Below, in pieces: positions 1 through 64,000 of a stretch of DNA of 64,000 nt. Position 1 is the first letter of the stretch; every line of letters begins with the position of its first letter. The notes under the pieces are model-generated. The model searched no databases. It was not told where the DNA came from and saw nothing but the letters and a program-made list of their open reading frames with translations. This DNA comes from Candidatus Streptomyces philanthi (GTDB taxonomy: Bacteria > Actinomycetota > Actinomycetes > Streptomycetales > Streptomycetaceae). The stretch covers positions 4,216,001 to 4,280,000 of the forward strand of contig CP073042.1 of assembly GCA_018114805.1 (NCBI GenBank). The letters run 5' to 3'. The translations under genes and the position numbers were made by a program.

Positions 1-768
1 GTCGCGCACCGCCTCCAGCATCAGCAGCGTCACCGGCGGCGTGGCGTTGACCGCCACCTTGCCGGTCGAGGTCTTGATGAAGTCGGCGCCGGCGAGCATC
101 GCGAGCCAGGAGGCGCGGCGCACGTTGTCGTACGTCTGGAGCTCGCCGGTCTCGAAGATGACCTTGAGGTGGGCGGCGTTGCCGGCTTCGGAGCCGACGG
201 GCCGGGCGCACGCCTGCTTGACCGCCCTGATCTCCTCGAAGACCTCCATGTACCGGCCGGAGAGGAAGGCGCCGCGGTCGATCACCATGTCGATCTCGTC
301 CGCGCCGGCCGCCACCGCGTCCCGCGTGTCGGCCAGCTTGACCGGCAGCGCGGCGCGGCCCGCCGGGAACGCGGTGGCCACCGAGGCGACCTTGACCCCG
401 GAGCCGGCGACGGCCTGGCGCGCGGTGGCCACCATGTCCGGGTAGACGCAGATGGCGGCGACCGGGGGCGCCCCGTCGCCGGGGCGCATGCCCTTGGCGC
501 CGAGCGCCCGGACCTTGCCGGGGGTGTCGGCGCCTTCGAGTGTCGTCAGGTCGACCATCGAGATCGCCAGGTCGATGGCGTACGCCTTCGCCGACGTCTT
601 GATCGAGCGGGTGCCGAGCGTCGCGGCGCGGGCGTCGAGGCCGACCGCGTCGACCCCCGGCAGGCCGTGCAGGAAGCGGCGCAGCGCGCCGTCGCTCGCG
701 GTCACGTCCGCCAGCGATGCCAGGCGCCGCGCGGCTTCGTCGCCGTATGCGGGAACTGTTGTGGGCAT
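1..768 (-). CDS. deoC: Deoxyribose-phosphate aldolase, C-terminus cut by window edge
   Basis: Class I aldolase that cleaves 2-deoxyribose-5-phosphate to glyceraldehyde-3-phosphate and acetaldehyde, the last step of deoxynucleoside catabolism in the cytosol. The 256 visible residues contain the Schiff-base lysine region FIKTSTGK near residue 233 and the conserved EIDMVI strand. The stop lies left of base 1. ATG at 768 is chosen; a GTG at 774 in the same frame is possible. A 12-bp palindrome lies 20 bases upstream, and the same one precedes the phosphorylase gene at 4886, so the two are probably co-regulated. The phosphosugar mutase at 1996-3759 would supply the substrate. Confidence 0.95.
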   Translation of the reverse strand, partial: MPTTVPAYGDEAARRLASLADVTASDGALRRFLHGLPGVDAVGLDARAATLGTRSIKTSAKAYAIDLAISMVDLTTLEGADTPGKVRALGAKGMRPGDGAPPVAAICVYPDMVATARQAVAGSGVKVASVATAFPAGRAALPVKLADTRDAVAAGADEIDMVIDRGAFLSGRYMEVFEEIRAVKQACARPVGSEAGNAAHLKVIFETGELQTYDNVRRASWLAMLAGADFIKTSTGKVAVNATPPVTLLMLEAVRD

Positions 769-787
769 GGTCACCAGGCGAGCATAT

Positions 788-799
788 CTACGCGCGTAG
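788..799. promoter_or_regulatory. Palindromic operator upstream of deoC
   Basis: CTACGCGCGTAG is a perfect 12-bp palindrome 20 bases upstream of the deoC ATG. The identical palindrome lies at 4906-4917, 20 bases upstream of the purine nucleoside phosphorylase start. On the matching strand the identity extends to 14 bases (ATCTACGCGCGTAG). I infer a shared repressor site for nucleoside salvage genes. The binding protein is not known from sequence. Confidence 0.6.
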
Positions 800-885
800 C
801 AGCCTGTCACCCCCGTGAATCGACGCACTTTTTCGATGCGGTAACGCAACGTCCGCATTCCGGAGCGTCGGGCACAATCGGGCGC

Positions 886-1869
886 ATGACGAGTCCGGAC
901 CCCTCCTCCACCCCCGCGCGGCCGGAGCCGACCGAGCCGACCGGCGCGGACCGGCCCGCCGGCACGGCCGACCGGTCGGACCCCGCGGGCATCGCGGACC
1001 CAGCGGGCCGCGCGCCCGCCACCACCCCGACCGATCAGGCTGACCAAGACGAACAGCCTGAGAAGCCGGCGCGGCCCGCGAAGTCGGAGCAGCGCGCGCA
1101 GACCGAGAAGCCCGCGAAGCCCGAGCAGCCCGCGCTGACCAGGCTGACCAAGACGCCCCGCGCCGCCGCCGGGTCCGGGGCGGCCGGCGCGGGGCGCGGC
1201 GCCACCCGATCGGGCCAGCCCGCCCGCCCGGCGGGGCGCCCGGCGTCCGCGTCGCAGGGCGCGGGCGCGGACACGGACACGGAGGTGTACGAGGACCGGG
1301 TCTACCGCTCCACCGGCGCCATGGCCACCGGCGTGCTGCTGCTCGTGTTCGGCGCCTGGCTCGGCGGCGACGCGCTGGTCCGCGGTGAGGGACGCACGCC
1401 GTGGCTCTCCCTGTGCGGGCTGCTCCTCGTGGTGCCGTTGGCGGTGGCGTTCACGCTGCGCCCCGCGGTGTTCGCGGGAGCGGACCGGCTGCTGGTGCGC
1501 AACCCGTTCCGTACGATCACGCTGCCCTGGCAGTCGGTCGAGGGGGCGCGCGCCGGCTACAGCAGCGAGGTGCTGGCCGGCGGCCGGAAGTACCAGCTCT
1601 GGGCCATCCCGGTCTCGCGGCAGCAGGCGCGCGCCGCTGCCGAGGACGTGAGCGGGCGCGCACCGGTGGGCGTCCGGCGCGGCGACACGCTGGCCGACTC
1701 CGGTCGTGCCCCCTCCGACCAGGCCATCGACGACATCCGCGAGCTGGCCGAACGGCACGCTACCCGGCCAGGCGCGCAGGGCCAGCCGACCGCGCGCTGG
1801 GCGTGGGAGGTGCTGGCGCCGGCGGCGGCGGGCGCCGTGCTGCTGATCGTCCTGGCCAGCACGGGCTGA
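886..1869 (+). CDS. PH-domain membrane protein with disordered N-terminus
   Basis: 327-residue protein. Residues 1-125 are Pro/Ala/Glu/Lys-rich and probably disordered (repeated EKPAKPEQ-like units). Two hydrophobic segments follow (about 145-165 and 175-195), then a bacterial PH-like domain (RPAVFAGADRLLVRNP onward, with a PWQSVEGARAGYSSE region) and a C-terminal hydrophobic anchor just before the stop. This matches the actinobacterial 'PH domain-containing protein' family of unknown role. ATG at 886 is chosen because translation further upstream would run into deoC antisense and the deoC operator. It is divergent from deoC and convergent with the mutase gene. Confidence 0.85.
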   Translation: MTSPDPSSTPARPEPTEPTGADRPAGTADRSDPAGIADPAGRAPATTPTDQADQDEQPEKPARPAKSEQRAQTEKPAKPEQPALTRLTKTPRAAAGSGAAGAGRGATRSGQPARPAGRPASASQGAGADTDTEVYEDRVYRSTGAMATGVLLLVFGAWLGGDALVRGEGRTPWLSLCGLLLVVPLAVAFTLRPAVFAGADRLLVRNPFRTITLPWQSVEGARAGYSSEVLAGGRKYQLWAIPVSRQQARAAAEDVSGRAPVGVRRGDTLADSGRAPSDQAIDDIRELAERHATRPGAQGQPTARWAWEVLAPAAAGAVLLIVLASTG

Positions 1870-1995
1870 TCTCGGCGCCAGCCGGCTCCGGTCCCGCGTG
1901 CCGGGCCGGGGCACGGTGACCGTACGCGCACGCGTGGGGGCCGGCCCGAGTCGCACGTCCCGGGCCGGCCCCCACGGCGTACCGCCGGCCAGGTG

Positions 1996-3759
1996 TCAGA
2001 TGCCGGCCGCCGCCAGGTCGCGCTTGACGGCCGCCAGCACCTCCCGCGCGTGGGCGCGGGCCGCGGGGAGCGCGTCGGGCGCGGCCACCGTGAGGACGAC
2101 CTCCAGGTAGCACTTGAGCTTGGGCTCGGTGCCGCTCGGCCGCACGATGACCCGGGCCGACTCGACGTCGGAGCCCGCGCCGCCGGCCAGGTGGTAGCGC
2201 AGCCCGTCTGTGGGCGGCAGCGCCTCGGAGCCCTGGGACAGGTCTTGGGCCGAGGTCACCGGCAGCCCGGCGAGGTCGGTGGGCGGCTGCGTGCGCAGCC
2301 GCTCCATGGCCGCCGCGATCACGGACAGGTCCTCGACCCGCACCGAGAGCTGGTCGGTCGCGTGCAGGCCGTGCGCGAGCGCCAGCTCGTCCAGCAGGTC
2401 GACCAGCGTCCGGCCCTCGGCCCTGAGCCCCGCCGCCAACTCGGCCACGAGCAGCGCGGCGGTGATGCCGTCCTTGTCGCGCACGCCGGCCGGGTCCACG
2501 CAGTAGCCGAGCGCCTCCTCGTACGCGTACCGCACGCCGTCCACACGGGCCAGCCACTTGAAGCCGGTGAGCGTCTCGGCGTACGGCACGCCGGCGGTGG
2601 CCGCGATCCGGGACAGCAGCGACGAGGAGACAGTGGTGGTGGCGAAGGTGGCGTCGGTCGCGCTCTGACCGCCCCGACCAGCCCGGCCCGTACGCACCAG
2701 GTGCGCCGCGAGCAGCGCGCCGACCTCGTCGCCGCGCAGCATCCGCCAGCCCGCGGGCTCCTCGGGCGCGGGGACGGCCACGGCGCAGCGGTCGGCGTCC
2801 GGGTCGTTGGCGATGACGAGGTCGGTGGCGGCACTGTCGGCGGCCGCGCGGGCCGTGGCGAACGCGAGGTCCATCGCGCCCGGCTCCTCCGGGTTGGGGA
2901 ACGCGACGGTCGGGAAGTCCGGGTCGGGCTCGGCCTGCTCGGCGACGACGGTGGGCGCCGGGAAGCCGGCGCGCGCGAACGCGGCGGTCAGGGTCTGCCG
3001 TCCGACGCCGTGCAGCGGCGTGTAGACGACGCGTACCGCGCGCGGCGAGCCCTCGGTCAGCACGCTGGCGGCGCGCTCCAGGTACGCCTCGACGACGTCC
3101 TCGCCGGCGATCTCCCAGCCGGACTCGGGGCGCGGCACCGCGTGCGCGCCGGCGACCGCGGCGATCTCGGCGGCGATCTCCGCGTCGGCCGGCGGGACGA
3201 TCTGCGAGCCGCCACGGGAGGCGGTGCCGGCGACGCCGTCGCCGAGGTAGACCTTGTAGCCGTTGTCGCGGGGCGGGTTGTGGCTCGCTGTGACCTCGAC
3301 GCCGGCGATCGCGCCCAGGTGGCGGATTGCGAAGGCGAGCACGGGCGTGGGCAGCGGGCGCGGGAGCAGCACCGCGCGCAGTCCGGCGCCGACCATGACG
3401 GCGGCGGTGTCGCGGGCGAAGTTGGCGCTGCGGTGTCGGGCGTCGTAGCCGATGACGACCAGGCCCGGCTCGGGCTGGTCGCCGTCCGCCGGCTGGGCGT
3501 CCCGCGCGGGGTGCCGCCGGTTCAGGTAGCCGGCCAGGCCGGCGGCGGCCCGGATGACCACCGCGCGGTTCATCCGCATCGGACCGGCGCCCAGTTCGGC
3601 GCGGAGCCCGGCGGTGCCGAACTGGAGCGTGCCCGCGAAGCGCGCGGCCAGCTCGTCGCCCGCCCCGGCCTCGATGAGGTCCGTCAGCTCCTGCCGGGTG
3701 ACCGGGTCGGGGTCGTCCGACAGCCAGGCCCGGGCTTGGGCGATCAGTTCCTGCTGCAC
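1996..3759 (-). CDS. Phospho-sugar mutase (phosphoglucomutase/phosphomannomutase family)
   Basis: 587 residues, full length for the alpha-D-phosphohexomutase superfamily. The phosphoserine loop TASHNPPRDNGYK is at about 157-169 (Ser159), the Mg loop NDPDADRC near 315, and the C-terminal phosphate-binding motif VRPSGTEPKLKCYLEV is intact. GTG at 3759 is preceded by AGAGGCGG. It lies between pnp and deoC on the same strand, so conversion of (deoxy)ribose-1-phosphate to the 5-phosphate is a likely job. Activity on glucose or mannose phosphates is equally compatible with the family. The 287 bases separating it from pnp hold only GC-rich sequence with near-repeats of CGAACGGGCC. Confidence 0.93.
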   Translation of the reverse strand: MQQELIAQARAWLSDDPDPVTRQELTDLIEAGAGDELAARFAGTLQFGTAGLRAELGAGPMRMNRAVVIRAAAGLAGYLNRRHPARDAQPADGDQPEPGLVVIGYDARHRSANFARDTAAVMVGAGLRAVLLPRPLPTPVLAFAIRHLGAIAGVEVTASHNPPRDNGYKVYLGDGVAGTASRGGSQIVPPADAEIAAEIAAVAGAHAVPRPESGWEIAGEDVVEAYLERAASVLTEGSPRAVRVVYTPLHGVGRQTLTAAFARAGFPAPTVVAEQAEPDPDFPTVAFPNPEEPGAMDLAFATARAAADSAATDLVIANDPDADRCAVAVPAPEEPAGWRMLRGDEVGALLAAHLVRTGRAGRGGQSATDATFATTTVSSSLLSRIAATAGVPYAETLTGFKWLARVDGVRYAYEEALGYCVDPAGVRDKDGITAALLVAELAAGLRAEGRTLVDLLDELALAHGLHATDQLSVRVEDLSVIAAAMERLRTQPPTDLAGLPVTSAQDLSQGSEALPPTDGLRYHLAGGAGSDVESARVIVRPSGTEPKLKCYLEVVLTVAAPDALPAARAHAREVLAAVKRDLAAAGI

Positions 3760-4046
3760 GGTGGTTCCGCCTCTCGCGTGGGGGTCGCGTCCTTCGAAAT
3801 GCCGGCTCGGGCGCCGGTTCGGGGCGCCACAGGGCGCGTGCGGGCGAGCCTACGAGCAACGGCTGGCCCTCGGCCGGTACGGGTACGCCGCCGGGCCCCG
3901 CCCGGCCCCGGCCCGCCCCGGGCGCGCGCCTTCAAGCCGCTGCCTGGAGTGGGCCCGCCGCGAACGGGCTTGTCCCGAGCGGCCCTGTCCCGAACGGGCC
4001 TGCCCCGACCCGTCGTGGGGTGGCCGGCCGGGCCCGGGGCGTGCGC

Positions 4047-4886
4047 TCAGAGCTTGCCCAGCACCTGGCTCAGCAGGCTGCCCATCCGGGCGGCCGAGTC
4101 GCGGCCGGCCTGGAGGACCTCCTCGTGGTTGAGGGGCTCGCCGGTCATGCCCGCGGCGAGGTTGGTCACCAGCGAGATGCCGAGCACCTCGGCGCCGGCC
4201 TCGCGGGCCGCGATGGCCTCCAGCGTGGTGGACATGCCGACCAGGTCGGCGCCCATCGTGCGGATCATCGCGATCTCGGCGGGCGTCTCGTAGTGCGGCC
4301 CGGGGAACTGGGCGTAGACGCCCTCCTCAAGCGAGGGGTCGACCTGCTGGCACAGGGCGCGCAGCCGCAGCGAGTACAGGTCGGTTAGGTCCACGAAGTT
4401 GGGGCCGATGATGGGGGAGGTCGCCGTGAGGTTGATGTGGTCGCTGATCAGCACCGGCTGGCCGACCCGCATCTCGACCCGCAGCCCGCCGCAGCCGTTG
4501 GTGAGCACGACGGTCTTGCAGCCCGCGGTGACGGCGGTGCGCACGCCGTGCGCCACGGCGGCCACGTCCCGGTTCTCGTAGTAGTGCGTACGGCCGAGGA
4601 AGACCAGCGCGCGCTTGTCGCCGATGCGGTACGAGCGGACCGTGCCGGCGTGGCCGGCGACGGCGGGGGCGGGGAAGCCGGGCAGCTCGGTGACCGGGAA
4701 CTCGTGGTCCGCGGTGCCGAGCGCGTCGGTGGCGGGCACCCAGCCGGAGCCCATGACGAGCGCGACGTCGTGGGTCTCGGCGCCGGTGAGCTCGCGCAGG
4801 CGTGCGGCGGCGGCGAAGGGGGTCTGGCCGCCGGCGTGGAGCGGGTCGCCCTGGATGTCCGAAGAAGCTGATGCGTTCACGCGCAC
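4047..4886 (-). CDS. Purine nucleoside phosphorylase, trimeric class
   Basis: Phosphorolysis of purine (deoxy)nucleosides to free base and pentose-1-phosphate. 279 residues match the trimeric PNP class: ALVMGSGW near the phosphate site, GRTHYYE, the TNGCGG strand, the [13 protein letters not shown] loop and the [16 protein letters not shown] nucleoside-binding segment. GTG at 4886 is chosen (another GTG at 4880). A 12-bp palindrome shared with deoC lies 20 bases upstream. With the mutase and deoC it completes the route from deoxynucleoside to central metabolism. Confidence 0.95.
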
Positions 4887-4905
4887 GAGGGTAACCGGTA
4901 ATCCC

Positions 4906-4917
4906 CTACGCGCGTAG
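4906..4917. promoter_or_regulatory. Palindromic operator upstream of pnp
   Basis: Second perfect copy of CTACGCGCGTAG, at the same 20-base distance from the GTG start of the phosphorylase as the first copy has from deoC. Identical sequence plus identical spacing in front of two enzymes of one pathway is the evidence. The repressor is unassigned; the DeoR protein at 7235-8218 is one candidate by inference only. Confidence 0.6.
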
Positions 4918-5019
4918 ATGCGTTTGCGACGATGTGCGGACCAGTGGCCTGGTTCGGTCCTTACTGGCCCGTAGGGGACCGTCGTGACCTGCGGTAAAGC
5001 ATCTCGTGCCGGGCGGGGC

Positions 5020-5457
5020 TCAGCAGGGGCGCTTGCGCAGCTCCATCACGTAGTCGTGCGGTGCGCCCGCCGACTCCGCGGCGTCCGCGATCTCCCCCAG
5101 GTGGCGGGCCGACGGCAGCCCGCCCTCGTAGCCGTTGAGCACGTACAGCCAGGCGCTCTCCTCGCCGTCCAGCGTGTGCACCCGCATGCGCGCCCAGCGG
5201 TAGATGTCGAGCCCCACGCCCTCCCAGCCGTCCAGCGACTCCTCGTCCATCGGGGCGATGTTGTAGAGGGCGACGAAGACCTGCGATCCGGGCACTTCCA
5301 CCAGCGTCGGCTGCGCCCCCTCCCAGCCCATCTGCTCGCCGCCGAAGGTGAGTCGCCAGCCGGAGAGCCAGCCGGTGCCGCGCAGCGGCGAGTGCGGGGC
5401 GCGGCGTGGCATCAGCCGCGCGTCGAGGTTGCCGGCGTACGCGGCGTAGAGCGACAT
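5020..5457 (-). CDS. Gamma-glutamylcyclotransferase-fold protein (AIG2-like)
   Basis: 145-residue cytosolic protein with the GGCT-like start [13 protein letters not shown], the fold's characteristic Y-x-G-N-L substrate loop, followed by [14 protein letters not shown] and a [16 protein letters not shown] segment. ATG at 5457 gives the usual start for this family in actinomycetes. It is upstream of pnp on the same strand, separated by 133 bases that contain the pnp operator, so it is probably a separate transcription unit. Real substrate unknown. Confidence 0.88.
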
Positions 5458-5698
5458 GACCTTGAGGGTACGGGAGAGCCGCGAGGTGACGTCTGTGACG
5501 GCGTCCGCGCGGCCCGGGCGCGCGCGCTCGGCCGGTGGGGCCCCGACAGGCGGGCGTTTTGTTGGGTGCGAGACAATGGGGCACGTAACTCATCCCCCTG
5601 GGGGCGACCCCCGGACCGGCCGGTGGTGACACCGGCCGCCTCCGTGGTGCGGTCCGGCGTCCTGGGCCGACCGAGACGAATACGCGAGGCGAACTTCA

Positions 5699-7135
5699 TT
5701 GACCCGGATCGTGATCATTGGCGGCGGACCTGGCGGCTACGAGGCGGCGCTGGTCGCGGCGCAGCTCGGAGCGGACGTGACCGTCGTGGACTGCGACGGC
5801 CTTGGCGGCGCTTCGGTGCTGACCGACTGCGTGCCGTCGAAGACGCTGATCGCGACGGCGGAGGTGATGACGACCTTCGACTCCTCGTACGAGGAGCTGG
5901 GCATCGTTGCCGACGACACGCCGCCGCTGGAGCAGGCCGCCCGGGTGCTCGGCGTGGATCTGGGCAAGGTCAACCGCCGGGTCAAGCGGCTGGCGCTGGC
6001 CCAGTCGCACGACATCACCGCCTCCGTCACCCGTGCGGGTGCCCGAGTCATGCGCGGTCGCGGGCGCGTCGAGCCCGCGCAGACGCCCGACGGCTCGCGC
6101 ACGGTGACCGTGCAGGCGGCCGACGGCACGGAGGAGACGCTGGTGGCGGACGCGGTGCTGATCGCCACCGGCGCCCACCCGCGGGAGATCCCGGACGCGC
6201 TGCCGGACGGCGAGCGCATCCTGAACTGGACCCAGGTCTACGACCTCGACGAGCTGCCGGCGGAGCTGATCGTGGTCGGCTCCGGCGTCACCGGCGCCGA
6301 GTTCGCCGGCGCGTACCAGGCCCTCGGCTCCAAGGTCACCCTCGTCTCCTCGCGCGACCGGGTGCTGCCGGGCGAGGACCCGGACGCGGCGGCCGTGCTG
6401 GAGGACGTCTTCCGGCGCCGCGGGATGAACGTGATGGCCCGCTCGCGCGCGCAGTCCGCCAAGCGGGTGGGCGACCGGGTCGAGGTGACGCTCGCCGACG
6501 GGCGCGTCATCTCCGGCACGCACTGCCTGATGGCGGTCGGCTCCATCCCCAACACCGCGCGGATGGGCCTTGAGGAGGCCGGGGTCAGGCTGAAGGAGTC
6601 CGGTCACATCTGGACCGACAAGGTCTCCCGTACGAGCGCGCCGGGCGTGTACGCGGCCGGCGACTGCACCGGCATCTTCGCTCTGGCCTCGGTCGCGGCC
6701 ATGCAGGGGCGCATCGCGATGTACCACTTCCTCGGCGAGCCGGTGGCCCCGCTGAACCTGAAGGCGGTGTCCGCGAACGTGTTCACCGACCCGGAGATCG
6801 CCACCGTCGGCTACACGCAGGCCGACGTGGACAGCGGGAAGATCGACGCCCGGGTGGTCAAGCTGCCGCTGCTGCGCAACGCGCGGGCCAAGATGCAGGG
6901 CATCCGGGACGGCTTCGTCAAGCTGTTCTGCCGGCCGGGCACCGGCATCGTGGTGGGCGGCGTGGTGGTCTCGCCGCGCGCCAGCGAGCTGATCCACCCG
7001 ATCTCGGTCGCGGTGGACAATAACCTGACGGTCGCGCAGATCGCGAACACCTTCACGGTCTACCCCTCGCTGTCGGGTTCGATCGCCGAGGTGGCCCGCC
7101 AGCTCCAGACCCGCAAGACGCAAAACGAGCTGTAA
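5699..7135 (+). CDS. lpdA: NAD(P)H-quinone dehydrogenase, LpdA type (flavoprotein disulfide reductase fold)
   Basis: 478 residues with the FAD-binding start IVIIGGGPGGYEAA, a second nucleotide fold (VVGSGVTGAEFAG), the VYAAGDCTG flavin motif and a C-terminal dimerisation domain. The redox loop reads GGASVLTDCVPSKTL: the first cysteine of the usual CxxxxC pair is Ser39 and only Cys44 remains. This is the hallmark of the LpdA/Rv3303c branch, known to reduce quinones rather than disulfides. TTG at 5699 is used, with GAGG about 10 bases upstream. It is divergent from the cyclotransferase gene and upstream of a DeoR gene. Confidence 0.92.
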   Translation: MTRIVIIGGGPGGYEAALVAAQLGADVTVVDCDGLGGASVLTDCVPSKTLIATAEVMTTFDSSYEELGIVADDTPPLEQAARVLGVDLGKVNRRVKRLALAQSHDITASVTRAGARVMRGRGRVEPAQTPDGSRTVTVQAADGTEETLVADAVLIATGAHPREIPDALPDGERILNWTQVYDLDELPAELIVVGSGVTGAEFAGAYQALGSKVTLVSSRDRVLPGEDPDAAAVLEDVFRRRGMNVMARSRAQSAKRVGDRVEVTLADGRVISGTHCLMAVGSIPNTARMGLEEAGVRLKESGHIWTDKVSRTSAPGVYAAGDCTGIFALASVAAMQGRIAMYHFLGEPVAPLNLKAVSANVFTDPEIATVGYTQADVDSGKIDARVVKLPLLRNARAKMQGIRDGFVKLFCRPGTGIVVGGVVVSPRASELIHPISVAVDNNLTVAQIANTFTVYPSLSGSIAEVARQLQTRKTQNEL

Positions 7136-7197
7136 CGCACTGCCATACCACCTGTGCTGCCCAGCAGTGAACAACTTCTGCTAATTGGCGGAACCGG

Positions 7198-7230
7198 CTG
7201 AAAGTAGACGGTCGTTGGCGTTACTTTCAG
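7198..7230. promoter_or_regulatory. Inverted repeat at deoR start (candidate autoregulatory operator)
   Basis: CTGAAAGTA (7198-7206) and TACTTTCAG (7222-7230) form a perfect 9-bp inverted repeat with a 15-base spacer. It ends 4 bases before the deoR GTG. A/T-rich GAAAG/CTTTC half-sites are typical of DeoR-family operators. The location fits autorepression; this is inference. Confidence 0.55.
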
Positions 7231-7234
7231 TTTC

Positions 7235-8218
7235 GTGTTCGCTGCAGAACGTCGCCAACTGATCCTTGAAATGGTGCGCGCGAACGGAGCCGTCTCGCTC
7301 CGTGAGCTTGCCCGTGTCGTCCAGACCTCCGAAGTGACCGTACGGCGGGACGTGCGGGCGCTGGAGGCGGAAGGACTGCTCGACCGCCTGCATGGCGGTG
7401 CGGTATTGTCGGGTGGTTTCACCAGGGAGTCCGGCTTTCCGCAAAAGTCCCATCTAGCAACCGCGGAGAAGACGGCCATCGCCGATCTCGCCGCCGGCCT
7501 CGTCGAAGAGGGCGAGGCCGTGGTGGTCGGCGCGGGGACGACGACGCAGGAGCTGGCCCGCCGGCTCGCCCGCGTCCCCGGTCTGACCGTGGTCACCAAC
7601 TCCCTGCTCGTCGCCCAGGCCCTGGCCCACGCCAACCGGGTCGAGGTCGTCATGACCGGTGGCACCCTCCGCGGCTCCAACTACGCCCTGGTGGGCAGCG
7701 GCGCCGAGCAGTCCCTGCGGGGGCTGCGGGTCTCCCGCGCCTTCCTCTCCGGCAGCGGGCTCACCGCCGAGCGCGGCCTGTCCACGTCCAACATGCTCTC
7801 GGCGAGCGTGGACCGGGCGCTGGTGCAGGCGGCGGCCGAGGTGGTGGTCCTCGCGGACCACTCGAAGCTGGGCACCGACACCATGTTCCAGACCGTGCCC
7901 ACGGACGTGATCACACGGCTGGTGACGAACGAGCCGCTCACCCGGGACGAGCGCTCGGCCACCGAACTCCAGGCCCTCGCCGACCAGGGGGTGCAGATCA
8001 CCGTCGCCGGTGCGGGACAGCCGGCCCCCGCTCCCGGGCAGGGCCAGGGCGCCGGCCCCACCGTGGGGCGGCCGGCGCGGCGCGACATGCCGCTGCCGGG
8101 CCCGCGCCGTACCCATCCCCCCACGGCACCCGGCGGCCCGGGGCTGCGGGGCTCGGTGTCCCTGTCCGACCAACAACTCGGCGGCCGGGTCGCGGATCTG
8201 GCACCCCGCCGACGCTGA
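7235..8218 (+). CDS. DeoR/GlpR-family transcriptional regulator
   Basis: 327 residues. N-terminal winged helix with the family signature (ERRQLILEMVRANGAVSLRELA, then TSEVTVRRDVRALEAEGLLDRLHGG). The C-terminal sugar-phosphate-binding domain includes GAGTTTQELARRL and VVLADHSKLG. About 70 residues beyond the usual DeoR length form a Pro/Gly/Arg-rich tail ending RVADLAPRRR. The effector is probably a phosphorylated sugar or nucleoside catabolite (family knowledge). GTG at 7235 follows a perfect inverted repeat. Its tail may be overlapped antisense by the TetR reading frame if the latter has lost its stop. Confidence 0.93.
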   Translation: MFAAERRQLILEMVRANGAVSLRELARVVQTSEVTVRRDVRALEAEGLLDRLHGGAVLSGGFTRESGFPQKSHLATAEKTAIADLAAGLVEEGEAVVVGAGTTTQELARRLARVPGLTVVTNSLLVAQALAHANRVEVVMTGGTLRGSNYALVGSGAEQSLRGLRVSRAFLSGSGLTAERGLSTSNMLSASVDRALVQAAAEVVVLADHSKLGTDTMFQTVPTDVITRLVTNEPLTRDERSATELQALADQGVQITVAGAGQPAPAPGQGQGAGPTVGRPARRDMPLPGPRRTHPPTAPGGPGLRGSVSLSDQQLGGRVADLAPRRR

Positions 8219-8401
8219 GCACGCCCCGGGCCGGGCACGGAGCCCCGCCTGGGTCCGCACGCACGCGCCCTCGGGCCGACGCACACCGCGCGCCGGCCCC
8301 GAGGGCGCGTGTGCGCCCACCGGCCGGCTCCCGCTGGCCCAGCCGGCGGGTCGACCGTCGCCTGGGGCGCGACGGGGCGGGGCGCGACGGGGGCGGACGC
8401 G

Positions 8402-9012
8402 TTACGCGGCGTCGCCGGCCCCGGGGGCCCGGGGGTCTCGCCCTGCGGCGGCCGGCCCGGCTCGGTGGGCCGGGCGCGCAGCCCCTGGAGGGTGAGGGTC
8501 AGCAGCCGGTCGGCCAGCTCCGGGTCGTCGGGGGACTGCTCGACGGCGAGCGCGATGGCGTTGGTCAACTGCATCAGGTCCGCGATGTCCACCCTCGCCC
8601 GTACGGCGCCGGCCCGCTGCGCCCGGTCCAGGAGTTCGCCGCCGGCCGCCAGCATCGGCATGCTGCACCGCGACATGGTGGAGCCTTCGTCGCTGTGCGC
8701 GGCCATCAGCGCCCGGGACAGGCCCCGGTAGGTGCTGGCGTGCGTGACGATGGCCCGCAGCCACTCCAGGAGCGCGACGCACGGCTGGGGCGCGGCCAGG
8801 AGTTCGCGGGAGCGCGCGAGCAGCGCCTCGACCTCGTCCTCGAAGATCGCGCTCATCAGCGCCGTGCGGTGCGGGAAGTGGCGGTAGAGGGTGCCGATGC
8901 CGACGCCGGCCCGCCGCGCGATCTCCTCCAGCGAGGCGTCGGTGCCGCGCTCGGTGAACGCCGTACGCGCCTCGGCCGCCCCCTCGGTGACCCCCGCCGT
9001 TCCGCTCGCCAT
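8402..9012 (-). CDS. TetR-family regulator, 3' end uncertain
   Basis: TetR DNA-binding domain is clear: TERGTDASLEEIARRAGVGIGTLYRHFPHRTALMSAIFEDEV, followed by a ligand domain ending LTLTLQGLRARP. ATG at 9012 is favoured over 9015 because GGGAGG sits at a better distance. Helix 1 is unusually short. In its own frame there is no stop until 7681, inside the deoR gene on the other strand. A neighbouring frame stops at 8402. I give 8402 as a practical end; either the stop was lost or a single-base indel lies near the 3' end. Confidence 0.7.
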
Positions 9013-9260
9013 CATGGCCCTCCCGTGGACCGCACCGCGCGCCCTGTGGCGGCGGCCCGATGCCGTCCGTCCGTGCCGTCCCGTCATGCCCTGCCGCGCC
9101 GGTGTGCGCCGTCCACGCCTCCCGCGAAGCGGCGCGCCGCCCGGCATGACCCTGCCTCCAGCATCGCACTGGTGGGGCACGCGCCCGCGTGCGGTGGGGC
9201 TGCGCCCCGCGCTGCTCGATATGGCTTGATACGGCTGGGGACAGCGCGCTCAGCCCGCGC

Positions 9261-11042
9261 TCAGTCCTTGATCTGGCAGATGACGGCGCCGGCCGACACG
9301 GAGCCGCCGACCTCCGCGGTGAGGTCCTTGACGGTGCCGGCGCGGTGGGCGTTGAGCGGCTGCTCCATCTTCATCGCCTCCAGGACCACGATGAGGTCGC
9401 CCTCCTCCACCCGCTGGCCCTCCTCGACCGCCGCCTTGACGATGGTGCCCTGCATCGGGGAGGCCAGCGCGTCACCCGAGGCGGCGGAACCGGACTTCTT
9501 GGTCGCCTTGCGCTTGGGCTTCTTGGCCTGGCCACCGCTGGCGGCCGTGGGGGCGAAGCCGAGTGAGGCGGGGAGGGAGACCTCAAGGCGCTTGCCACCG
9601 ACCTCGACGACCACGGTCTCACGACCGCCGCCCTCGCCCTCACCGTCCTCACCCGCTACGTCGCCGGGGACGAAGGGCTTGATGTCGTTGACGAACTCCG
9701 TCTCGATCCACCGCGTATGCACCGTAAACGCCTCGGTCGACCCCGAACGCTCGGGAGCGAACGCCGGATCAGCGACCACCGCGCGATGGAAGGGAAGCGC
9801 GGTCGCCATCCCCTCCACCTCGAACTCGCCCAACGCCCGCGCGGCCCGCTCCAACGCCTGCCGCCGCGTGGCACCAGTGACGACCAACTTCGCCAACAAC
9901 GAATCCCACGCCGGACCGATCACCGACCCCGACTCCACCCCCGCGTCCAACCGCACCCCAGGCCCCGAGGGCCCCGTGAACCGCGTCACCGTCCCCGGCG
10001 CCGGCAAGAACCCACGCCCCGGATCCTCACCATTGATCCGGAACTCGAAGGAATGCCCCCGCACCGGCGGGTCCGCATACCCCAACTCCTCACCATCGGC
10101 GATCCGGAACATCTCCCGCACCAGATCGATCCCGGTGACCTCCTCGGTCACCGGGTGCTCCACCTGGAGACGCGTGTTGACCTCGAGGAAGGAGATCGTG
10201 CCGTCCTGACCCACCAGGAACTCACACGTCCCCGCTCCCACGTACCCGGCCTCACGCAAGATCGCCTTCGAGGCCCGGTAGAGCTCCGCTTTCTGCTCCG
10301 CGCTCAGGAACGGCGCCGGAGCCTCCTCGACCAGCTTCTGGTGCCGACGCTGCAGGGAGCAGTCACGGGTAGAGACCACGACCACGTTGCCGTGCTGGTC
10401 AGCCAGGCACTGGGTCTCCACATGCCGTGGGCGGTCCAGGTAGCGCTCCACGAAGCACTCACCGCGCCCGAAGGCGGCCACCGCCTCGCGGACGGCCGAG
10501 TTGTAGAGCTCGGCGACCTCCTCCAGCGAGCGGGCCACCTTCAACCCCCGCCCACCCCCACCGAACGCCGCCTTGATCGCGATCGGCAGACCGTGCTCAC
10601 GCGCGAAGGCCACCACCTCCTCCGCACCCGAGACCGGATCAGCGGTACCCGCCACCAAAGGCGCGCCCGCGCGCTGGGCGATGTGACGGGCCGCGACCTT
10701 GTCCCCCAGGTCCCGGATGGCCTGCGGAGGCGGACCGATCCACGTCAACCCCGCGTCCAACACCGCCTGGGCGAAGTCCGCGTTCTCCGACAGGAAGCCA
10801 TACCCAGGATGGACCGCGTCCGCGCCGGACTCGGCCGCCGCGGCCAACACCTTGCCCATATCCAGGTAACTGGTGGCCGGAGTCTCACCACCCAACGCGT
10901 ACGCCTCATCAGCAACCCGCACATGCAACGCGTCCCGATCCGGGTCCGCGTACACCGCCACACTCCCGATCCCGGCATCCCGACAAGCACGGGCAACACG
11001 GACAGCGATTTCGCCCCGGTTGGCGATAAGCACCTTGCGCAC
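9261..11042 (-). CDS. accA2: Acyl-CoA carboxylase alpha subunit (biotin carboxylase + BCCP)
   Basis: 593 residues. Biotin carboxylase starts [23 protein letters not shown], with the ATP-grasp Gly-rich loop [14 protein letters not shown] and the catalytic [15 protein letters not shown]. The C-terminal biotinyl domain has the EAMKMEQPL attachment motif. A Pro/Lys-rich linker ([12 protein letters not shown]) joins them. GTG at 11042 is preceded by AAGGAGGG with 8-base spacing, which rules out the longer upstream reading. It carboxylates biotin for acetyl/propionyl-CoA carboxylation together with the beta and epsilon subunits encoded at 13.0-14.8 kb, and is itself modified by the biotin ligase at 15003. 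Confidence 0.96.
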
Positions 11043-11458
11043 GATGGCTCCCTCCTTGAAACAAGCAGAGTTGTAGGTACAGGCAACACTGTGCGCCGAG
11101 AAGCCTCCGAGAGTGAGCTTGACCACAGAGTGCACGCACCAGGTCCCCGCAGAGGGACCACATCCCCCGATGCACCACGGTACGCCCCGCTTTCGCGCCT
11201 ACCGGAGCGCTTCGGTGTGTGGGCAAGGTCTCGCCTGGGTACCCGGCGGGGGGCCGGGATTCTTTGTGGGGAATCTACTAACGGGGGGCGGAAACTTTGC
11301 CTTCTCGTCGTCCGTGCCTGATGGCGCGGAGGTTTACGGTGCGCGCCGGTCACGCGGCCGGTGCAGCCCCCTTGTCCGGGCGCCTTACCCGTTAGTAGCG
11401 TTCCGCGAGACGGCGTACCGGGGGTAACGGTCCGGGCGGCACGGAGGAGGTGACGTGG
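11043..11458. other. Divergent promoter region with separated 11-bp inverted repeat
   Basis: 416 bases without a gene between accA2 (minus) and the membrane protein at 11459 (plus). CTACTAACGGG at 11275-11285 and its exact reverse complement CCCGTTAGTAG at 11388-11398 lie 102 bases apart, one near each promoter. This could be a pair of sites for one regulator of both genes. No RNA gene seen. Confidence 0.45.
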
Positions 11459-11920
11459 GTGGCGCGCAGAACGGTGGCCGCTGTGGCGGCTTTGGTGCTG
11501 ATGGTCGAGGCGGTCGTCATCGCGCTGCTCAACTGGGTCCTGGGACTGGTCGTGGACCACCAGGACATGTCCCTCGCCGACCTGGACCCCGGCGTGATGA
11601 CCCTCGCCACCTGGGTCGCGGGCGGGCTCATCGGGCTCTATCTGATCGGCTGCGGCGTGGTGTTGCTGCGGATGGCCGTGCGGGACCTGCCGCCCGGCCG
11701 CTTCGCCCGCGTCCTGCTCATCACCTGCGCGGTTACCCAAGGCCTGCTGGGCGCCTTCGCGGTCGGCCTGGTCCGCTGGTCCGCCTTCGCGTTCATGATG
11801 GCCGTGCTCGGCCTCGTCGTGCTCAGCCTCTTCAGTTACGACGAGGAGCGCGAGGGCGCGCCGCGTCCGGGCGGCGAGGAGGCGCCTCCCGCCGGGCCCG
11901 CGCCGTACACGAGCGCGTAG
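11459..11920 (+). CDS. Small four-helix membrane protein, unknown function
   Basis: 153 residues with four hydrophobic segments: about 5-30 (AAVAALVLMVEAVVIALLNWV), 45-70, 85-110 and 112-125. A charged, proline-rich tail EEREGAPRPGGEEAPPAGP follows on what would be the cytoplasmic side. GTG at 11459 is chosen because GGAGGAGG ends 8 bases upstream; a GTG at 11450 overlaps that ribosome site. It resembles a conserved Streptomyces hypothetical next to acyl-CoA carboxylase genes, but I recognise no function. Confidence 0.85.
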   Translation: MARRTVAAVAALVLMVEAVVIALLNWVLGLVVDHQDMSLADLDPGVMTLATWVAGGLIGLYLIGCGVVLLRMAVRDLPPGRFARVLLITCAVTQGLLGAFAVGLVRWSAFAFMMAVLGLVVLSLFSYDEEREGAPRPGGEEAPPAGPAPYTSA

Positions 11921-12002
11921 CCGCACGGTCTCGGCGTATGGCGTCGGCGCGCCGCCGCGCCCGCGCGCCGGAGCGCGGGTCACGGCGTACGGGCGGCGGG
12001 GC

Positions 12003-12638
12003 TCAGCGGGTCGGTGGCTGCCACAAGTCGGTGATGCCGGTGCCCAGTTCGGCCAGCAGGCAGCGCAGTAGCGGCAGCGACAGGCCGATCACGTTGCCTG
12101 GGTCGCCGTCGATGCCGTCGACGAACGGCGCCGAGCGGCCGTCGAGCGTGAACGCGCCCGCCACGTACAGGGGTTCGCCGCTGGCCACGTACGCAGCGAT
12201 CTCCGCGTCCTCCGGGTGCCCGAAGCGGACGGTAGTCGAGGCCGTGGCGCTGGCGTGCGCGCCGGTCGCGGTGTCGATGACGCAGTGGCCGGTCTGGAGC
12301 ACGCCGGAGCGGCCCCGCATCGCCTTCCAGCGCGCGGTGGCCTCCTCGGCGTCGGCCGGCTTGCCGAGCGCCTGCCCGTCCAGTTCGAAGACCGAGTCGC
12401 AGCCGACGACGAGCGCATCGGCCGCCGCCGGGCGCTCGGCCACCGCGCGCGCCTTGGCCGCGGCGAGCACCAGCGCCAGGCGCGCGGGCGAGTCAGCGCT
12501 GAGCGCGTCCTCGTCCACGCCGCTGACGATCACCTCGGGGGCCAGCCCCGCCTGGCGGAGCAGGTCGAGCCGGGCGGGCGACTGCGAGGCGAGGATGAGG
12601 CGTCGGGGGCCGGTGCGGTCGGCGTGGTGGGCGTTCAT
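12003..12638 (-). CDS. maf: Maf-family nucleotide pyrophosphatase
   Basis: 211 residues with the Maf signature at the N-terminus ([20 protein letters not shown]) and the catalytic region [12 protein letters not shown]. The family hydrolyses non-canonical or pyrimidine nucleoside triphosphates and has been linked to septum formation. It is last in the run accB, accE, mmpB, maf on the minus strand. ATG at 12638 is well placed after LRLILA alignment. Confidence 0.93.
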
Positions 12639-12748
12639 GCGGCCATCGTAGGAGGGACGGCGCGGGGGCCACGGCGGGGCACGGGTTCGGTGGGGGAGGG
12701 CCGTAAGGGGGCGGGGAGAGGGAGGGAAGTGGGGGCGGCCGGGGCGGC

Positions 12749-12889
12749 TCAGGCGCTGAGGCTGATGATGAGCATCAGAACGACCGTGGCGACCGCGAGG
12801 ACGGTGCCCGCCCGGCGCACCATGGACTCCGTCACCCGGAGTTCATCGGGTGGTTCATCGGGCGGGTCGGACCACAACATGCGGAACAT
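12749..12889 (-). CDS. mmpB: Morphogenic membrane protein MmpB-like, 46 aa
   Basis: 46-codon gene. It encodes [17 protein letters not shown], a short amphipathic stretch, and one transmembrane helix ([19 protein letters not shown]) ending at the stop. The MLWSDPxDEPPxEL pattern, the size and the position between maf and the carboxylase epsilon gene match the Streptomyces MmpB protein, a small single-pass factor connected with morphological development. ATG at 12889 or 12880; neither has a clear ribosome site. Confidence 0.85.
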
Positions 12890-12977
12890 CGTGCGCCGGA
12901 AAAGCGGCCGGCGCCTGAGTGCGGGTACTCAGGCGCCGGACCGTGCCGTGCTGGTTCTCTGGCGGTTTACGGGTCGG

Positions 12978-13187
12978 TCAGGCCGGCCAGAAGGCAGTGC
13001 GCCACGCCTTCGGCCCCGGGTGGGGCAGTCGGCGGCCGGGGACGGTGCGGGCCGGGTCGGACCACTCCTGTGGGGCTTCGCCATCGGACCCGGCGGCGCT
13101 GCGCGCTGCCGCGCGGGCCCGGACCACCGCCAGGGCGCCGGCGAGCTCCTCGGGGGTCGGGTTACCCCGTACAACCTTGATCACCAT
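12978..13187 (-). CDS. accE: Acyl-CoA carboxylase epsilon subunit
   Basis: 69 residues: MVIKVVRGNPTPEELAGALAVV, then an Ala-rich helix and the C-terminal W-SDPAR-PGP-AWRTAFWPA pattern typical of actinobacterial epsilon subunits. These stabilise the alpha/beta acyl-CoA carboxylase complex. The gene starts 13 bases after the beta-subunit stop, so the two are co-transcribed and probably translationally linked. Confidence 0.92.
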   Translation of the reverse strand: MVIKVVRGNPTPEELAGALAVVRARAAARSAAGSDGEAPQEWSDPARTVPGRRLPHPGPKAWRTAFWPA

Positions 13188-13200
13188 GTCAACGGCCCTC

Positions 13201-14790
13201 CTACAGCGGGATGTTGCCGTGCTTCTTCGGCGGCAGGGACTCGCGCTTGTTCCGCAGCGTGCGCAGGCCGCGCACGATGTGGCGACGGGTCTCCGACGGC
13301 ATGATCACAGCGTCCACATACCCCCGTTCGGCCGCGACATACGGATTCAGCAGGGCGTCCTCGTAATCGGCGATGAGTTCCTTGCGCAGTTCCTCGGCGC
13401 GCTCGGGGGTCTCAGCCGCGGCGAGGGTGCGCCGGTGCAGGATGTTGACCGCGCCCTGCGCGCCCATGACCGCGATCTGCGCCGTGGGCCAGGCCAGGTT
13501 GAGGTCGGCGCCCAGGTGCTTGGAGCCCATCACGTCGTACGCCCCGCCGAACGCCTTGCGGGTGATGACCGTGATCAGCGGAACGGTGGCCTCCGCGTAT
13601 GCGTAGATCAGCTTGGCACCGCGCCGGATGATGCCGCTGTACTCCTGGTCCACGCCGGGCAGGAAGCCCGGCACGTCCACGAAGGTGAGCACCGGCACGT
13701 TGAAGGCGTCGCAGGTGCGCACGAAGCGGGCGGCCTTCTCGGACGCGTCGATGTCCAGGCATCCCGCGAACTGGAGCGGCTGGTTGGCCACGACGCCCAC
13801 CGGGTGGCCCTCGACGTGGCCGAAGCCGGTGATGATGTTGGGCGCGAACAGCGCCTGCGTCTCCAGGAACTCCGCGTCGTCCAGCACGTGCTCGATGGCC
13901 TGGTGCATGTCGTACGGCTGGTTCGCCGAGTCCGGGATCAGCGTGTCGAGCTCCAGGTCCTCCGGCGTGACCTCGAGGTCGGCCTCCTCCGGGAAGACGG
14001 GCGGCTCGGAGAGGTTGTTGGAGGGCAGGTAGGACAGGAGCGTCTTGATGTACTCGATGGCGTCCTTCTCGTCGCCCGCCATGTGGTGCGCCACGCCCGA
14101 GGTGGTGTTGTGCGTACGGGCGCCGCCCAGCTCCTCGAAGCCCACGTCCTCGCCGGTGACCGTCTTGATCACGTCGGGTCCGGTGATGAACATGTGCGAG
14201 GTCTGGTCGACCATCACGGTGAAGTCCGTGATCGCGGGCGAGTACACCGCGCCGCCGGCGCACGGGCCGACGATGAGGCTGATCTGCGGGATGACGCCCG
14301 AGCCGTGCACGTTGCGGCGGAAGATCTCGGCGAACAGGCCGAGCGCCACCACGCCCTCCTGGATGCGCGCGCCCCCGCCGTCGTTGATGCCGATGACCGG
14401 GCAGCCGTGCTTGAGGGCGAAGTCCATCACCTTGACGATCTTCTCGCCGTAGACCTCGCCCAGCGAGCCGCCGAAGATGGTGAAGTCCTGCGAGTACACG
14501 CACACCGGGCGCCCGTCCACGGTGCCGTACCCGGTGACCACGCCGTCGCCGTACGGGCGGTTCTTCTCGATGCCGAAGTTCGTCGAGCGGTGCCGCGCGA
14601 ACTCGTCCAGCTCGGCGAACGACCCCTCGTCCAGCAGCAGGTCGATCCGCTCGCGCGCGGTGAGCTTGCCCTTGGCGTGCTGCTTCTCCACCGCCCGGGC
14701 GGAGACCGCGTGGGTGGCCTCCTGCACGCGGCGCTGGAAGTCCGCGAGCTTCCCCGCGGTGGTGTGGATGTCGTGTTCCGGCACGGACAT
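13201..14790 (-). CDS. accB: Acyl-CoA carboxylase beta subunit (carboxyltransferase)
   Basis: 529 residues, the normal length for propionyl/acetyl-CoA carboxyltransferase beta chains. Landmarks are [22 protein letters not shown], the acyl-CoA oxyanion loop [14 protein letters not shown], the [14 protein letters not shown] segment and the second Gly pair at [18 protein letters not shown] at 14790 with AGGAG upstream is chosen over a longer reading that would run into the birA promoter. Transfers CO2 from biotin on the alpha subunit to acyl-CoA, making malonyl- or methylmalonyl-CoA for lipid and polyketide synthesis. Divergent from birA. Confidence 0.96.
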
Positions 14791-15002
14791 CGGGATGCGG
14801 CTCCTGCTCGTCCTCGGGGGTGTGGGCCACCCGCGCTCCCTGCTCGTGCCGCGCGGGCCGGCTTGGCTACCGACTCGTAGGGTATCGGCGTGACCGCGCC
14901 CCGGCGGTGCGTCGTTGGCCACACCGGCGGGCTGGGGATCGCACCGTTTCGACCGGGTGTGACGTCCACGGATCACGCGCCCTCCGCTTCTAGGCTGACC
15001 AC

Positions 15003-15992
15003 ATGACCTCATCTGACGCCCCACAGACCCCACGCTTCTCCGGCGGCGAACGCTGGTCCGACCTGGACCGGCCGCCCCTCAACGAGTCCGCGCTGCGCCG
15101 GTCGCTGCTGCGCCCCGGCGGCCTGTGGACCGCGCTCGACGTGCTGCCCAGGACCGGCTCCACCAACACCGACCTCGTCGCCCGCGCCGCGGCCGGCGCC
15201 GGCGAGGGGCAGATCCTGATCGCCGAGGAGCAGGCGGCCGGCCGCGGCCGGCTCGACCGTGGCTGGAGCGCGCCGCCGCGCTCCGGCCTCTCCTTCTCCG
15301 TGCTGCTCCAGCCCGGCCCGTCGGTGCCGGCCGAGCGGTGGGGCTGGCTGCCGCTGCTGGCCGGGGTGGCCACGGCCAGCGCCCTGTCCCGTACCGCCGG
15401 TGTGGACACGGCCCTCAAGTGGCCCAACGACGTGTTGGTGACGGTGCACGGGGAGGAGCGCAAGCTCGGCGGCATCCTCGCCGAGCGCGCCACGGCGCGC
15501 ACCGCCGGCGCGAACGGCGCCGGGGCCGGGCCGGGCGTCGACTCGCGGACCGACGCGCACGGGGCGCACGTCGCCGGCGCGGACGAGACCGATGGCGCCG
15601 GCGTCGTGGTCGGCGTCGGGCTCAACGTCTCGCTGCGCGCCGCTGAGCTGCCCGTGCCCGGCGCGGGCTCGCTCACCCTGGCCGGCGCCAAGGAGGTGGA
15701 CCGCGACCCGCTGCTGCGGGCCGTGCTGCGCTCGTTCGAGGAGTGGTACGGGAGGTGGCGGGAGGCCGACGGCGATCCGACGGCCTGTCGGCTCCAGGAA
15801 GCGTACGCGGCCGGCTGCGCCACGCTCGGCCGGTCCGTGCGGGCCATGCTGCCGGGCGAGCGGGAGTGCGTCGGCCAGGCGGTGGCCGTCGACGGGTACG
15901 GCCGGCTGGTCATCGAGACCGAGGGCGGGGGCCGGGAGGCGGTGCCCGCCGGGGACATCGTCCACCTGCGTCCTGCTTCGACGGGAGAGTGA
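15003..15992 (+). CDS. birA: Biotin-[acetyl-CoA-carboxylase] ligase, class I
   Basis: 329 residues. Biotin/ATP-binding motif GRGRLDRGW, then KWPNDVL and RKLGGILAE, all conserved in biotin protein ligases. There is no N-terminal DNA-binding domain, so it does not act as a repressor. A roughly 40-residue Ala/Gly-rich insertion follows the KLGGIL motif. It biotinylates the carboxylase alpha subunit at 9261-11042. A TAGGCT hexamer about 6 bases upstream of the ATG suggests a leaderless or near-leaderless transcript. Confidence 0.94.
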
Positions 15993-16332
15993 GCTACGGC
16001 ACACCTGTCGTATCGTTGTGCTGGTCCGTCCGGCTGGCCCGCTGGTGGGACGGGAGCGGGGGCGGTGCCGCCGCCCGGTGTTCCGGGGGCGCCGAGCGAC
16101 GCGTGCCGCCGGTGGCACCGGGCACGATCGGTGGCACACGGTCGGTGACCGGTGGTGCGTGCGGTATCCGCGTCGGCTTCGAGTGTGCGCGCGGTGGTGC
16201 GCGGGGCGACGCGCGCGAGGGCGGGCGGGGCGTCACGGGCGAGCGGAAGAACGGAAGGGCAGTGCGCAGGGACCGGACAGGGATTGGGGTCTCCTCGCCC
16301 AGGGCGACCACGCCACGGACAGGGGTACGCCG

Positions 16333-17535
16333 GTGAGCGTCGACGACTCGGGTGCCGGTGAGCCGGCTCCCCCATACCCTCCGCGCACCGCGCCGGACGC
16401 CGCCGAGGAGGCCGGAGCGGAAGAGGACGGGGCACCCCCGTCCCCGACCGACCCCGGCGCCGGACACGACCGGAACGCGGCGGCCGAGCGGGCCGCCGCC
16501 GTCGAGGACGACCCGATCGCGCTCAAGCTGGAGCAGCTCATCCTGGGCGCCGAGCGGCGGTACACGCCCTTCCAGGCGGCCCGCAGCGCCGGCGTCTCGA
16601 TGGAGCTGGCCTCCCGCTTCTGGCGGGCCATGGGGTTCGCGGACATCGGTCAGGCCAAGGCGCTCACCGAGGCGGACGTGCTGGCGCTGCGCCGGCTCGC
16701 GGGTCTGGTCGAGGCCGGGCTGCTGAGCGAGCCGATGGCGGTGCAGGTCGCCCGCTCGACCGGGCAGACCACGGCGCGGCTCGCCGACTGGCAGATCGAC
16801 TCTTTCCTGGAGGGGCTCACCGAGCCGCAGGAGCCGGGGATGACTCGGACCGAGATCGCGTACCCGCTGGTCGAACTCCTCCTGCCGGAGTTGGAGGAGT
16901 TCATCGTCTACGTGTGGCGACGCCAGTTGGCGGCGGCCACCGGGCGCGTGGTGCAGGCGCAGGACGACGCGGAGATGGTCAACCGCCGGCTGGCCGTCGG
17001 CTTCGCCGACCTGGTCGGGTTCACGCGACTGACCCGCCGCCTTGAGGAGGAGGAGCTGGGCGAGCTGGTCGAGGCGTTCGAGACTACGGCGGCCGACCTG
17101 GTGGCGGCGCACGGCGGACGGCTCATCAAGACGCTGGGCGACGAGGTGCTGTACGCGGCCGACGACGCGGGCGTCGCGGCGGAGATCGGGCTGCGGCTCA
17201 TCGAGACGATGTCGCACGACGAGACGATGCCGGCGCTGCGGGTGGGGCTCGCCTTCGGGTCGGTGACGACGCGGATGGGCGACGTGTTCGGTACGACGGT
17301 CAACCTCGCGAGCCGGCTGACATCGATAGCACCGAAGGACGCCGTGCTCGTGGACGGCGCGCTCGCGGACGAGTTGTCGCGCACCGGCGACGCGCCGCGC
17401 TCCGAGGCGGAGGCCGCGGCGGCCGAGAAGGAGGGCGAGTCCGTGAAGTACCGGTTCGCGCTCCAGCCCATGTGGCAGCGCGCCGTCCGTGGACTCGGCG
17501 TCGTCGAACCCTGGCTCCTCACCCGCCGCCCCTGA
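16333..17535 (+). CDS. cya: Class III adenylate cyclase
   Basis: 400 residues. An acidic, Pro-rich N-terminus is followed by an alpha-helical regulatory segment (about 65-190: LEQLILGAERRYTPFQAARSAG onward) and a C-terminal class III cyclase domain. The metal-binding aspartates are in VGFADLVGFTRL and KTLGDEVLY, and the adenine-facing region is VFGTTVNLASRLTSIA. GTG at 16333 is chosen. The gene sits next to birA, as for the known Streptomyces cya, whose cAMP acts through Crp in germination and development (established for S. coelicolor). Confidence 0.92.
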   Translation: MSVDDSGAGEPAPPYPPRTAPDAAEEAGAEEDGAPPSPTDPGAGHDRNAAAERAAAVEDDPIALKLEQLILGAERRYTPFQAARSAGVSMELASRFWRAMGFADIGQAKALTEADVLALRRLAGLVEAGLLSEPMAVQVARSTGQTTARLADWQIDSFLEGLTEPQEPGMTRTEIAYPLVELLLPELEEFIVYVWRRQLAAATGRVVQAQDDAEMVNRRLAVGFADLVGFTRLTRRLEEEELGELVEAFETTAADLVAAHGGRLIKTLGDEVLYAADDAGVAAEIGLRLIETMSHDETMPALRVGLAFGSVTTRMGDVFGTTVNLASRLTSIAPKDAVLVDGALADELSRTGDAPRSEAEAAAAEKEGESVKYRFALQPMWQRAVRGLGVVEPWLLTRRP

Positions 17536-17853
17536 CCCCACCCCGGCCCCCGCACTGCCCCGGGCCTCCGCCCCGCGCCCGGCGCCGCTGCCCCTCCGGC
17601 ACCGGCGCCGCGCTGCTCCCCGGGGTCGGATGCGCGGGGCCGTGTCGTATGCCCGAGCCGTACGCCGGGGGCGCGTCGTACGCCCAAGACGCGGGCCGGC
17701 CCGTACCCGACCCGCTCGGCACCCGCGTTCCTCTCCGCGCTCTCCCGAGCCCTCCCCGTCGTCGGTCGGTGGGGGCGGGAGGTAGCGGGGGTGCGGGTGG
17801 GGCTGCGATGATCCGACGGCAGGTTCACGATCGTTAACCGGGAGGGTGGCGTG
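17536..17853. other. Non-coding gap downstream of cya
   Basis: 318 bases, very C/G-rich (runs such as CCCCACCCCGGCCCCCGC). No convincing coding region on either strand. The ribosome site GGAGGG for the enoyl-CoA hydratase is at 17841-17846. Confidence 0.5.
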
Positions 17854-18648
17854 ATGACGGAGCAGCGGTTCGGTGAGTGGGTGGCCGTGCGACGGGACGG
17901 CTTCGTGGCCGAGCTGGTGCTCGACCGGCCGCAGGCCATGAACGCGGTCTCGACGGAGATGGCCCGCTCCATCGCGGCGGCTTGCGCCGCGCTCGGCGCG
18001 GACCGCGACGTGCGGGCCGTGGTGCTGACCTCGACGCACGACCGGGCGTTCTGCGTGGGCGCCGACCTGAAGGAGCGCAACTCCTTCAGCGACGCCGACC
18101 TGGGCCGGCAGCGGCCGGTGGCGCGCGCCGCGTACACCGGCGTCCTGGAGCTGCCGGTCCCGGCCATCGCCGCGGTGCACGGTTACGCGCTGGGCGGCGG
18201 GTTCGAGCTGGCCCTGTCGTGCGACGTGATCGTGGCCGACCGGACGGCCGTGGTGGCGCTGCCCGAGGTGTCGGTGGGCGTGATTCCGGGCGGCGGGGGT
18301 ACCCAGTTGTTGCCGCGCCGGGTGGGCGCGGCACGCGCCGCCGAGCTGGTGTTCTCGGCGCGCCGGGTCGCCGCCGACGAGGCGCGCGAGCTGGGCCTCG
18401 TCGACCAGCTCGTGGACGCGGGCGAGGCCCGGACCGCGGCGCTTGAGCTGGCCGGTCGGATCGCCGCCCACTCGCCTGTGGGGCTGCGGGCGGCCAAGCG
18501 GGCGCTGCGCCTGGGCCAGGGCCTCGACCTGCGGGCCGGGCTTGAGGTGGAGGACGCGGCGTGGCGGTCGGTGGCCTTCTCCGGCGACCGGGCCAAGGGC
18601 GTGGCGGCGTTCAACGAGAAGCGGACGCCTCAGTGGCCGGGTGAGTGA
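17854..18648 (+). CDS. Enoyl-CoA hydratase/isomerase family protein
   Basis: 264 residues, crotonase fold. The first oxyanion-hole segment is FCVGADLKERNSF, the second AVHGYALGGGFELALSCD, followed by GVIPGGGGTQLLPRRVG. ATG at 17854 has GGAGGG 7 bases upstream; the GTG at 17851 is too close. Probably hydrates trans-2-enoyl-CoA in fatty-acid or branched-chain catabolism. The exact substrate cannot be read from sequence. Confidence 0.93.
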   Translation: MTEQRFGEWVAVRRDGFVAELVLDRPQAMNAVSTEMARSIAAACAALGADRDVRAVVLTSTHDRAFCVGADLKERNSFSDADLGRQRPVARAAYTGVLELPVPAIAAVHGYALGGGFELALSCDVIVADRTAVVALPEVSVGVIPGGGGTQLLPRRVGAARAAELVFSARRVAADEARELGLVDQLVDAGEARTAALELAGRIAAHSPVGLRAAKRALRLGQGLDLRAGLEVEDAAWRSVAFSGDRAKGVAAFNEKRTPQWPGE

Positions 18649-18846
18649 GCGGACGGGCGCGGGCGGCGTGCCGGGGGGTCCGGTTGGTAGGGATGCGGGA
18701 GGTTACGGGCGAGCGACGTTGACCGTCCTTGCGCGTTGACCGAGACTCCGGGGGCGGGAGAGTGCGCCGGCATGGGCCTCTCCTTCCGCGCCTCAACCTG
18801 CCGCGAGCGGAAATCGCCGAACATTCTTACGCTGAGGTGCAGGCAT

Positions 18847-20211
18847 GTGCAGAAAGTGACGGACCGGGGCGATGCGAGGCTGGCTGCCGTGGTGGGGCTC
18901 GCGCAGGCGATGGCCGCCGCGCACACGGCACGGGAGTCTATGCGTGCCGCCGCGCTGAGCGCGCTGGCCGCGCTGGAGGGGTCGTTCGCCGCGATCTGCG
19001 TGTGGGAGCGCGAGCTGGGTCGGCTGCGGGTGCTGGTCAACGTCGGGGAGCTGGCGCCGGGCGAGGAGCAGTTCCCGGTGGACGAGGCGTACCCGGTGCA
19101 CGACTTCCCGGAGATCACGGAGTTCCTGCACGAGCGGTGGATCAACGGCGGCGAGCCGCGCGCCTGGGTGGAGACGGCGTCGGGCGAGGTGGCCACGGAC
19201 TGGGCGGCGGCCGAGGCGCCCGGCTCGGGTGGTGGGCGCCGTGGCGGGGCGCGGTCCGGGCGGGTCGCGGCGCTGCGACGGCGCGGCCGGGGCTGCTGCG
19301 TGGTGGCGCCGATCGTGCTGCGCGGGCGGGCGTGGGGCGAGCTGTAAGTGGCGCGGCCCCCGGGGCGGCCGGCGTTCGACCGGGCCGACGCCGACTTCGC
19401 CACCGTGCTGGCATCGGTCACGGCCGCCGGGATCGCCCAGAGCGAGCGGCTTGAGGAGGCGCACCGGCTGGCCTTCACCGACCCGCTGACCGGGCTCGCC
19501 AACCGGCGCGCGGTGGACATGCGGCTCGACGAGGCGCTGGAGGCGCACACCCGGCGGGGCGCGGTGGTGAGCCTGGTGGTGTGCGACCTCAACGGGCTCA
19601 AGCGTGTCAACGACTCGCTGGGCCACGAGACGGGCGACCGGCTGCTGGAACGATTCGGCTCGGTGCTCTCGGTGTGCGGGGCGATGCTGCCGGGGGCGCT
19701 GGCTGCCCGGCTCAGCGGCGACGAGTTCTGCCTGCTCGCGGTCGGCCCGCCGGCGGACGAGGTGGTAGCGGTCGCCGACGAACTGTGCCGCCGGGCGGGC
19801 GCCCTCGAACTGGGTGAGGGCGTGGCCTGCGGCGTGGCGTCCACCGGCGACCCGATCGGCCCGGTGCGCTCGGCGCGCCGGCTGTTCCGGCTGGCGGACG
19901 CGGCCCAAGTACCGCGCGAAGGCCGCCCACGTGGACCGCCCGGTGGTCGCCGGTCGCGACGGCGGCACCAAGGACCCGGTGGTCCGGCTCGCCGACGCCC
20001 CGGCCCCCACCGCGGACCGTCGCCGCATCCGTGGCCGGGGCCGGGGCAACGGCGCCTCCCGGGGCAAGGCCGCCCCCCAGCCCGGCGGCGCCCCGGGCGG
20101 CACGCTCGGCGCCCCCGCCTCCCCGGGCGCCGGCAACGGCCCCGGCGGCGGTCTGTCCGGTGGCGGTGGCGTGCCCGGCGGCGGGCTGGCGGGGGCCGCG
20201 GGCGGCGGTGA
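18847..20211 (+). pseudogene. cdgE: GAF-GGDEF diguanylate cyclase (CdgE-like), broken
   Basis: An N-terminal GAF domain (to about residue 165) is followed by a GGDEF domain with LAFTDPLTGLANRRAVD and active-site RLSGDEFCLLA; no RxxD inhibitory site precedes it. From memory, position next to hutH and the GAF-GGDEF order match Streptomyces CdgE. There are two lesions. An in-frame TAA at 19345-19347 stands where RGRAWGEL-(Y)-VARP should continue. An extra A near 19910 shifts the frame, so RLADAAQYRAKAAHVDRPV is split. Beyond this a Gly/Pro-rich tail has no clear end. c-di-GMP synthesis from this gene is probably lost. Start GTG 18847 is uncertain. Confidence 0.8.
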
Positions 20212-20790
20212 GCGCGGGCGCGGGCGCGCGGCGGGTCTGGAGGCGCTCGGCTCGGCTGGCGCGGGCTGCCGACGGGGGGCGTGGCGCGCGGGGCGCCGGT
20301 GGACGTCGCCCGTACGCTGCCCCGGCGCTCAGTGGCGTCGCGCCCAGAGGATCAGCAGGGTGACGAGCGCCGAGCCTCCCGCGCTCGCCGCGCCGGCCAG
20401 GGCATGGAGCGCGAGGCGGCGGGTCAGCCGCCGCCACCGGCGGGGCCGACCCGGTGGCGGCGCCTGTTCGCCGTCGTGGGGGCGGTGGCTGGGTGGGTGG
20501 GTGCTGGTGATGGCTCCTCCTCGGGTCGGTGCTGGCCGGTGTCGCTCACTGTCGACCGGCGGTAGGGAGTTGCGGCAAGGGGCGACGGGGGGTGCGTGGG
20601 GAATCGGCGACACCGCCCGGCACCCGTCGCCGGGGCGGCGCCGGGGTGTCGCCGATGTGACTGGCAACGGTCGAACCGGTCGTCAGCCGTACACCGGGCC
20701 GCGATAGTCGGGGAGTTGGCGGTCGTCCCCGCCGACACGAGCGGCGGGACACGTCACCGGGCCCGCGACACACCAAGTCAAGAGGCGGGC
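20212..20790. other. Non-coding region with 12-bp inverted repeat
   Basis: 579 bases between the broken cyclase and the repeat-protein gene. ATCGGCGACACC at 20603-20614 and GGTGTCGCCGAT at 20645-20656 form a perfect 12-bp inverted repeat around a 30-base GC-rich loop, a hairpin or operator. On the minus strand, 20329-20595 could encode a tiny protein with one hydrophobic helix (LALHALAGAASAGGSALVTLLILW), but it lacks a convincing start codon. Confidence 0.45.
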
Positions 20791-23026
20791 GTGGCAGGCG
20801 AGAGCACGGCAGGCGCACTGGCCCCGCTGAACACCGGACTGGCCGAGGACAAACGGGCGTTGGCCCAGACGCTGCGCGAGCTGTTCGCGTGCATGGACAT
20901 CAGCGTCCGGCGCTACGCGATACACTGGCACTTCGACAAGGGCACGGTCTCCCGCTACCTGAACGGTGGCCGGACCCCGCCCTGGTCGTTCATCGCGAAC
21001 CTGATGGCCGACCTCGCCGACGAGGGCAAACCGGTCACGGCCGAGGTCGAGCTGTTGCTGCGGGAGTTGCACGGCAGGTCGCGGCGGGCCGGCTCCGCCG
21101 CCTCCGAGGTCCAGCGGCTCCAGGACCGGCTCGCCGAGGCCGACGAGGAGGCGAGCCAGGGCAAGGCGCTGGCCAGGGCGCTGACCGAGGTCTTACGGGA
21201 CCGGGAACGGCGGCTCGCGACGCTCCAGCGCAAGATCAACCGGCTGGAGGACGAGCGCGCGGCGGACCGCCACGCCTACGGCCAGGCCCTGATCGCCTGG
21301 CGCGCCACCTACCAGGAGCTGCGGGAGGAGCGCGACCGGCTGCTGCACGAGGTGGACGACCTCCAGGGCGCGCTGGCCGACGCCAAGCGGGAGGTCACCG
21401 AGGCCGAGGAGCAGTGCACCCGGTTGGAGGGGCAGCTCGCGGAGGCCGAGAAGCGGGCCGGCGAGGCCGGCGAGCGCCCGGGCCTGCTGGAGATCCTGGA
21501 GACGACGGATCGTACGGCCTCGGTACCCCAACTGGTCGACCTGGTGACCCACCTGAGCGTGCCGGGGCGTACCGCGATGGCCACCGAGCTGGTGAAGTCG
21601 GCGGGTCAGTCGCGTCCGGTGGAGGAGGCCGCCTCCCTGATCGAGGCGCTGTACGGAGCGGGGCACCACCGGCAGGCGGAGGCGGCGCTGCCCGCCCTGG
21701 TGCTGGTGCGGCCCGCCGCCGACGCCGCCGTCTTCATCCGCCACTTCGGCGGGGAGGGCCTGGAGGCCGCCACGGCGACCGTCATGAAGACCTCGCTGGA
21801 GATCCACGCGATGTCCGACATCGCGCACGTGGCGCTGCGTCTGGTCCGGTTCGGGCAGACGGCCAGCGCGCGGGTGTACCTGGGGGCCGCCGCCACCGTC
21901 AAACCCGTCGCGGACGTGGTGGACCTGGTCGTCCTGCTCGACGGCGTGGGCGCCCGGCAGACGGTCGAGGCTGCCCTGGAGGTGTGCGCGCGGGAGCGCT
22001 CCGTCCAGGAGGTGGCCGAGCTGTGCGAGCTGTTGGCGCTGGGCCCGTCCCGCGAGGCGGCGGCCTGCCTGGAACGGGTGGCGGCCGAGACGCGCCTCGC
22101 CCGTGACGTCGTGGACCTGGCGGTGATGGTCTCCCGGTTCGCCTACTCCGGCGCGGACCGGCTGCTGTGGCACAGCGTCGACCACCGGCGGCACGAGCAC
22201 GGGCACCTGGTCGCGCTCGTCACGGCGCTGCACACGGCGAGCCTCTAGGAGGGGGCCACCTGGCTGCTCTCCCACGCGGTGGGCGACTGGAGCGTGCCGG
22301 AGGTCGGGAGGCTGGTGGGCGCGCTGTACGCCGCCGGACACTGGCGGCACGCGGTCGACGTACTGACCCAGGCGCTGCGCGCGCACGGCCCGGACGAGGC
22401 GGCCACGCGAGCCGGGTCTTCTGGAGGGGCCTGCGCAGCCACTTCGCCGGGCACGCGGTGCACCGGTGCGCAGCGTGCGTCACGGTGGCAGCGACCTGCT
22501 GGCCCCCGCCGCGTTGCGGGATCACGCCCAGCGGGCCTCGGTCGGCGACGTCGTGGAGCTGGCCTGCGCCCTGGCGGCGGCCGGGCATCCCCAGGACGCG
22601 CGCTCCCTGCTGGCCCAGGCGTGCAGCGGCGACCGCGCCCGTTTCCTGGGCCTGCTGTCGGGCCTGGCCAGCCGGGACGAGCGGCTCGCGCGGTCGCTCG
22701 TACGGGACGTGGCGCTGGGCGCGCCGTTCCCGGAGCGGGTCAGGCTGGCGGTGGCGCTCGCGGCCTCCTCCGCCGAGACCGCCGCGTACGAGCAGTGCCT
22801 TCTGGAAGCGCTGCGCCAGGGGGACCCGGGGGAGCTGGCCGAGTTCACCTGGCTGCGCAAGGCCGCCCGCAAGAAGTGGAAGAAGGCCCTGTACCAGGTC
22901 GCCAGGGACGGCCTGCGGTGCGAGCGCAGGCAGCGGCAGCGGGAGTTCGTCCGCAAGATACCGGGGCTCGCGGGGCGTGGGGCGGACGAGGCGGCGGAAG
23001 CGGAGGTCGCGACGAACGGATGGTGA
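20791..23026 (+). pseudogene. HTH / coiled-coil / 32-residue repeat protein, broken
   Basis: GTG start with GAGGCGG upstream. Residues 20-75 form an XRE-like helix-turn-helix (ISVRRYAIHWHFDKGTVSRYL). About 100-235 is a long charged coiled coil. From residue 244 on there are consecutive alpha-helical repeats of exactly 32 residues starting at 244, 276, 308, 340, 372, 404, 436 and 468. TAG at 22246-22248 (codon 486) falls inside the eighth repeat, and the same frame continues into another repeat unit (VGRLVGALYAAGHWRHAVDV). Two more frame changes lie near 22415 and 22470; the last frame ends at 23026. Codon 135 is TTA (21193-21195), so translation would need bldA. Family unknown to me. Confidence 0.75.
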
Positions 23027-23051
23027 CAGGTCGCGATTCAGTCTCTAGGGT
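23023..23051 (+). promoter_or_regulatory. hutH promoter, nearly leaderless
   Basis: GTGACA (23023-23028) and TAGGGT (23046-23051) are separated by 17 bases and fit the -35/-10 of a vegetative (HrdB-type) promoter. The ATG of hutH begins 8 bases after the -10 and has no ribosome-binding site, so the mRNA probably starts at or very near the ATG. The -35 overlaps the stop of the upstream broken gene. Confidence 0.6.
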
Positions 23052-23059
23052 GCCTGAAT

Positions 23060-24616
23060 ATGGATATGCACTCTGTGGTGGTGGGGACGTCCGGTACGAC
23101 CGCCGGGGACGTGATCGCTGTGGCGCGCGGGCTGGTGCGCGTCGAGCTGTCGCCGCAGTCCCTGGCCGGTGTCGCGGCCTCGCGCCAGGTCATCGACGAA
23201 CTCGCGGCCAAGCCCGACCCCGTGTACGGGGTCTCGACGGGCTTCGGGGCGCTCGCCGTCCGGCACATCAGCCCCGAGCTGCGCGCCCAGTTGCAGCGCA
23301 ACATCGTGCGCTCGCACGCGGCCGGCATGGGGCGGCACGTCGAGCGCGAGGTGGTGCGCGCGCTGATGTTCCTGCGCCTAAAGACGTTGGCCTCCGGGCA
23401 CACCGGGGTGCGCCCCGTGGTGGTCGAGACGATGGCCGCGATCCTGAACGCCGGGATCACCCCGGTCGTGCACGAGTATGGCTCGCTCGGCTGCTCCGGC
23501 GACCTCGCGCCGCTCTCGCACTGCGCGCTCACCTTCCTCGGCGAGGGCGAGGCGCAGGGCCCCGACGGTGCGCTGCGGCCCGCCGCCGAACTGCTCGCCG
23601 AGCACGGCATCGCGCCGGTCGAGCTGCGCGAGAAGGAGGGGCTCGCGCTGCTGAACGGCACCGACGGCATGCTGGGCATGCTCGTCATGGCCTGCGCCGA
23701 CCTGGCCCCCCTGTTCACCTCGGCCGACATCACGGCCGCCCTCTCGCTTGAGGCGCTGCTCGGCACGGACCGGGTGCTCGCCCCCGAGTTGCACGCCATC
23801 CGCCCGCACCCCGGGCAGGCGGCCAGCGCCGACAACATGCTGCGCGTGCTGGCCGGTTCCGGGCTGACGGGCCATCACCAGGACGACGCGCCCCGGGTGC
23901 AGGACGCGTACTCCATCCGCTGCGCGCCGCAGGTCGCCGGCGCCGGCCGCGACACCCTCGCGCACGCGCGCCTGGTGGCCGAGCGCGAACTGGCCGCCGC
24001 GGTGGACAACCCCGTGGTGCTGCGCGGGGCCGACGGCACGGGACGGGTCGAGTCCGACGGCAACTTCCACGGCGCGCCGGTCGGCTACGTCCTGGACTTC
24101 CTCGCCATCGCCGTCGCCGACCTCGGCTCCATCGCCGAACGGCGCACCGACCGGCTCCTGGACAAGAACCGCTCGCACGGCCTGCCGCCCTTCCTCGCCG
24201 ACGACGCGGGCGTGGACTCCGGCCTGATGATCGCTCAGTACACGCAGGCCGCCCTGGTCAGCGAGTTGAAGCGGCTGGCGGTGCCGGCCTCGGTCGACTC
24301 CATCCCGTCCTCCGCGATGCAGGAGGACCACGTCTCGATGGGCTGGTCGGCCGCGCGCAAGCTGCGTACGGCGGTGGACAACCTGACCCGGATCATCGCG
24401 GTCGAGCTGGTCACCGCGACCCGCGCCATTGAGCTGCGTACGGGCATGACCCCGGCGCCGGCCACCCAGGCCGTGCTCGCCGCCGTGCGCGCGGCGGGTG
24501 TCGAGGGCCCCGGGGCGGACCGTTTCCTCGCCCCTGACCTGGCCGCGGCCGAGGCGTTCGTGCGCTCGGGCGCGCTCATCGAGGCCGTAGAGCCGGTGAC
24601 GGGTCCGCTCGCCTGA
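23060..24616 (+). CDS. hutH: Histidine ammonia-lyase
   Basis: 518 residues. Deaminates L-histidine to urocanate, first step of histidine use. The MIO-cofactor loop reads GSLGCSGDLAPLSH near residue 140-155, with Cys-Ser-Gly where many bacterial enzymes have Ala-Ser-Gly. Other landmarks: YGVSTGFGALA, EGLALLNGTDGM, QDAYSIRCAPQV, NPVV and SSAMQEDHVSMGW. ATG 23060 or 23066. A promoter overlaps the end of the previous gene. No other hut gene is in the window. Confidence 0.97.
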   Translation: MDMHSVVVGTSGTTAGDVIAVARGLVRVELSPQSLAGVAASRQVIDELAAKPDPVYGVSTGFGALAVRHISPELRAQLQRNIVRSHAAGMGRHVEREVVRALMFLRLKTLASGHTGVRPVVVETMAAILNAGITPVVHEYGSLGCSGDLAPLSHCALTFLGEGEAQGPDGALRPAAELLAEHGIAPVELREKEGLALLNGTDGMLGMLVMACADLAPLFTSADITAALSLEALLGTDRVLAPELHAIRPHPGQAASADNMLRVLAGSGLTGHHQDDAPRVQDAYSIRCAPQVAGAGRDTLAHARLVAERELAAAVDNPVVLRGADGTGRVESDGNFHGAPVGYVLDFLAIAVADLGSIAERRTDRLLDKNRSHGLPPFLADDAGVDSGLMIAQYTQAALVSELKRLAVPASVDSIPSSAMQEDHVSMGWSAARKLRTAVDNLTRIIAVELVTATRAIELRTGMTPAPATQAVLAAVRAAGVEGPGADRFLAPDLAAAEAFVRSGALIEAVEPVTGPLA

Positions 24617-24678
24617 CCCCACGGGGAGGCGCCCCAGCGCGACCGGGCCCGCCGGACAGCCGGGCCCGGCCGGGTGCT

Positions 24679-24963
24679 CTAGAGGGCGCGCGAGCGGCGC
24701 AGCCAGACGGTGACCATCGCCGCGCCGAGGCCGAGGAAGCCGACGCCGCCCACCACGTACGGGGTCGTGTCGATGCTGCCGGACTCGGCGAGCCGCGCCT
24801 GGCCGGCGGGGGCGTTCGGTCCCGCGGCGGGGACCGGTCGCGACGACGGCTGACGGTTCTCGGGGCCGTCCTCCGTCGCCTTGGCGGAGGACACGAACCA
24901 CAGAGCACACAGCAACACGCCAGCGGCAGCGGCGGTCAGCAGTGGTCAGCGTGCGGTGGTCAC
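24679..24963 (-). pseudogene. Small secreted/wall-anchored protein with early stop
   Basis: GTG at 24963 has AGGGGGA 9 bases upstream and starts a signal peptide: MTTAR-stop-PLLTAAAAGVLLCALWFVSSAKA. TGA at 24946-24948 is codon 6 (CGA would be Arg). The rest is a Pro-rich spacer, then LAESG, a hydrophobic helix (VVGGVGFLGLGAAMVTVWL) and RRSRAL, which is the layout of a sortase signal with LAxSG in place of LAxTG. Function unknown. The perfect signal peptide spanning the stop indicates a recent nonsense change. Confidence 0.65.
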
Positions 24964-25072
24964 GTAAGAGATCCCCCTTGTGCTGGCGGCCAATCGGCCC
25001 TGTATCGGCCGATGGTAGTGACCGCTGCGGGTCGCGCGGAAGGCTGGGCGCGGGCCGCCTACGCTCCGGAAC

Positions 25073-25570
25073 ATGAGCACTCCGGAAACATCCACGTTCG
25101 TACGGCTTCGCGTGGAGTTCGTACTCGACATCAACGACGCCGAACAACTGGCCGGCGCCGCGCGGGAACAGATCGACGGCGACGCGTTCATGCCCGAGGA
25201 GGAGCGCGCGCACGCGCGGGTGGCCATCCGCGACGACCAGGCCGAGGCGCTCGCCTACCTCATCGACCCGTACGCCCTGGTCAAGGAGGTGCCCGGGATC
25301 GAGCTGGCCCAGGCGTCGTGGAGCAGCGAACCCGTCGACTACGACCCGGACGCCCAGGTGTGGGGCCTGGACGACGACGAGGACCTGTACGACGACCTGC
25401 CAGACGACTGTGGGGACGAGGACGGCGCCGCCCACGACGTGGGGCTCGGCGGGCGGATCGACGCCGCGGCGGACGACCCCGACGCCTACGACCCGGCCGG
25501 CGGCTGGGCGCAGGGCGGGCTGGGCGGGAGGGTAACGAAACCGATGCGGGAAGGGGGCGGCGGACGCTGA
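25073..25570 (+). CDS. Conserved hypothetical acidic protein
   Basis: 165 residues, no membrane segment. The N-terminal 75 residues look folded (FVRLRVEFVLDINDAEQLAGAA, a strand-helix pattern); the C-terminal half is Asp-rich and probably disordered (DDDEDLYDDLPDD). ATG at 25073 is 9 bases after a TACGCT -10-like hexamer, so the message may be leaderless. I recognise it as a streptomycete conserved hypothetical only. A rho-independent terminator follows at 25586. Confidence 0.85.
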   Translation: MSTPETSTFVRLRVEFVLDINDAEQLAGAAREQIDGDAFMPEEERAHARVAIRDDQAEALAYLIDPYALVKEVPGIELAQASWSSEPVDYDPDAQVWGLDDDEDLYDDLPDDCGDEDGAAHDVGLGGRIDAAADDPDAYDPAGGWAQGGLGGRVTKPMREGGGGR

Positions 25571-25585
25571 CCCGTACCACCGGAG

Positions 25586-25620
25586 CCCCGGTCAGGCATA
25601 TGGTCTGACCGGGGTCTTTT
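25586..25620 (+). terminator. Rho-independent terminator
   Basis: Perfect 10-bp stem CCCCGGTCAG / CTGACCGGGG (25586-25595 and 25605-25614) with a 9-base loop, followed by TCTTTT. It lies 16 bases after the stop of the 25073 gene. Confidence 0.8.
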
Positions 25621-25626
25621 GGTGAG

Positions 25627-25665
25627 TGGCCTTGCCCACAGTTCCACTGGTAGTGGAACGGGCCA
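25627..25665. promoter_or_regulatory. Nested inverted repeat upstream of L,D-transpeptidase
   Basis: GTTCCACT-GGT-AGTGGAAC (25641-25659) is a perfect 8-bp hairpin nested inside TGGCC (25627-25631) and GGCCA (25661-25665). It lies about 100 bases upstream of the transpeptidase start and could be an operator or a second terminator hairpin. Confidence 0.45.
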
Positions 25666-25763
25666 AAAGGTGCATGCGTTCATATGCAGTGGCCGGTACG
25701 CCTGTCTGCCCGACCGTCCGGCTCGGGGATTGACGGGGTTCAGCAGTAATGGAGAAGCGTGTG

Positions 25764-26999
25764 ATGACGGACGGCAAGCGCCGCAAGGGCCTCGTGGCCG
25801 TGGCTGCGCTGCTCGGCGGCGTACTGACCCTCTCCGCCTGTGGCGGTGGCGACAAGGAGAAGCCGGGCAAGTCGCAGGCCCAGGTGGACAAGGCCGCGGC
25901 GGAGGACGCGTCCGACGCGCGCATCAAGATCACGCCGAAGGACGGTGCCGACAACGCCGGCATCAACAGTGACGCCAAGGTCACCGTGAGTAGCGGCAAG
26001 CTCTCCGAGGTCACCATGACCAGCGCCGCGGGGACCGAGGTCCCCGGCGTGATATCCCCGGACGGCACGTCCTGGAAGCCGAGCGGGCAGCTTGAGCGCT
26101 CGACCGTGTACAAGATCAAGGCGACCGCGCAGGACTCCGAGGGCCGCAAGGCCACGGAGAACACGTCCTTCACGACCGTCTCCCCGAGCAACAGCTTCAT
26201 CGGGAACTTCACGCCCGAGGACGGCTCCACGGTCGGCGTCGGCATGCCCGTGTCGATCAACTTCGACAAGCCCGTGACGAACAAGAAGGACGTGCAGTCC
26301 GCGATCAACGTCACGAGCACCGGCGGCCAGGAGATCGTCGGCCACTGGTTCAGCGCCAACCGCCTCGACTTCCGGCCAAAGGAGTACTGGAAGGCCGGGT
26401 CGCAGGTGAAGATGCATATGAAGCTCGACGGCGTCGAGGCGTCCAACGGCGTCAAGGGCGTCCAGGACAAGACCGTCAGCTTCAAGATCGGCCGCTCGCA
26501 GGTCAGCACGGTGGACGCGAAGACCAAGCGGATGACCGTGGTGCGTGACGGCAAGAAGATCAAGGACATCCCGATCTCGGCGGGCAGCGCCGCGAACCCG
26601 ACGTACAACGGCCAGATGGTGATCTCCGAGAAGTTCAAGGAGACCCGGATGGATGGCTCGACGGTCGGCTTCACCGGCAAGGACGGCAAGGGCGAGTACG
26701 ACATCAAGGACGTGCCGCACGCCATGCGGCTGTCCACGTCGGGCACCTTCATCCACGGCAACTACTGGGGCTCCGACTCGATCTTCGGCGCCGCCAACAC
26801 CAGCCACGGCTGCATCGGCCTGAACGACGCCAAGGGCGCGGGCGACCCCTCGCGGGACGGCGCCTGGTTCTACGAGCAGACCATCCTCGGCGACGTCGTC
26901 GTGATCAAGAACTCCCCGGACAAGACCATCAAGCCGGACAACGGGCTCAACGGCTGGAACATGGCCTGGGACGAGTGGGTCGCGGGCAGCGCCGTCTGA
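25764..26999 (+). CDS. L,D-transpeptidase lipoprotein with Ig-like domains
   Basis: 411 residues. Lipoprotein signal MTDGKRRKGLVAVAALLGGVLTLSACGGG, with lipobox LSAC. Two Ig-like modules (about 45-270) are followed by the YkuD catalytic domain with HGNYWGSDSIF and SHGCIGLNDAKG, where the cysteine is the nucleophile. It makes 3-3 cross-links in peptidoglycan outside the membrane. ATG at 25764 is preferred over 25749: GAGAAG lies 7 bases upstream and the signal peptide then has the right length. Confidence 0.94.
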   Translation: MTDGKRRKGLVAVAALLGGVLTLSACGGGDKEKPGKSQAQVDKAAAEDASDARIKITPKDGADNAGINSDAKVTVSSGKLSEVTMTSAAGTEVPGVISPDGTSWKPSGQLERSTVYKIKATAQDSEGRKATENTSFTTVSPSNSFIGNFTPEDGSTVGVGMPVSINFDKPVTNKKDVQSAINVTSTGGQEIVGHWFSANRLDFRPKEYWKAGSQVKMHMKLDGVEASNGVKGVQDKTVSFKIGRSQVSTVDAKTKRMTVVRDGKKIKDIPISAGSAANPTYNGQMVISEKFKETRMDGSTVGFTGKDGKGEYDIKDVPHAMRLSTSGTFIHGNYWGSDSIFGAANTSHGCIGLNDAKGAGDPSRDGAWFYEQTILGDVVVIKNSPDKTIKPDNGLNGWNMAWDEWVAGSAV

Positions 27000-27293
27000 C
27001 CCCCACCACCCCGCTGAACCCCACCCGCTGAACCCCACCCGGGTCCGCGCCCCACGCGCCGACCCACCCCGGGCCGACGGCCCGATCCCCTCCCCGCCGC
27101 CGGGCGGCGATCGGCACCCCGCCGATCGCCGCCCGGCGGACGTCGTACCGCCCCCGGCGGCACGGTCGCCCTCGGGCGAGCCGGGCAGTCGGGTGCCGGT
27201 GTGGTGGAGTGGTGTGGGCGCACGGGCCGTACGGGCGGGGTCGGACAGGCGGGCGGGCGGCAGAGGCGGGCAGGCGTGTGACGGCGGGAGGCT

Positions 27294-27410
27294 GTGGTGG
27301 GTGAGCGCGAGGAGACGGGCGCGCTGGTGGAGCGGGTGCTGCGGGAGGTGCTGAGCGTGCCGGCCGGCGCCGACGCGGACGCGGACCTGCCGCTGGACGC
27401 CGGCGCGCAG
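27294..27410 (+). pseudogene. Truncated acyl-carrier-like N-terminus
   Basis: GTG start after GGGAGG. MVGEREETGALVERVLREVLSVPAG followed by DADLPLDAG resembles helix 1 of an acyl or peptidyl carrier protein, where LGMDSL would be expected next. The similarity stops at about 27405, exactly where the truncated thioesterase on the opposite strand also stops. I read this as one side of a deletion junction. The short length limits confidence. Confidence 0.4.
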
Positions 27411-27591
27411 GTACTTGATGTTGGTCTCCAGGTTGACTGGCCCGACGCCCGCCTTGAGCAGCGCCGCCTGCGTCAGCCCCGCGGCCTGGAACAGGCCCCA
27501 CCCGGGCGTGCTCCGTGTACTGGATGTACACGCTCATGTTGAGGTGTCCCTGCGAGTCCGTCTCATAGCCACGTACGGTGATCGGCTGCAT
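27405..27591 (-). pseudogene. Thioesterase (4HBT) N-terminal fragment, frameshifted
   Basis: ATG at 27591 after GAGGGG. MQPITVRGYETDSQGHLN and MSVYIQYTEHAR give the hot-dog thioesterase start (acid-x-x-GH-N). An extra G shifts the frame, after which WGLFQAAGLTQAALLKAG and NLETNIKYLR continue in the next frame. Homology ends at about 27405, leaving roughly the first third of a normal 130-150-residue enzyme. Confidence 0.6.
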
Positions 27592-27789
27592 GGGACCCCT
27601 CGTTCGGTTCTCGTCTGCCGGGCCGTCGTGGCCCGATCTGCCAGACCTGCGTGATCGGTTGACCACCCGTGACTATCGTCGGTGCCGGGGCTCCAGGCAA
27701 ACGCCGGACGGTGTGGCCCTGCGCACAGCCGCCGGGCCGCGCGCCCCGTACGCCCCACCCCGTACGCCCCCGGCGCGGCCGCCTCGCCG

Positions 27790-29269
27790 CTACGCCGCGG
27801 CCTGGCCCCCGCCGCCGACCCGGGCCAGCAGTTCGACGCCTCCCGCGCTGCCGACGTGCGCGTACCGCGCGGTGGGGTGCAGTTGGCGGGCGTAGTCGAC
27901 GAGTTGGTCCGGAGTGCGGCCGTTCGGCTCGTGCAGGGCGATGTAGTCCGGCAGCACGCCGCGGGTGTCGCCGATCCACAGCACCCGGCAGCGCTGCGTG
28001 AGGCGGCTGATGGGTCCTATGTTGGCCTCCACCGTGGCATCGTCGGGGACGCGGTCGAGCAGGTGTTCCGCCCCGTTGACCCAGGCCGGCTTGCGGTAGG
28101 TGTCCGCCTCGGTCAGCCCGGCCATGGGCAGCGCGGTGCACAGCGCCAGGCCCGCGGCGGCGGCCGCGGCCGGCAACTGGTCGGCGTAGCCGCGCCGGCT
28201 GAGCCGTGAGCGCTGGACCGAGTCCACGAGGGCGAGGAAGACCACCGGCATCAGCACGGCGCTGTAGTGCCAGTCGGTGCCCCAGTAGTGCTCCTCGTGC
28301 GAGACGAAGCGCCACCCCAGCGTCGGCAGCGCCACGAGCAGCAGCGGGGAGCGCAGCGCGAGCAGCCCGGTGGTGGGCACCAGGACCCAGGCCAGCGTGC
28401 GCAGCGCCGTCTCCAGCAGGATGGTGGGGGCCGGGCCGCCGCCCTCGGCGTCGATCTTGTTCCAGTAGTCGTACGAGCCGCTGGTGTTGAACTCCGGGAT
28501 CACCACGCTGAGCGCGAACGCCGAGGCCAGTACGCCGAATCCGATCAGGCCCAGGGCCAGCGGCGTCACCTTCTCCTGCGCGCGGCGCCCGCGCAGGAAC
28601 AGCACCACGCCGATCGCCGCGACGGTGGCCCCGAGGTCCTCCTTGACCAGCACCAGCGGCGCCGCCCAGCACGCCGCTGCCGGCCAGCGCTCGCGCAGCA
28701 GCGCCTCCAGGGCGAAGGCGATCAGCGGGACGCCGAAGCAGATCTTGTGGAAGTCGAAGTCCACGGCCCGCTGCACGCTCCACGAGACGCCGTACGCCAC
28801 GCCGACGGCCAGGCCACGGCGGCGGCCGAGCAGGCGCGCCGCGACCCGGGTGACCGGCACGGCCGAGACGGCGAACAGCAGGGCCTGCGCCACCAGCAGC
28901 GTCACCGGGCTGGGGAAGACCCGGTAGAATGGCGCGAGCAGCGCGGTGACCGGGCTGAAGTGGTCGCCGAGCACGTTGGTGCCCGGTCCCTTGAGGTGGA
29001 CGACGGGCGCCTGGAAGTGCGCGTAGGAGCGCACCGCCTGCTCGAATATCCCCAGGTCCCAGGACATCGACGCGAACCGGCAGTAGCGGGTGACCGACAG
29101 CGTCGCCGTACGCCGCGAACAGCGCGGCGGCCAGCCAGTACGGGTCGAACCTGGCCTCCCGCAGCCGCCGCGCGAGGCGCCGCGGTCGGTGCCCGGTGGG
29201 CTGCGCGTCGGGGGAGCCGTCGGGCACCACCGCCTCGGCTGAGGCGGCGACGGAGGGGGCCGAATCCAT
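27790..29269 (-). pseudogene. DUF2079 polytopic membrane protein, one frameshift
   Basis: About 490 residues if restored. ATG 29269 begins MDSAPSVAASAEAVV. FDPYWLAAALFAAY then meets an extra G near 29113, after which ATLSVTRYCRFASMSWDLGIFEQAVRSYAHF continues in the next frame. SMSWDLGIFEQ and the later GDHFSPVTALLAPFYRVFPSPVTLL are DUF2079 hallmarks. About ten membrane segments precede a soluble C-terminal domain. Resembles GT-C type glycosyltransferase folds; substrate unknown. The part from 29067 down is still open. Confidence 0.8.
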
Positions 29270-29517
29270 GGTGCGGTCCTTTGGCTGCGAGCGGCGGTGC
29301 GCGGTGCCTGCGCGCGGGGACGAAGGAGCCCACCCCCGCCGCAAAGATACGCGAATCGGACCCGCTCCCAGCAGGGGTGTCACCGACCCAAGCCGGGGTC
29401 CGGGCGGCGGTCCGCGCCGATCGCGTCGCTCCCGCCACCTCGCGCCGCGACAGCCCGTACCGTGATGCCGCCCCACGGCACACCCACGCCCCGCGCCTGA
29501 CGAACGGACAGCACCCC

Positions 29518-30246
29518 GTGATACGCGCCCGCCGCACCGCCCTGCCCGCCGCGGCCCTCGCCGCGCTGCTCGCGCTCACCGGCTGCTCGCCCGAGCAGGA
29601 CGGGGCGGGCAAGGGCGGCTCGCCGAGCGGCGGGCCCGCGCCGAGCGCCGGCACGGCCAGCGCGCTGCGGGCCCTGGACGACCTGGTGGTCAAGGGGCGC
29701 GCGCCCAGGACCGGGTACGAGCGCGGCCGGTTCGGGCGGGCGTGGACCGACACCGACCGCAACGGCTGCGGCACCCGCGACGACATCCTCCGGCGCGACC
29801 TGAAGGACGTGCGGTTCCGCGACGGCAAGTGCGTCATCGTCGCCGGCACCCTGGCCGACGACCCGTACACCGGCCGCGACGTCGCCTACCGGCGCGGCCG
29901 CAGCAAGGTGGACATCGACCACGTCGTCGCGCTCTCCGACGCCTGGCAGAAGGGTGCCGGTCGGTGGCCGCGCGGCAAGCAGGTCGCCTTCGCCAACGAC
30001 CCGCTCAACCTGATCGCGGTCGAGGCGTCGGCCAACCGCCGCAAGAGCGACGGCGACGCCGCCACCTGGCTGCCGGCCAACACCGGCTACCGCTGCCCGT
30101 ACGTGGCGCGGCAGGTCGCGGTGAAGAAGAAGTACGGGGTGTGGGTCACGCGCGCCGAGAAGGACGCGATGGCCCGGGTGCTGCGCGGCTGCCCGTCGAC
30201 CGCCCTGCCGGTCGCCACCGCCCCCACCGAGGCGCCGGGGCGCTGA
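29518..30246 (+). CDS. Secreted HNH-family nuclease lipoprotein (DUF1524)
   Basis: 242 residues. Lipoprotein signal IRARRTALPAAALAALLALTGCSP (lipobox LTGC), then a GmrSD-C/DUF1524 domain: TDTDRNGCGTRDDILRRDL, catalytic VDIDHVVALSDAW, and NRRKSDGDAATWLP. The pattern is the common actinomycete extracellular HNH nuclease. GTG at 29518 fits the signal peptide. Divergent from the DUF2079 gene. Confidence 0.9.
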   Translation: MIRARRTALPAAALAALLALTGCSPEQDGAGKGGSPSGGPAPSAGTASALRALDDLVVKGRAPRTGYERGRFGRAWTDTDRNGCGTRDDILRRDLKDVRFRDGKCVIVAGTLADDPYTGRDVAYRRGRSKVDIDHVVALSDAWQKGAGRWPRGKQVAFANDPLNLIAVEASANRRKSDGDAATWLPANTGYRCPYVARQVAVKKKYGVWVTRAEKDAMARVLRGCPSTALPVATAPTEAPGR

Positions 30247-30520
30247 GCCGGCGGGCTGGATCGTGCACCGGGCGCTGGACCGGCGCGCCGGTCCAGCGGG
30301 CCGTCCGGGGAGGGGCGGGGCGGGCGCGCGGGCGGTGTTCCGTCCGCTAATTCGCCCGTACGTCCCGCTCGCGCATCCCAACCGAACACGAATCGTTGGT
30401 TGAACCAGTGGCTGCCGCCGCTGCGACTCCTTACCATCGATCAACGCCAGGTCGATGCGCACACCCCTGGAGGCGTTCCGCCCGCCCCTCCTCAGGTCTT
30501 GAACCTTGCCGGGAGGCTCC

Positions 30521-31165
30521 ATGCTGCGTTCGCTTCGAAGCCCCAGGACCGCGCGGAGGCGCAGGGCCGCGCTCGCCGTCTCCGCCGTGGCACTGCTCGG
30601 CACGGTGCCGCTGCTCACCGGCTGCGGAAGCGACGCGCACCCCGGGGCGGCGGCCGTCGTGGATGGTGACCGGATCACCGTCTCGCAGCTCCAGTCGCAG
30701 GTTGCGCACGTACGAGACGCCCAGCGTGACTCCCCGCAGGCCACCGAGCTGATCGCGCGCTCCGGTCAGCTCAGCCGGGACACGCTGATCCGCATGATCC
30801 ACACGAGGGTGGTGGGGCGCGCCGCCAAGGACAACGGCATCACGGTCACGCCGCGCGAGGTGCAGCAGGAGGTCAAGCGGGCCGAGAACCGGCCGGGCGG
30901 CGCCGAGGCGCTGCGCATCGTCTTCCTCGAGCAGGGCATCGCGCCGCGGCAGATCAACGCGACGATGCGGGTCGAGCTGCTGCGCATGAAGCTGGTCCAG
31001 CAACTCGGCGAGGGCCCCGCCGTGACCGCGTTCCAGACCACCTCCAAGCGCCTGGGCATCGACGTGAACCCGCGGTACGGTAGTTGGGACAGCCTGCAGG
31101 GCCGGGCCGTGCCGACCAAGGAGCCGTGGATCAAGGTCGACGAGCCACAGCGGCGCCCGTCGTAG
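30521..31165 (+). CDS. SurA-N-like lipoprotein
   Basis: 214 residues. Twin-Arg-rich n-region followed by the lipobox LLTGCGSDA, then a SurA/PrsA-type chaperone N-domain (AAVVDGDRITVSQLQSQVAHV onward, helical to about residue 170) with no rotamase domain. ATG at 30521 is preceded by GGGAGG. Probably anchored outside the membrane and acting in protein folding or export. It is 31 bases upstream of mazG on the same strand. Confidence 0.88.
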   Translation: MLRSLRSPRTARRRRAALAVSAVALLGTVPLLTGCGSDAHPGAAAVVDGDRITVSQLQSQVAHVRDAQRDSPQATELIARSGQLSRDTLIRMIHTRVVGRAAKDNGITVTPREVQQEVKRAENRPGGAEALRIVFLEQGIAPRQINATMRVELLRMKLVQQLGEGPAVTAFQTTSKRLGIDVNPRYGSWDSLQGRAVPTKEPWIKVDEPQRRPS

Positions 31166-31185
31166 CCGGCTCCCACGGGTGGGTT

Positions 31186-31215
31186 ACGTTCGAGGGGTGA
31201 ACGTTCCTCGAACGT
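31186..31215. promoter_or_regulatory. 10-bp inverted repeat spanning the mazG start codon
   Basis: ACGTTCGAGG (31186-31195) and CCTCGAACGT (31206-31215) are perfect inverted arms around a 10-base spacer that contains the GTG start (31197). Folded in RNA, the stem would bury the start codon and the G-rich ribosome site. In DNA it could be an operator. It does not match the spacing of an actinobacterial SOS box. Confidence 0.5.
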
Positions 31216-32309
31216 CGGCCCCCCAGGCCGCCCGCGGCACCGGCCGACTCGTCCTGCTGACCACCACCCACCGGGTCGCGCCGGGTCTGCTGTCCTGGCC
31301 CGCGTGGCAGGCGCTGCGCGCGGCGGACCGGGTGCTGTGCGCCGACGCGGACCACCCCCAACTCCCGTACCTGCGGGACGCGGGGATCGCTGTCGAGATC
31401 GCCGAGGCCGACGCCCGCACTCTGGTGGCGTACTGCGTCGCCGATGCCCCTGCTGCCGCTGCCGCCGGTGGGGCTGGCGCCGGTGGTGGGGCTCACGCCG
31501 GTGGTGAGGCCGGGGCGACCGCCGGCGGGCGCACCGTCGTCGTGGTGACCTCGGTCGCCGGCGAGTCCGCCCTCACCAACGAGCTGGCCGCCCTCGCCGG
31601 CTCGGGCCGCGCCGCCGTGCCCGACCTGGAGTTGCTGCCCGGCTCGTACGACCTGCCCGGGGTACGCCTCCTCGACCTGGTGCAGATCATGGACCAGATC
31701 CGGCTGGCCTGCCCGTGGAGCAGCCAGCGCACCCACCGGGACCTGGCCAAGTACGGCATCGAGGAGGCGTACGAGCTGGTCGAGGCCATCGAGGCCGGGG
31801 ACCGCGACGAGCTGCGCGAGGAACTTGGCGACGTGCTGCTCCAGGTCGTCTTCCACGCCCGCATCGCGCAGGACGACCCGGCGGAGCCGTTCGGCATTGA
31901 CGACGTCGCGGCCACCATCGTGGACAAGCTGGTCCGCCGCCACCCGCACATCTTCGGCGACGCGACCGCGCGCACGCCCGAGGAGGTTAAGGAGCTGTGG
32001 CTGCGGACGAAGGCGGTCGAGAAGCAGCGCAGCTCGGTCACCGAGGGTGTCCCGCTCGGCCAGCCCGCGCTCGCGCTGGCCGCCAAGCTTGCGCTGCGGG
32101 CCCGCAAGGCCGGCATTTCCGCGCTGCCCGACGGCCCCGGGGTTGGCTACGAGCTGCTGGCGCTCGCGGCCCGCGCCGAGGCGGCGGGCACCGACCCCGA
32201 GACGGCGCTGCGGGCCGCCGCGCGCATCTACCGGGACGCGATCCGCGCGGCGGAGGAGTCGGACGCGCAGGCGTCGGGTGCCATGGACGCCGGGGAGCCG
32301 GCCGAGTAG
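31197..32309 (+). CDS. mazG: Nucleoside triphosphate pyrophosphohydrolase MazG
   Basis: 370 residues. The N-terminal about 160 residues are a degenerate methylase-like domain with an Ala/Gly insertion. The MazG domain contains LACPWSSQRTHRDLAKYGIEEAYELVEAIE and EELGDVLLQVVFHA (EExxE and ExxD metal ligands), then HPHIFGD. It hydrolyses (d)NTPs to monophosphates, a housecleaning role. GTG at 31197 lies within a perfect inverted repeat. Confidence 0.92.
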   Translation: MNVPRTSAPQAARGTGRLVLLTTTHRVAPGLLSWPAWQALRAADRVLCADADHPQLPYLRDAGIAVEIAEADARTLVAYCVADAPAAAAAGGAGAGGGAHAGGEAGATAGGRTVVVVTSVAGESALTNELAALAGSGRAAVPDLELLPGSYDLPGVRLLDLVQIMDQIRLACPWSSQRTHRDLAKYGIEEAYELVEAIEAGDRDELREELGDVLLQVVFHARIAQDDPAEPFGIDDVAATIVDKLVRRHPHIFGDATARTPEEVKELWLRTKAVEKQRSSVTEGVPLGQPALALAAKLALRARKAGISALPDGPGVGYELLALAARAEAAGTDPETALRAAARIYRDAIRAAEESDAQASGAMDAGEPAE

Positions 32310-32340
32310 CCGCCGCCCGGGCTCGCGGCGGCACGGCCCG

Positions 32341-33753
32341 CTACGGGGCGGGCGCCTGGGCCGGGGCGCGGGCGGGGCCGCGAGGAGCAGCGCGCCCGCC
32401 GCCAGGGCCGCGCCGGCCACGCAGGTCGCCGGCCAGCCGCCCGCCGCCCAGACGCCCGACGTGATCGCCGAACCCGCCACGCCGCCGGCGAAGTAGTTGC
32501 TCATGTAGGCGGAGTTGAGCCGGTTGCGGGCCTCGGGACGTACCGCGTACACCAGGTTCTGGTTGCTGATGTGGACGCCCTGCACGGCCAGGTCCAGGGT
32601 CAGCACGCCGAGCAGCAGCGCGGCCACCGCCCACGGGCCGCCGGGGCCGGCGGCGAGCAGCGGGCCCCAGGAGAGCAGCAACAGCAGCGCGCCGACGCGG
32701 CTCACCTGGTGGGCCAGGCCGCGGTCGGCCAGCCGGCCGCTCATCGAGGCGACGAGGGAGCTGGCCGCGCCCACCAGGCCGAGGAGCCCGATCGCCGAGT
32801 CGGACCAGCGGTAGTCGGGCCCGGAAAGCAGGAAGGTCATCGCGGTCCACAGGACGCTGAACGAGCCGAACGTCAGCGCCCCGATCGCTGCCCGCCGCCG
32901 CAGCACCGGCTCCTGTCCGAGCAGCTCGGCCGTCGAGTGCAGCAGCGCCGGGTAGCGGAGCGTGGAGGTGGGCCGCAGCCGGGGCAGGTAGCGGTGGAGC
33001 AGCACCGCGAGGATCGCCATCAGGGTGGCGTTGACCTAGTATGTTGACCTAGTATACGGTACGCCAGCCGCCGAGGTCGGCCAGTACGGCGGCGGCCGTG
33101 CGGGCCAGCAGGATGCCGAGCAGTAGCCCGGACATGACGGTGACCACGGTGCGCCCGCGCTCGTGCGGGGCGGCGAGGGTGGCCGCGTACGGGACGACGA
33201 CCTGGGCCGCGACCGAGGCGAAGCCAGTCAGGGCGGTGCCGACGAGGAGCAGGGCCCCGTTGGGGGCGCTGGCGGTGACCGTGAGGAAGGCGGCGGTGGC
33301 CGCGGTGAGGCCGACCGCGAGTCGCCGCCGCTCGACCAGGTCGCCGAGCGGGACCAGCAGCACCAGGCCGAGCCCGTAGCCCACCTGGGCCACCGTGACC
33401 ACGAGCGCGGCCAGCGAGGAGCCGAGGCCCAGGTCGTCGCCGATGGTGTCGAGGAGGGGCTGGGCGAAGTAGTTGCCCGCCACGGACAGGCCGGCCGCCA
33501 CCGACATCAGCAGCAACAGGCCGCGCCCGATGCCCGGCGCGCCCGCGCCCGCGTCCGGCTCGGCGCTGCCCGCCCCGTCACCACCCGACCCGGCCGCGTC
33601 CCGCACGGCGCCTCCCGTCCCGGCCGCTCGCGACCCGTCCCCGCGCGGTCCGCTCCCGTGTGACCCGGTCGCGGGCGACCCGCTTCCGTGCGTCCCGGTC
33701 GCGGGCGGCCTGGCCGCGTCCGGCGCTGTCCTCCGTACGCCGTCGTCCCGCAT
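32341..33753 (-). pseudogene. MFS exporter disrupted by 13-bp tandem duplication
   Basis: ATG at 33753 with GGCGGAG upstream. A Gly/Ser-rich N-terminus is followed by six membrane helices (MSVAAGLSVAGNYFAQPLLDTI, LGDLVERRRLAVG, ATLAAPHERGRTVVTVMSG) ending ILLARTAAAVLADLGGWRTVY. A 13-bp direct duplication at 33031-33056 then introduces TAG and shifts the frame. The other half (ATLMAILAVLLHRYLPRL onward, YMSNYFAGGVAGSAITSG) follows in a new frame and ends at 32341 or in another frame further on. YNFM/Bcr-like family. Drug or metabolite export would be the expected role. Confidence 0.8.
33031..33056. repeat. 13-bp tandem duplication inside MFS gene
   Basis: TTGACCTAGTATG and TTGACCTAGTATA stand directly side by side (33031-33043 and 33044-33056). 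Each carries a CTA that reads TAG on the coding strand. Removing one copy restores the frame across the transporter, apart from the TAG that stands where Trp (TGG) is expected. Confidence 0.85.
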
Positions 33754-34000
33754 GCTATACTCCGCCATCCTCGCCGCGCGCCTCCTGTCGGGCCGGTCGT
33801 GCTCCGCGCGTCGGAGCGCGGTGCCCGCCCGACCCTCCCCCGACGGGGACGGGGGCGTCCAGCGCTTAATCGCCTGGCCACCCATCGTGCTCGCCGACCG
33901 GGGCGGGGCGCCGGGGGACGGCGTGCGGGAGGGGGAACCCGGGGCGCGTGCGGCGTTTTGTCCAGTTGGGCCGACTGAGCACGGACAAGATGGGGTACTC

Positions 34001-34464
34001 GTGGTGCATGAACATCCAGAGCATGGCCCCACCACCGGTCATCCGACGGGCTTGGCCTCGGACGCGGTCGTCGAGCTCGCCATCAAACGCGACCTCCTGG
34101 TCGGCATCGCGCCCTTCGTGGCCGGGCTCGCCGTCGTCGCCGTGCTTATCCTGGCCGTGGTCTACGGCCTCCGCCGCCGCGACCGCGAGCCGCCGCCCTC
34201 GCAGGAGCCCCAGCGGCGCTCCGGCGCGTGGGAGACCTCCGACGAACACCGCTCCGGCCACTGCCCACCGGACCACGGCCCCGGCCACCAGGAGGGTGGG
34301 GAGATCGGCTACGAAACCCAGCACCGGGTGCCGGACGAGGTGCCGAAGCACGACGGACGGCACCGGATGATGCCGTACGAGTTCAAGGACCCAAGGACCA
34401 CGGCAACGAGGGCACCAGGCCCGCCCGCGAGGGCGAGTACACCGGCCGGCGCCGCCGCAAGTAG
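34001..34464 (+). pseudogene. DUF6479-like small membrane protein, frameshifted by 8-bp duplication
   Basis: One transmembrane helix (LLVGIAPFVAGLAVVAVLILAVVYGLRRRD) is followed by a hydrophilic tail with PDEVPKHDGRHRMMPYEFK, the DUF6479 pattern. CAAGGACC is duplicated in tandem at 34384-34391/34392-34399, shifting the frame. Without one copy the protein would end DHGNEGTRPAREGEYTGRRRRK at the TAG ending 34464. Start is GTG 34001/34004. ATG 34008 would give the more typical MNIQSMAP start but requires a further frame change. Function unknown. Confidence 0.65.
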
Positions 34465-34547
34465 CCGCCCCGCCGCACCTCTCCCCCGGCCGTCACGGCA
34501 CCGCTCCACCGCGCCGGGGGCCGGCGCGGGGCGAGTAGCGTCGGAGG

Positions 34548-36044
34548 GTGCCCGAAGAAACCACTCCCCGCCCACCGGGTCCGCACGCCCCCGAACCGGA
34601 CGCGTCCGCTCCGGTCGGACCGGGATCGAGGGCACCGGGCCCAGCCGGGTCGGGCCCGGCCGCTCCGCGCTCAGCTGGGTCGGGCTCAGCCGGGTCGGGC
34701 TGGGACGAGTCGGGCTCGGACGGAGCGGGGCCAGCCGAGTCGGGCTTGGACGTGCCGGGGCCGGCCGCGTCGGAGGCGGGCGCGTTGGGGGCCGGCGTGC
34801 CGCCGATGCCGCCGCTGTTCACCTGGGAGTTCGCCAGCGACCCGTACCCGGCGTACGCCTGGCTGCGCGAGCACGCCCCCGTCCACAAGACCACGCTGCC
34901 CAGCGGTGTCGAGGCGTGGCTCGTGACGCGGTACGCCGACGCCAGGCGGGTGCTGGCCGATCCGCGGCTGTCGAAGAACCCGTTGCGGCACAGCGCCGCC
35001 GCGCACGCCAAGGGGCGGGTCGGCATTCCGGGGGAGCGCAGTGCCGACCTGATGACGCACCTGCTCAACATCGACCCGCCGGACCACACGCGGCTGCGCC
35101 GGCTGGTCTCCGCGGCGTTCACGCCGCGCCGCGCCGCCGAGTTCGCACCGCGCGTGCGGGAGCTGACCGACCAGTTGATCGACGCGTTCGCCGAGCGCGG
35201 CAGCGCCGACCTGATCCACGAGTTCGCCTTCCCGCTCCCCATCTACGCCATCTGCGACATGCTCGGCGTCCCGCCCGAGGACCAGGACAACTTCCGGAAC
35301 TGGGCGGGCATGATGATCCGGCACGGCGGTGGACCGCGCGGCGGCGTGGCCCGCGCGGTCAGGAAGATTCGCGACTACCTCGCCGACCTCATCCACCGCA
35401 AGCGCGAGAACCTGGTCGACGACCTGATCTCCGGGCTCATCAGGGCCAGCGACCACGGCGAGCACTTGACCGAGAACGAGGCCGCGGCCATGTGCTTCGT
35501 CCTCCTCTTCGCCGGGTTCGAGACGACCATCAACCTCATCGGCAACGGCACCCTGGCCCTGCTGCGCCACCCCGCCGAGCGGGCCAGGCTCCAGGCCGCG
35601 CTGGCCACGGGGGACACCGCGCTCCTGGACACCGGCGTGGAGGAGCTGCTGCGGTACGACGGGCCGGTCGAGCTGGCCACCTGGCGGTTCGCCACCGCGC
35701 CGCTGACCATCGACGGGCAGCACGTCGCGACGGGCGACCCGGTCCTGGTGGTGCTCGCCGCCGCCGACCGCGACCCGCGTCGCTTCCCCGACCCCGACCG
35801 GCTCGACCTCTCCCGCCGCGACAACCAGCACCTGGGCTACGGCCACGGCATCCACTACTGCGTGGGCGCCCCGCTGGCTCGCATCGAGGCGCGCATCGCG
35901 ATCGGCACCCTGCTGACCCGGCTGCCCGACCTCCGGTTGGACGCCGACCCCGACGAACTGCGCTGGCGCGGCGGCCTCATCATGCGCGGCCTGCGCACCC
36001 TGCCGGTCACCTTCACCCCACCCGGCGGCCTGGCCTCCCCTTAG
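34548..36044 (+). CDS. Cytochrome P450 with long low-complexity N-terminus
   Basis: 498 residues. Residues 1-85 are Pro/Gly/Ser-rich with 15-base in-frame tandem repeats (GSGSAGSG-type) and are not part of the P450 fold, which starts near PPMPPLFTWEFASDPYPAYAWL. I-helix FAGFETTIN (usual AGxxT), ExxR in VEELLRYDG, and heme ligand loop LGYGHGIHYCVGAPLARIEA are intact. Soluble class I type, needing ferredoxin partners not present here. GTG at 34548 is directly on GGAGG, so an internal start is possible. Substrate unknown. Confidence 0.9.
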   Translation: MPEETTPRPPGPHAPEPDASAPVGPGSRAPGPAGSGPAAPRSAGSGSAGSGWDESGSDGAGPAESGLDVPGPAASEAGALGAGVPPMPPLFTWEFASDPYPAYAWLREHAPVHKTTLPSGVEAWLVTRYADARRVLADPRLSKNPLRHSAAAHAKGRVGIPGERSADLMTHLLNIDPPDHTRLRRLVSAAFTPRRAAEFAPRVRELTDQLIDAFAERGSADLIHEFAFPLPIYAICDMLGVPPEDQDNFRNWAGMMIRHGGGPRGGVARAVRKIRDYLADLIHRKRENLVDDLISGLIRASDHGEHLTENEAAAMCFVLLFAGFETTINLIGNGTLALLRHPAERARLQAALATGDTALLDTGVEELLRYDGPVELATWRFATAPLTIDGQHVATGDPVLVVLAAADRDPRRFPDPDRLDLSRRDNQHLGYGHGIHYCVGAPLARIEARIAIGTLLTRLPDLRLDADPDELRWRGGLIMRGLRTLPVTFTPPGGLASP

Positions 36045-36605
36045 TACGGCGGCTCGCGCCGGCCGACCTCCTCTTGGTACGGCGTCCCCTTCATACGGCG
36101 GCCCGCGCGGGCACGGCCGCGACGGGTCGACTCCGGCGGCGTCGGCCTCCAGCGGCCTCCGCCTCCACTTCCACCTCCACCGGAGGTGACCTCCCACCGG
36201 GGCCGCGCCCGTGCGGTCGGCTGCGTAGGGCGCGTACGGCGATGGGAGGAGGCGCCGTTGACGCGCCCGGGTGCCGGAAAGGGGCGGCGGGCGCCCCGCG
36301 GGCCGGCCGTTCGACGTGCCGGGCAGCGCGACGCCGCCCGCCGCTGCCGACCCCGCGCATCCCGCGCCCCGCTCCTGACCTCCCGCGCCCCTCGGCACGG
36401 CCGCGCGCCGGGCGTTCGGCCGGCCGCCCGCGAACGCGCCACGGCCCTGTGCTAGGGCGCGGGCAATCGGACGCGCGCACCCGCGAACTGACGCCCCGTC
36501 AAGGGTGTGATCGCCACGTGACCTCCGCTACATCAGATTGTGACGGTCCCGGGCCGGCAGTATGTTCGACTGTGAAAATCTGCCGTCCACCTGAGAGGCC
36601 ACCGC
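36045..36605. other. Non-coding region upstream of first rpf gene
   Basis: 561 bases. No convincing gene. Contains three spaced TACGGCG copies near 36044-36100 and a relatively AT-rich stretch (36520-36600) that probably holds the rpf promoter. The ribosome site GAGAGG is at 36592. It has no c-di-AMP riboswitch motifs, unlike the region before the second rpf. Confidence 0.5.
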
Positions 36606-37720
36606 ATGCGATCCGGCAACGGCAAACATCGCCGCCCCCGTCAGGCCCCGGCCATCGTCGTCGCCGCGGGGGTGACCGGCGCAGGAATCGCCCTCCCGCT
36701 GCTTGGCGCCACCAGCGCCGGCGCCGCCGACATGGCCACCTGGGACCGCGTTGCCGAGTGCGAGAGCGGGGGCACCTGGAGCGCCAAGGAGGGCAACGGG
36801 CGCTACGGTGGCCTCGGCCTGAGCCTGGACGCCTGGCAGCTCTACGGCGGCACGGACCACGCGCCCCGCCCGGACCTGGCCAGCCGCGCGCAGTAGATAG
36901 CCATCGCCCAGACGATCCTGTCCGAGCGCGGCCCCGTGGCCTGGAACGACTGCGCGCAGACGGCCGGCCTGACCGAGGACGGCGAGATCCCGGACGTCAA
37001 CCCGGGCGGCCCCAGCCACGACGACCGGGGCACCGACCGGGGCGACTACGGCCACGCCCCGAGCCCGAGACCGGACGCGACCCCGGAGGCGAAGCCCACC
37101 CCGGACGACGCCAAGCCGCCCCCGACCGACGAGCGGAAGCCGGACGCCGAGCCGACCCCGGACGCCACGCACGGCCAGGACGAGGGGCCGGGCCGGAGCG
37201 GCGAGCCCAGCCCCGACGCGTCCGCGCCCAGTGACGACGCGGAGCCCACCGGGACGCCCCGCACCACCCCGGACCCGAGCCGGGGCGAGGAGCGGCCCGC
37301 GGGCCGCGGCGAGGCCGGGCGCGAGACGCCCGACGCGCCGCGTGGCGACGGGGAGCGGGCCGGCGCCGACGAAGGGGCGCGCTAGGACGGCGCGGGCACC
37401 GCAAGCACCGCGGCGAGCCCCGCGAGGAGCCCGCCGGCGCCCCGGGCCGCCCCGATGTCCGGGACGACGATCGCGAGCGCCCCGAGGGCCGGCACGCCGA
37501 CCGTAGCGAGCGCGGGCGCGCGGGCGACCGGTCGGGCGAGGAGACGCGGAGTGAGCACCGGCTCCGGTCTGGTGACACGCTGTGGGCGATCGCCGAGCAG
37601 CACGAGACGCCGGGCGGTTGGCCGGCGCTCTACGAGGCCAACGAGAGCGTCATCGGGGACGACCCCGACTTAATCCTGCCCGGCCAGAAACTCGACCTGG
37701 GGGCCGCGGCGGAGCGCTGA
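36606..37720 (+). pseudogene. Rpf-like transglycosylase with LysM, broken
   Basis: Signal peptide ending SAGAAD, then an Rpf domain (MATWDRVAECESGGTWSAKEG, catalytic Glu in ECESGG). TAG at 36894-36896 interrupts ASRAQ-(Q)-IAIAQTILSERG, where CAG is expected. A long Pro/Asp/Glu-rich linker then loses frame near its end (stop at 37385). The LysM domain SGDTLWAIAEQHETPGGWPALYEANE and its terminal LILPGQKLDL follow in another frame to TGA 37718-37720. The LysM part contains a TTA leucine codon at 37670-37672. Paralogue of the intact rpfA immediately downstream. Confidence 0.85.
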
Positions 37721-37748
37721 TCGGCCGTCACTTGGTGTATTTCACCCT

Positions 37749-37758
37749 GGTGTACACC
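37749..37758. promoter_or_regulatory. Palindrome upstream of rpfA riboswitch
   Basis: GGTGTACACC is a perfect 10-bp palindrome, with a second partial copy (GGTGTATTTCACC) 14 bases upstream. It lies in the AT-richer promoter region between the broken rpf and rpfA, so an operator is plausible. No regulator assigned. Confidence 0.35.
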
Positions 37759-37954
37759 GATTCGCGAAAGTGAGACATGGGTCTCGTTCGATCTCCGGCG
37801 TGTCGTGCTTGTCCATCCTTCAGGTGAACTGTCTGACCTGCGGTGATGTGATTTTCTTGCGGGTAAACCCCACTGACTTTCCAGAGATGTTGGGTTTGAG
37901 CACTCCGGGGATCTGTGATTACGGTCTTCATCGCTCGCTACCGCGGGCGCCACT

Positions 37955-38157
37955 GGTCGTCACGCCGAATCCTGCCGGCGGCCGGGGGGGAACCGACGCG
38001 TCAAGCGCCGAAGGCAGGAGCGGGGGAACCACAGGTAAGTGCCGGACGGTCCGTGGAACGAGGGGGCTGAACGGCTTGGGGTGAAGCCGCGGGAAACCGC
38101 GGCCGGGCAACTCACAGTCCGAACCCGACAGCTCACCTCGTAGGCGTCGGTGAGGAA
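37955..38157 (+). promoter_or_regulatory. ydaO/yuaA c-di-AMP riboswitch in rpfA leader
   Basis: Conserved ydaO landmarks occur in order: CGCCGAATCCTGCC near 37963, GGGGGAACC near 38022, TTGGGGTGAAGCC near 38075, a GC stem CGCGGGAAACCGCG, then GGGCAACTCACAGTCCGAAC and CCCGACAGCTCACCTCGTAG up to about 38141. The 3' end reaches the ribosome site of rpfA (GAGGAAAG at 38152-38159). c-di-AMP control of the Streptomyces rpfA leader is established knowledge, and high ligand lowers expression. Confidence 0.93.
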
Positions 38158-38163
38158 AGCAAC

Positions 38164-38895
38164 ATGCTGATTTCCAAGAGCAAGCACCGCCGTCCGTCCA
38201 AGTGTACCCGCATCGCTACGCTCGCCGGTGTCACCGGTGCCGCCGTCGCCGTGCCGCTGATGGGGGCCACCGGCGCCAACGCCGCCACCACCGGCCAGTG
38301 GGACCAGGTCGCCCAGTGCGAGTCGACCGGCAACTGGTCGATCAACACCGGCAACGGCTACTACGGCGGCCTGCAGTTCTCCGCCTCCACCTGGGCCGCG
38401 TACGGCGGCACCGCCTACGCCCCGACCGCCGACAAGGCGTCCAAGGCCCAGCAGATACAGATCGCCGAGAAGGTCCTGGCCAGCCAGGGCAAGGGCGCCT
38501 GGCCGCACTGCGGCGTCAACCTGACCCAGGGCGGTTACACCCCGCCCAAGCCGCAGGCGCCGCAGCAGGCCGCGCCGAAGGCCGCCCCGAAGCACGCCGG
38601 CCCGCGCGCCTCGGACGACCAGGCCCCGGCCTCGGACGACCAGGCCCCGAGCCGCAGCTCCGAGCGGTACGTGCCCAAGCACGCCGCCCCGAAGCAGGCC
38701 GCGCCGCAGCAGAACGCCCCGAAGACGATCAAGAAGGGCGACGGAGAGTATAAGGTCGCGGCCGGCGACACCCTCGCCAAGATCGCTAAGGCCGAGAACG
38801 TCAAGGGCGGCTGGCAGAAGCTGTACGACCTGAACGACGACGTCGTCACCGACGCCGACCTGATCTACCCGGGCCAGCAGCTCCACCTGAGCTGA
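38164..38895 (+). CDS. rpfA: Resuscitation-promoting factor RpfA (Rpf + LysM)
   Basis: 243 residues. Signal peptide ending GANAA, Rpf domain with TTGQWDQVAQCESTGNWSIN (catalytic Glu in QCES) and NGYYGGLQFSASTWAAYGG, then a Pro/Ala/Gln linker containing an in-frame 21-base tandem repeat (ASDDQAP twice), and a C-terminal LysM (YKVAAGDTLAKIAKAENV ... LIYPGQQLHLS). Secreted muralytic enzyme promoting germination. Controlled by the riboswitch immediately upstream. Confidence 0.95.
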   Translation: MLISKSKHRRPSKCTRIATLAGVTGAAVAVPLMGATGANAATTGQWDQVAQCESTGNWSINTGNGYYGGLQFSASTWAAYGGTAYAPTADKASKAQQIQIAEKVLASQGKGAWPHCGVNLTQGGYTPPKPQAPQQAAPKAAPKHAGPRASDDQAPASDDQAPSRSSERYVPKHAAPKQAAPQQNAPKTIKKGDGEYKVAAGDTLAKIAKAENVKGGWQKLYDLNDDVVTDADLIYPGQQLHLS

Positions 38896-40668
<1,773 letters not shown>

Positions 40669-40899
40669 GCCGGGCCGCGCCGCGCCCACCGCACGGCGAG
40701 CCCACCGCTTTTCCGTCCGTCCCCGGTCCCGTACCGTGGCCGGGGACGCACGTGTGTGCTGGCGGCGCGCGTTCGGCTGCCGGCGCACGCCGACCGACCA
40801 GGCGCACCCGTCCCAACGCGCCCGGCCGACCACGGTTGACGACGGCTGACCTCTGTCGTACGACCGCTCACGGACGACCTACGGACGAAGGGGTAAGAC

Positions 40900-41370
40900 G
40901 TGCCCGCGGACCGGTTCTCCACCGCGACCAGGCTGAGGGTGCTCGGCGAGAACGCTGCGGCCCGGGTCTACCGGGCCCGCACCCGGGCCAGGCCGCCCCG
41001 CCGCGGCCGGCTCACCGGCCGCGCCGCGCTCCTCGCGCTCGTCGTCTGCTCGCTCGTCGTCGCGCTCGCGTACCCGATACGGCAGTACGTGTCGCAGCGC
41101 TCCGACATCGCCGACCAGCGCCTGCAGGCCGAGCGGATCCGCGAGGACGTCGAGCGGCTGCGCGACCGCAAGGCCCGCCTTGAGGACCCCGCGTACATCG
41201 AGCGCCTGGCCCGTGAGCACCTGCACTACCTGCGCCCCGGCGAGACCGGGTACAGCATGCTGGGCCCGGGCGACGACGACGCCGAGCGCTCCGACGAGGA
41301 CCGCTCCGCCGACCAGCCCTGGTACGGCAACCTGTGGGGCGAGGTCGACACGGCCGACGCCCAGCGCTGA
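40900..41370 (+). CDS. divIC: FtsB/DivIC septum protein
   Basis: 156 residues. A basic cytoplasmic N-terminus (about 48 residues) is followed by one membrane helix (AALLALVVCSLVVALAYPI), an extracellular coiled coil (DIADQRLQAERIREDVERLRDRKARLED) and the conserved YIERLAREHLHYLRPGETGY. Divisome component at sporulation septa. GTG 40900 with AAGGGG upstream. Confidence 0.93.
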   Translation: MPADRFSTATRLRVLGENAAARVYRARTRARPPRRGRLTGRAALLALVVCSLVVALAYPIRQYVSQRSDIADQRLQAERIREDVERLRDRKARLEDPAYIERLAREHLHYLRPGETGYSMLGPGDDDAERSDEDRSADQPWYGNLWGEVDTADAQR

Positions 41371-41526
41371 CCCACGGCGCCGGCCACCCGTCCCGTAACC
41401 CGTCACACCGCACCAGCCACCCCAAACCCGCCCTACCAGCCAGCCGTACCCGCCCCACCCACCACCTCCGCCGCGCCCGTCGCACCCGGCGCGGCGGACC
41501 GACCAACCGAAGAGAACACTGCTCGC

Positions 41527-42108
41527 ATGGAAACGCCCCCTCCGCAGACGGCACCCGCCGCCCCGACCGACGCAGACGTCGCCGCCGTCGGTGACCAGCT
41601 CGGCCGGGTCCCGCGCGGCCTGCGCGCGATCGCCCACCGCTGCCCGTGCGGCAACCCGGACGTCGTAGAGACCGCGCCCCGGCTGCCGGGCGGCACGCCG
41701 TTCCCGACGCTATATTACCTGACCTGCCCGCGCGCCGCCTCCGCCATCGGCACGCTGGAGGCCGAGGGCGTCATGAAGGAGATGACGGCGCGGCTGGCCA
41801 CCGACCCGGAGCTGGCCGCCGCCTACCGCACGGCCCACGAGGACTACCTCGCCCGCCGGGACGCCGTCGAGGTCCTGGAGAACTTCCCGAGCGCCGGCGG
41901 CATGCCCGACCGCGTCAAGTGCCTGCACGTCCTCGTCGGCCACTCGCTGGCCGCCGGCCCCGGCGTGAACCCGCTGGGCGACGAGGCCATCTCGCTGCTG
42001 CCCGAGTGGTGGCGCAAGGGCCCGTGCGTCACCCCGTGCGCCCCCGGCGACACGCGCGACGCCGCGACACCCGCGCCCCCCGATGCTCCTGAAGGAGACC
42101 GCGAGTGA
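41527..42108 (+). CDS. DUF501 domain protein
   Basis: 193 residues. Family features: LGRVPRGLRAIAHRCPCGNPDVVET, TPFPTLYYLTCPRA, and RVKCLHVLVGHSLA, with conserved cysteines and histidines. Function unknown, but DUF501 is almost always between divIC and ppx in actinobacteria. Overlaps ppx by four bases (GTGA), so translation is coupled. Confidence 0.92.
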   Translation: METPPPQTAPAAPTDADVAAVGDQLGRVPRGLRAIAHRCPCGNPDVVETAPRLPGGTPFPTLYYLTCPRAASAIGTLEAEGVMKEMTARLATDPELAAAYRTAHEDYLARRDAVEVLENFPSAGGMPDRVKCLHVLVGHSLAAGPGVNPLGDEAISLLPEWWRKGPCVTPCAPGDTRDAATPAPPDAPEGDRE

Positions 42109-43127
42109 AGCGCGTCGCCGCCATCGACTGCGGCACCAACTCCATCCGGCTGCTGGTCGCCGACATCGACCCGGACACCGGCGCCCTGCACGAGCTGGAC
42201 CGCCGCATGACCATCGTCCGGCTCGGCCAGGACGTGGACCGCACCGGCCGGCTGGCCCCCGAGGCGCTGGAGCGCACGTTCGCCGCGTGCCGCGAGTACG
42301 CCGAGGTCATCAGGGAGCACGGCGTCCCGGGCTGCCCGCACCCCGCGCTGCGCTTCGTCGCCACCTCCGCCTCGCGCGATGCCTCCAACCGGGAGGACTT
42401 CGTCCGTGGCGTACGCGACATCCTCGGCGTCGAACCCGAGGTCATCACCGGCGACGAGGAGGCCGCCCTCTCCTTCGCCGGCGCCACCCGCGAACTGACG
42501 GCCCACCAGGACCCGGCTGCCCAGACCCCAGGCCAGTCCCCGGCCGGCGCCGGCCCCTACCTCGTGGTGGACATCGGCGGCGGCTCCACCGAGTTCGTCG
42601 TCGGCGACCGCGCGGTGAGCGCCGCGCGCAGCGTGAACGTCGGCTGCGTCCGCATGACCGAACGCCACCTGGCCGACGCCACCGGCAAGGTCCCCGAGCC
42701 CGGCACCCCGACCGATGCCCAGATCGCCGCGATACGGGCCGACGTGGAGGCCGCCCTCGACACCGTCGAGCAGACGGTCCCGCTCCGCCCCGCCGATGGC
42801 AGCTACACCCTGGTCGGCCTGGCCGGCTCGGTCACCACGATCGCCTCCATCGCGCTCGACCTGCCCGCGTACGACTCGACCGCCATCCACCACGCGGTCA
42901 TCCCGCTCGACCGCGTCCGCGAGATCACCGACCGCCTCCTCCACTCCACCCACGCCGAACGCGCCGCCATCCCGGTCATGCACCCCGGCCGCGTGGACGT
43001 CATCGGCGCGGGCGCGCTGGTCCTCCTGTCCCTGATGGAACGCGCGGGCGCGCACGAGGTGGTCGTGAGCGAGCACGACATTCTGGACGGGATGGCGTTC
43101 GGGGTGGCGGAACGCGCCAGGGGGTGA
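42105..43127 (+). CDS. ppx: Ppx/GppA exopolyphosphatase
   Basis: 340 residues, actin-like ATPase fold. Phosphate 1 loop RVAAIDCGTNSIRLLV, the catalytic region TGDEEAALSFAGA, and phosphate 2 loop VVDIGGGSTEFVVG. Hydrolyses polyphosphate or pppGpp. GTG at 42105 overlaps the DUF501 stop. A lone CRISPR-like repeat begins 29 bases after its stop. Confidence 0.95.
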   Translation: MKRVAAIDCGTNSIRLLVADIDPDTGALHELDRRMTIVRLGQDVDRTGRLAPEALERTFAACREYAEVIREHGVPGCPHPALRFVATSASRDASNREDFVRGVRDILGVEPEVITGDEEAALSFAGATRELTAHQDPAAQTPGQSPAGAGPYLVVDIGGGSTEFVVGDRAVSAARSVNVGCVRMTERHLADATGKVPEPGTPTDAQIAAIRADVEAALDTVEQTVPLRPADGSYTLVGLAGSVTTIASIALDLPAYDSTAIHHAVIPLDRVREITDRLLHSTHAERAAIPVMHPGRVDVIGAGALVLLSLMERAGAHEVVVSEHDILDGMAFGVAERARG

Positions 43128-43155
43128 CGGCGGGTGGGGGTGGTGTCGGGTGCGG

Positions 43156-43183
43156 GGGGCATCCCCGCACGCGCGGGGACCAG
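43156..43183 (-). CRISPR. Single type I-E-like CRISPR repeat with leader
   Basis: A 28-base unit with the inner palindrome CCCCGCACGCGCGGGG then ACCAG, matching streptomycete type I-E repeats (read on the minus strand: CTGGTCCCCGCGC...). It is followed at 43184-43275 by AGCAATTGAC and an AT-richer stretch closely similar to that next to the array at 46094-46298. I take this as the leader, so the array pointed left. No second repeat exists 59 bases to the left, where ppx ends. No cas gene in the window. Confidence 0.7.
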
Positions 43184-43364
43184 AGCAATTGACGTGGGCT
43201 TTTATCGTGCGGCACCCTACTTTTCTGCAACTTTCACTGATCGCGACCTATCGCCCAATCTCGCCAAATCGCTCACGCAAGGTCCTTTTGGGCGGGGAGG
43301 CTATTCGGCACACGGCGACGCTCGACGTGCCGTGGAGCTGGCGCGGCGAACCGGAACGCGTACC

Positions 43365-43646
43365 TCACGCCGCACCCGCACCGCGCTCGCTGAACAGGTC
43401 CGCCAGCAGTTCGGCCATCGTCGCCGTCGGCCCGTCCTCGGCCAGGACCGCCTCCGCCTCATGCACCAACAACACGTCGGCCGCTTCCTCCAGTTCCTCC
43501 AGCGCTTCGAGGTCCGAGATCGGGACCAGGGCCGCCACCGGTACGCCGTCGCGCGTGATGACGGTCGGAACGCCCTCCTCCGCCCGGTTGATGTAGTCCG
43601 TCAGACGCGCGCGGGCTTCCCGTACGGGCACGGTGTTCTCAACCAT
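43365..43646 (-). CDS. Phd/YefM-type antitoxin, orphan
   Basis: 93 residues: VENTVPVREARARLTDYINRAEEGVPTVITRDGVPVAALVPISDLEAL, the classic Phd/YefM N-terminal fold that binds operator DNA and toxin, then an acidic C-terminus. ATG at 43646. No toxin (Doc, YoeB or PIN) gene is adjacent on the same strand: downstream is the CRISPR leader, upstream a divergent regulator. Direct GCGTAC copies lie just upstream of the start. Confidence 0.88.
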   Translation of the reverse strand: MVENTVPVREARARLTDYINRAEEGVPTVITRDGVPVAALVPISDLEALEELEEAADVLLVHEAEAVLAEDGPTATMAELLADLFSERGAGAA

Positions 43647-43786
43647 GAGCTCAGCGTACGTAGCCGCGCGTACACGCGGCGGGATTCGGGCGGGGGCTGG
43701 CCTCAACGGTCGCCGAACTGCCCGGCTCACCCGCCCCGCGCAGCGGCAAACGTAGGACCTGCCGACACCCCACGTAACCTCTCCCT

Positions 43787-44766
43787 GTGCCCGCACCCCG
43801 TCTCCACCGCGTCGCCGTCCTCGTGCTCGAAGGGGCGAAGCCGCTCGACGTCGGGATTCCGGCGCAGGTCTTCACGACCCGCGCGAGCATGCCGTACGAG
43901 GTGCGGGTGTGCGGGGCCGCGCCCGGCCGGGTGACCGGTGGTGACGGCCTCGCGTACGACGTCGCCCACGGCCTCGACGCGCTCGCCTGGGCCGACATCG
44001 TCTTCGTCCCCGGTTACCGGTTTCCGGACCGCGACGACCCGCCGCCAGCCGTGGTCGAGGCGTTGGTCGACGCCCACGGGCGGGGCGCGCGGCTGGCCGC
44101 CATCTCGACGGGCGCCTTCGCGCTGGCCGCCACGGGCCTGCTCGACGGCCGGCGCGCCACCACGCACTGGCACTACACGCGCGCCCTCATGGCCAGGTAC
44201 CCGCAGGTCAAGGTGGACGAGAACGTGCTGTACGTGGACGAGGGCAGCGTGCTCACCTCGGCCGGTGCGGCCTCCGGCATCGACCTGTGCCTGCACATCC
44301 TGCGCGGCGACCTCGGCGTGGCCGCCTCCAACCACGCGGCCCGACGCCTGGTCGCGGCCCCCTTATCGCAGCGGCGGCCAGGCCCAGTACGTACCGCGCA
44401 GCGTGCCTGAGCCGCGCGGCGAGCGGTTCGCCGCCACCCGCGAGTGGGCGCTGTACCGGCTCGGCGAGCCGCTGACCCTCGACGTACTGGCGCGGCAGGC
44501 GGGGGTCTCGCCGCGCACGTTCTCCCGTCCCTTCGTCGAGGAGACCGGCTACACGCCGATGCAGTGGGTAATGCGCGCCCGCATCGACCTCGCCCGCGAA
44601 CTGCTGGAGCGCTCGCAACGCAGCGTCGAGCAGATCGCCGCCGACACCAGACTCGGCACCGGCGCCAACCTGCGCCTGCACTTCCAACGCATCCTTGGCA
44701 CCACTCCAACGCATCCTTGGCACCACGCCGAGCGAGTACCGGCGCACCTTCACTCGGGGCGAGTAG
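43787..44766 (+). pseudogene. GlxA-like AraC regulator (DJ-1/PfpI + HTH), broken
   Basis: GTG start. The N-terminal amidase-like domain is HRVAVLVLEGAKPLDVGIPAQVF to about residue 190, with STGAFALAATGLLDGRRATTHW. An extra T near 44372 breaks ...LVAAP-YRSGGQAQYVP. The AraC HTH continues in the next frame (LTLDVLARQAGVSPRTFSRPFVEETG, then QIAADTRLGTGANLRLHFQRI). A 22-bp perfect tandem duplication at 44683-44726 destroys the final LGTTPSEYRRTFTRGE. Two independent lesions in one gene. Confidence 0.85.
44683..44726. repeat. 22-bp perfect tandem duplication in AraC gene
   Basis: Two identical 22-base copies, 44683-44704 and 44705-44726, each beginning TCCAACGCATCC and ending GGCACCAC. 22 is not a multiple of three, so the AraC frame is lost. 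Deleting one copy restores the conserved AraC ending. Confidence 0.92.
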
Positions 44767-45000
44767 CTCGCCCGGTACATCGCGGCCAGCCCCCGTGCGG
44801 TGCGGCCCGTCCGATGCGACGCGGTTCTGCCCCGTACGGCCTGGTCCGCGCGGTCCGCGCGGTGTGGCGCGGCCCGCCCCGGCGGGGTGGCGCGATCCTT
44901 GTGAACCATGGTGTTCCCGCCACTGTCAGCGGCGCTGGCCGCGCCCGAGGCTGGTGGGGAACGAAACGAGCCCGGGTGTGAAAGGGAAGGGACGTCACTC

Positions 45001-45989
45001 ATGACTCGCATCGCCATCAACGGATTCGGCCGCATCGGGCGCAACGTGCTGCGCGCACCGCTGGAGCGCGACAGCGCCCTTGAGGTCGTGGCCATCAACG
45101 ACCTGACGGAGCCCACCGCCCTCGCCTGGCTGCTCGCCTACGACAGCACCTCCGGCCGACTCGGCCGCCCGGTGACCGTCGACGGGGACGTCCTCGTCGT
45201 GGACGGCCGCCGGATCAAGGTGCTGGCCGAGCGCGAGCCGGCGCAGTTGCCGTGGTCCGAACTCGACGTCGACATCGTCCTGGAGGCCACCGGCCGCTTC
45301 ACCGCGGCCAAGGCCGCGCGGGCCCACCTGGACGCGGGCGCGCGCAAGGTGCTCGTCAGCGCGCCGTCCGACGGCGCCGACGTCACGCTCGCGTACGGCG
45401 TCAACACTGACGCGTACGACCCGGCCGCGCACACGATCGTCTCCAACGCCTCCTGCACCACGAACGCCCTCGCGCCGCTGGCTGCGGTCCTGGAAGAACT
45501 CGCGGCCATCGAGCACGGTTTCATGACGACGGTGCACGCCTACACGCAGGAGCAGAACCTCCAGGACAGCCCGCACCGCGACCCCCGCCGCCGGCGTCAA
45601 CATCGTCCCGACCACGACCGGCGCCGCCAAGGCCATCGGCCTGGTCCTGCCGCAGCTCGACGGCAAGCTGTCGGGCGACTCGATCCGCGTCCCGGTACCG
45701 GTCGGTTCGATCGTCGAACTCAACACGACCGTCGCCCGCGACGTGTCCCGCGACGACATCCTGGCGGCCTACCGCAAGGCGGCCGAAGGCCTCCTCGCCG
45801 GCGTCCTGGAGTACTCGGAAGACCCCCCTGGTCTCCTCCGACATCACGGGCAACCCCGCCTCGTCCATCTTCGACTCGGCCCTCACCCGGGTGGACGGTC
45901 GCCACGTGAAGGTGGTCCCCTGGTACGACAACGAGTGGGGCTTCTCGAACCGCGCGATCGACACGCTGGAGCTGCTGGCGGCCGGGTGA
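45001..45989 (+). pseudogene. Glyceraldehyde-3-phosphate dehydrogenase, two indels
   Basis: ATG start after GGGAAGGGAC. The NAD-binding start TRIAINGFGRIGRNVLRAPLE and catalytic [13 protein letters not shown] (Cys near residue 153) are intact. After [14 protein letters not shown], bases are missing near 45585, and [22 protein letters not shown] continues in another frame. An extra C near 45825 shifts again, and [44 protein letters not shown] end the gene at TGA 45987-45989. Total length 989 is not a multiple of three. Probably a non-essential second GAPDH copy. Confidence 0.88.
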
Positions 45990-46093
45990 CGGAGGCTGTC
46001 GCCGTCGCCGGCGAGTGAGCTGGTTTCGGCAACGTTTGTGAGCGCTCTGGTTGGCCATGCGGGCCGACCTGGGCGCTCGGTTTTGGGGTGGGT

Positions 46094-46298
46094 GGGGTTT
46101 CCCCGCACGTGCGGGGACCAGGGATTCTCCTGGAACGGCGGGCCGACGGATGGGCGGCCACCCCCGCGCGCGGGGACCTGTCGGCAAGGTCTGCCGGTGG
46201 GTTCGCGGACGCGGGACCATCCTCGCGCACGGGGACCAGCGCAAGATGCGCCAATGCATCTTGCGTTGCCCGGGACCATCCTCGCGCGCGGGGACCAG
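46094..46298 (-). CRISPR. Degenerate four-repeat CRISPR array
   Basis: The motif GGGGACC recurs at 46113, 46172, 46231 and 46290, exactly 59 bases apart, giving four 28-base repeats (46094-46121, 46153-46180, 46212-46239, 46271-46298) and three 31-base spacers. The two right-hand repeats differ at one base; the two left-hand ones are strongly diverged, as expected for old leader-distal repeats. Sequence type is I-E of streptomycetes. The leader lies to the right, so the array reads on the minus strand. The third spacer is a near-perfect hairpin. Confidence 0.75.
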
Positions 46299-46390
46299 AG
46301 CAATTGACCTGCGAGTTTATCGCGGGGTGCCCCGGTTTTTGCAACTTCCACGAACTCCGACCTTTCGCTCAAGCTCGGCATACCACTCAC
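46299..46390 (-). promoter_or_regulatory. CRISPR leader (second copy)
   Basis: AGCAATTGAC followed by TTTATCGCGG, GGTTTTTGCAACTTCCACGA and CGACCTTTCGCTCAA parallels the sequence at 43184-43275 base by base with about 75% identity. It is less GC-rich than surrounding DNA and directly abuts the best-conserved repeat, as leaders do. Confidence 0.6.
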
Positions 46391-46556
46391 GTCTTCCTCC
46401 CGGCAGGACAGTGTTCGCAGCGTATCCGCAGGCTGCTCCACGCATGAGCCGGACGCCAACACCAGCCTCGCGGACCGCGCAACTGTCCACCGCCGATGGT
46501 TGGTTCACCTAGCCGTGCGCCCGAACCTCATCACCCAGCCCGCCACCTTCGCCCGC

Positions 46557-46838
46557 CTACGGTGCGATGGGCCCGATGTTCTCGCCGGGCGTGACCAGCC
46601 ACCGCAAGGTGACCCTTGCGGTGTAGCGCAGGTGGCGGCCGTCGGAATGGTCGCGGGCTGCGTGGCTCGTACACGAGCGTTGAGCCCGCTGGTGTTGATC
46701 GGTGATGGACTCCGACGGTTCGGGCTCCGGTGACTGTTCGGCGCAGGTCAGGCACGTGGCGCGGATGGTGTACGGATCGGCTGCCGGACCAGGGGCCAGG
46801 CTCATTTCGACGTAGCAGTAGCGGCGTCGGCGAGTCAT
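46557..46838 (-). CDS. Small conserved hypothetical (DUF7848-like)
   Basis: 93 residues: MTRRRRYCYVEMSLAPGPAADP, then a CxxC pair in ATCLTCAEQSPE, and a His/Arg-rich end. It resembles short streptomycete proteins of this kind found beside XRE regulators. Function unknown. The usual Trp-containing C-terminus is partly different here, so the end may have drifted. Confidence 0.6.
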   Translation of the reverse strand: MTRRRRYCYVEMSLAPGPAADPYTIRATCLTCAEQSPEPEPSESITDQHQRAQRSCTSHAARDHSDGRHLRYTARVTLRWLVTPGENIGPIAP

Positions 46839-46932
46839 GGCGGTGCCCGGCTGTTGTGGGGGGCCGTGGGGTAATCGCTTAATGGCTGACCGTAAGAGGG
46901 TTGAGGGGGCATCGTTCTAAGTGACAAGCCGT

Positions 46933-48119
46933 CTACAGAGGCAGCCCTACGACGTCGGCGAGGCGTCGCATCTCGGGCGTCAGTGTGCGGCCCCGCTTGA
47001 CCACGTCGCCGAGGATGTCCTGGGCGTATCGCTGCTAGGCCAACCATTCGGGAACCCGAGCGTGCACCTCTGACAGAACCTTCACGGCCTGGGCATGGTG
47101 TCGCATGCGGACGTGCGCTGTTGCCACGTCGAGCTGATGCCGGTTGAAGCCGTTCTGCACTCGGCCCGCGTCACTCGTGTGTGCCTCGGTGCCTCCCGCG
47201 ATCTCCAGCACCTTGTCGGGGCGGTCCACGATCATGTGCTGCTCCGCGCGTTTGTAGGTGACCGTCAGCGGCCCCCACGCGCCCATGCGGCGCCTGACTG
47301 GCAGCTCGTGGCCGGTCATCACCGCAGCCGCTTGCGCGAACCTCAACGCGTCGCCGGCCTCGCCCGGTCGGTTGTCGCGCGCGCAGGCCGATGCCAGGTG
47401 GAGGAGCAATCCGCCCCACGCTGCCAGGTCCCCCGCCGTGGCCCGACTCACCCTCGGCTCGACGTCGTCCGCCCATCGCGTCGCGAGCGTACGAGCCTGC
47501 GCCAGCTTGCCTTGCCTGATCGCCAGCCAGCACATGGTTCCGGCGACGGAGGCACTTCGATGCCGCCCTTGGGCGGCGTCCAGGGCTCGCCGAAGCGCCG
47601 TCTCGGCAGCGTCGTATGCCGGGTCTGCGTAAGAAGGGAGCCGGCGAGATGGAGTACGTAGGCGTACGCCTCGCGTCCCTCGTCTCCCAGCGCCTCTGCG
47701 TCGCGCAGCGCGGGCGGAAGCAATGTGGCGGCTGTGGCGAGCTGGTTGGTCGCCCAGGCCCTCCCCACGGCATCCGCCGCCGCTTGGACGCCTTCCAGGG
47801 TGGGTGCTTCGGTGGCGGTGTCTGTCGGCGGACGCTCCACGGCGTGCCGGACCGGGGCCCACACCTCGGCGTCCGGTGACGCGTCGGGGTCGGCGCCTTC
47901 GGGGGATTCGCGACGGTCGAAGAGCTGCGTCGTCGGGACGCGAAGGGCGGTGGCCAGCTTGTGAGCGGTCTCCAGGCGCGTGTGATCGAGCTGCTCCTGC
48001 TCCAGCTTTCTGATCAGGGAGATGGGAACGCCGCTGGCCTCGGACAGCGCCTTCTGCGAGAGGCCGCGCCGTTTGCGGATGTCGCAGAGAGTCGCGCCCA
48101 TGCTGATGCTCTCGGACAT
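46933..48119 (-). pseudogene. XRE-family regulator with TPR-like C-terminus, broken
   Basis: ATG 48119 with GGAG upstream. The HTH is ATLCDIRKRRGLSQKALSEASGVPISLIRKLEQ. The long helical domain changes frame near 47635, where AYDAAETALRRALDAAQGRHRSASVAGTMC continues. At 47035-47037 a TAG interrupts VPEWLA-stop-QRYAQDILGDVVKRGRTLTPEMRRLADVVGLPL, after which the same frame runs on to the natural end at 46933. Typical of a regulator paired with small DUF proteins in streptomycetes. Confidence 0.82.
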
Positions 48120-48253
48120 ATAACACTCCGTTCAGGCTCGTCACGAGAACGGTACCTCTGCCCCAAGCGGTCGGGCCATGATTGGCGGTCGCAAGATGCG
48201 GCTGTGGTAGGGGATTTGGGGGAGTGCGTCGGCGAGCAGGCTGGCCGGCAGTG

Positions 48254-49473
48254 CTACACGCCACCCCACTCCGCGAACTGCCGCAGCGGGTCGGCGGCAC
48301 GTTGGCGGGCCCGTAGGAGGGTGCCGACGGTCTGGTGCACGTCGGGGTGGTAGCGGGTCAACTGTGGCGCTGCTTGGCGGGGGCTTGGAGCAACGAGTCC
48401 AGGGCCGCCTCGTGTCGAGCGGTCCACGCTTCCGCCACGGCCTTGCGAATCAGGAAGCCCGCAACCCTGGTCGGCTGGTACGTCGCCGGGAGGCGTACCT
48501 CCGAGGCGACCCGCACAGCCGTCTCGTGGTCGTCCTGGAGGAGGGCGACGTCCAACCTTCCCAGCGAGACGTTGAGTTCCCCGAAGGCCAGGGCGTAGCT
48601 GGTGCCGGGCGGGTCCTGCGCCGCGTCGGCCCGCTCGCCGGCCGCCACGACCTCGGCCGCCTGCTCAAGCCAGTCGCTCGCCGCGGACTTCCGCTGCTGC
48701 ACGGCCGACAAGGCCGAGGCGCGCAACAGCAGCGTGCCGCGTACCGCCGAGGCCTGTGGGTCGCCGTCCTCTTCGAGGTCGCCCAGTGCCTGCTTGACCA
48801 GGGCCACGCCTCGGTCGGGGCGCGACGCCTCCGCATGCGTGATCACGGCGCGTTCGTACCGCTCGACGGCCACCTGGCGCGGATCGCCCGAGTTGCGGAG
48901 CGGCGGCCATGCGGGCGAGGGCGAGCCGGGCGAGGTCCATGTAGCCGAGTCGGTACGCCAGGATGGCCGTGGTCCGAGCCACCTCCGCCTGGAGGTAGTG
49001 CGCGCGCTCCCGTGCCGTGCCGGGCGCGGTGTGGGTCTGCACGGCGAGCGTGGTCGCCGCGATCGCCTCGGGAAGCCCTCGGTGACCTGGGCGAACTCGC
49101 CCTTCGCGCGCAACCGGGAGAGCTCCGAGACCCGCCCGGCCACCGCGTCGAGGGAGTCCTGCGGCATGTCGTCGTCCGGCGGGATGTCCCATGCGTCGAG
49201 CGCGCTGCTGATCGCGGCGAGCAACCGGTCGAGCTGCTCCTTCTGGAGCATGTGGACGTATGGCTGCCCGTGCAACACGGAAAGGGTTCCCCCGAGGGCC
49301 CGTGCGACGGCTGCCAGAACCGAGGGGCTGGGGGGTTGTTCTCCGTTTTCCACGCGGGAGGGTTGACTCGTCGAGACGTGCGAACGCTGGCTGAGTTGGG
49401 CCAGCGTGTAGTCGCGGATGAGCCGGAATTCGCGGATGCGGGTACCTGTGTGCTTGTCTTGGACGTCGGGCAT
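48254..49473 (-). pseudogene. XRE-family regulator, three frame changes
   Basis: ATG 49473, GGGGAG upstream. HTH: GTRIREFRLIRDYTLAQLSQRSHVSTSQPSRVENGEQ. The frame is lost near 49075 (LPEAIAATTLAVQTHTAPG ... YLQAEVARTTAILAYRLGYMDLARLALARMAAA is in another frame) and regained near 48890 (RNSGDPRQVAVERYERAVITHAEASR). A further shift near 48360 hides the ending LTRYHPDVHQTVGTLLRARQRAADPLRQFAEW, which stops at 48254-48256. A long open frame to 48358 exists only because the first two shifts compensate. Confidence 0.8.
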
Positions 49474-49606
49474 GCTGACTCCCCATTGCGTACTGACACT
49501 GGCAATGTACGCCGGGTGGAGGCCCGGTTGTACGGCTTCGCGAGGCTGTCCCCGAGCGCACCCGGATCACCCCCGCGCTCCCCGCCCCACCCACCGTCAC
49601 CCCCCG

Positions 49607-50161
49607 TCAGCACAGGGCGTGTCGACCCACGGCGACGGGAGAGGGGTTCGGGGGAGGAGGGTTAGGGGCGGGAGGTGAGGGGACAGGGAGCCCGCTGGGG
49701 GCGTCGTCGTGGGTGGTGAGCCGGGTGGTGAGTTCGGTGAGCCCCCGGGCCAGGGCGCGGCGTTCGGGGGCGGCCATGCCGTGGATGGCTTCGTGGAGCA
49801 TGTTCTCGCGCTCCTCGCGGACGCGCCGGAGGTGGCTGCGGCCCGCCGCGCTGAGCCTCAGCGCGAACTCGCGCCCGTTGTCGGGGCAGGGGAGGCGTTC
49901 CAGGAAGCCGAGGGTCTGCAGCCGGTCGCACATGCAGCTGACGTTCGGTGGCGAGGAGGCCAGCAGGTGGCACAGCGTGCGCATCCGCATGCCGTCCTGC
50001 CGGTCGACGACGTACATCAGTCGCAACTGCGAGACGGACGCGGGCGCGGTGGCGTCTCTCGCGCGTTCCCACACGACGTCGAGGAGTTCGGCGATGCCGC
50101 TGACGGCATCGGTGGTCTCCGAACAGCAGGTGCTGTCGAGGTCGGCGTCTGGCGCGGGCAT
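49607..50161 (-). CDS. MarR-family regulator
   Basis: 184 residues: winged helix with VSQLRLMYVVDRQDGMRMRTLCHLLASSPPNVSCMCDRLQTLGFLERLPCPDNGREFALRLSAAGR, a normal MarR core. A Pro-rich tail follows. Two Cys near the N-terminus (STCCSE). Fourth gene of the run PP2C, B12-binding, STAS, MarR, 50 bases after STAS. Intact. Confidence 0.88.
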   Translation of the reverse strand: MPAPDADLDSTCCSETTDAVSGIAELLDVVWERARDATAPASVSQLRLMYVVDRQDGMRMRTLCHLLASSPPNVSCMCDRLQTLGFLERLPCPDNGREFALRLSAAGRSHLRRVREERENMLHEAIHGMAAPERRALARGLTELTTRLTTHDDAPSGLPVPSPPAPNPPPPNPSPVAVGRHALC

Positions 50162-50211
50162 GGCTCCCCGTCGGCTGGTGCTTGCGCCCGGTGGTGGACC
50201 CGGGTAGTAGC

Positions 50212-50643
50212 TCAGGTGCTGCTGTGGGGCCCGGTGGGGCGAGCCGATCTCGATTCCGCCTCGGTCGCGAGGGGTGATGCCGGGACCTGGTGCGGGGTCG
50301 CGGCGCCGGCGGGGGGCGGTGCCGTGAAGTGTTCGAGCGTACCGGTGATGGTGAGGAGCCGGTCCAGTTTCGGAGGCCGGTCGTCCAGGTGCAGGCGCAC
50401 CCCCGCCGCGGTCGCGCGGCGGTGGATCATCAGCAGGGCCGACAGGCCCGTGGAGTCGATGACGCCGACCCGGGCGAAGGACAGCAGCAGGCTGTTCAGG
50501 TCGCTCCGGGCCCCGAGGCGGGTGGTGGCCTCCTCCAGGAGGAGGCCTGCGCTGTCGTAGTCGAGGTCCCCGGTGATCTCGATGCGGACGCCGTCCTCGG
50601 CTTCGACCGTGGCCAGGCGCAGGGTGGGTGGCAGGGTGGTCAT
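50212..50643 (-). CDS. STAS-domain anti-sigma factor antagonist
   Basis: 143 residues. STAS fold with VRIEITGDLDYDSAGLLLEEA and the phosphorylatable serine in VGVIDSTGLSALLMIHR. A disordered Pro/Thr tail follows. In RsbV/BldG-type partner switching the serine is phosphorylated by a kinase and dephosphorylated by a PP2C such as the one encoded upstream. Its ATG overlaps the stop of the B12-binding gene (ATGA). Confidence 0.9.
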   Translation of the reverse strand: MTTLPPTLRLATVEAEDGVRIEITGDLDYDSAGLLLEEATTRLGARSDLNSLLLSFARVGVIDSTGLSALLMIHRRATAAGVRLHLDDRPPKLDRLLTITGTLEHFTAPPPAGAATPHQVPASPLATEAESRSARPTGPHSST

Positions 50644-51726
50644 GCGTGTCGTCCGGCGTCGGTGGGGGAGTCGGTGGTCAGGGTCTGGGAGCCGCGCTCC
50701 AGCAGGTGGACGGCCCGGGGGAAGTCCTTCAGCTCACGGGCGAAGAGGCCGAGGGCGGCCGGCAGGGACCGCGTGGGCACTCCGCGCGCCGCCAGGATCT
50801 GTTCGGTCCAGGTGAGGAACCGTACGAACAGGTCCTCGTCGCCGAGGTAGAGGGCCGTGCCGAGGAACTCCACAATGTGCGCGAGGTCTTCGGCCGTGCG
50901 CTCCCGCTGGGCCTCGTCGTACTCCCATCAGGGGAAGGGCGTCCTCCAACGCGTGGAAGACGGCCCGTACGAGAGCGTCACTGTTGCGGACAACCATCGT
51001 GTACTCCTGGTCGGCCAGGTGCGGTAGGTCGTCCATCTGCTGATGGTCGGGCCGGGGTTGCGGGAGCGGCCCCATGGCCAGGATGTCGGCGGCGGTACGG
51101 GCGTCGGGTGCCCATGCCTGGGCGCCCAGCAGGTGTGCGTACCGGCTGTCCGGGCCGAACGCGGCACCGCCGACCAAGTACTGGCACGCCCACGGCCTGG
51201 CACGCGGTGATCGCCGCGTGCGCGGTGGGCAGCCGGGTGGCGATGGAGCTGGAGAGCGCGACCGCGTCGGCGTGGGTGTGGTGCAGGCGCGAGGAGGGGA
51301 CCTGGGCGCCGAGGTAGTCGACCTGCCAGCCGCGCAGCGTCAACACCTCCGCGACCAGGCGGGCGGGCAGCGCGTGCCATTCGCCGTCGACGCAGGCTAC
51401 CGTGACCCGGCCCCGGTGCGCGGTCCCGCGCGCGGCGGGGTGCGTGGCGAGCGCCGCGACCACGCGTTCGTTGATGGCTGTGCCGGCGTGTCCTGGGCGA
51501 CGCTGATCCGGGCGGCGGCCCACTCCTCACCGACCTTGCCCTGCACCGAGGCGATGACGTCCAGGAGGACGGACTCGGGGTCGACGCCCTCGTCCAGGGC
51601 GCCCATGACGACCTCGGTGGCCGCGTGCTCGTCCTTGGCCGTCACGCTCTCCCACAGCCGGTCGGCCAGTTCGTCGAGGTGGGTGTCGCGGGGGAGCCGG
51701 GAGGGGGTGTTCGTGCTCGTGCTCAT
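50640..51726 (-). pseudogene. Cobalamin (B12)-binding domain protein, broken
   Basis: ATG 51726 overlaps the PP2C stop. The N-terminal helical B12-binding-2 region is DELADRLWESVTAKDEHAATEVV to KVGEEWAAARISVAQ. After a frame change near 51505 comes the Rossmann part RVTVACVDGEWHALPARLVAEVL, RGWQVDYLGAQVPSSRL, with His of EWHALP as the probable cobalt ligand. Another change near 51180 leads to GGAAFGPDSRYAHLLGAQAW. A last one near 50930 leads to a helical C-terminus ending at 50640. At least three indels. The design (sensor beside STAS and PP2C) suggests a B12-based stress or light sensor. Confidence 0.8.
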
Positions 51727-53405
51727 GCGGTGTACCTGCCCTGGGTGTGTCCGCCCACCGCGCTCAGGTGGTGAGTGCGGGGCGCCGAGATGGCGACCAC
51801 GGCCATGTCGTCGTGGCGGCGCTGCCCGAGCCACTGGGAGGCCAGCATCTGGAGGTGCTCCACGACGCCCTCCGAGGGCATCCCGGCGCATTCGGACAGG
51901 GCTCGTCTGAGGCGTTCCTCGCCGAACTGTGTGTCGCCCATCGGGCCGCCCTTTGCCTCAGTGAAGCCGTCGGTGTAGAGGATGCAGGTCTCCCCGGGGG
52001 GAGAGGGTAACCGCCACGGTACGGGCCGGGACCTCCGGCACCACCCCGACCAGGGTGCCGCGGGTGTCGACCTCCTCCACTGTCCCGTCCGCCCGGATGA
52101 TCAGCGGACTGGGGTGGCCGGCGCTGGTCAGCCTCACCTCGACGCCGTTGCCCTCGCGGACGGCGGAGGCCAGCACCAGCGTGGCGAAACGGGTGTGATG
52201 GGAGTTCAGCAGCGCGGTGTTCAGCAGGGTGAGCATCCGCTGGTGGTCGTCGGCCATGGTGAGCAGGGTGTTACGGATCTTGCCGGTGAGGACGGCGGCT
52301 TCGAGGCCCTTCCCGCAGACGTCCCCGAGGGCGACGAGGGAGGGTTGGCCCTCCACGGCGGCGGGGTGCACGTCGTAGAAGTCCCCGCCGATCCGCTCGT
52401 GATCCGGGGAGGCGCGGTAGCCGCCGGCGAAGTCTACCCCGGAGACCTGACGCAGCGTCGGCGGCAGCAGCTCCCGCATCAACACCTCGGTGATGCCCGC
52501 CTGCTCCGCGTACAGGCGGGCCGCGGACATGGCCGCGCCGGAGCGGGTGGCGAAGAGGCGGGCGAAGACCTCCTCCTCGTCGGTGAAGGAGGCGCTGCCC
52601 ACCTTGCGGAGCAACACCAGGGCCCCCGCGGGAACGCCGTGCCCGGGCAGCGGGGTGATGACGATCGAGCCGACCGGGCCGAACCCGGCCGGGATCATCC
52701 AGTCCGGGGCCGAGGCGGGGTCGATCCACCGGGAGGGCACCGGGGGGAAGCCGCGCAGCGCCTCACCGAGGCCGGCAACGTCCTCGGGCTCCACCTCCTC
52801 CTGCGACGTGCGGGGGAGTCGCCGCGCAGGCAGGTCACCACAGGCAGCCGGTGGCCCCGGGACGGCGCGATGGCCAGCGCGGCGTCGGCGAGGTGCTCGG
52901 CGGCCATCCGCGCGGTCACCTCCATGCAGCGCCCCAGGTTGAGGCTGGCGAGCAACAGGCTGGACGCCTTCGCCAGGAACGCGGTCCGCTCGCGCTGCGT
53001 GCGGAGCGCTTCGCGGGCGAGTCGGTGGTTGGTGTCGTCCACCAGCCACCACGCGACCGTGCCGTCGGCGCACAGCGTGGAGTGGGCCTCGAAGTGGAGC
53101 CCGTCGATCTCGCCGGACGCCGGGGCCGGTGCCTCCGGCCCCTGCTCACCCCGCGCGTCGGGCGCGGTCACCGCCCGGTGAGCCGCGGCCAGCCAGCCCG
53201 GGGCCACGTCGGTCAGGCGTGAGCCAGGATGGGCCGCGGGCAGCAGCGCCCGAGCCGCGTCGTTGTGCTGGACGAGGGTGCCCGACCCGTCAGCGACCAG
53301 TACCGGGTACGGGGCCTGGGCCCATGGGAAGTTCGGCTCCGCGTGCGTGACGGTGTCCGCTTGGGTGGAGACCACATTGGAGGACCCGCTGGGCGAATCC
53401 CTCAC
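51723..53405 (-). pseudogene. PAS + SpoIIE-type PP2C phosphatase, two frameshifts
   Basis: PAS-like N-terminus (QAPYPVLVADGSGTLVQHNDAARALL, then WWLVDDTNHRLAREALRTQRERTAFLAKASSLL), GAF-like middle, and PP2C domain with GGDFYDVHP and LGDVCGKGLEAAVLTGKIR metal sites. The frame shifts near 52815 (after VTCLRGD) and by an extra C near 51995, just before the conserved CILYTDGFTEA. The rest, EERLRRALSECAG ... HDDMAVVAIS, ends at 51723. GTG 53405 is a tentative start. It would dephosphorylate the STAS protein. Confidence 0.82.
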
Positions 53406-54183
53406 CTCGTCAACTCGAACGGAATCATTGCCTTCTGGAAACCATCCCCCACGGGCCGGCGCGCTGACAAGCCACGCCCTCGCCCTCCCGTGATCCGCAC
53501 ACCTGTGAACGCGGCGTGCGCGTCGGTGACCACCGAGTGGCGCGTACGGGCCAGTCCAAACCGAGGGGGCCGTGGGCGACCCGGACCTGAGGGGTCGTGG
53601 GCGACCCGACCAGAGGGGCCGTGGGTAACCTGATGTCCCCGGTCGCCGCCGCGGCTGGTGGGGGTGCGCGCTGGCGTGCGCGGACCGCATCGTCGGCCCC
53701 GCCCCGTCAGCCATGCCCGGCTCGGGCGGCTGCCCGGGGGTGAGCGTGCTCGACCCGCTCCCGCCCCCGGGCCGGCAGGGCCCCACCCGGGGCCGAAACC
53801 GGGGCGTTTGGCGCTCTCCGGGCGTCCCCGGAACCGCACCCGCGAGAAAGTTCGTGAAATCCTTCACATGAAAAAGGTCCCGGTGAGGGCCTCGAAGGCG
53901 CCCCCGGGGCCGGTTCTTGGCGGTGCGGACACCCGATGTCGGACCGCCCTGTTTCAGCCGAGTTAAACGTGAGATACGGACCGCCCGCGGGCGGCGCTTA
54001 TTTACTCTAGAGTAGCGCCACAGGCCCTGATCAGTGGGGATGAGTAACGCTCCGGCCCGCCCTCCGGTTCCCCGGAGGTCGTATGGGATCGGTCACGAGG
54101 GCCGCGGAGTGTAACAGAGCCAGTTGCCCTTCTTGTGAAGGGGCTCACGAGCAACCCCCCTGGGGGTGCTGGATACTCGAATC
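53406..54183. other. Intergenic region upstream of ndh
   Basis: 778 bases. The left part is GC-rich with three near-copies of GGGGCCGTGGG-type sequence near 53570-53625 and no convincing gene. TACTCTAGAGTA at 54003-54014 is a 12-bp palindrome in an AT-rich patch (TTATTTACTCTAGAGTA), probably part of the ndh promoter. Confidence 0.5.
54133..54150. promoter_or_regulatory. Rex-like operator upstream of ndh
   Basis: TTGTGAAGGGGCTCACGA matches the Rex consensus TTGTGA-N6-TCACAA at all but one position. It lies 34 bases upstream of the ndh ATG. Rex control of ndh by NADH/NAD ratio is established in Streptomyces, so the match is functional by analogy. Confidence 0.7.
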
Positions 54184-55581
54184 ATGAGCACCACGGAGCG
54201 TCCCCGAATCCTCGTTGTAGGCGGTGGGTACGTAGGTCTGTACGCGGCACGCCGCATCCTGAAGAAGATGCGGTACGGCGAGGCGACCGTCACGGTCGTC
54301 GACCCCCGGTCGTACATGACCTACCAGCCCTTCCTTCCCGAAGCTGCCGCCGGCAGCATCTCCCCGCGCCACGTCGTGGTTCCGCTGCGACGCGTGCTCC
54401 CGAAGGCGGAGCTCCTCACGGGCCGCGTCACGACCATCGACCAGGACCGCAAGGTCGCCACGTTCGCGCCGCTGGTCGGCGAGGCGTACGAGCTGCCCTT
54501 CGACTACCTCGTCATCGCGCTCGGCGCGGTCTCCCGCACCTTCCCGATCCCCGGCCTGGCCGAGAACGGCATCGGCATGAAGGGCGTGGAGGAGGCCATC
54601 GGCCTGCGGAACCACGTCCTGGAGCAGCTCGACAAGGCCGACTCGACGACCGACGAGGAGATCCGCCGCAAGGCGCTCACCTTCGTCTTCATCGGTGGCG
54701 GGTTCGCCGGCGCCGAGACCGTCGGCGAGGTCGAGGACATGGCCCGGGACGCGGCCAAGTACTACCCGAACGTCAAGCGCGAGGACATGCGCTTCGTGCT
54801 GGTGGACGTCGCCGACAAGATCCTCCCCGAGGTCGGCCCGAAGCTCGGTGCCTGGTGCAAGGAGCACCTGGAGAGCCGGGGCGTCGAGGTCTACCTCAAG
54901 ACCGGCATGGACTCCTGCGTCGACGGCCACGTGGTGCTCAACAACGGCCTGGAGGTGCACACCAGCACCATCGTGTGGACCGCCGGCGTCAAGCCCAACC
55001 CGGCGCTGGCCCGCTTCGACCTGCCGCTGGGCCCGCGCGGGCACGTGGACACCGCCGCCACCCTCCAGGTGCAGGGCAGCGACTACATCTGGGCCGCCGG
55101 CGACAACGCGCAGATCCCCGACCTCGTGGGGCGCGCGGCCGGCAACGAGAACGCCTGGTGCCCGCCGAACGCGCAGCACGCGCTGCGGCAGGCCAAGGTC
55201 CTCGGCGACAACGTGATCTCGGGCATGCGGGGCTTCCCGCAGCGCGAGTACAAGCACGCCAACAAGGGTGCGGTGGCGGGCCTCGGCCTCCACAAGGGCG
55301 TCGCGATGATCGTCATGGGCAAGATGAAGATCAAGCTCAAGGGCCGGCTCGCCTGGTACATGCACCGTGGCTACCACGGCATGGCCATGCCGACCTTCAA
55401 CCGCAAGATCCGCGTGTTCGCCGACTGGACGCTCGGGATGTTCCTCAAGCGCGAGGTCGTCTCGCTGGGCGCCATCGAGAACCCGCGCGAGGAGTTCTAC
55501 GAGGCGGCGTCCCCCGTCTCGGCCCGCGCCGCCGCGCCGGCGGACAAGGACGACGCCAAGGCCGCCAAGGCCAAGGCGTAG
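54184..55581 (+). CDS. ndh: Type II NADH dehydrogenase
   Basis: 465 residues. FAD site RILVVGGGYVGLYAARRILKK, NADH site TFVFIGGGFAGAETVGEVEDMA, and YIWAAGDNAQIPD. The C-terminal region is amphipathic (GRLAWYMHRGYHGMAMPTFNRKIRVFADWTLGMFLKRE) for membrane attachment. Non-proton-pumping transfer of electrons from NADH to menaquinone. ATG at 54184 is preferred over an upstream in-frame codon. A Rex-like box precedes it. Confidence 0.95.
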   Translation: MSTTERPRILVVGGGYVGLYAARRILKKMRYGEATVTVVDPRSYMTYQPFLPEAAAGSISPRHVVVPLRRVLPKAELLTGRVTTIDQDRKVATFAPLVGEAYELPFDYLVIALGAVSRTFPIPGLAENGIGMKGVEEAIGLRNHVLEQLDKADSTTDEEIRRKALTFVFIGGGFAGAETVGEVEDMARDAAKYYPNVKREDMRFVLVDVADKILPEVGPKLGAWCKEHLESRGVEVYLKTGMDSCVDGHVVLNNGLEVHTSTIVWTAGVKPNPALARFDLPLGPRGHVDTAATLQVQGSDYIWAAGDNAQIPDLVGRAAGNENAWCPPNAQHALRQAKVLGDNVISGMRGFPQREYKHANKGAVAGLGLHKGVAMIVMGKMKIKLKGRLAWYMHRGYHGMAMPTFNRKIRVFADWTLGMFLKREVVSLGAIENPREEFYEAASPVSARAAAPADKDDAKAAKAKA

Positions 55582-56135
55582 CGACCTGGTCGCCGAAGCC
55601 CGTTCGTACGGGCTTCCCCGCCGGCCGCACACCGAGCGGGCCGCCAGGCCCGCGACCAGCGTCGAGGGCGTCCACCAATCCGTGGGGTGGGCGCCCTCGA
55701 CGCGTGCGCGCGTTCCACGGGCGGCAGACGTACCGGCTCACGGCACGGGACCCGCGCGGTCGGGCGCGCGGGGTGCTCGCGGTCAGACCCGGCGGGCGCG
55801 GGACGCGAGGCGGTCGGCGAGCGCGCTGACGAGGTCGCGTAGTTCGGCGGGGCGCACGGCGACCGGGGCTCTCCCGGCCCGTCCCCGGCCGCGCCTCGGC
55901 GTCACCGCGCCGTCCCGGCACCGTCACAGCGCCTCGGCGTCACCGCACCGCCCCGCCCCGCACCATCACAGCGCCCCAACGTCGGGCCCGCGCCCGGCCG
56001 GGCAGCTGGGTGATTTTGCCGTTTCCTCAACCGCGCGCGGGACTGTCGCACGGGCAATCGGTGTTTTACGTGGCAGGTGAATCTTTCTGAGGTGCACCGA
56101 CACGACATCACCGCGTCTCCCTGGAGGTGTGCGAC
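55582..56135. other. Intergenic region between ndh and cfa with direct repeats
   Basis: 554 bases without a gene. Besides the hairpin at 55659-55703, GCGCCTCGGCGTCACCGC occurs at 55891 and 55929 with a period of 38 bases, the units continuing to CACAGCGCC near 55972. The last 100 bases are less GC-rich and lead into GGAGG at 56123. Confidence 0.5.
55659..55703 (+). terminator. Long hairpin terminator after ndh
   Basis: GCGTCGAGGGCG (55659-55670) and CGCCCTCGACGC (55692-55703) are perfect 12-bp arms, extended inward by CCACC/GGTGG. It lies 77 bases after the ndh stop; no T-run. Confidence 0.65.
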
Positions 56136-57564
56136 ATGGCCGATGCCGCTGGACGGCTCTCCGCGCTCGCTGAGGAGGTCCTCGGGACCCCGTTCCCGGT
56201 CCGCATCCGGGCCTGGGACGGCAGCGAGGCGGGGCCCCCGCCCGGCCCGTCCCCCGACACGGGAGACACCGGAAACCCCGGAGACACCGGAGACACAGCG
56301 GCCGCGGCGGCCGCCTCCGTGAAGCTGCCGACGCTGGTGGTGCGCAACCGCAGGGCCGTCCGCAGACTGCTGTGGCAACCGAGCGAACTCGGCCTCGCCC
56401 GTGGCTGGGTGGCCGGCTACCTGGACATCGACGGCGATCTGTACAGCGGCCCTCGACCTGCTCTCCGGGGTGCTGTGGGAGCGCGGCGAGGAGGCCGAGT
56501 CGCGGCGCGGCCTGCGCTTCGCGCTGAGCGCGGCCCGCGACCCCCGGCTGCGCTCCGCCGCCCGCGACCTGCTCGCCGTCGCCGGCCCGTGGCCGCTCCC
56601 CAAGCCACCCGCCGAGGAGGTCCGCGCGCGTCGCGGCCCGCTGCACACCCTGCGCCGGGACCGGGCCGCCATCAGCCACCACTACGACGTCGGCAACGAC
56701 TTCTACGAGCTGGTCCTCGGCCCGTCCATGGTCTACTCTTGCGCCTACTGGCCCGCCCCCGACGCCGCTTCCGGGCCCGCCGCGTCCCACGCCGCGGACG
56801 CGGATCTGACGCGGGCCCAGCGCGACAAGCTCGCCCTGGTCTGTCGCAAGCTGGGCCTGGAGCCCGGGCAGCGGCTGCTCGACGTGGGCTGCGGCTGGGG
56901 CTCGATGGTGCTGCACGCGGCCCGCGAGTACGGCGTACGGCCCGTCGGCATCACGCTCTCCCAGGAGCAGGCCGAGTACGCCCGCAAGCGGGTCGCCGAC
57001 GCGGGGCTCACCGACCGGGTCGAGATCCGGGTCCAGGACTACCGCCGGGTGAGCGACGGTCCGTACGACGCGATCTCCTCCATAGGCATGGCCGAGCACG
57101 TGGGCGCCGTGCGGTACGGGGAGTACGCGGCGCTGCTGTACGGGCTGCTGCGGCCCGGCGGGCGGCTGCTCAACCACCAGATCGCCCGGCCGCCGCAGCG
57201 GCACGAGGACGCCTACCGGGTGGACGAGTTCATCGACCGCTACGTCTTCCCGGACGGCGAGCTGGCGCCCGTGGGGCGGACGGTGAGCCAGTTGGAGGAG
57301 GCCGGGTTCGAGGTGCGCGGCCTGGAGTCGCTCCGCGAGCACTACGCGCTGACGCTGCGGGCCTGGGTCGGCAACCTGGAGCGGAACTGGTCGCGGGCGC
57401 TCCGGTACGTCTCGCCGGGCCGGGCCCGGGTGTGGCGGCTGTACATGGCCGCCAGCGCGCTGGCCTTCGAGCGCAACCGCATCGGCGTCAATCAGGTCCT
57501 CGCCGTCCGCACCCCGGAACCCGGCACCTCCGGGCTGCCGCTGCGCACCCGCACCTGGAACTGA
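56136..57564 (+). pseudogene. cfa: Cyclopropane-fatty-acyl-phospholipid synthase, one frameshift
   Basis: ATG 56136 with GGAGG at 8 bases. The start (ADAAGRLSALAEEVLGT) leads into a DTGDTGNPGDTG repeat linker and GWVAGYLDIDGDLY. An extra base (A in TACAGCGG near 56445) then shifts the frame. AALDLLSGVLWERG and the full SAM-dependent methyltransferase follow: ISHHYDVGNDFYELVLGPSMVYSCAYW, LLDVGCGWGSMVLHAA, SIGMAEHVG. All catalytic motifs lie in the downstream frame, open from 56401. If expressed from an internal start it would lack the N-terminal domain. Confidence 0.85.
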
Positions 57565-57691
57565 CGGCTCCCTCGCCAGCCGGCCCGCCGGGCATACGCC
57601 GTACCGGGCGGGCCCGGGGCGGCGCGGGCGGGAACGGCCGGGGCGACGTGGAGTAGCCCGCCGCGCGGTACACACACCCGGGGCCCCGGGG

Positions 57692-60220
57692 CTACTCCGT
57701 CTTGATCGCCGCGAGCATGTTCAGCTTCGCGGCCCGGCGGGCCGGCCACAGCGCGGCCAGCACGCCGACAAGGGCGGCGAGGACGAGGAAGAGACCCATC
57801 CTGCCCCACGGCACGACCAGTTCGTACGTGCCCAGGCTCGGGCCGATCAGCTCGCCGGCGGCCCAGCCGAAGAACACGCCCAGACCGATGCCGAGCACGC
57901 CGCCGAAGAGCGAGATGACCAGCGACTCCAGCCGCACCATCCGCTTGATGCCCTTGCGGTCCAGACCGATGGCCCGCAGCATGCCGATCTCCTGCGACCG
58001 CTCGAAGACCGACATCGCCAGCGTGTTGACCACCCCGAGCACCGCGACGATCACGGCCATCGCGAGCAGCCCGTAGAGCATGTTCAGCATCAGGTTGATC
58101 AGCTTGGCTATGTCGTTGGAGACGTCGTCCATCGTCTGGACCTTGATGGCCGGGTTGTCACCCAGCGCCTTCTCCAGCGACTCCTTGACGTCGCCGTTGA
58201 CGCCGTCCTTGGTCTTCAGCAGGACCTGGAAGTCGGCGATGTCCTTCACGTGCGGGGTGAGGGTGGCGTTGTCGATCATCACGCCGGAGATGATCACGTT
58301 GCCCTCGTAGACGCCCGACACCACCAGGCGGCTCTTCTTGCCGTCCTCGAAGGTCGTGGTCAGCGAGGAGCCGACCTTCCAACCGCGGTCCTCGGCGAGG
58401 TTCTTGTCGACGGCGACCCGGTTGCCGCCGAGCCCGGCGAAGGAGCCCTCGGTGAACTCCAGCTTCGTCAGGTCGCCGATGGCCTTGCCGTTGACGCCGG
58501 CCAGGTCCGTCTTCTTGCCGTCGATTCGGGACGGCGAGAGCCGCAGCGGGCTGGACTTCTCGACCTCGGGCTGCTTCTCCAGCTTCTCGCCGACCTCGGG
58601 GGCGAGCGGGGTCATGCTGGCCATGCTGACGATGTAGTCGGCCTTGAGCGAGTCCCGGGCCATCTTGTCGATGGCGTTCTGTATGCCACCGGCGATCACG
58701 GTCAGGCCGGTGATCAGGGTCAGGCCGATCATCAGCGCGGAGGCCGTGGCGGCCGTGCGGCGCGGGTTGCGCACCGCGTTCTGCCGGGCGAGCTTGCCGG
58801 GTATTCCGAAGATCCGCAGCACCGGGGCCGCGGCCGCGATCAGCAGCCGGGAGAGCAGCGGCGTCAGGACGAAGACGCCGATCATCAGCAGCCCGGCGCC
58901 CAGACCCATCGGGCCCTTACCGTCGTCCATGGTGGTCGCGGCCAGGACCAGGGCGATGCCGACACCGGCGAAGAGCGCGCCGATGCTGTTGCGCACCACC
59001 AGGCCGCGCGTGGTCGGCGGGGCGTGCACGCTGCCCATCGCGGCGATCGGCGGGATCTTCGCCGCGCGGCGGCCGGGCAGCCAGGCGGCCAGCACGGTCA
59101 CCACGATGCCGACGAAGAGCGAGACGCCGATCGTGGTGGGCGAGACCACCAGCGGGCCGTCCGGAACGGTGGCGCCGCTGGAGTTCAGCAGCGAGCGCAG
59201 CCCGGCGCCGATACCGATGCCGGCGAGCACACCGGTCACGGCGGCGATCGAGCCCACGACCGTCGCCTCGATGAGCACCGAGCGGGTCACCTGGCGGCGG
59301 CTGGCGCCGACCGCGCGCATCAGCGCCAGCTCCTTGGTGCGCTGCGCGACGAGCATGGTGAAGGTGTTGGCGATGATGAAGATGCCGACGAACAGGGCGA
59401 TCCCGGCGAAGGCGAGCATGCCGGTCTGCATGGTGCTTAGTTCGTTCTTGATGTCCTTGGCCTGGTCGTCCGCGAGCTTCTCGCCGGTGTCGACCTCGGT
59501 CCGGTCCGGCAGGCCCTTCTGGACCTGCGCCTTGAGCGCCTCCTGCGTGGTGCCCGGCTTGGCCTTCAGCTCGATGCCGGTGAACTTGCCGGGCTCCGCG
59601 TACAGCTTCTGCGCGGTCTTGGTGTCGAACAGCGCGAGGCTGCCGCCCGCCGCGACGTTGCCGTCGTCGGTGGTGAAGATGCCGACGACCTTCTGCTTCA
59701 GGACGGGGCCGTCGACCGACACGTCGATGCTGTCGCCGATCCCGTAGTCGGCGCGGTCGGCGGTCCTGGAGTCGAGCGCCACCTCCCGCACGTTGGTCGG
59801 GCCGCGGCCCTCCTTCATCGTGTAGCGCGCGTCCTTGCCGTCCTTGGACGGGAAGTAGTTGCCGCCGGAGGAGGTGAACCCGTCGCCGACGAGCTTGCCG
59901 TCCTTGTCGGGTATCGCGGTGAAGCCCGTCACGGTGCCGGTCGCGGACTCCGCGCCCGGCAGCTTCGTCACCTGGTCGAGCAGGGACTGGCTCAGCTTGG
60001 GCGCGTCGCCCGGGTTGTCCTTGTCGTCGGCGTCGTCCGGGCTGATCGCGACGTCGACGTTGGTGAACCCCTTCTCGGAGCTCTTCTGGTACGCGTCGGA
60101 GATGGTCGAGGTGAAGACCAGGGTGCCGGCGACGAACGCCACGCCGAGCAGCACGGCGAGGACGGTCATCAGCAGTCTGGCCTTGTGCGCGAGCACGTTG
60201 CGCAGGGCGGTACGGAACAT
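57692..60220 (-). CDS. ABC transporter permease, FtsX/MacB type
   Basis: 842 residues with two FtsX domains. An N-terminal helix (RLLMTVLAVLLGVAFVAGTLVF) is followed by a large extracellular part (about 45-260), helices near 265-415, a second anchor pair near 415-510, a second extracellular domain (about 515-700) and the final helices (MLYGLLAMAVIVAVLGVVNTLAM to the end). Pairs with the ATPase 48 bases upstream. Such pairs move lipoproteins, peptides or lipids outward, or act mechanically on the envelope; substrate not readable. Confidence 0.95.
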   Translation of the reverse strand: MFRTALRNVLAHKARLLMTVLAVLLGVAFVAGTLVFTSTISDAYQKSSEKGFTNVDVAISPDDADDKDNPGDAPKLSQSLLDQVTKLPGAESATGTVTGFTAIPDKDGKLVGDGFTSSGGNYFPSKDGKDARYTMKEGRGPTNVREVALDSRTADRADYGIGDSIDVSVDGPVLKQKVVGIFTTDDGNVAAGGSLALFDTKTAQKLYAEPGKFTGIELKAKPGTTQEALKAQVQKGLPDRTEVDTGEKLADDQAKDIKNELSTMQTGMLAFAGIALFVGIFIIANTFTMLVAQRTKELALMRAVGASRRQVTRSVLIEATVVGSIAAVTGVLAGIGIGAGLRSLLNSSGATVPDGPLVVSPTTIGVSLFVGIVVTVLAAWLPGRRAAKIPPIAAMGSVHAPPTTRGLVVRNSIGALFAGVGIALVLAATTMDDGKGPMGLGAGLLMIGVFVLTPLLSRLLIAAAAPVLRIFGIPGKLARQNAVRNPRRTAATASALMIGLTLITGLTVIAGGIQNAIDKMARDSLKADYIVSMASMTPLAPEVGEKLEKQPEVEKSSPLRLSPSRIDGKKTDLAGVNGKAIGDLTKLEFTEGSFAGLGGNRVAVDKNLAEDRGWKVGSSLTTTFEDGKKSRLVVSGVYEGNVIISGVMIDNATLTPHVKDIADFQVLLKTKDGVNGDVKESLEKALGDNPAIKVQTMDDVSNDIAKLINLMLNMLYGLLAMAVIVAVLGVVNTLAMSVFERSQEIGMLRAIGLDRKGIKRMVRLESLVISLFGGVLGIGLGVFFGWAAGELIGPSLGTYELVVPWGRMGLFLVLAALVGVLAALWPARRAAKLNMLAAIKTE

Positions 60221-60268
60221 GGGTCTGTCAGTCCTGGGGGTGGGGGCCGGTGGTCGGGGTCGCCTGGA

Positions 60269-61039
60269 TCAACTGGTCCGGCCCTTGGCGTCGAAGCGCT
60301 TCATGCGGTCGAGGACCGCCTCGGCGGTCGGCTCGTACAGCTCGTCGACGATCTGGCCGTCGGCGAGGAAGACCACGCGGTCCGCGTAGCCCGCGGCCAC
60401 CGGGTTGTGGGTGACCATCACGACGGTCTGGCCCAGCTCGCGCACGGAGTTGCGCAGGAAGCCCAGCACCTCGGCGCCCGACCGCGAGTCGAGGTTTCCG
60501 GTCGGCTCGTCGGCGAACATGATCTCGGGCTTGCCGGCCAGGGCGCGGGCCACGGCCACGCGCTGCTGCTGACCACCGGAGAGCTGGTTCGGCCGGTGCT
60601 TGAGGCGCCCGGAGAGGCCGACCGTCTCCACGACCATGTCGAGCCACTGCTTGTCGGGCTTGCGGCCCGCGATGTCCATGGGGAGCGTGATGTTCTCCAG
60701 GGCGTTCAGCGTGGGCAGCAGGTTGAACGCCTGGAAGATGAAGCCGATCTTGTCGCGGCGCAACTGGGTGAGCTTCTTGTCCTTCAGGGTCGTCAGCTCG
60801 ACGTTGCCGATCTGGGCCGAGCCGCCGGAGACCGAGTCCAGGCCGGCCATACAGTGCATGAGCGTGGACTTGCCGGAGCCGGAGGGGCCCATGATCGCGG
60901 TGAACTCGGCCTGCCGGAACTCGACGGAGACACCACCGAGGGCCACTACCTGGGTCTCGCCCTGTCCGTAGACCTTGCGAAGATCCGTTGCGCGTGCGGC
61001 CACCGCGGTGCTGCGGGTGGCGGTGGAGGTGGTGGTCAC
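60269..61039 (-). CDS. ABC transporter ATP-binding protein (MacB/LolD type)
   Basis: 256 residues. Walker A GPSGSGKST, Q-loop FIFQAFNLLPTLNALENI, signature LSGGQQQRVAVARAL, Walker B IMFADEPTGNLDS, H-loop VMVTHNP. GTG start at 61039. Forms one operon with the permease. Confidence 0.96.
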   Translation of the reverse strand: MTTTSTATRSTAVAARATDLRKVYGQGETQVVALGGVSVEFRQAEFTAIMGPSGSGKSTLMHCMAGLDSVSGGSAQIGNVELTTLKDKKLTQLRRDKIGFIFQAFNLLPTLNALENITLPMDIAGRKPDKQWLDMVVETVGLSGRLKHRPNQLSGGQQQRVAVARALAGKPEIMFADEPTGNLDSRSGAEVLGFLRNSVRELGQTVVMVTHNPVAAGYADRVVFLADGQIVDELYEPTAEAVLDRMKRFDAKGRTS

Positions 61040-61835
61040 GGTCGAACTCCTGTCGGTACGGTGCCTGGGGACCCCACTATCTTCGCCGGCCTCTCGTCTC
61101 GAGCCATCAGCCCCTGCGCCCGTTCCCGGCGAGACTCACGAGGTACACCGGAGGAGGCGACTCATCCTTGGGGAGGAGAAGAACCCCGAGAGGGCGCCGC
61201 GCGCCGCAGGCGGCGGCCCCGCGTCACCCCGAGCCCCTGAGCCGACCCGCGCGGCCGGGCCGCCCCGGCGCTGGCCGCCTCGGCGCGCTACGGCCCGCCC
61301 CCGGAACCGCCCGCTTCTGGTGTCGTCCGCCCCGCCCGGCAGGCGCGAGGGCGTACGGAGGGGGACGGCGACCAGCGAGGGGCTGGGGCTGGGGAGGACC
61401 GTGGTGCGTACGATGCCGTGTCTCGTAGCGGGGGCTTTTGCTCCGTTTCGATTTCTGCTAGTGCGGGCGCTTTGGGATGTGCCGACAGGCCCTGGGGCGG
61501 CCGGGGTTGTGGCCCTTGGCGCGGCTCGGCGCGTACGGGACGTGTACGGCCTACGGGTGGAGGACCGGAAGCGCGTTCGTCGCTTTTCTCAACGCTGCGT
61601 CGAGTTTCCGTCATTTCGGTCCGATGGGCGTGACGTACCGCACCAACAGTGCTGATGGGCCAGTGGCATGTGCCAGTGGCGAGTTCGTCCTGCTGATGCT
61701 CCCTCAGTTGCCAATAAAATAAGACAACGGCGATCGACCGTTCAGCCGTTCGTGGCGCCTTCCCCGGCTAGGCTCGTCCTGCTCCTCTTTGAGGGGACGG
61801 CCGTACGCCGTGTGTGCGGCAGCGAGAGCGCCCCT
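61040..61835. other. Long intergenic region upstream of bldA
   Basis: 796 bases. No gene I can support. The left half is GC-rich with Pro/Arg-type spurious frames. Between 61600 and 61740 GC falls (GCCAATAAAATAAGACAACG), marking a promoter region. A TAGGCT -10-like hexamer at 61769-61774 lies about 60 bases before the tRNA. Confidence 0.45.
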
Positions 61836-61920
61836 GCCCGGATGGTGGAATGCAGACACGGCGAGCTTAAACCTCGCTGGCCTACGGGCCGTGCCGGTTC
61901 AAGTCCGGCTCCGGGCACCA
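61836..61920 (+). tRNA. bldA: tRNA-Leu(TAA), bldA
   Basis: 85 bases including encoded CCA. Acceptor arms GCCCGGA/TCCGGGC, anticodon arm GCGAG-CTTAAAC-CTCGC giving anticodon TAA (UUA codons), a variable arm GGCC/GGCC, and T arm GCCGG-TTCAAGT-CCGGC. In Streptomyces this is bldA, the only tRNA reading the rare TTA codon, whose maturation controls development and antibiotic synthesis. Confidence 0.95.
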
Positions 61921-62375
61921 CTCCGCTCGTCCGGTCTGACCTGGAGAAACGGCCCGTAGCCCGGGCCCGCACGCCTGCGGCGTTGCGTCGCGGCGCTGCC
62001 CGCGCGCGCCGCCCCCGCCACCGGCCCGGGCCAACTTCCCGCCGGGGCGCACTCCCACCGCGCGCGAGGGGGCGCCCGTCCCGCCCCGACGGCTCCCCCG
62101 GTGTGGCGCGCGCCCTGTGTCGCGCCTCACCCGCGGCCAGTTGGGCGTGCTCGGCGCGCGGCCGCGCCTCGCGAGGGGCGCGCGATAAGACGGGTCCTCT
62201 CTTATGGTGATTTGCCGGATTTCCCAAACTTTCCCAAGAATGAACCGTCTTGGCCCGCTTCCTGGCTCTCGTCGTGTCGCGGTCACCGCATCCGCCGGGG
62301 TGACCGCTTCGCTTCGGGATCCGAACGCGGCGTCGTAGCCGACCCCGTACGTCACCCCGAGCCCGGGCCCGGACG
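61921..62375. other. Intergenic region between bldA and EamA gene
   Basis: 455 bases. GC-rich with no supported gene. A short AT-richer part (62210-62260, TTATGGTGATTTGCCGGATT) could be a degraded promoter. Near the EamA stop, GGACCCGATCGCGGACCCG-like direct repeats occur. Confidence 0.4.
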
Positions 62376-63407
62376 TCACTCCGATCGCGGACCCGATCGC
62401 GGACCCGGGCGCAGTCGGGTCCGCCGCCTCGCCCCCGGTGCCGTCGCGGTCCGGACGGCGCCCGCGCTGGTGGCCACCACCAGCGCGACGGCCGCCACTT
62501 TGGGCGGCGTCAGGTCCTGATGGAGGACCAGGTACCTGGCGAGGGCGGCGACCGCGGGCGACAGGCTCATCAGTACGGAGAACGCGGCGGGCGCCAGGCG
62601 GCGCAGCGACAGCAGTTCCAGGGTGTAGGGGAGCACCGACGAGAGCAGGGCCACCGCGCCCCCGAGGGCCAGTGCCGCCGGGTCGAGCAGGGCGCCGCCC
62701 GCGCCGGCCACCCCGAGCGGCAGGCTCAACAACGCGCCGCAGGCCATCGCCAGCGCCAGCTCGTCCACGCGCGGGAAGCGGCTGCCGGCCCGGGCCGACA
62801 GCAGGATGTACGCGGCCCACAGCGCCCCGGCGCCCAGCGCGCAACCCGCCCCGGCAGCGTTCAACTTGCCGAACCCGCCACGCCCGAGCAGCGCCACGCC
62901 GGCCAGCGCAAGCACGGCCCACAGCCAGCGGCCCGGGCCGCGCGCCGTGACCACCGACAGCGTCAGCGGGCCCAGCACCTCCAGAGTTACGGCGGTGCCC
63001 AGCGGGATGCGGTCGATGGCCTGGTAGATCAGCGTGTTCATGCCGGCCAGCGCCGTTCCGAAGCCCGCGACTACGGCCCAGTCGGCGCGCCCGTAGCCGC
63101 GTACGGCCGGGCGGCAGACGAGCAGCAGCACCAGCGCGGAGACGGCGAGCCGCAGCGAGACCACGCCGAGGGCGCCGACCCGGGGGAAGAGCGAGGCGGC
63201 CACCGCCGCCCCGAACTGTTGGGAGCAGATGTCGCCGGCCACCAGGCCGACCCCGACCAGCCCGGCGGCCCGCTCGCCACGCCCGGCCCCGGCTGGCCCG
63301 GCCCCGGCCGGCCCGGTCCGGGCCGCCGTTCCGGCCGGGGCAGCGGGGCCGCCCGCGCTCGTGTCGGCAGTGGGGGCAGGGGCGCGCACATCGGTCACAC
63401 CGGCCAC
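62376..63407 (-). CDS. EamA/RhaT-family metabolite exporter
   Basis: 343 residues. A disordered Ala/Pro/Gly start (about 45 residues) is followed by ten membrane helices in two EamA repeats (GVGLVAGDICSQQFGAAVA ... LTLEVLGPLTLSVV-type ... AYILLSARAGSRFP ... AAFSVLMSLSPAVAALARYLVL). Drug/metabolite transporter superfamily. GTG at 63407 or internal GTGs. Divergent from the LysR gene with only 60 bases between, so LysR probably controls it. Confidence 0.9.
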   Translation of the reverse strand: MAGVTDVRAPAPTADTSAGGPAAPAGTAARTGPAGAGPAGAGRGERAAGLVGVGLVAGDICSQQFGAAVAASLFPRVGALGVVSLRLAVSALVLLLVCRPAVRGYGRADWAVVAGFGTALAGMNTLIYQAIDRIPLGTAVTLEVLGPLTLSVVTARGPGRWLWAVLALAGVALLGRGGFGKLNAAGAGCALGAGALWAAYILLSARAGSRFPRVDELALAMACGALLSLPLGVAGAGGALLDPAALALGGAVALLSSVLPYTLELLSLRRLAPAAFSVLMSLSPAVAALARYLVLHQDLTPPKVAAVALVVATSAGAVRTATAPGARRRTRLRPGPRSGPRSE

Positions 63408-63467
63408 GCTAGCCAGCGCGGGCCGAGCGGGGAAATGCCGGTTGAGCGGTGCTTATGCTTGTCGGTC

Positions 63468-64000
63468 ATGACCGTGGAGCTGCGTCATCTGCGCCACTTC
63501 CTCGCCAACGCCGACGAGGCCAACCTGACCCGCGCCGCGGCCCGGCTCCACCTCACCCAGCCCGCCCTGTCCCGCTCCCTGCGCCAGCTCGAAGCCCACC
63601 TCGGCGTGCGGCTCGCCGACCGCTCCACGCACCACCTGCGCCTCACCGACGCCGGCCACGCCTTTCGGGCCAGGGCCGTCACCGCGCTGGCCGCCGTGGA
63701 CGCGGCCCTGGACCCGAGCCGCCTGGGCGCCTGGCCGCTGCGGCTCGGGCACGCCTGGTCGGCGCTGGGCACCTTCACCACGCCGCTGCTCCGCCGCTGG
63801 CGCCAGACCCACCCCGACACGCCGCTGGAACTGCTGCGCATCGACGACCGCAGCGCTGGCCTCACCGCGGGCAAGGCCGACGCCGCGCTGCTGCGCGGGC
63901 CGCTGGCCGAGCCCGGGCTGCGGAGCGCGTACCTGCTCAGCGAGGAGCGGGTCGCGGCGCTGCCCGACGACAGCCCGCTGGCCGGGCGCGCCGCACTGAC
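63468..64000 (+). CDS. LysR-family regulator, C-terminus beyond window
   Basis: First 177 residues: VELRHLRHFLANADEANLTRAAARLHLTQPALSRSLRQLEAHLGVRLADRS is a standard LysR helix-turn-helix, followed by the start of the effector domain. ATG at 63468. TATGCT lies 8 bases upstream of the ATG, suggesting a near-leaderless message. Divergent with the EamA exporter, a usual arrangement for LysR targets. No stop before 64000. Confidence 0.93.
   Translation, partial: MTVELRHLRHFLANADEANLTRAAARLHLTQPALSRSLRQLEAHLGVRLADRSTHHLRLTDAGHAFRARAVTALAAVDAALDPSRLGAWPLRLGHAWSALGTFTTPLLRRWRQTHPDTPLELLRIDDRSAGLTAGKADAALLRGPLAEPGLRSAYLLSEERVAALPDDSPLAGRAAL

Follow-up and report, generated by a model that had tools for sequence, protein, structure and literature searches.

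Broken, lost, and intact genes in the window

Thirteen broken genes, and a fourteenth that is almost wholly gone, lie among intact genes in the window, the 64,000-nucleotide stretch of the Candidatus Streptomyces philanthi chromosome (7,341,895 bp, one contig) that was analyzed. The nearest relatives found were Streptomyces buecherae AC541 (G021) and G164 (8,379,354 bp), which was taken as strain ID71268. Both of these sister genomes are collinear with the window, with nucleotide identities in intact genes of 96.8% to AC541 and 97.3% to G164. Lesion counts based solely on open reading frames were distrusted and replaced with alignment to the two sisters, and the genes are described here as that alignment resolved them.

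The first broken locus is a GGDEF (diguanylate cyclase) gene (18856 to 20211, plus strand) with a nonsense change and a pair of frameshifts, the later of which falls in its last codons. Its orthologue encodes 427 amino acids in S. buecherae and 460 in G164; the lesions were evident against both, and the Pfam match was made on the intact orthologue. A large gene without a Pfam match (20791 to 23026, plus strand; orthologues of 777 amino acids in S. buecherae and 789 in G164) has a nonsense change, a 133-bp deletion, and a 1-bp frameshift. The almost wholly lost gene, a DUF2786 gene that encodes 433 amino acids in S. buecherae, survives as a remnant at 27294 to 27407 (plus strand). Only its first 117 bp match the window, and it is full-length in G164 (97%) and S. 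zagrosensis (76%). On the minus strand, a DUF2079 membrane protein gene (27790 to 29269; 500 amino acids in both sisters) has a 1-bp frameshift near its start, and an MFS transporter gene (32341 to 33768; 459 amino acids in S. buecherae, 415 in G164) has, relative to both sisters, a 13-bp insertion plus, in its final codons, a 1-bp frameshift. A DUF6479 gene (34008 to 34464, plus strand; 149 amino acids in both sisters) is broken by 1-bp and 8-bp frameshifts. A resuscitation-promoting-factor-like gene with Transglycosylas and LysM domains (36606 to 37720, plus strand) carries two nonsense changes and one frameshift, and an intact gene with the same domain is located at 38164 to 38895.

The remaining broken genes lie in the right-hand part of the span. 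An AraC-family/DJ-1 regulator gene (43787 to 44766, plus strand) has a 1-bp frameshift, and a glyceraldehyde-3-phosphate dehydrogenase gene (45001 to 45989, plus strand; 332 amino acids in both sisters) has an 11-bp deletion and a 1-bp frameshift. A repeat search revealed a worn CRISPR array remnant at 46158 to 46296 (no strand assigned), with three imperfect repeats 59 bp apart; the matching stretch of S. buecherae has cleaner repeats with a 61-bp spacing. Two HTH_3 regulator genes follow on the minus strand, one (46933 to 48119; 395 amino acids in both sisters) with a 1-bp frameshift and the other (48254 to 49473; 406 amino acids in S. buecherae, the sole sister used) with three. Also on the minus strand are a gene with a B12-binding_2 fragment (50640 to 51726; three frameshifts; 364 amino acids in G164) and a SpoIIE-type phosphatase gene (51723 to 53375; two frameshifts; 553 amino acids in G164), neither of which had an aligned counterpart in the collinear S. 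buecherae stretch. The last broken locus is a cyclopropane fatty-acid synthase (CMAS) gene (56136 to 57564, plus strand; 493 and 480 amino acids in the sisters) with a 1-bp frameshift. Examples of intact conserved genes are those for a 529-amino-acid carboxyl transferase (13201 to 14790, minus strand; 98.3% nucleotide identity to S. buecherae) and a 428-amino-acid enolase (39382 to 40668, plus strand; 98.0% nucleotide identity), both without a frame lesion, and an 842-amino-acid FtsX/MacB-type permease (57692 to 60220, minus strand).

Alignment to two collinear sisters thus confirmed the heavy gene decay that an initial annotation had proposed from the window alone. That annotation had claimed about 27 frame or stop lesions, and 27 were accepted, of which 18 were supported by both sisters and 9 are in genes that, at the thresholds applied, could be judged on only one sister. 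Two of the lesions supported by both sisters (20191 and 32357) fall in the final few codons of genes carrying further lesions. The nine one-sister lesions are three in 48254 to 49473, five in 50640 to 53375, and one at 47616, which was found against S. buecherae too in a separate comparison. Where a gene was readable in both sisters, events seen against one reference were discarded. These were 33542, 33554, 33689, 33715, 44683, and four at 56279 to 56321 against S. buecherae only, and 19201, 19203, three at 44710 to 44719, 47665, and 47676 against G164 only. Slightly fewer genes were hit than the approximately 16 (about 18 kb) first claimed, because 13 of the 47 gene loci aligned to AC541 and G164 were broken (16.6 kb), with one further gene deleted. 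Against the estimate of about 35 kb of lesion-free genes, 34 intact loci covered 32.9 kb. The proposed span of 18847 to 57564 was right, with broken loci extending from 18856 to 57564.

Extent of decay relative to the sister genomes

When the sisters were compared with each other over the window region, 0 of 53 and 0 of 54 genes were broken at a mean identity of 0.967. In the studied genome, 10 of 43 genes were broken relative to S. buecherae (mean identity, 0.960) and 12 of 46 relative to G164 (0.965), a difference that bears out the claim of nonrandom decay. The argument originally offered for that claim was that the intact part is spared lesions; it was circular, as "intact" had been defined as lesion-free, but the same conclusion is reached through the sister control and the conservation test described below.

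Decay is not special to the window. The surrounding synteny block of approximately 230 kb is more decayed: relative to S. buecherae, 60 of 158 genes are broken in the studied genome, and relative to G164, 64 of 163. Other chromosome samples also look decayed. Between the sisters, the same block showed breakage of 0 of 174 genes in one direction and 2 of 176 in the other, at a mean identity (0.961) similar to those of the studied genome with the sisters (0.953 and 0.964). A second block had 33 of 118 genes broken, so that the two blocks combined contained 93 broken genes among 276 (34%), or 123 of 304 kb. Genes aligned over <60% or with a score of <30 were left out of all counts of gene breakage. 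The S. buecherae counterpart of the right-hand 180 kb, looked for first at 5.58 to 5.78 Mb, is inverted and located at 2.3 to 2.5 Mb.

In the reverse comparison, genes of the studied genome were flagged as broken in S. buecherae in 13 of 147 and 7 of 121 cases. All but three of these flags overlap loci that are broken in the studied genome, and we read the overlapping ones as probable remnant open reading frames of already broken loci; only three loci looked broken just in S. buecherae. Of 98 genes scored intact, 11 had small frame changes that were terminal or compensated. The called coding fraction was 0.56 in eight 20-kb samples of the studied genome versus 0.77 in eight S. buecherae samples, and the genome is smaller than those of the sisters (7.34 Mb versus 8.42 Mb for AC541 and 8.38 Mb for G164). 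A search for the p450 family returned 14 matches versus 17 in G164, with many shorter open frames in the studied genome.

Selection, base composition, and alternative explanations

Conservation was measured without the studied genome, as protein identity between S. buecherae and S. zagrosensis divided into quartiles. With rising conservation, 14 of 28, 18 of 29, 8 of 28, and 6 of 29 genes were broken (P = 4e-4). The better-conserved half of the genes was therefore broken less often, although the relation was not strictly graded, the second quartile exceeding the first.

The ratio of nonsynonymous to synonymous changes (N/S) on the tip branches was determined for 59 intact and 38 broken genes with an outgroup, all from a single chromosome region. 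In broken genes it was 1.38 on the studied lineage versus 0.68 and 0.68 in the sisters, and in intact genes it was 0.86 versus 0.51 and 0.45 (P = 3e-5 and 2e-6). The tip branch itself was doubled in length (0.0192 versus 0.0096 and 0.0105). The excess of amino acid change was thus found on the studied lineage alone, in intact as well as broken genes. The genes that are broken here evolve faster in the sisters too (N/S of 0.68 versus 0.45 to 0.51). The raised N/S of broken genes is therefore partly a property of those genes, and for the same reason unpolarized dN/dS (medians of 0.352 in broken and 0.221 in intact genes) was dropped as proof. In a first polarized test, the odds ratio of N/S on the studied lineage versus S. 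buecherae was 1.67 for broken and 1.63 for intact genes; with the second sister, it was 2.0 for broken genes and 1.7 and 1.9 for intact genes. The substitutions show relaxation across the sampled genes and mark the broken genes only weakly. Together, the sister control, the relation of breakage to conservation, and the raised N/S on one lineage show that the decay is real and lineage specific.

Nechitaylo et al. (2021) reportedly ascribed G+C enrichment in S. philanthi to relaxed selection. Decayed genes had a G+C content of 0.743 versus 0.718 for intact genes, and the S. buecherae orthologues had 0.747 and 0.722, respectively, with a slight loss of G+C in the studied genome in both classes. 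Because the orthologues were already richer, the G+C richness of the pseudogenes may be inherited rather than a product of relaxed selection. However, the polarized GC-to-AT bias was weaker in broken (691:320) than in intact (539:165) genes (P = 2e-4), which counts against inheritance.

One alternative is that indel errors of long-read sequencing in a high-GC genome mimic pseudogenes. Single-base indels were indeed the commonest lesions (166 of the 349 frame-disrupting indels in 93 broken genes), but 127 of the 166 were in runs of ≤2 bases, outside homopolymers, and they were accompanied by 25 nonsense changes and 60 indels of at least 10 bp. Lesions were also clustered, with 122 clustered lesions in 60 genes versus 80 expected from length. 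Errors would be blind to gene importance, yet conserved genes were broken less often, and indel errors cannot produce a raised N/S in genes scored intact. The assembly has a completeness of 99.54, and approximately 49 kb of PKS and tailoring genes is uninterrupted. Thus, it is highly unlikely that the lesions are errors of assembly or sequencing.

Streptomyces do lose genes in culture, and the initial annotation had raised the possibility of a strain long in culture. However, gene loss in a laboratory or industrial strain has almost no chance of accounting for the scale observed. About a third of the sampled genes broken, approximately 2.4% change unique to this lineage at the 4-fold sites of intact genes, and raised N/S in intact genes would require far more generations, and antibiotic genes are among those kept. 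It is just as improbable that the genes remain in use through programmed frameshifting, phase variation, or recoding, as read-through, possible in principle for some 1-bp indels, would have to contend with nonsense changes to all three stops, window indels of up to 133 bp, a missing gene, lesions mostly outside homopolymers and often several per gene, and the raised N/S. Protein products were reported for relatively few of the pseudogenes of S. philanthi (PMC13345370).

Antibiotic pathways, ancestry, and probable host restriction

A piericidin-type cluster of the studied genome has six uninterrupted PKS open reading frames (1,793 to 3,451 amino acids) with eight KS matches and five uninterrupted tailoring genes, for a FAD hydroxylase, two methyltransferases, an Asn synthase/GATase, and a cyclase-like protein. 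We take this arrangement to be the piericidin layout. A G164 stretch within the ID71268 piericidin region matches the cluster (90% over 12.3 kb), and S. buecherae also has a PKS with the same KS pattern. Intact frames are not in themselves proof of an active cluster. Equal-scoring KS matches mirrored at both chromosome ends suggest terminal inverted repeats. Three streptochlorin-type genes, for a halogenase, a Na/H exchanger, and a FAD_binding_4 protein, are intact, with broken genes close by; the first quarter of a fourth gene beside them failed to align, and the locus assignment is itself tentative in the source. These three correspond to the tentative streptochlorin genes of ID71268, a soil strain that carries the piericidin cluster as well (PMC10127220). 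A 20-kb piece taken from the nigericin region of ID71268, which spans 187 kb, gave only 66 to 75% matches in the studied genome, and we take the nigericin cluster to have probably been lost.

Gene-by-gene pairing of 97 genes favored the studied genome with G164 in 71, with 11 and 6 favoring the other pairings and 9 ties. We lean toward the view that the eroding lineage is nested within the S. buecherae complex, as sister to G164 and with the bat strain AC541 outside, rather than being an ancient separate symbiont branch. Members of this complex are known from bats, soil, and marine sediment (PMC10127220). No report of S. philanthi placed inside the complex was found in the literature searched, and the nesting is possibly new.

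Genome erosion in S. philanthi, the antennal symbiont of beewolves, is itself already known (Nechitaylo et al. 2021, PNAS e2023047118). The linear chromosome described in that study is said to be approximately 7.3 Mb, and frameshifts are said to affect more than a third of its genes. S. philanthi is also reported to be auxotrophic for biotin, proline, and arginine. Deposited 16S, gyrA, and gyrB sequences of its clade have accessions in the range KM035545 to KM035755 (PMC4236554). The genome studied here resembles S. philanthi as described in its size of approximately 7.3 Mb, in having about a third of its genes frameshifted, in keeping a piericidin-type cluster and candidate streptochlorin genes, and in the accessory genes, regulators, and transporters that are hit. 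Mycobacterium leprae, a pathogen with a smaller and further decayed genome, is likewise an actinobacterium with very many pseudogenes, and it is not known to have kept any antibiotic pathways. It has 1,133 pseudogenes, and under 50% of its genome is coding (PMC2753549). Early erosion with very many pseudogenes is also reported for Sodalis and other recent insect symbionts (PMC13345370). The studied genome shares that early phase with them but, unlike them, keeps a G+C content of about 69 to 77% across the window. Sodalis and the other recent insect symbionts are Gram-negative. S. buecherae AC541 and G164 are collinear across the window but larger and nearly free of breakage relative to each other.

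The window very likely belongs to a Streptomyces chromosome at an early stage of genome erosion following host confinement. The reductive evolution that had been suggested is supported by the sister control, the relation to conservation, and the N/S raised on this lineage only, in intact and broken genes alike. We infer that a host is the cause of the decay. The suggestion of host adaptation was a good one, given that the beewolf symbiont "S. philanthi," in which genome erosion is ongoing, makes an antibiotic cocktail (PMC10400980) with which the intact piericidin-type cluster and the intact streptochlorin-type genes agree. The lineage would have become confined to a host, probably a beewolf wasp, in which bottlenecks and a protected niche would have weakened purifying selection. 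Frameshifts, nonsense changes, and deletions could then have built up in genes dispensable in the host, such as regulators, transporters, paralogues, and accessory enzymes, while the housekeeping genes, along with the antibiotic pathways that make the symbiosis worthwhile, would have been kept whole.

What looks like a bad assembly is, as the sister control shows, genuine and recent erosion in a large antibiotic-producing chromosome. Relatives with whole genes at 97% identity provide a clean before-and-after pair that could be used to measure how quickly a Streptomyces genome erodes once it is restricted to a host and which functions are lost first, and the intact surviving pathways hint at what the host still needs. 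The same pair could test whether the beewolf symbiosis, dated to approximately 68 million years (PMC10400980), is truly ancient at the strain level. If the nesting is true, the bacterial partner in a symbiosis of that age would be a lineage that parted from free-living stock, or was acquired from it, far more recently, and the decay of a third of its genes would have taken only a short time.

Broken and intact genes in the window

Genes from two sister genomes, Streptomyces buecherae AC541 (G021, a bat strain) and G164, taken as soil strain ID71268, were called with our own simple codon-usage gene caller and aligned to the window, and frame-disrupting indels and in-frame stops were logged. Under thresholds of our own choice, a gene was designated broken if an in-frame stop fell at 3% to 92% of its length or if the out-of-frame share of its aligned bases exceeded 8%. 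The counts exclude genes with <60% aligned or a score below 30 and therefore also outright gene losses. With both references merged, 13 of the 47 loci (16.6 kb) were broken and 34 (32.9 kb) were intact. The roughly 27 lesions counted in the initial annotation from the sequence alone were matched by 27 accepted lesions, of which 18 appear relative to both sisters and the other 9 fall in genes judgeable by one sister only at the thresholds used; single-sister events were dropped wherever both sisters were readable. A DUF2786 gene, of which only the first 117 bp remain in the window, is additional to the 13.

Pfam matches of intact orthologues or window fragments named the broken genes as a GGDEF protein, a DUF2079 membrane protein, an MFS transporter, a DUF6479 protein, an Rpf-like transglycosylase, an AraC/DJ-1 regulator, GAPDH, two HTH_3 regulators, a B12-binding-domain gene, a SpoIIE phosphatase, and a cyclopropane synthase; one had no Pfam match. 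The 20 annotated intact genes included those for enolase, DivIC, Maf, carboxyl transferase, biotin ligase, phosphoglucomutase, and Ppx/GppA. Intact does not equal essential, because a p450, a GmrSD domain gene, and an EamA transporter were also whole.

Two Rpf-like transglycosylase genes adjoin at window positions 36606-38895, the first broken and the second intact, as if redundancy had permitted the loss. The STAS/B12-binding/SpoIIE group (window 50212-53375), two of whose three genes are broken, is present in G164 and has no alignment within the collinear S. buecherae stretch. The conserved FtsX/MacB-type permease identified by Pfam at window 57692-60220, which matched S. buecherae AC541 with 96% and S. 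zagrosensis with 88% protein identity, is whole; a paralogue elsewhere on the chromosome (G000:C1:4960705-4963159) matched in three pieces, one with an internal stop. Near window positions 9174-9186, 22399-22408, 25499-25509, and 36075-36084, about 110 to 125 bp of S. buecherae sequence is absent at each site, with alignment overlaps of about 10 bp at the joints, the pattern expected of deletion between short repeats.

Lineage specificity, lesion pattern, and selection

The window, at G000:C1:4216001-4280000 on the chromosome, is collinear with S. buecherae, the main pieces having roughly 91 to 96% nucleotide identity. Among 392 Streptomyces genomes the one other near relative found with a stretch from the window was G164 (one contig, 8,379,354 bp), at 95 to 97%, and the next match among those listed was 86%. 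ID71268 is described as a relative of S. buecherae isolated from soil (PMC10127220).

Comparison between the sisters was the strongest test against error or chance. Over about 230 kb, 60 of 158 S. buecherae genes and 64 of 163 G164 genes were broken in the studied genome (G000), whereas between the sisters the counts were 0 of 174 (S. buecherae genes in G164) and 2 of 176 (the reverse), at about equal mean identities (0.953 and 0.964 for G000 versus the sisters; 0.961 for sister versus sister). With 13 of 47 loci broken in the window by 27 lesions, and next to none between sisters, the initial observation of heavy decay stands. A further block, whose orientation is reversed in S. buecherae, had 33 of 118 genes broken; pooling both blocks gives 93 of 276 genes (123 of 304 kb). 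When G000 genes were instead sought in S. buecherae, 13 of 147 and 7 of 121 were flagged, including three loci without overlap to loci broken in G000. In a first polarized comparison, 40 broken genes could be set against the outgroup S. zagrosensis, and 36 of them were whole there.

A homopolymer-error profile does not fit the observed lesions: 127 of 166 one-base indels lay where no more than two identical bases adjoin, and 25 nonsense changes were also present. The 122 clustered lesions struck 60 genes, versus about 80 expected if random by length, a count that does not score the minor frame changes, terminal or compensated, seen in 11 of 98 intact genes. On a conservation scale independent of G000 (S. 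buecherae-S. zagrosensis protein identity), the quartiles from least to most conserved had 14/28, 18/29, 8/28, and 6/29 genes broken (p = 4e-4). Breakage reached 32 of 57 in the less conserved half versus 14 of 57 in the more conserved half, without a strict gradient. Another 44 genes, 14 of them broken, had no match in the S. zagrosensis stretches compared.

Changes in 97 genes across G000, S. buecherae, and G164 were polarized with S. zagrosensis as the outgroup. The tip-specific ratio of nonsynonymous to synonymous change (N/S) was 1.38 in G000 versus 0.68 and 0.68 in the sisters for broken genes, and 0.86 versus 0.51 and 0.45 for intact genes, whose tip branch was about twice as long in G000 (0.0192 versus 0.0096 and 0.0105). 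The ratios and tip lengths therefore indicate relaxed selection and faster evolution even in whole-looking genes. Roughly 3 is expected without constraint, and much of the breakage is recent because the N/S of broken genes is far below this value. Lineage-specific breakage and raised N/S thus bear out the earlier reading of reductive evolution, a phenomenon already known.

Decay and retained antibiotic loci across the chromosome

Decay clearly extends beyond the window. In eight 20-kb stretches from each genome, a coarse measure because the stretches were hand-picked at nonorthologous positions, the mean called coding fraction was 0.56 in G000 versus 0.77 in S. buecherae, and the share of sequence in open reading frames (ORFs) of at least 300 amino acids was 0.30 versus 0.57. 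The CRISPR system also seems to be decaying: a worn array remnant lies at window 46158-46296, and both Cse1 loci of G000 (G000:C1:2966575-2968133 and 2180165-2181391) look broken, one split between frames and one with a stop, versus one uninterrupted match in each sister. At about 4.30 to 4.48 Mb of G000:C1, the collinear part of S. buecherae switches from around 5.58 Mb to 2.3 to 2.5 Mb, where the order is inverted, a large rearrangement between the two genomes.

Ketosynthase matches numbered 40 in G000 and 95 in S. buecherae. Equal-scoring, mirror-placed, partly broken matches at both chromosome ends (G000:C1:73856-78439 and 7263456-7268039) point to putative terminal inverted repeats extending at least 78 kb inward. 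One modular polyketide synthase (PKS) of G000 was notably long and uninterrupted (eight ketosynthase matches; six ORFs of 1,793 to 3,451 amino acids). Adjoining it are an FAD-dependent hydroxylase, two methyltransferases, an asparagine synthase with a glutaminase domain, and a cyclase-like gene, a layout that we take to be that of piericidin. The published description of ID71268 gives a region matched 100% to piericidin A1 by its authors and a tentatively assigned streptochlorin locus (PMC10127220). A 20-kb stretch of G164 from within the former region matched the G000 cluster at 90% over 12.3 kb. The tentative streptochlorin locus was found in G000 at 92%, with its halogenase, Na/H exchanger, and FAD_binding_4 genes intact. 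Among other genes of the same stretch, an alpha/beta hydrolase and a 200-amino-acid gene were intact; an aminotransferase, a TetR, and an FMN dehydrogenase gene were broken; and the first quarter of the outermost gene was unaligned. A 20-kb segment from the nigericin region of ID71268 gave only 66 to 75% matches in G000.

Gene decay is real, specific to the G000 lineage, and extends beyond the window, with one antibiotic cluster kept whole. Nechitaylo et al. 2021 reportedly described for S. philanthi a linear 7.3-Mb chromosome with more than one-third of genes frameshifted, figures that fit our measurements, including a single chromosome contig of 7,341,895 bp (completeness, 99.54). Ongoing genome erosion is reported for 'Streptomyces philanthi' (PMC10400980; PMC13345370), and piericidins and streptochlorin are given as the cocktail of this beewolf symbiont (PMC10400980). 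The decay is most likely this known erosion. The identification as S. philanthi, which is very likely, is not required for the conclusion that the decay is real and lineage specific.

Base composition and phylogenetic placement

Decayed genes in G000 had a higher G+C content than intact genes (0.743 versus 0.718), and their S. buecherae orthologues showed an equal gap (0.747 versus 0.722), with a slight loss of G+C in G000 for both classes. Polarized changes on the G000 branch, with GC-to-AT to AT-to-GC counts of 691:320 in broken and 539:165 in intact genes, run partly contrary to this comparison.

The intact-gene tree paired G000 with G164, with S. buecherae AC541 outside (support, 100). Individually, 71 of the 97 genes grouped G000 with G164, 11 grouped the two sisters, 6 grouped G000 with AC541, and 9 were ties. 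The eroding lineage is thus probably nested within the S. buecherae complex, with 97.3% identity to G164, a placement that is possibly new and that comes from one 230-kb region, in which recombination could mislead. Our literature search found no paper naming both S. philanthi and S. buecherae. If G000 is S. philanthi, such nesting would fit awkwardly with the age of about 68 million years given for the association.
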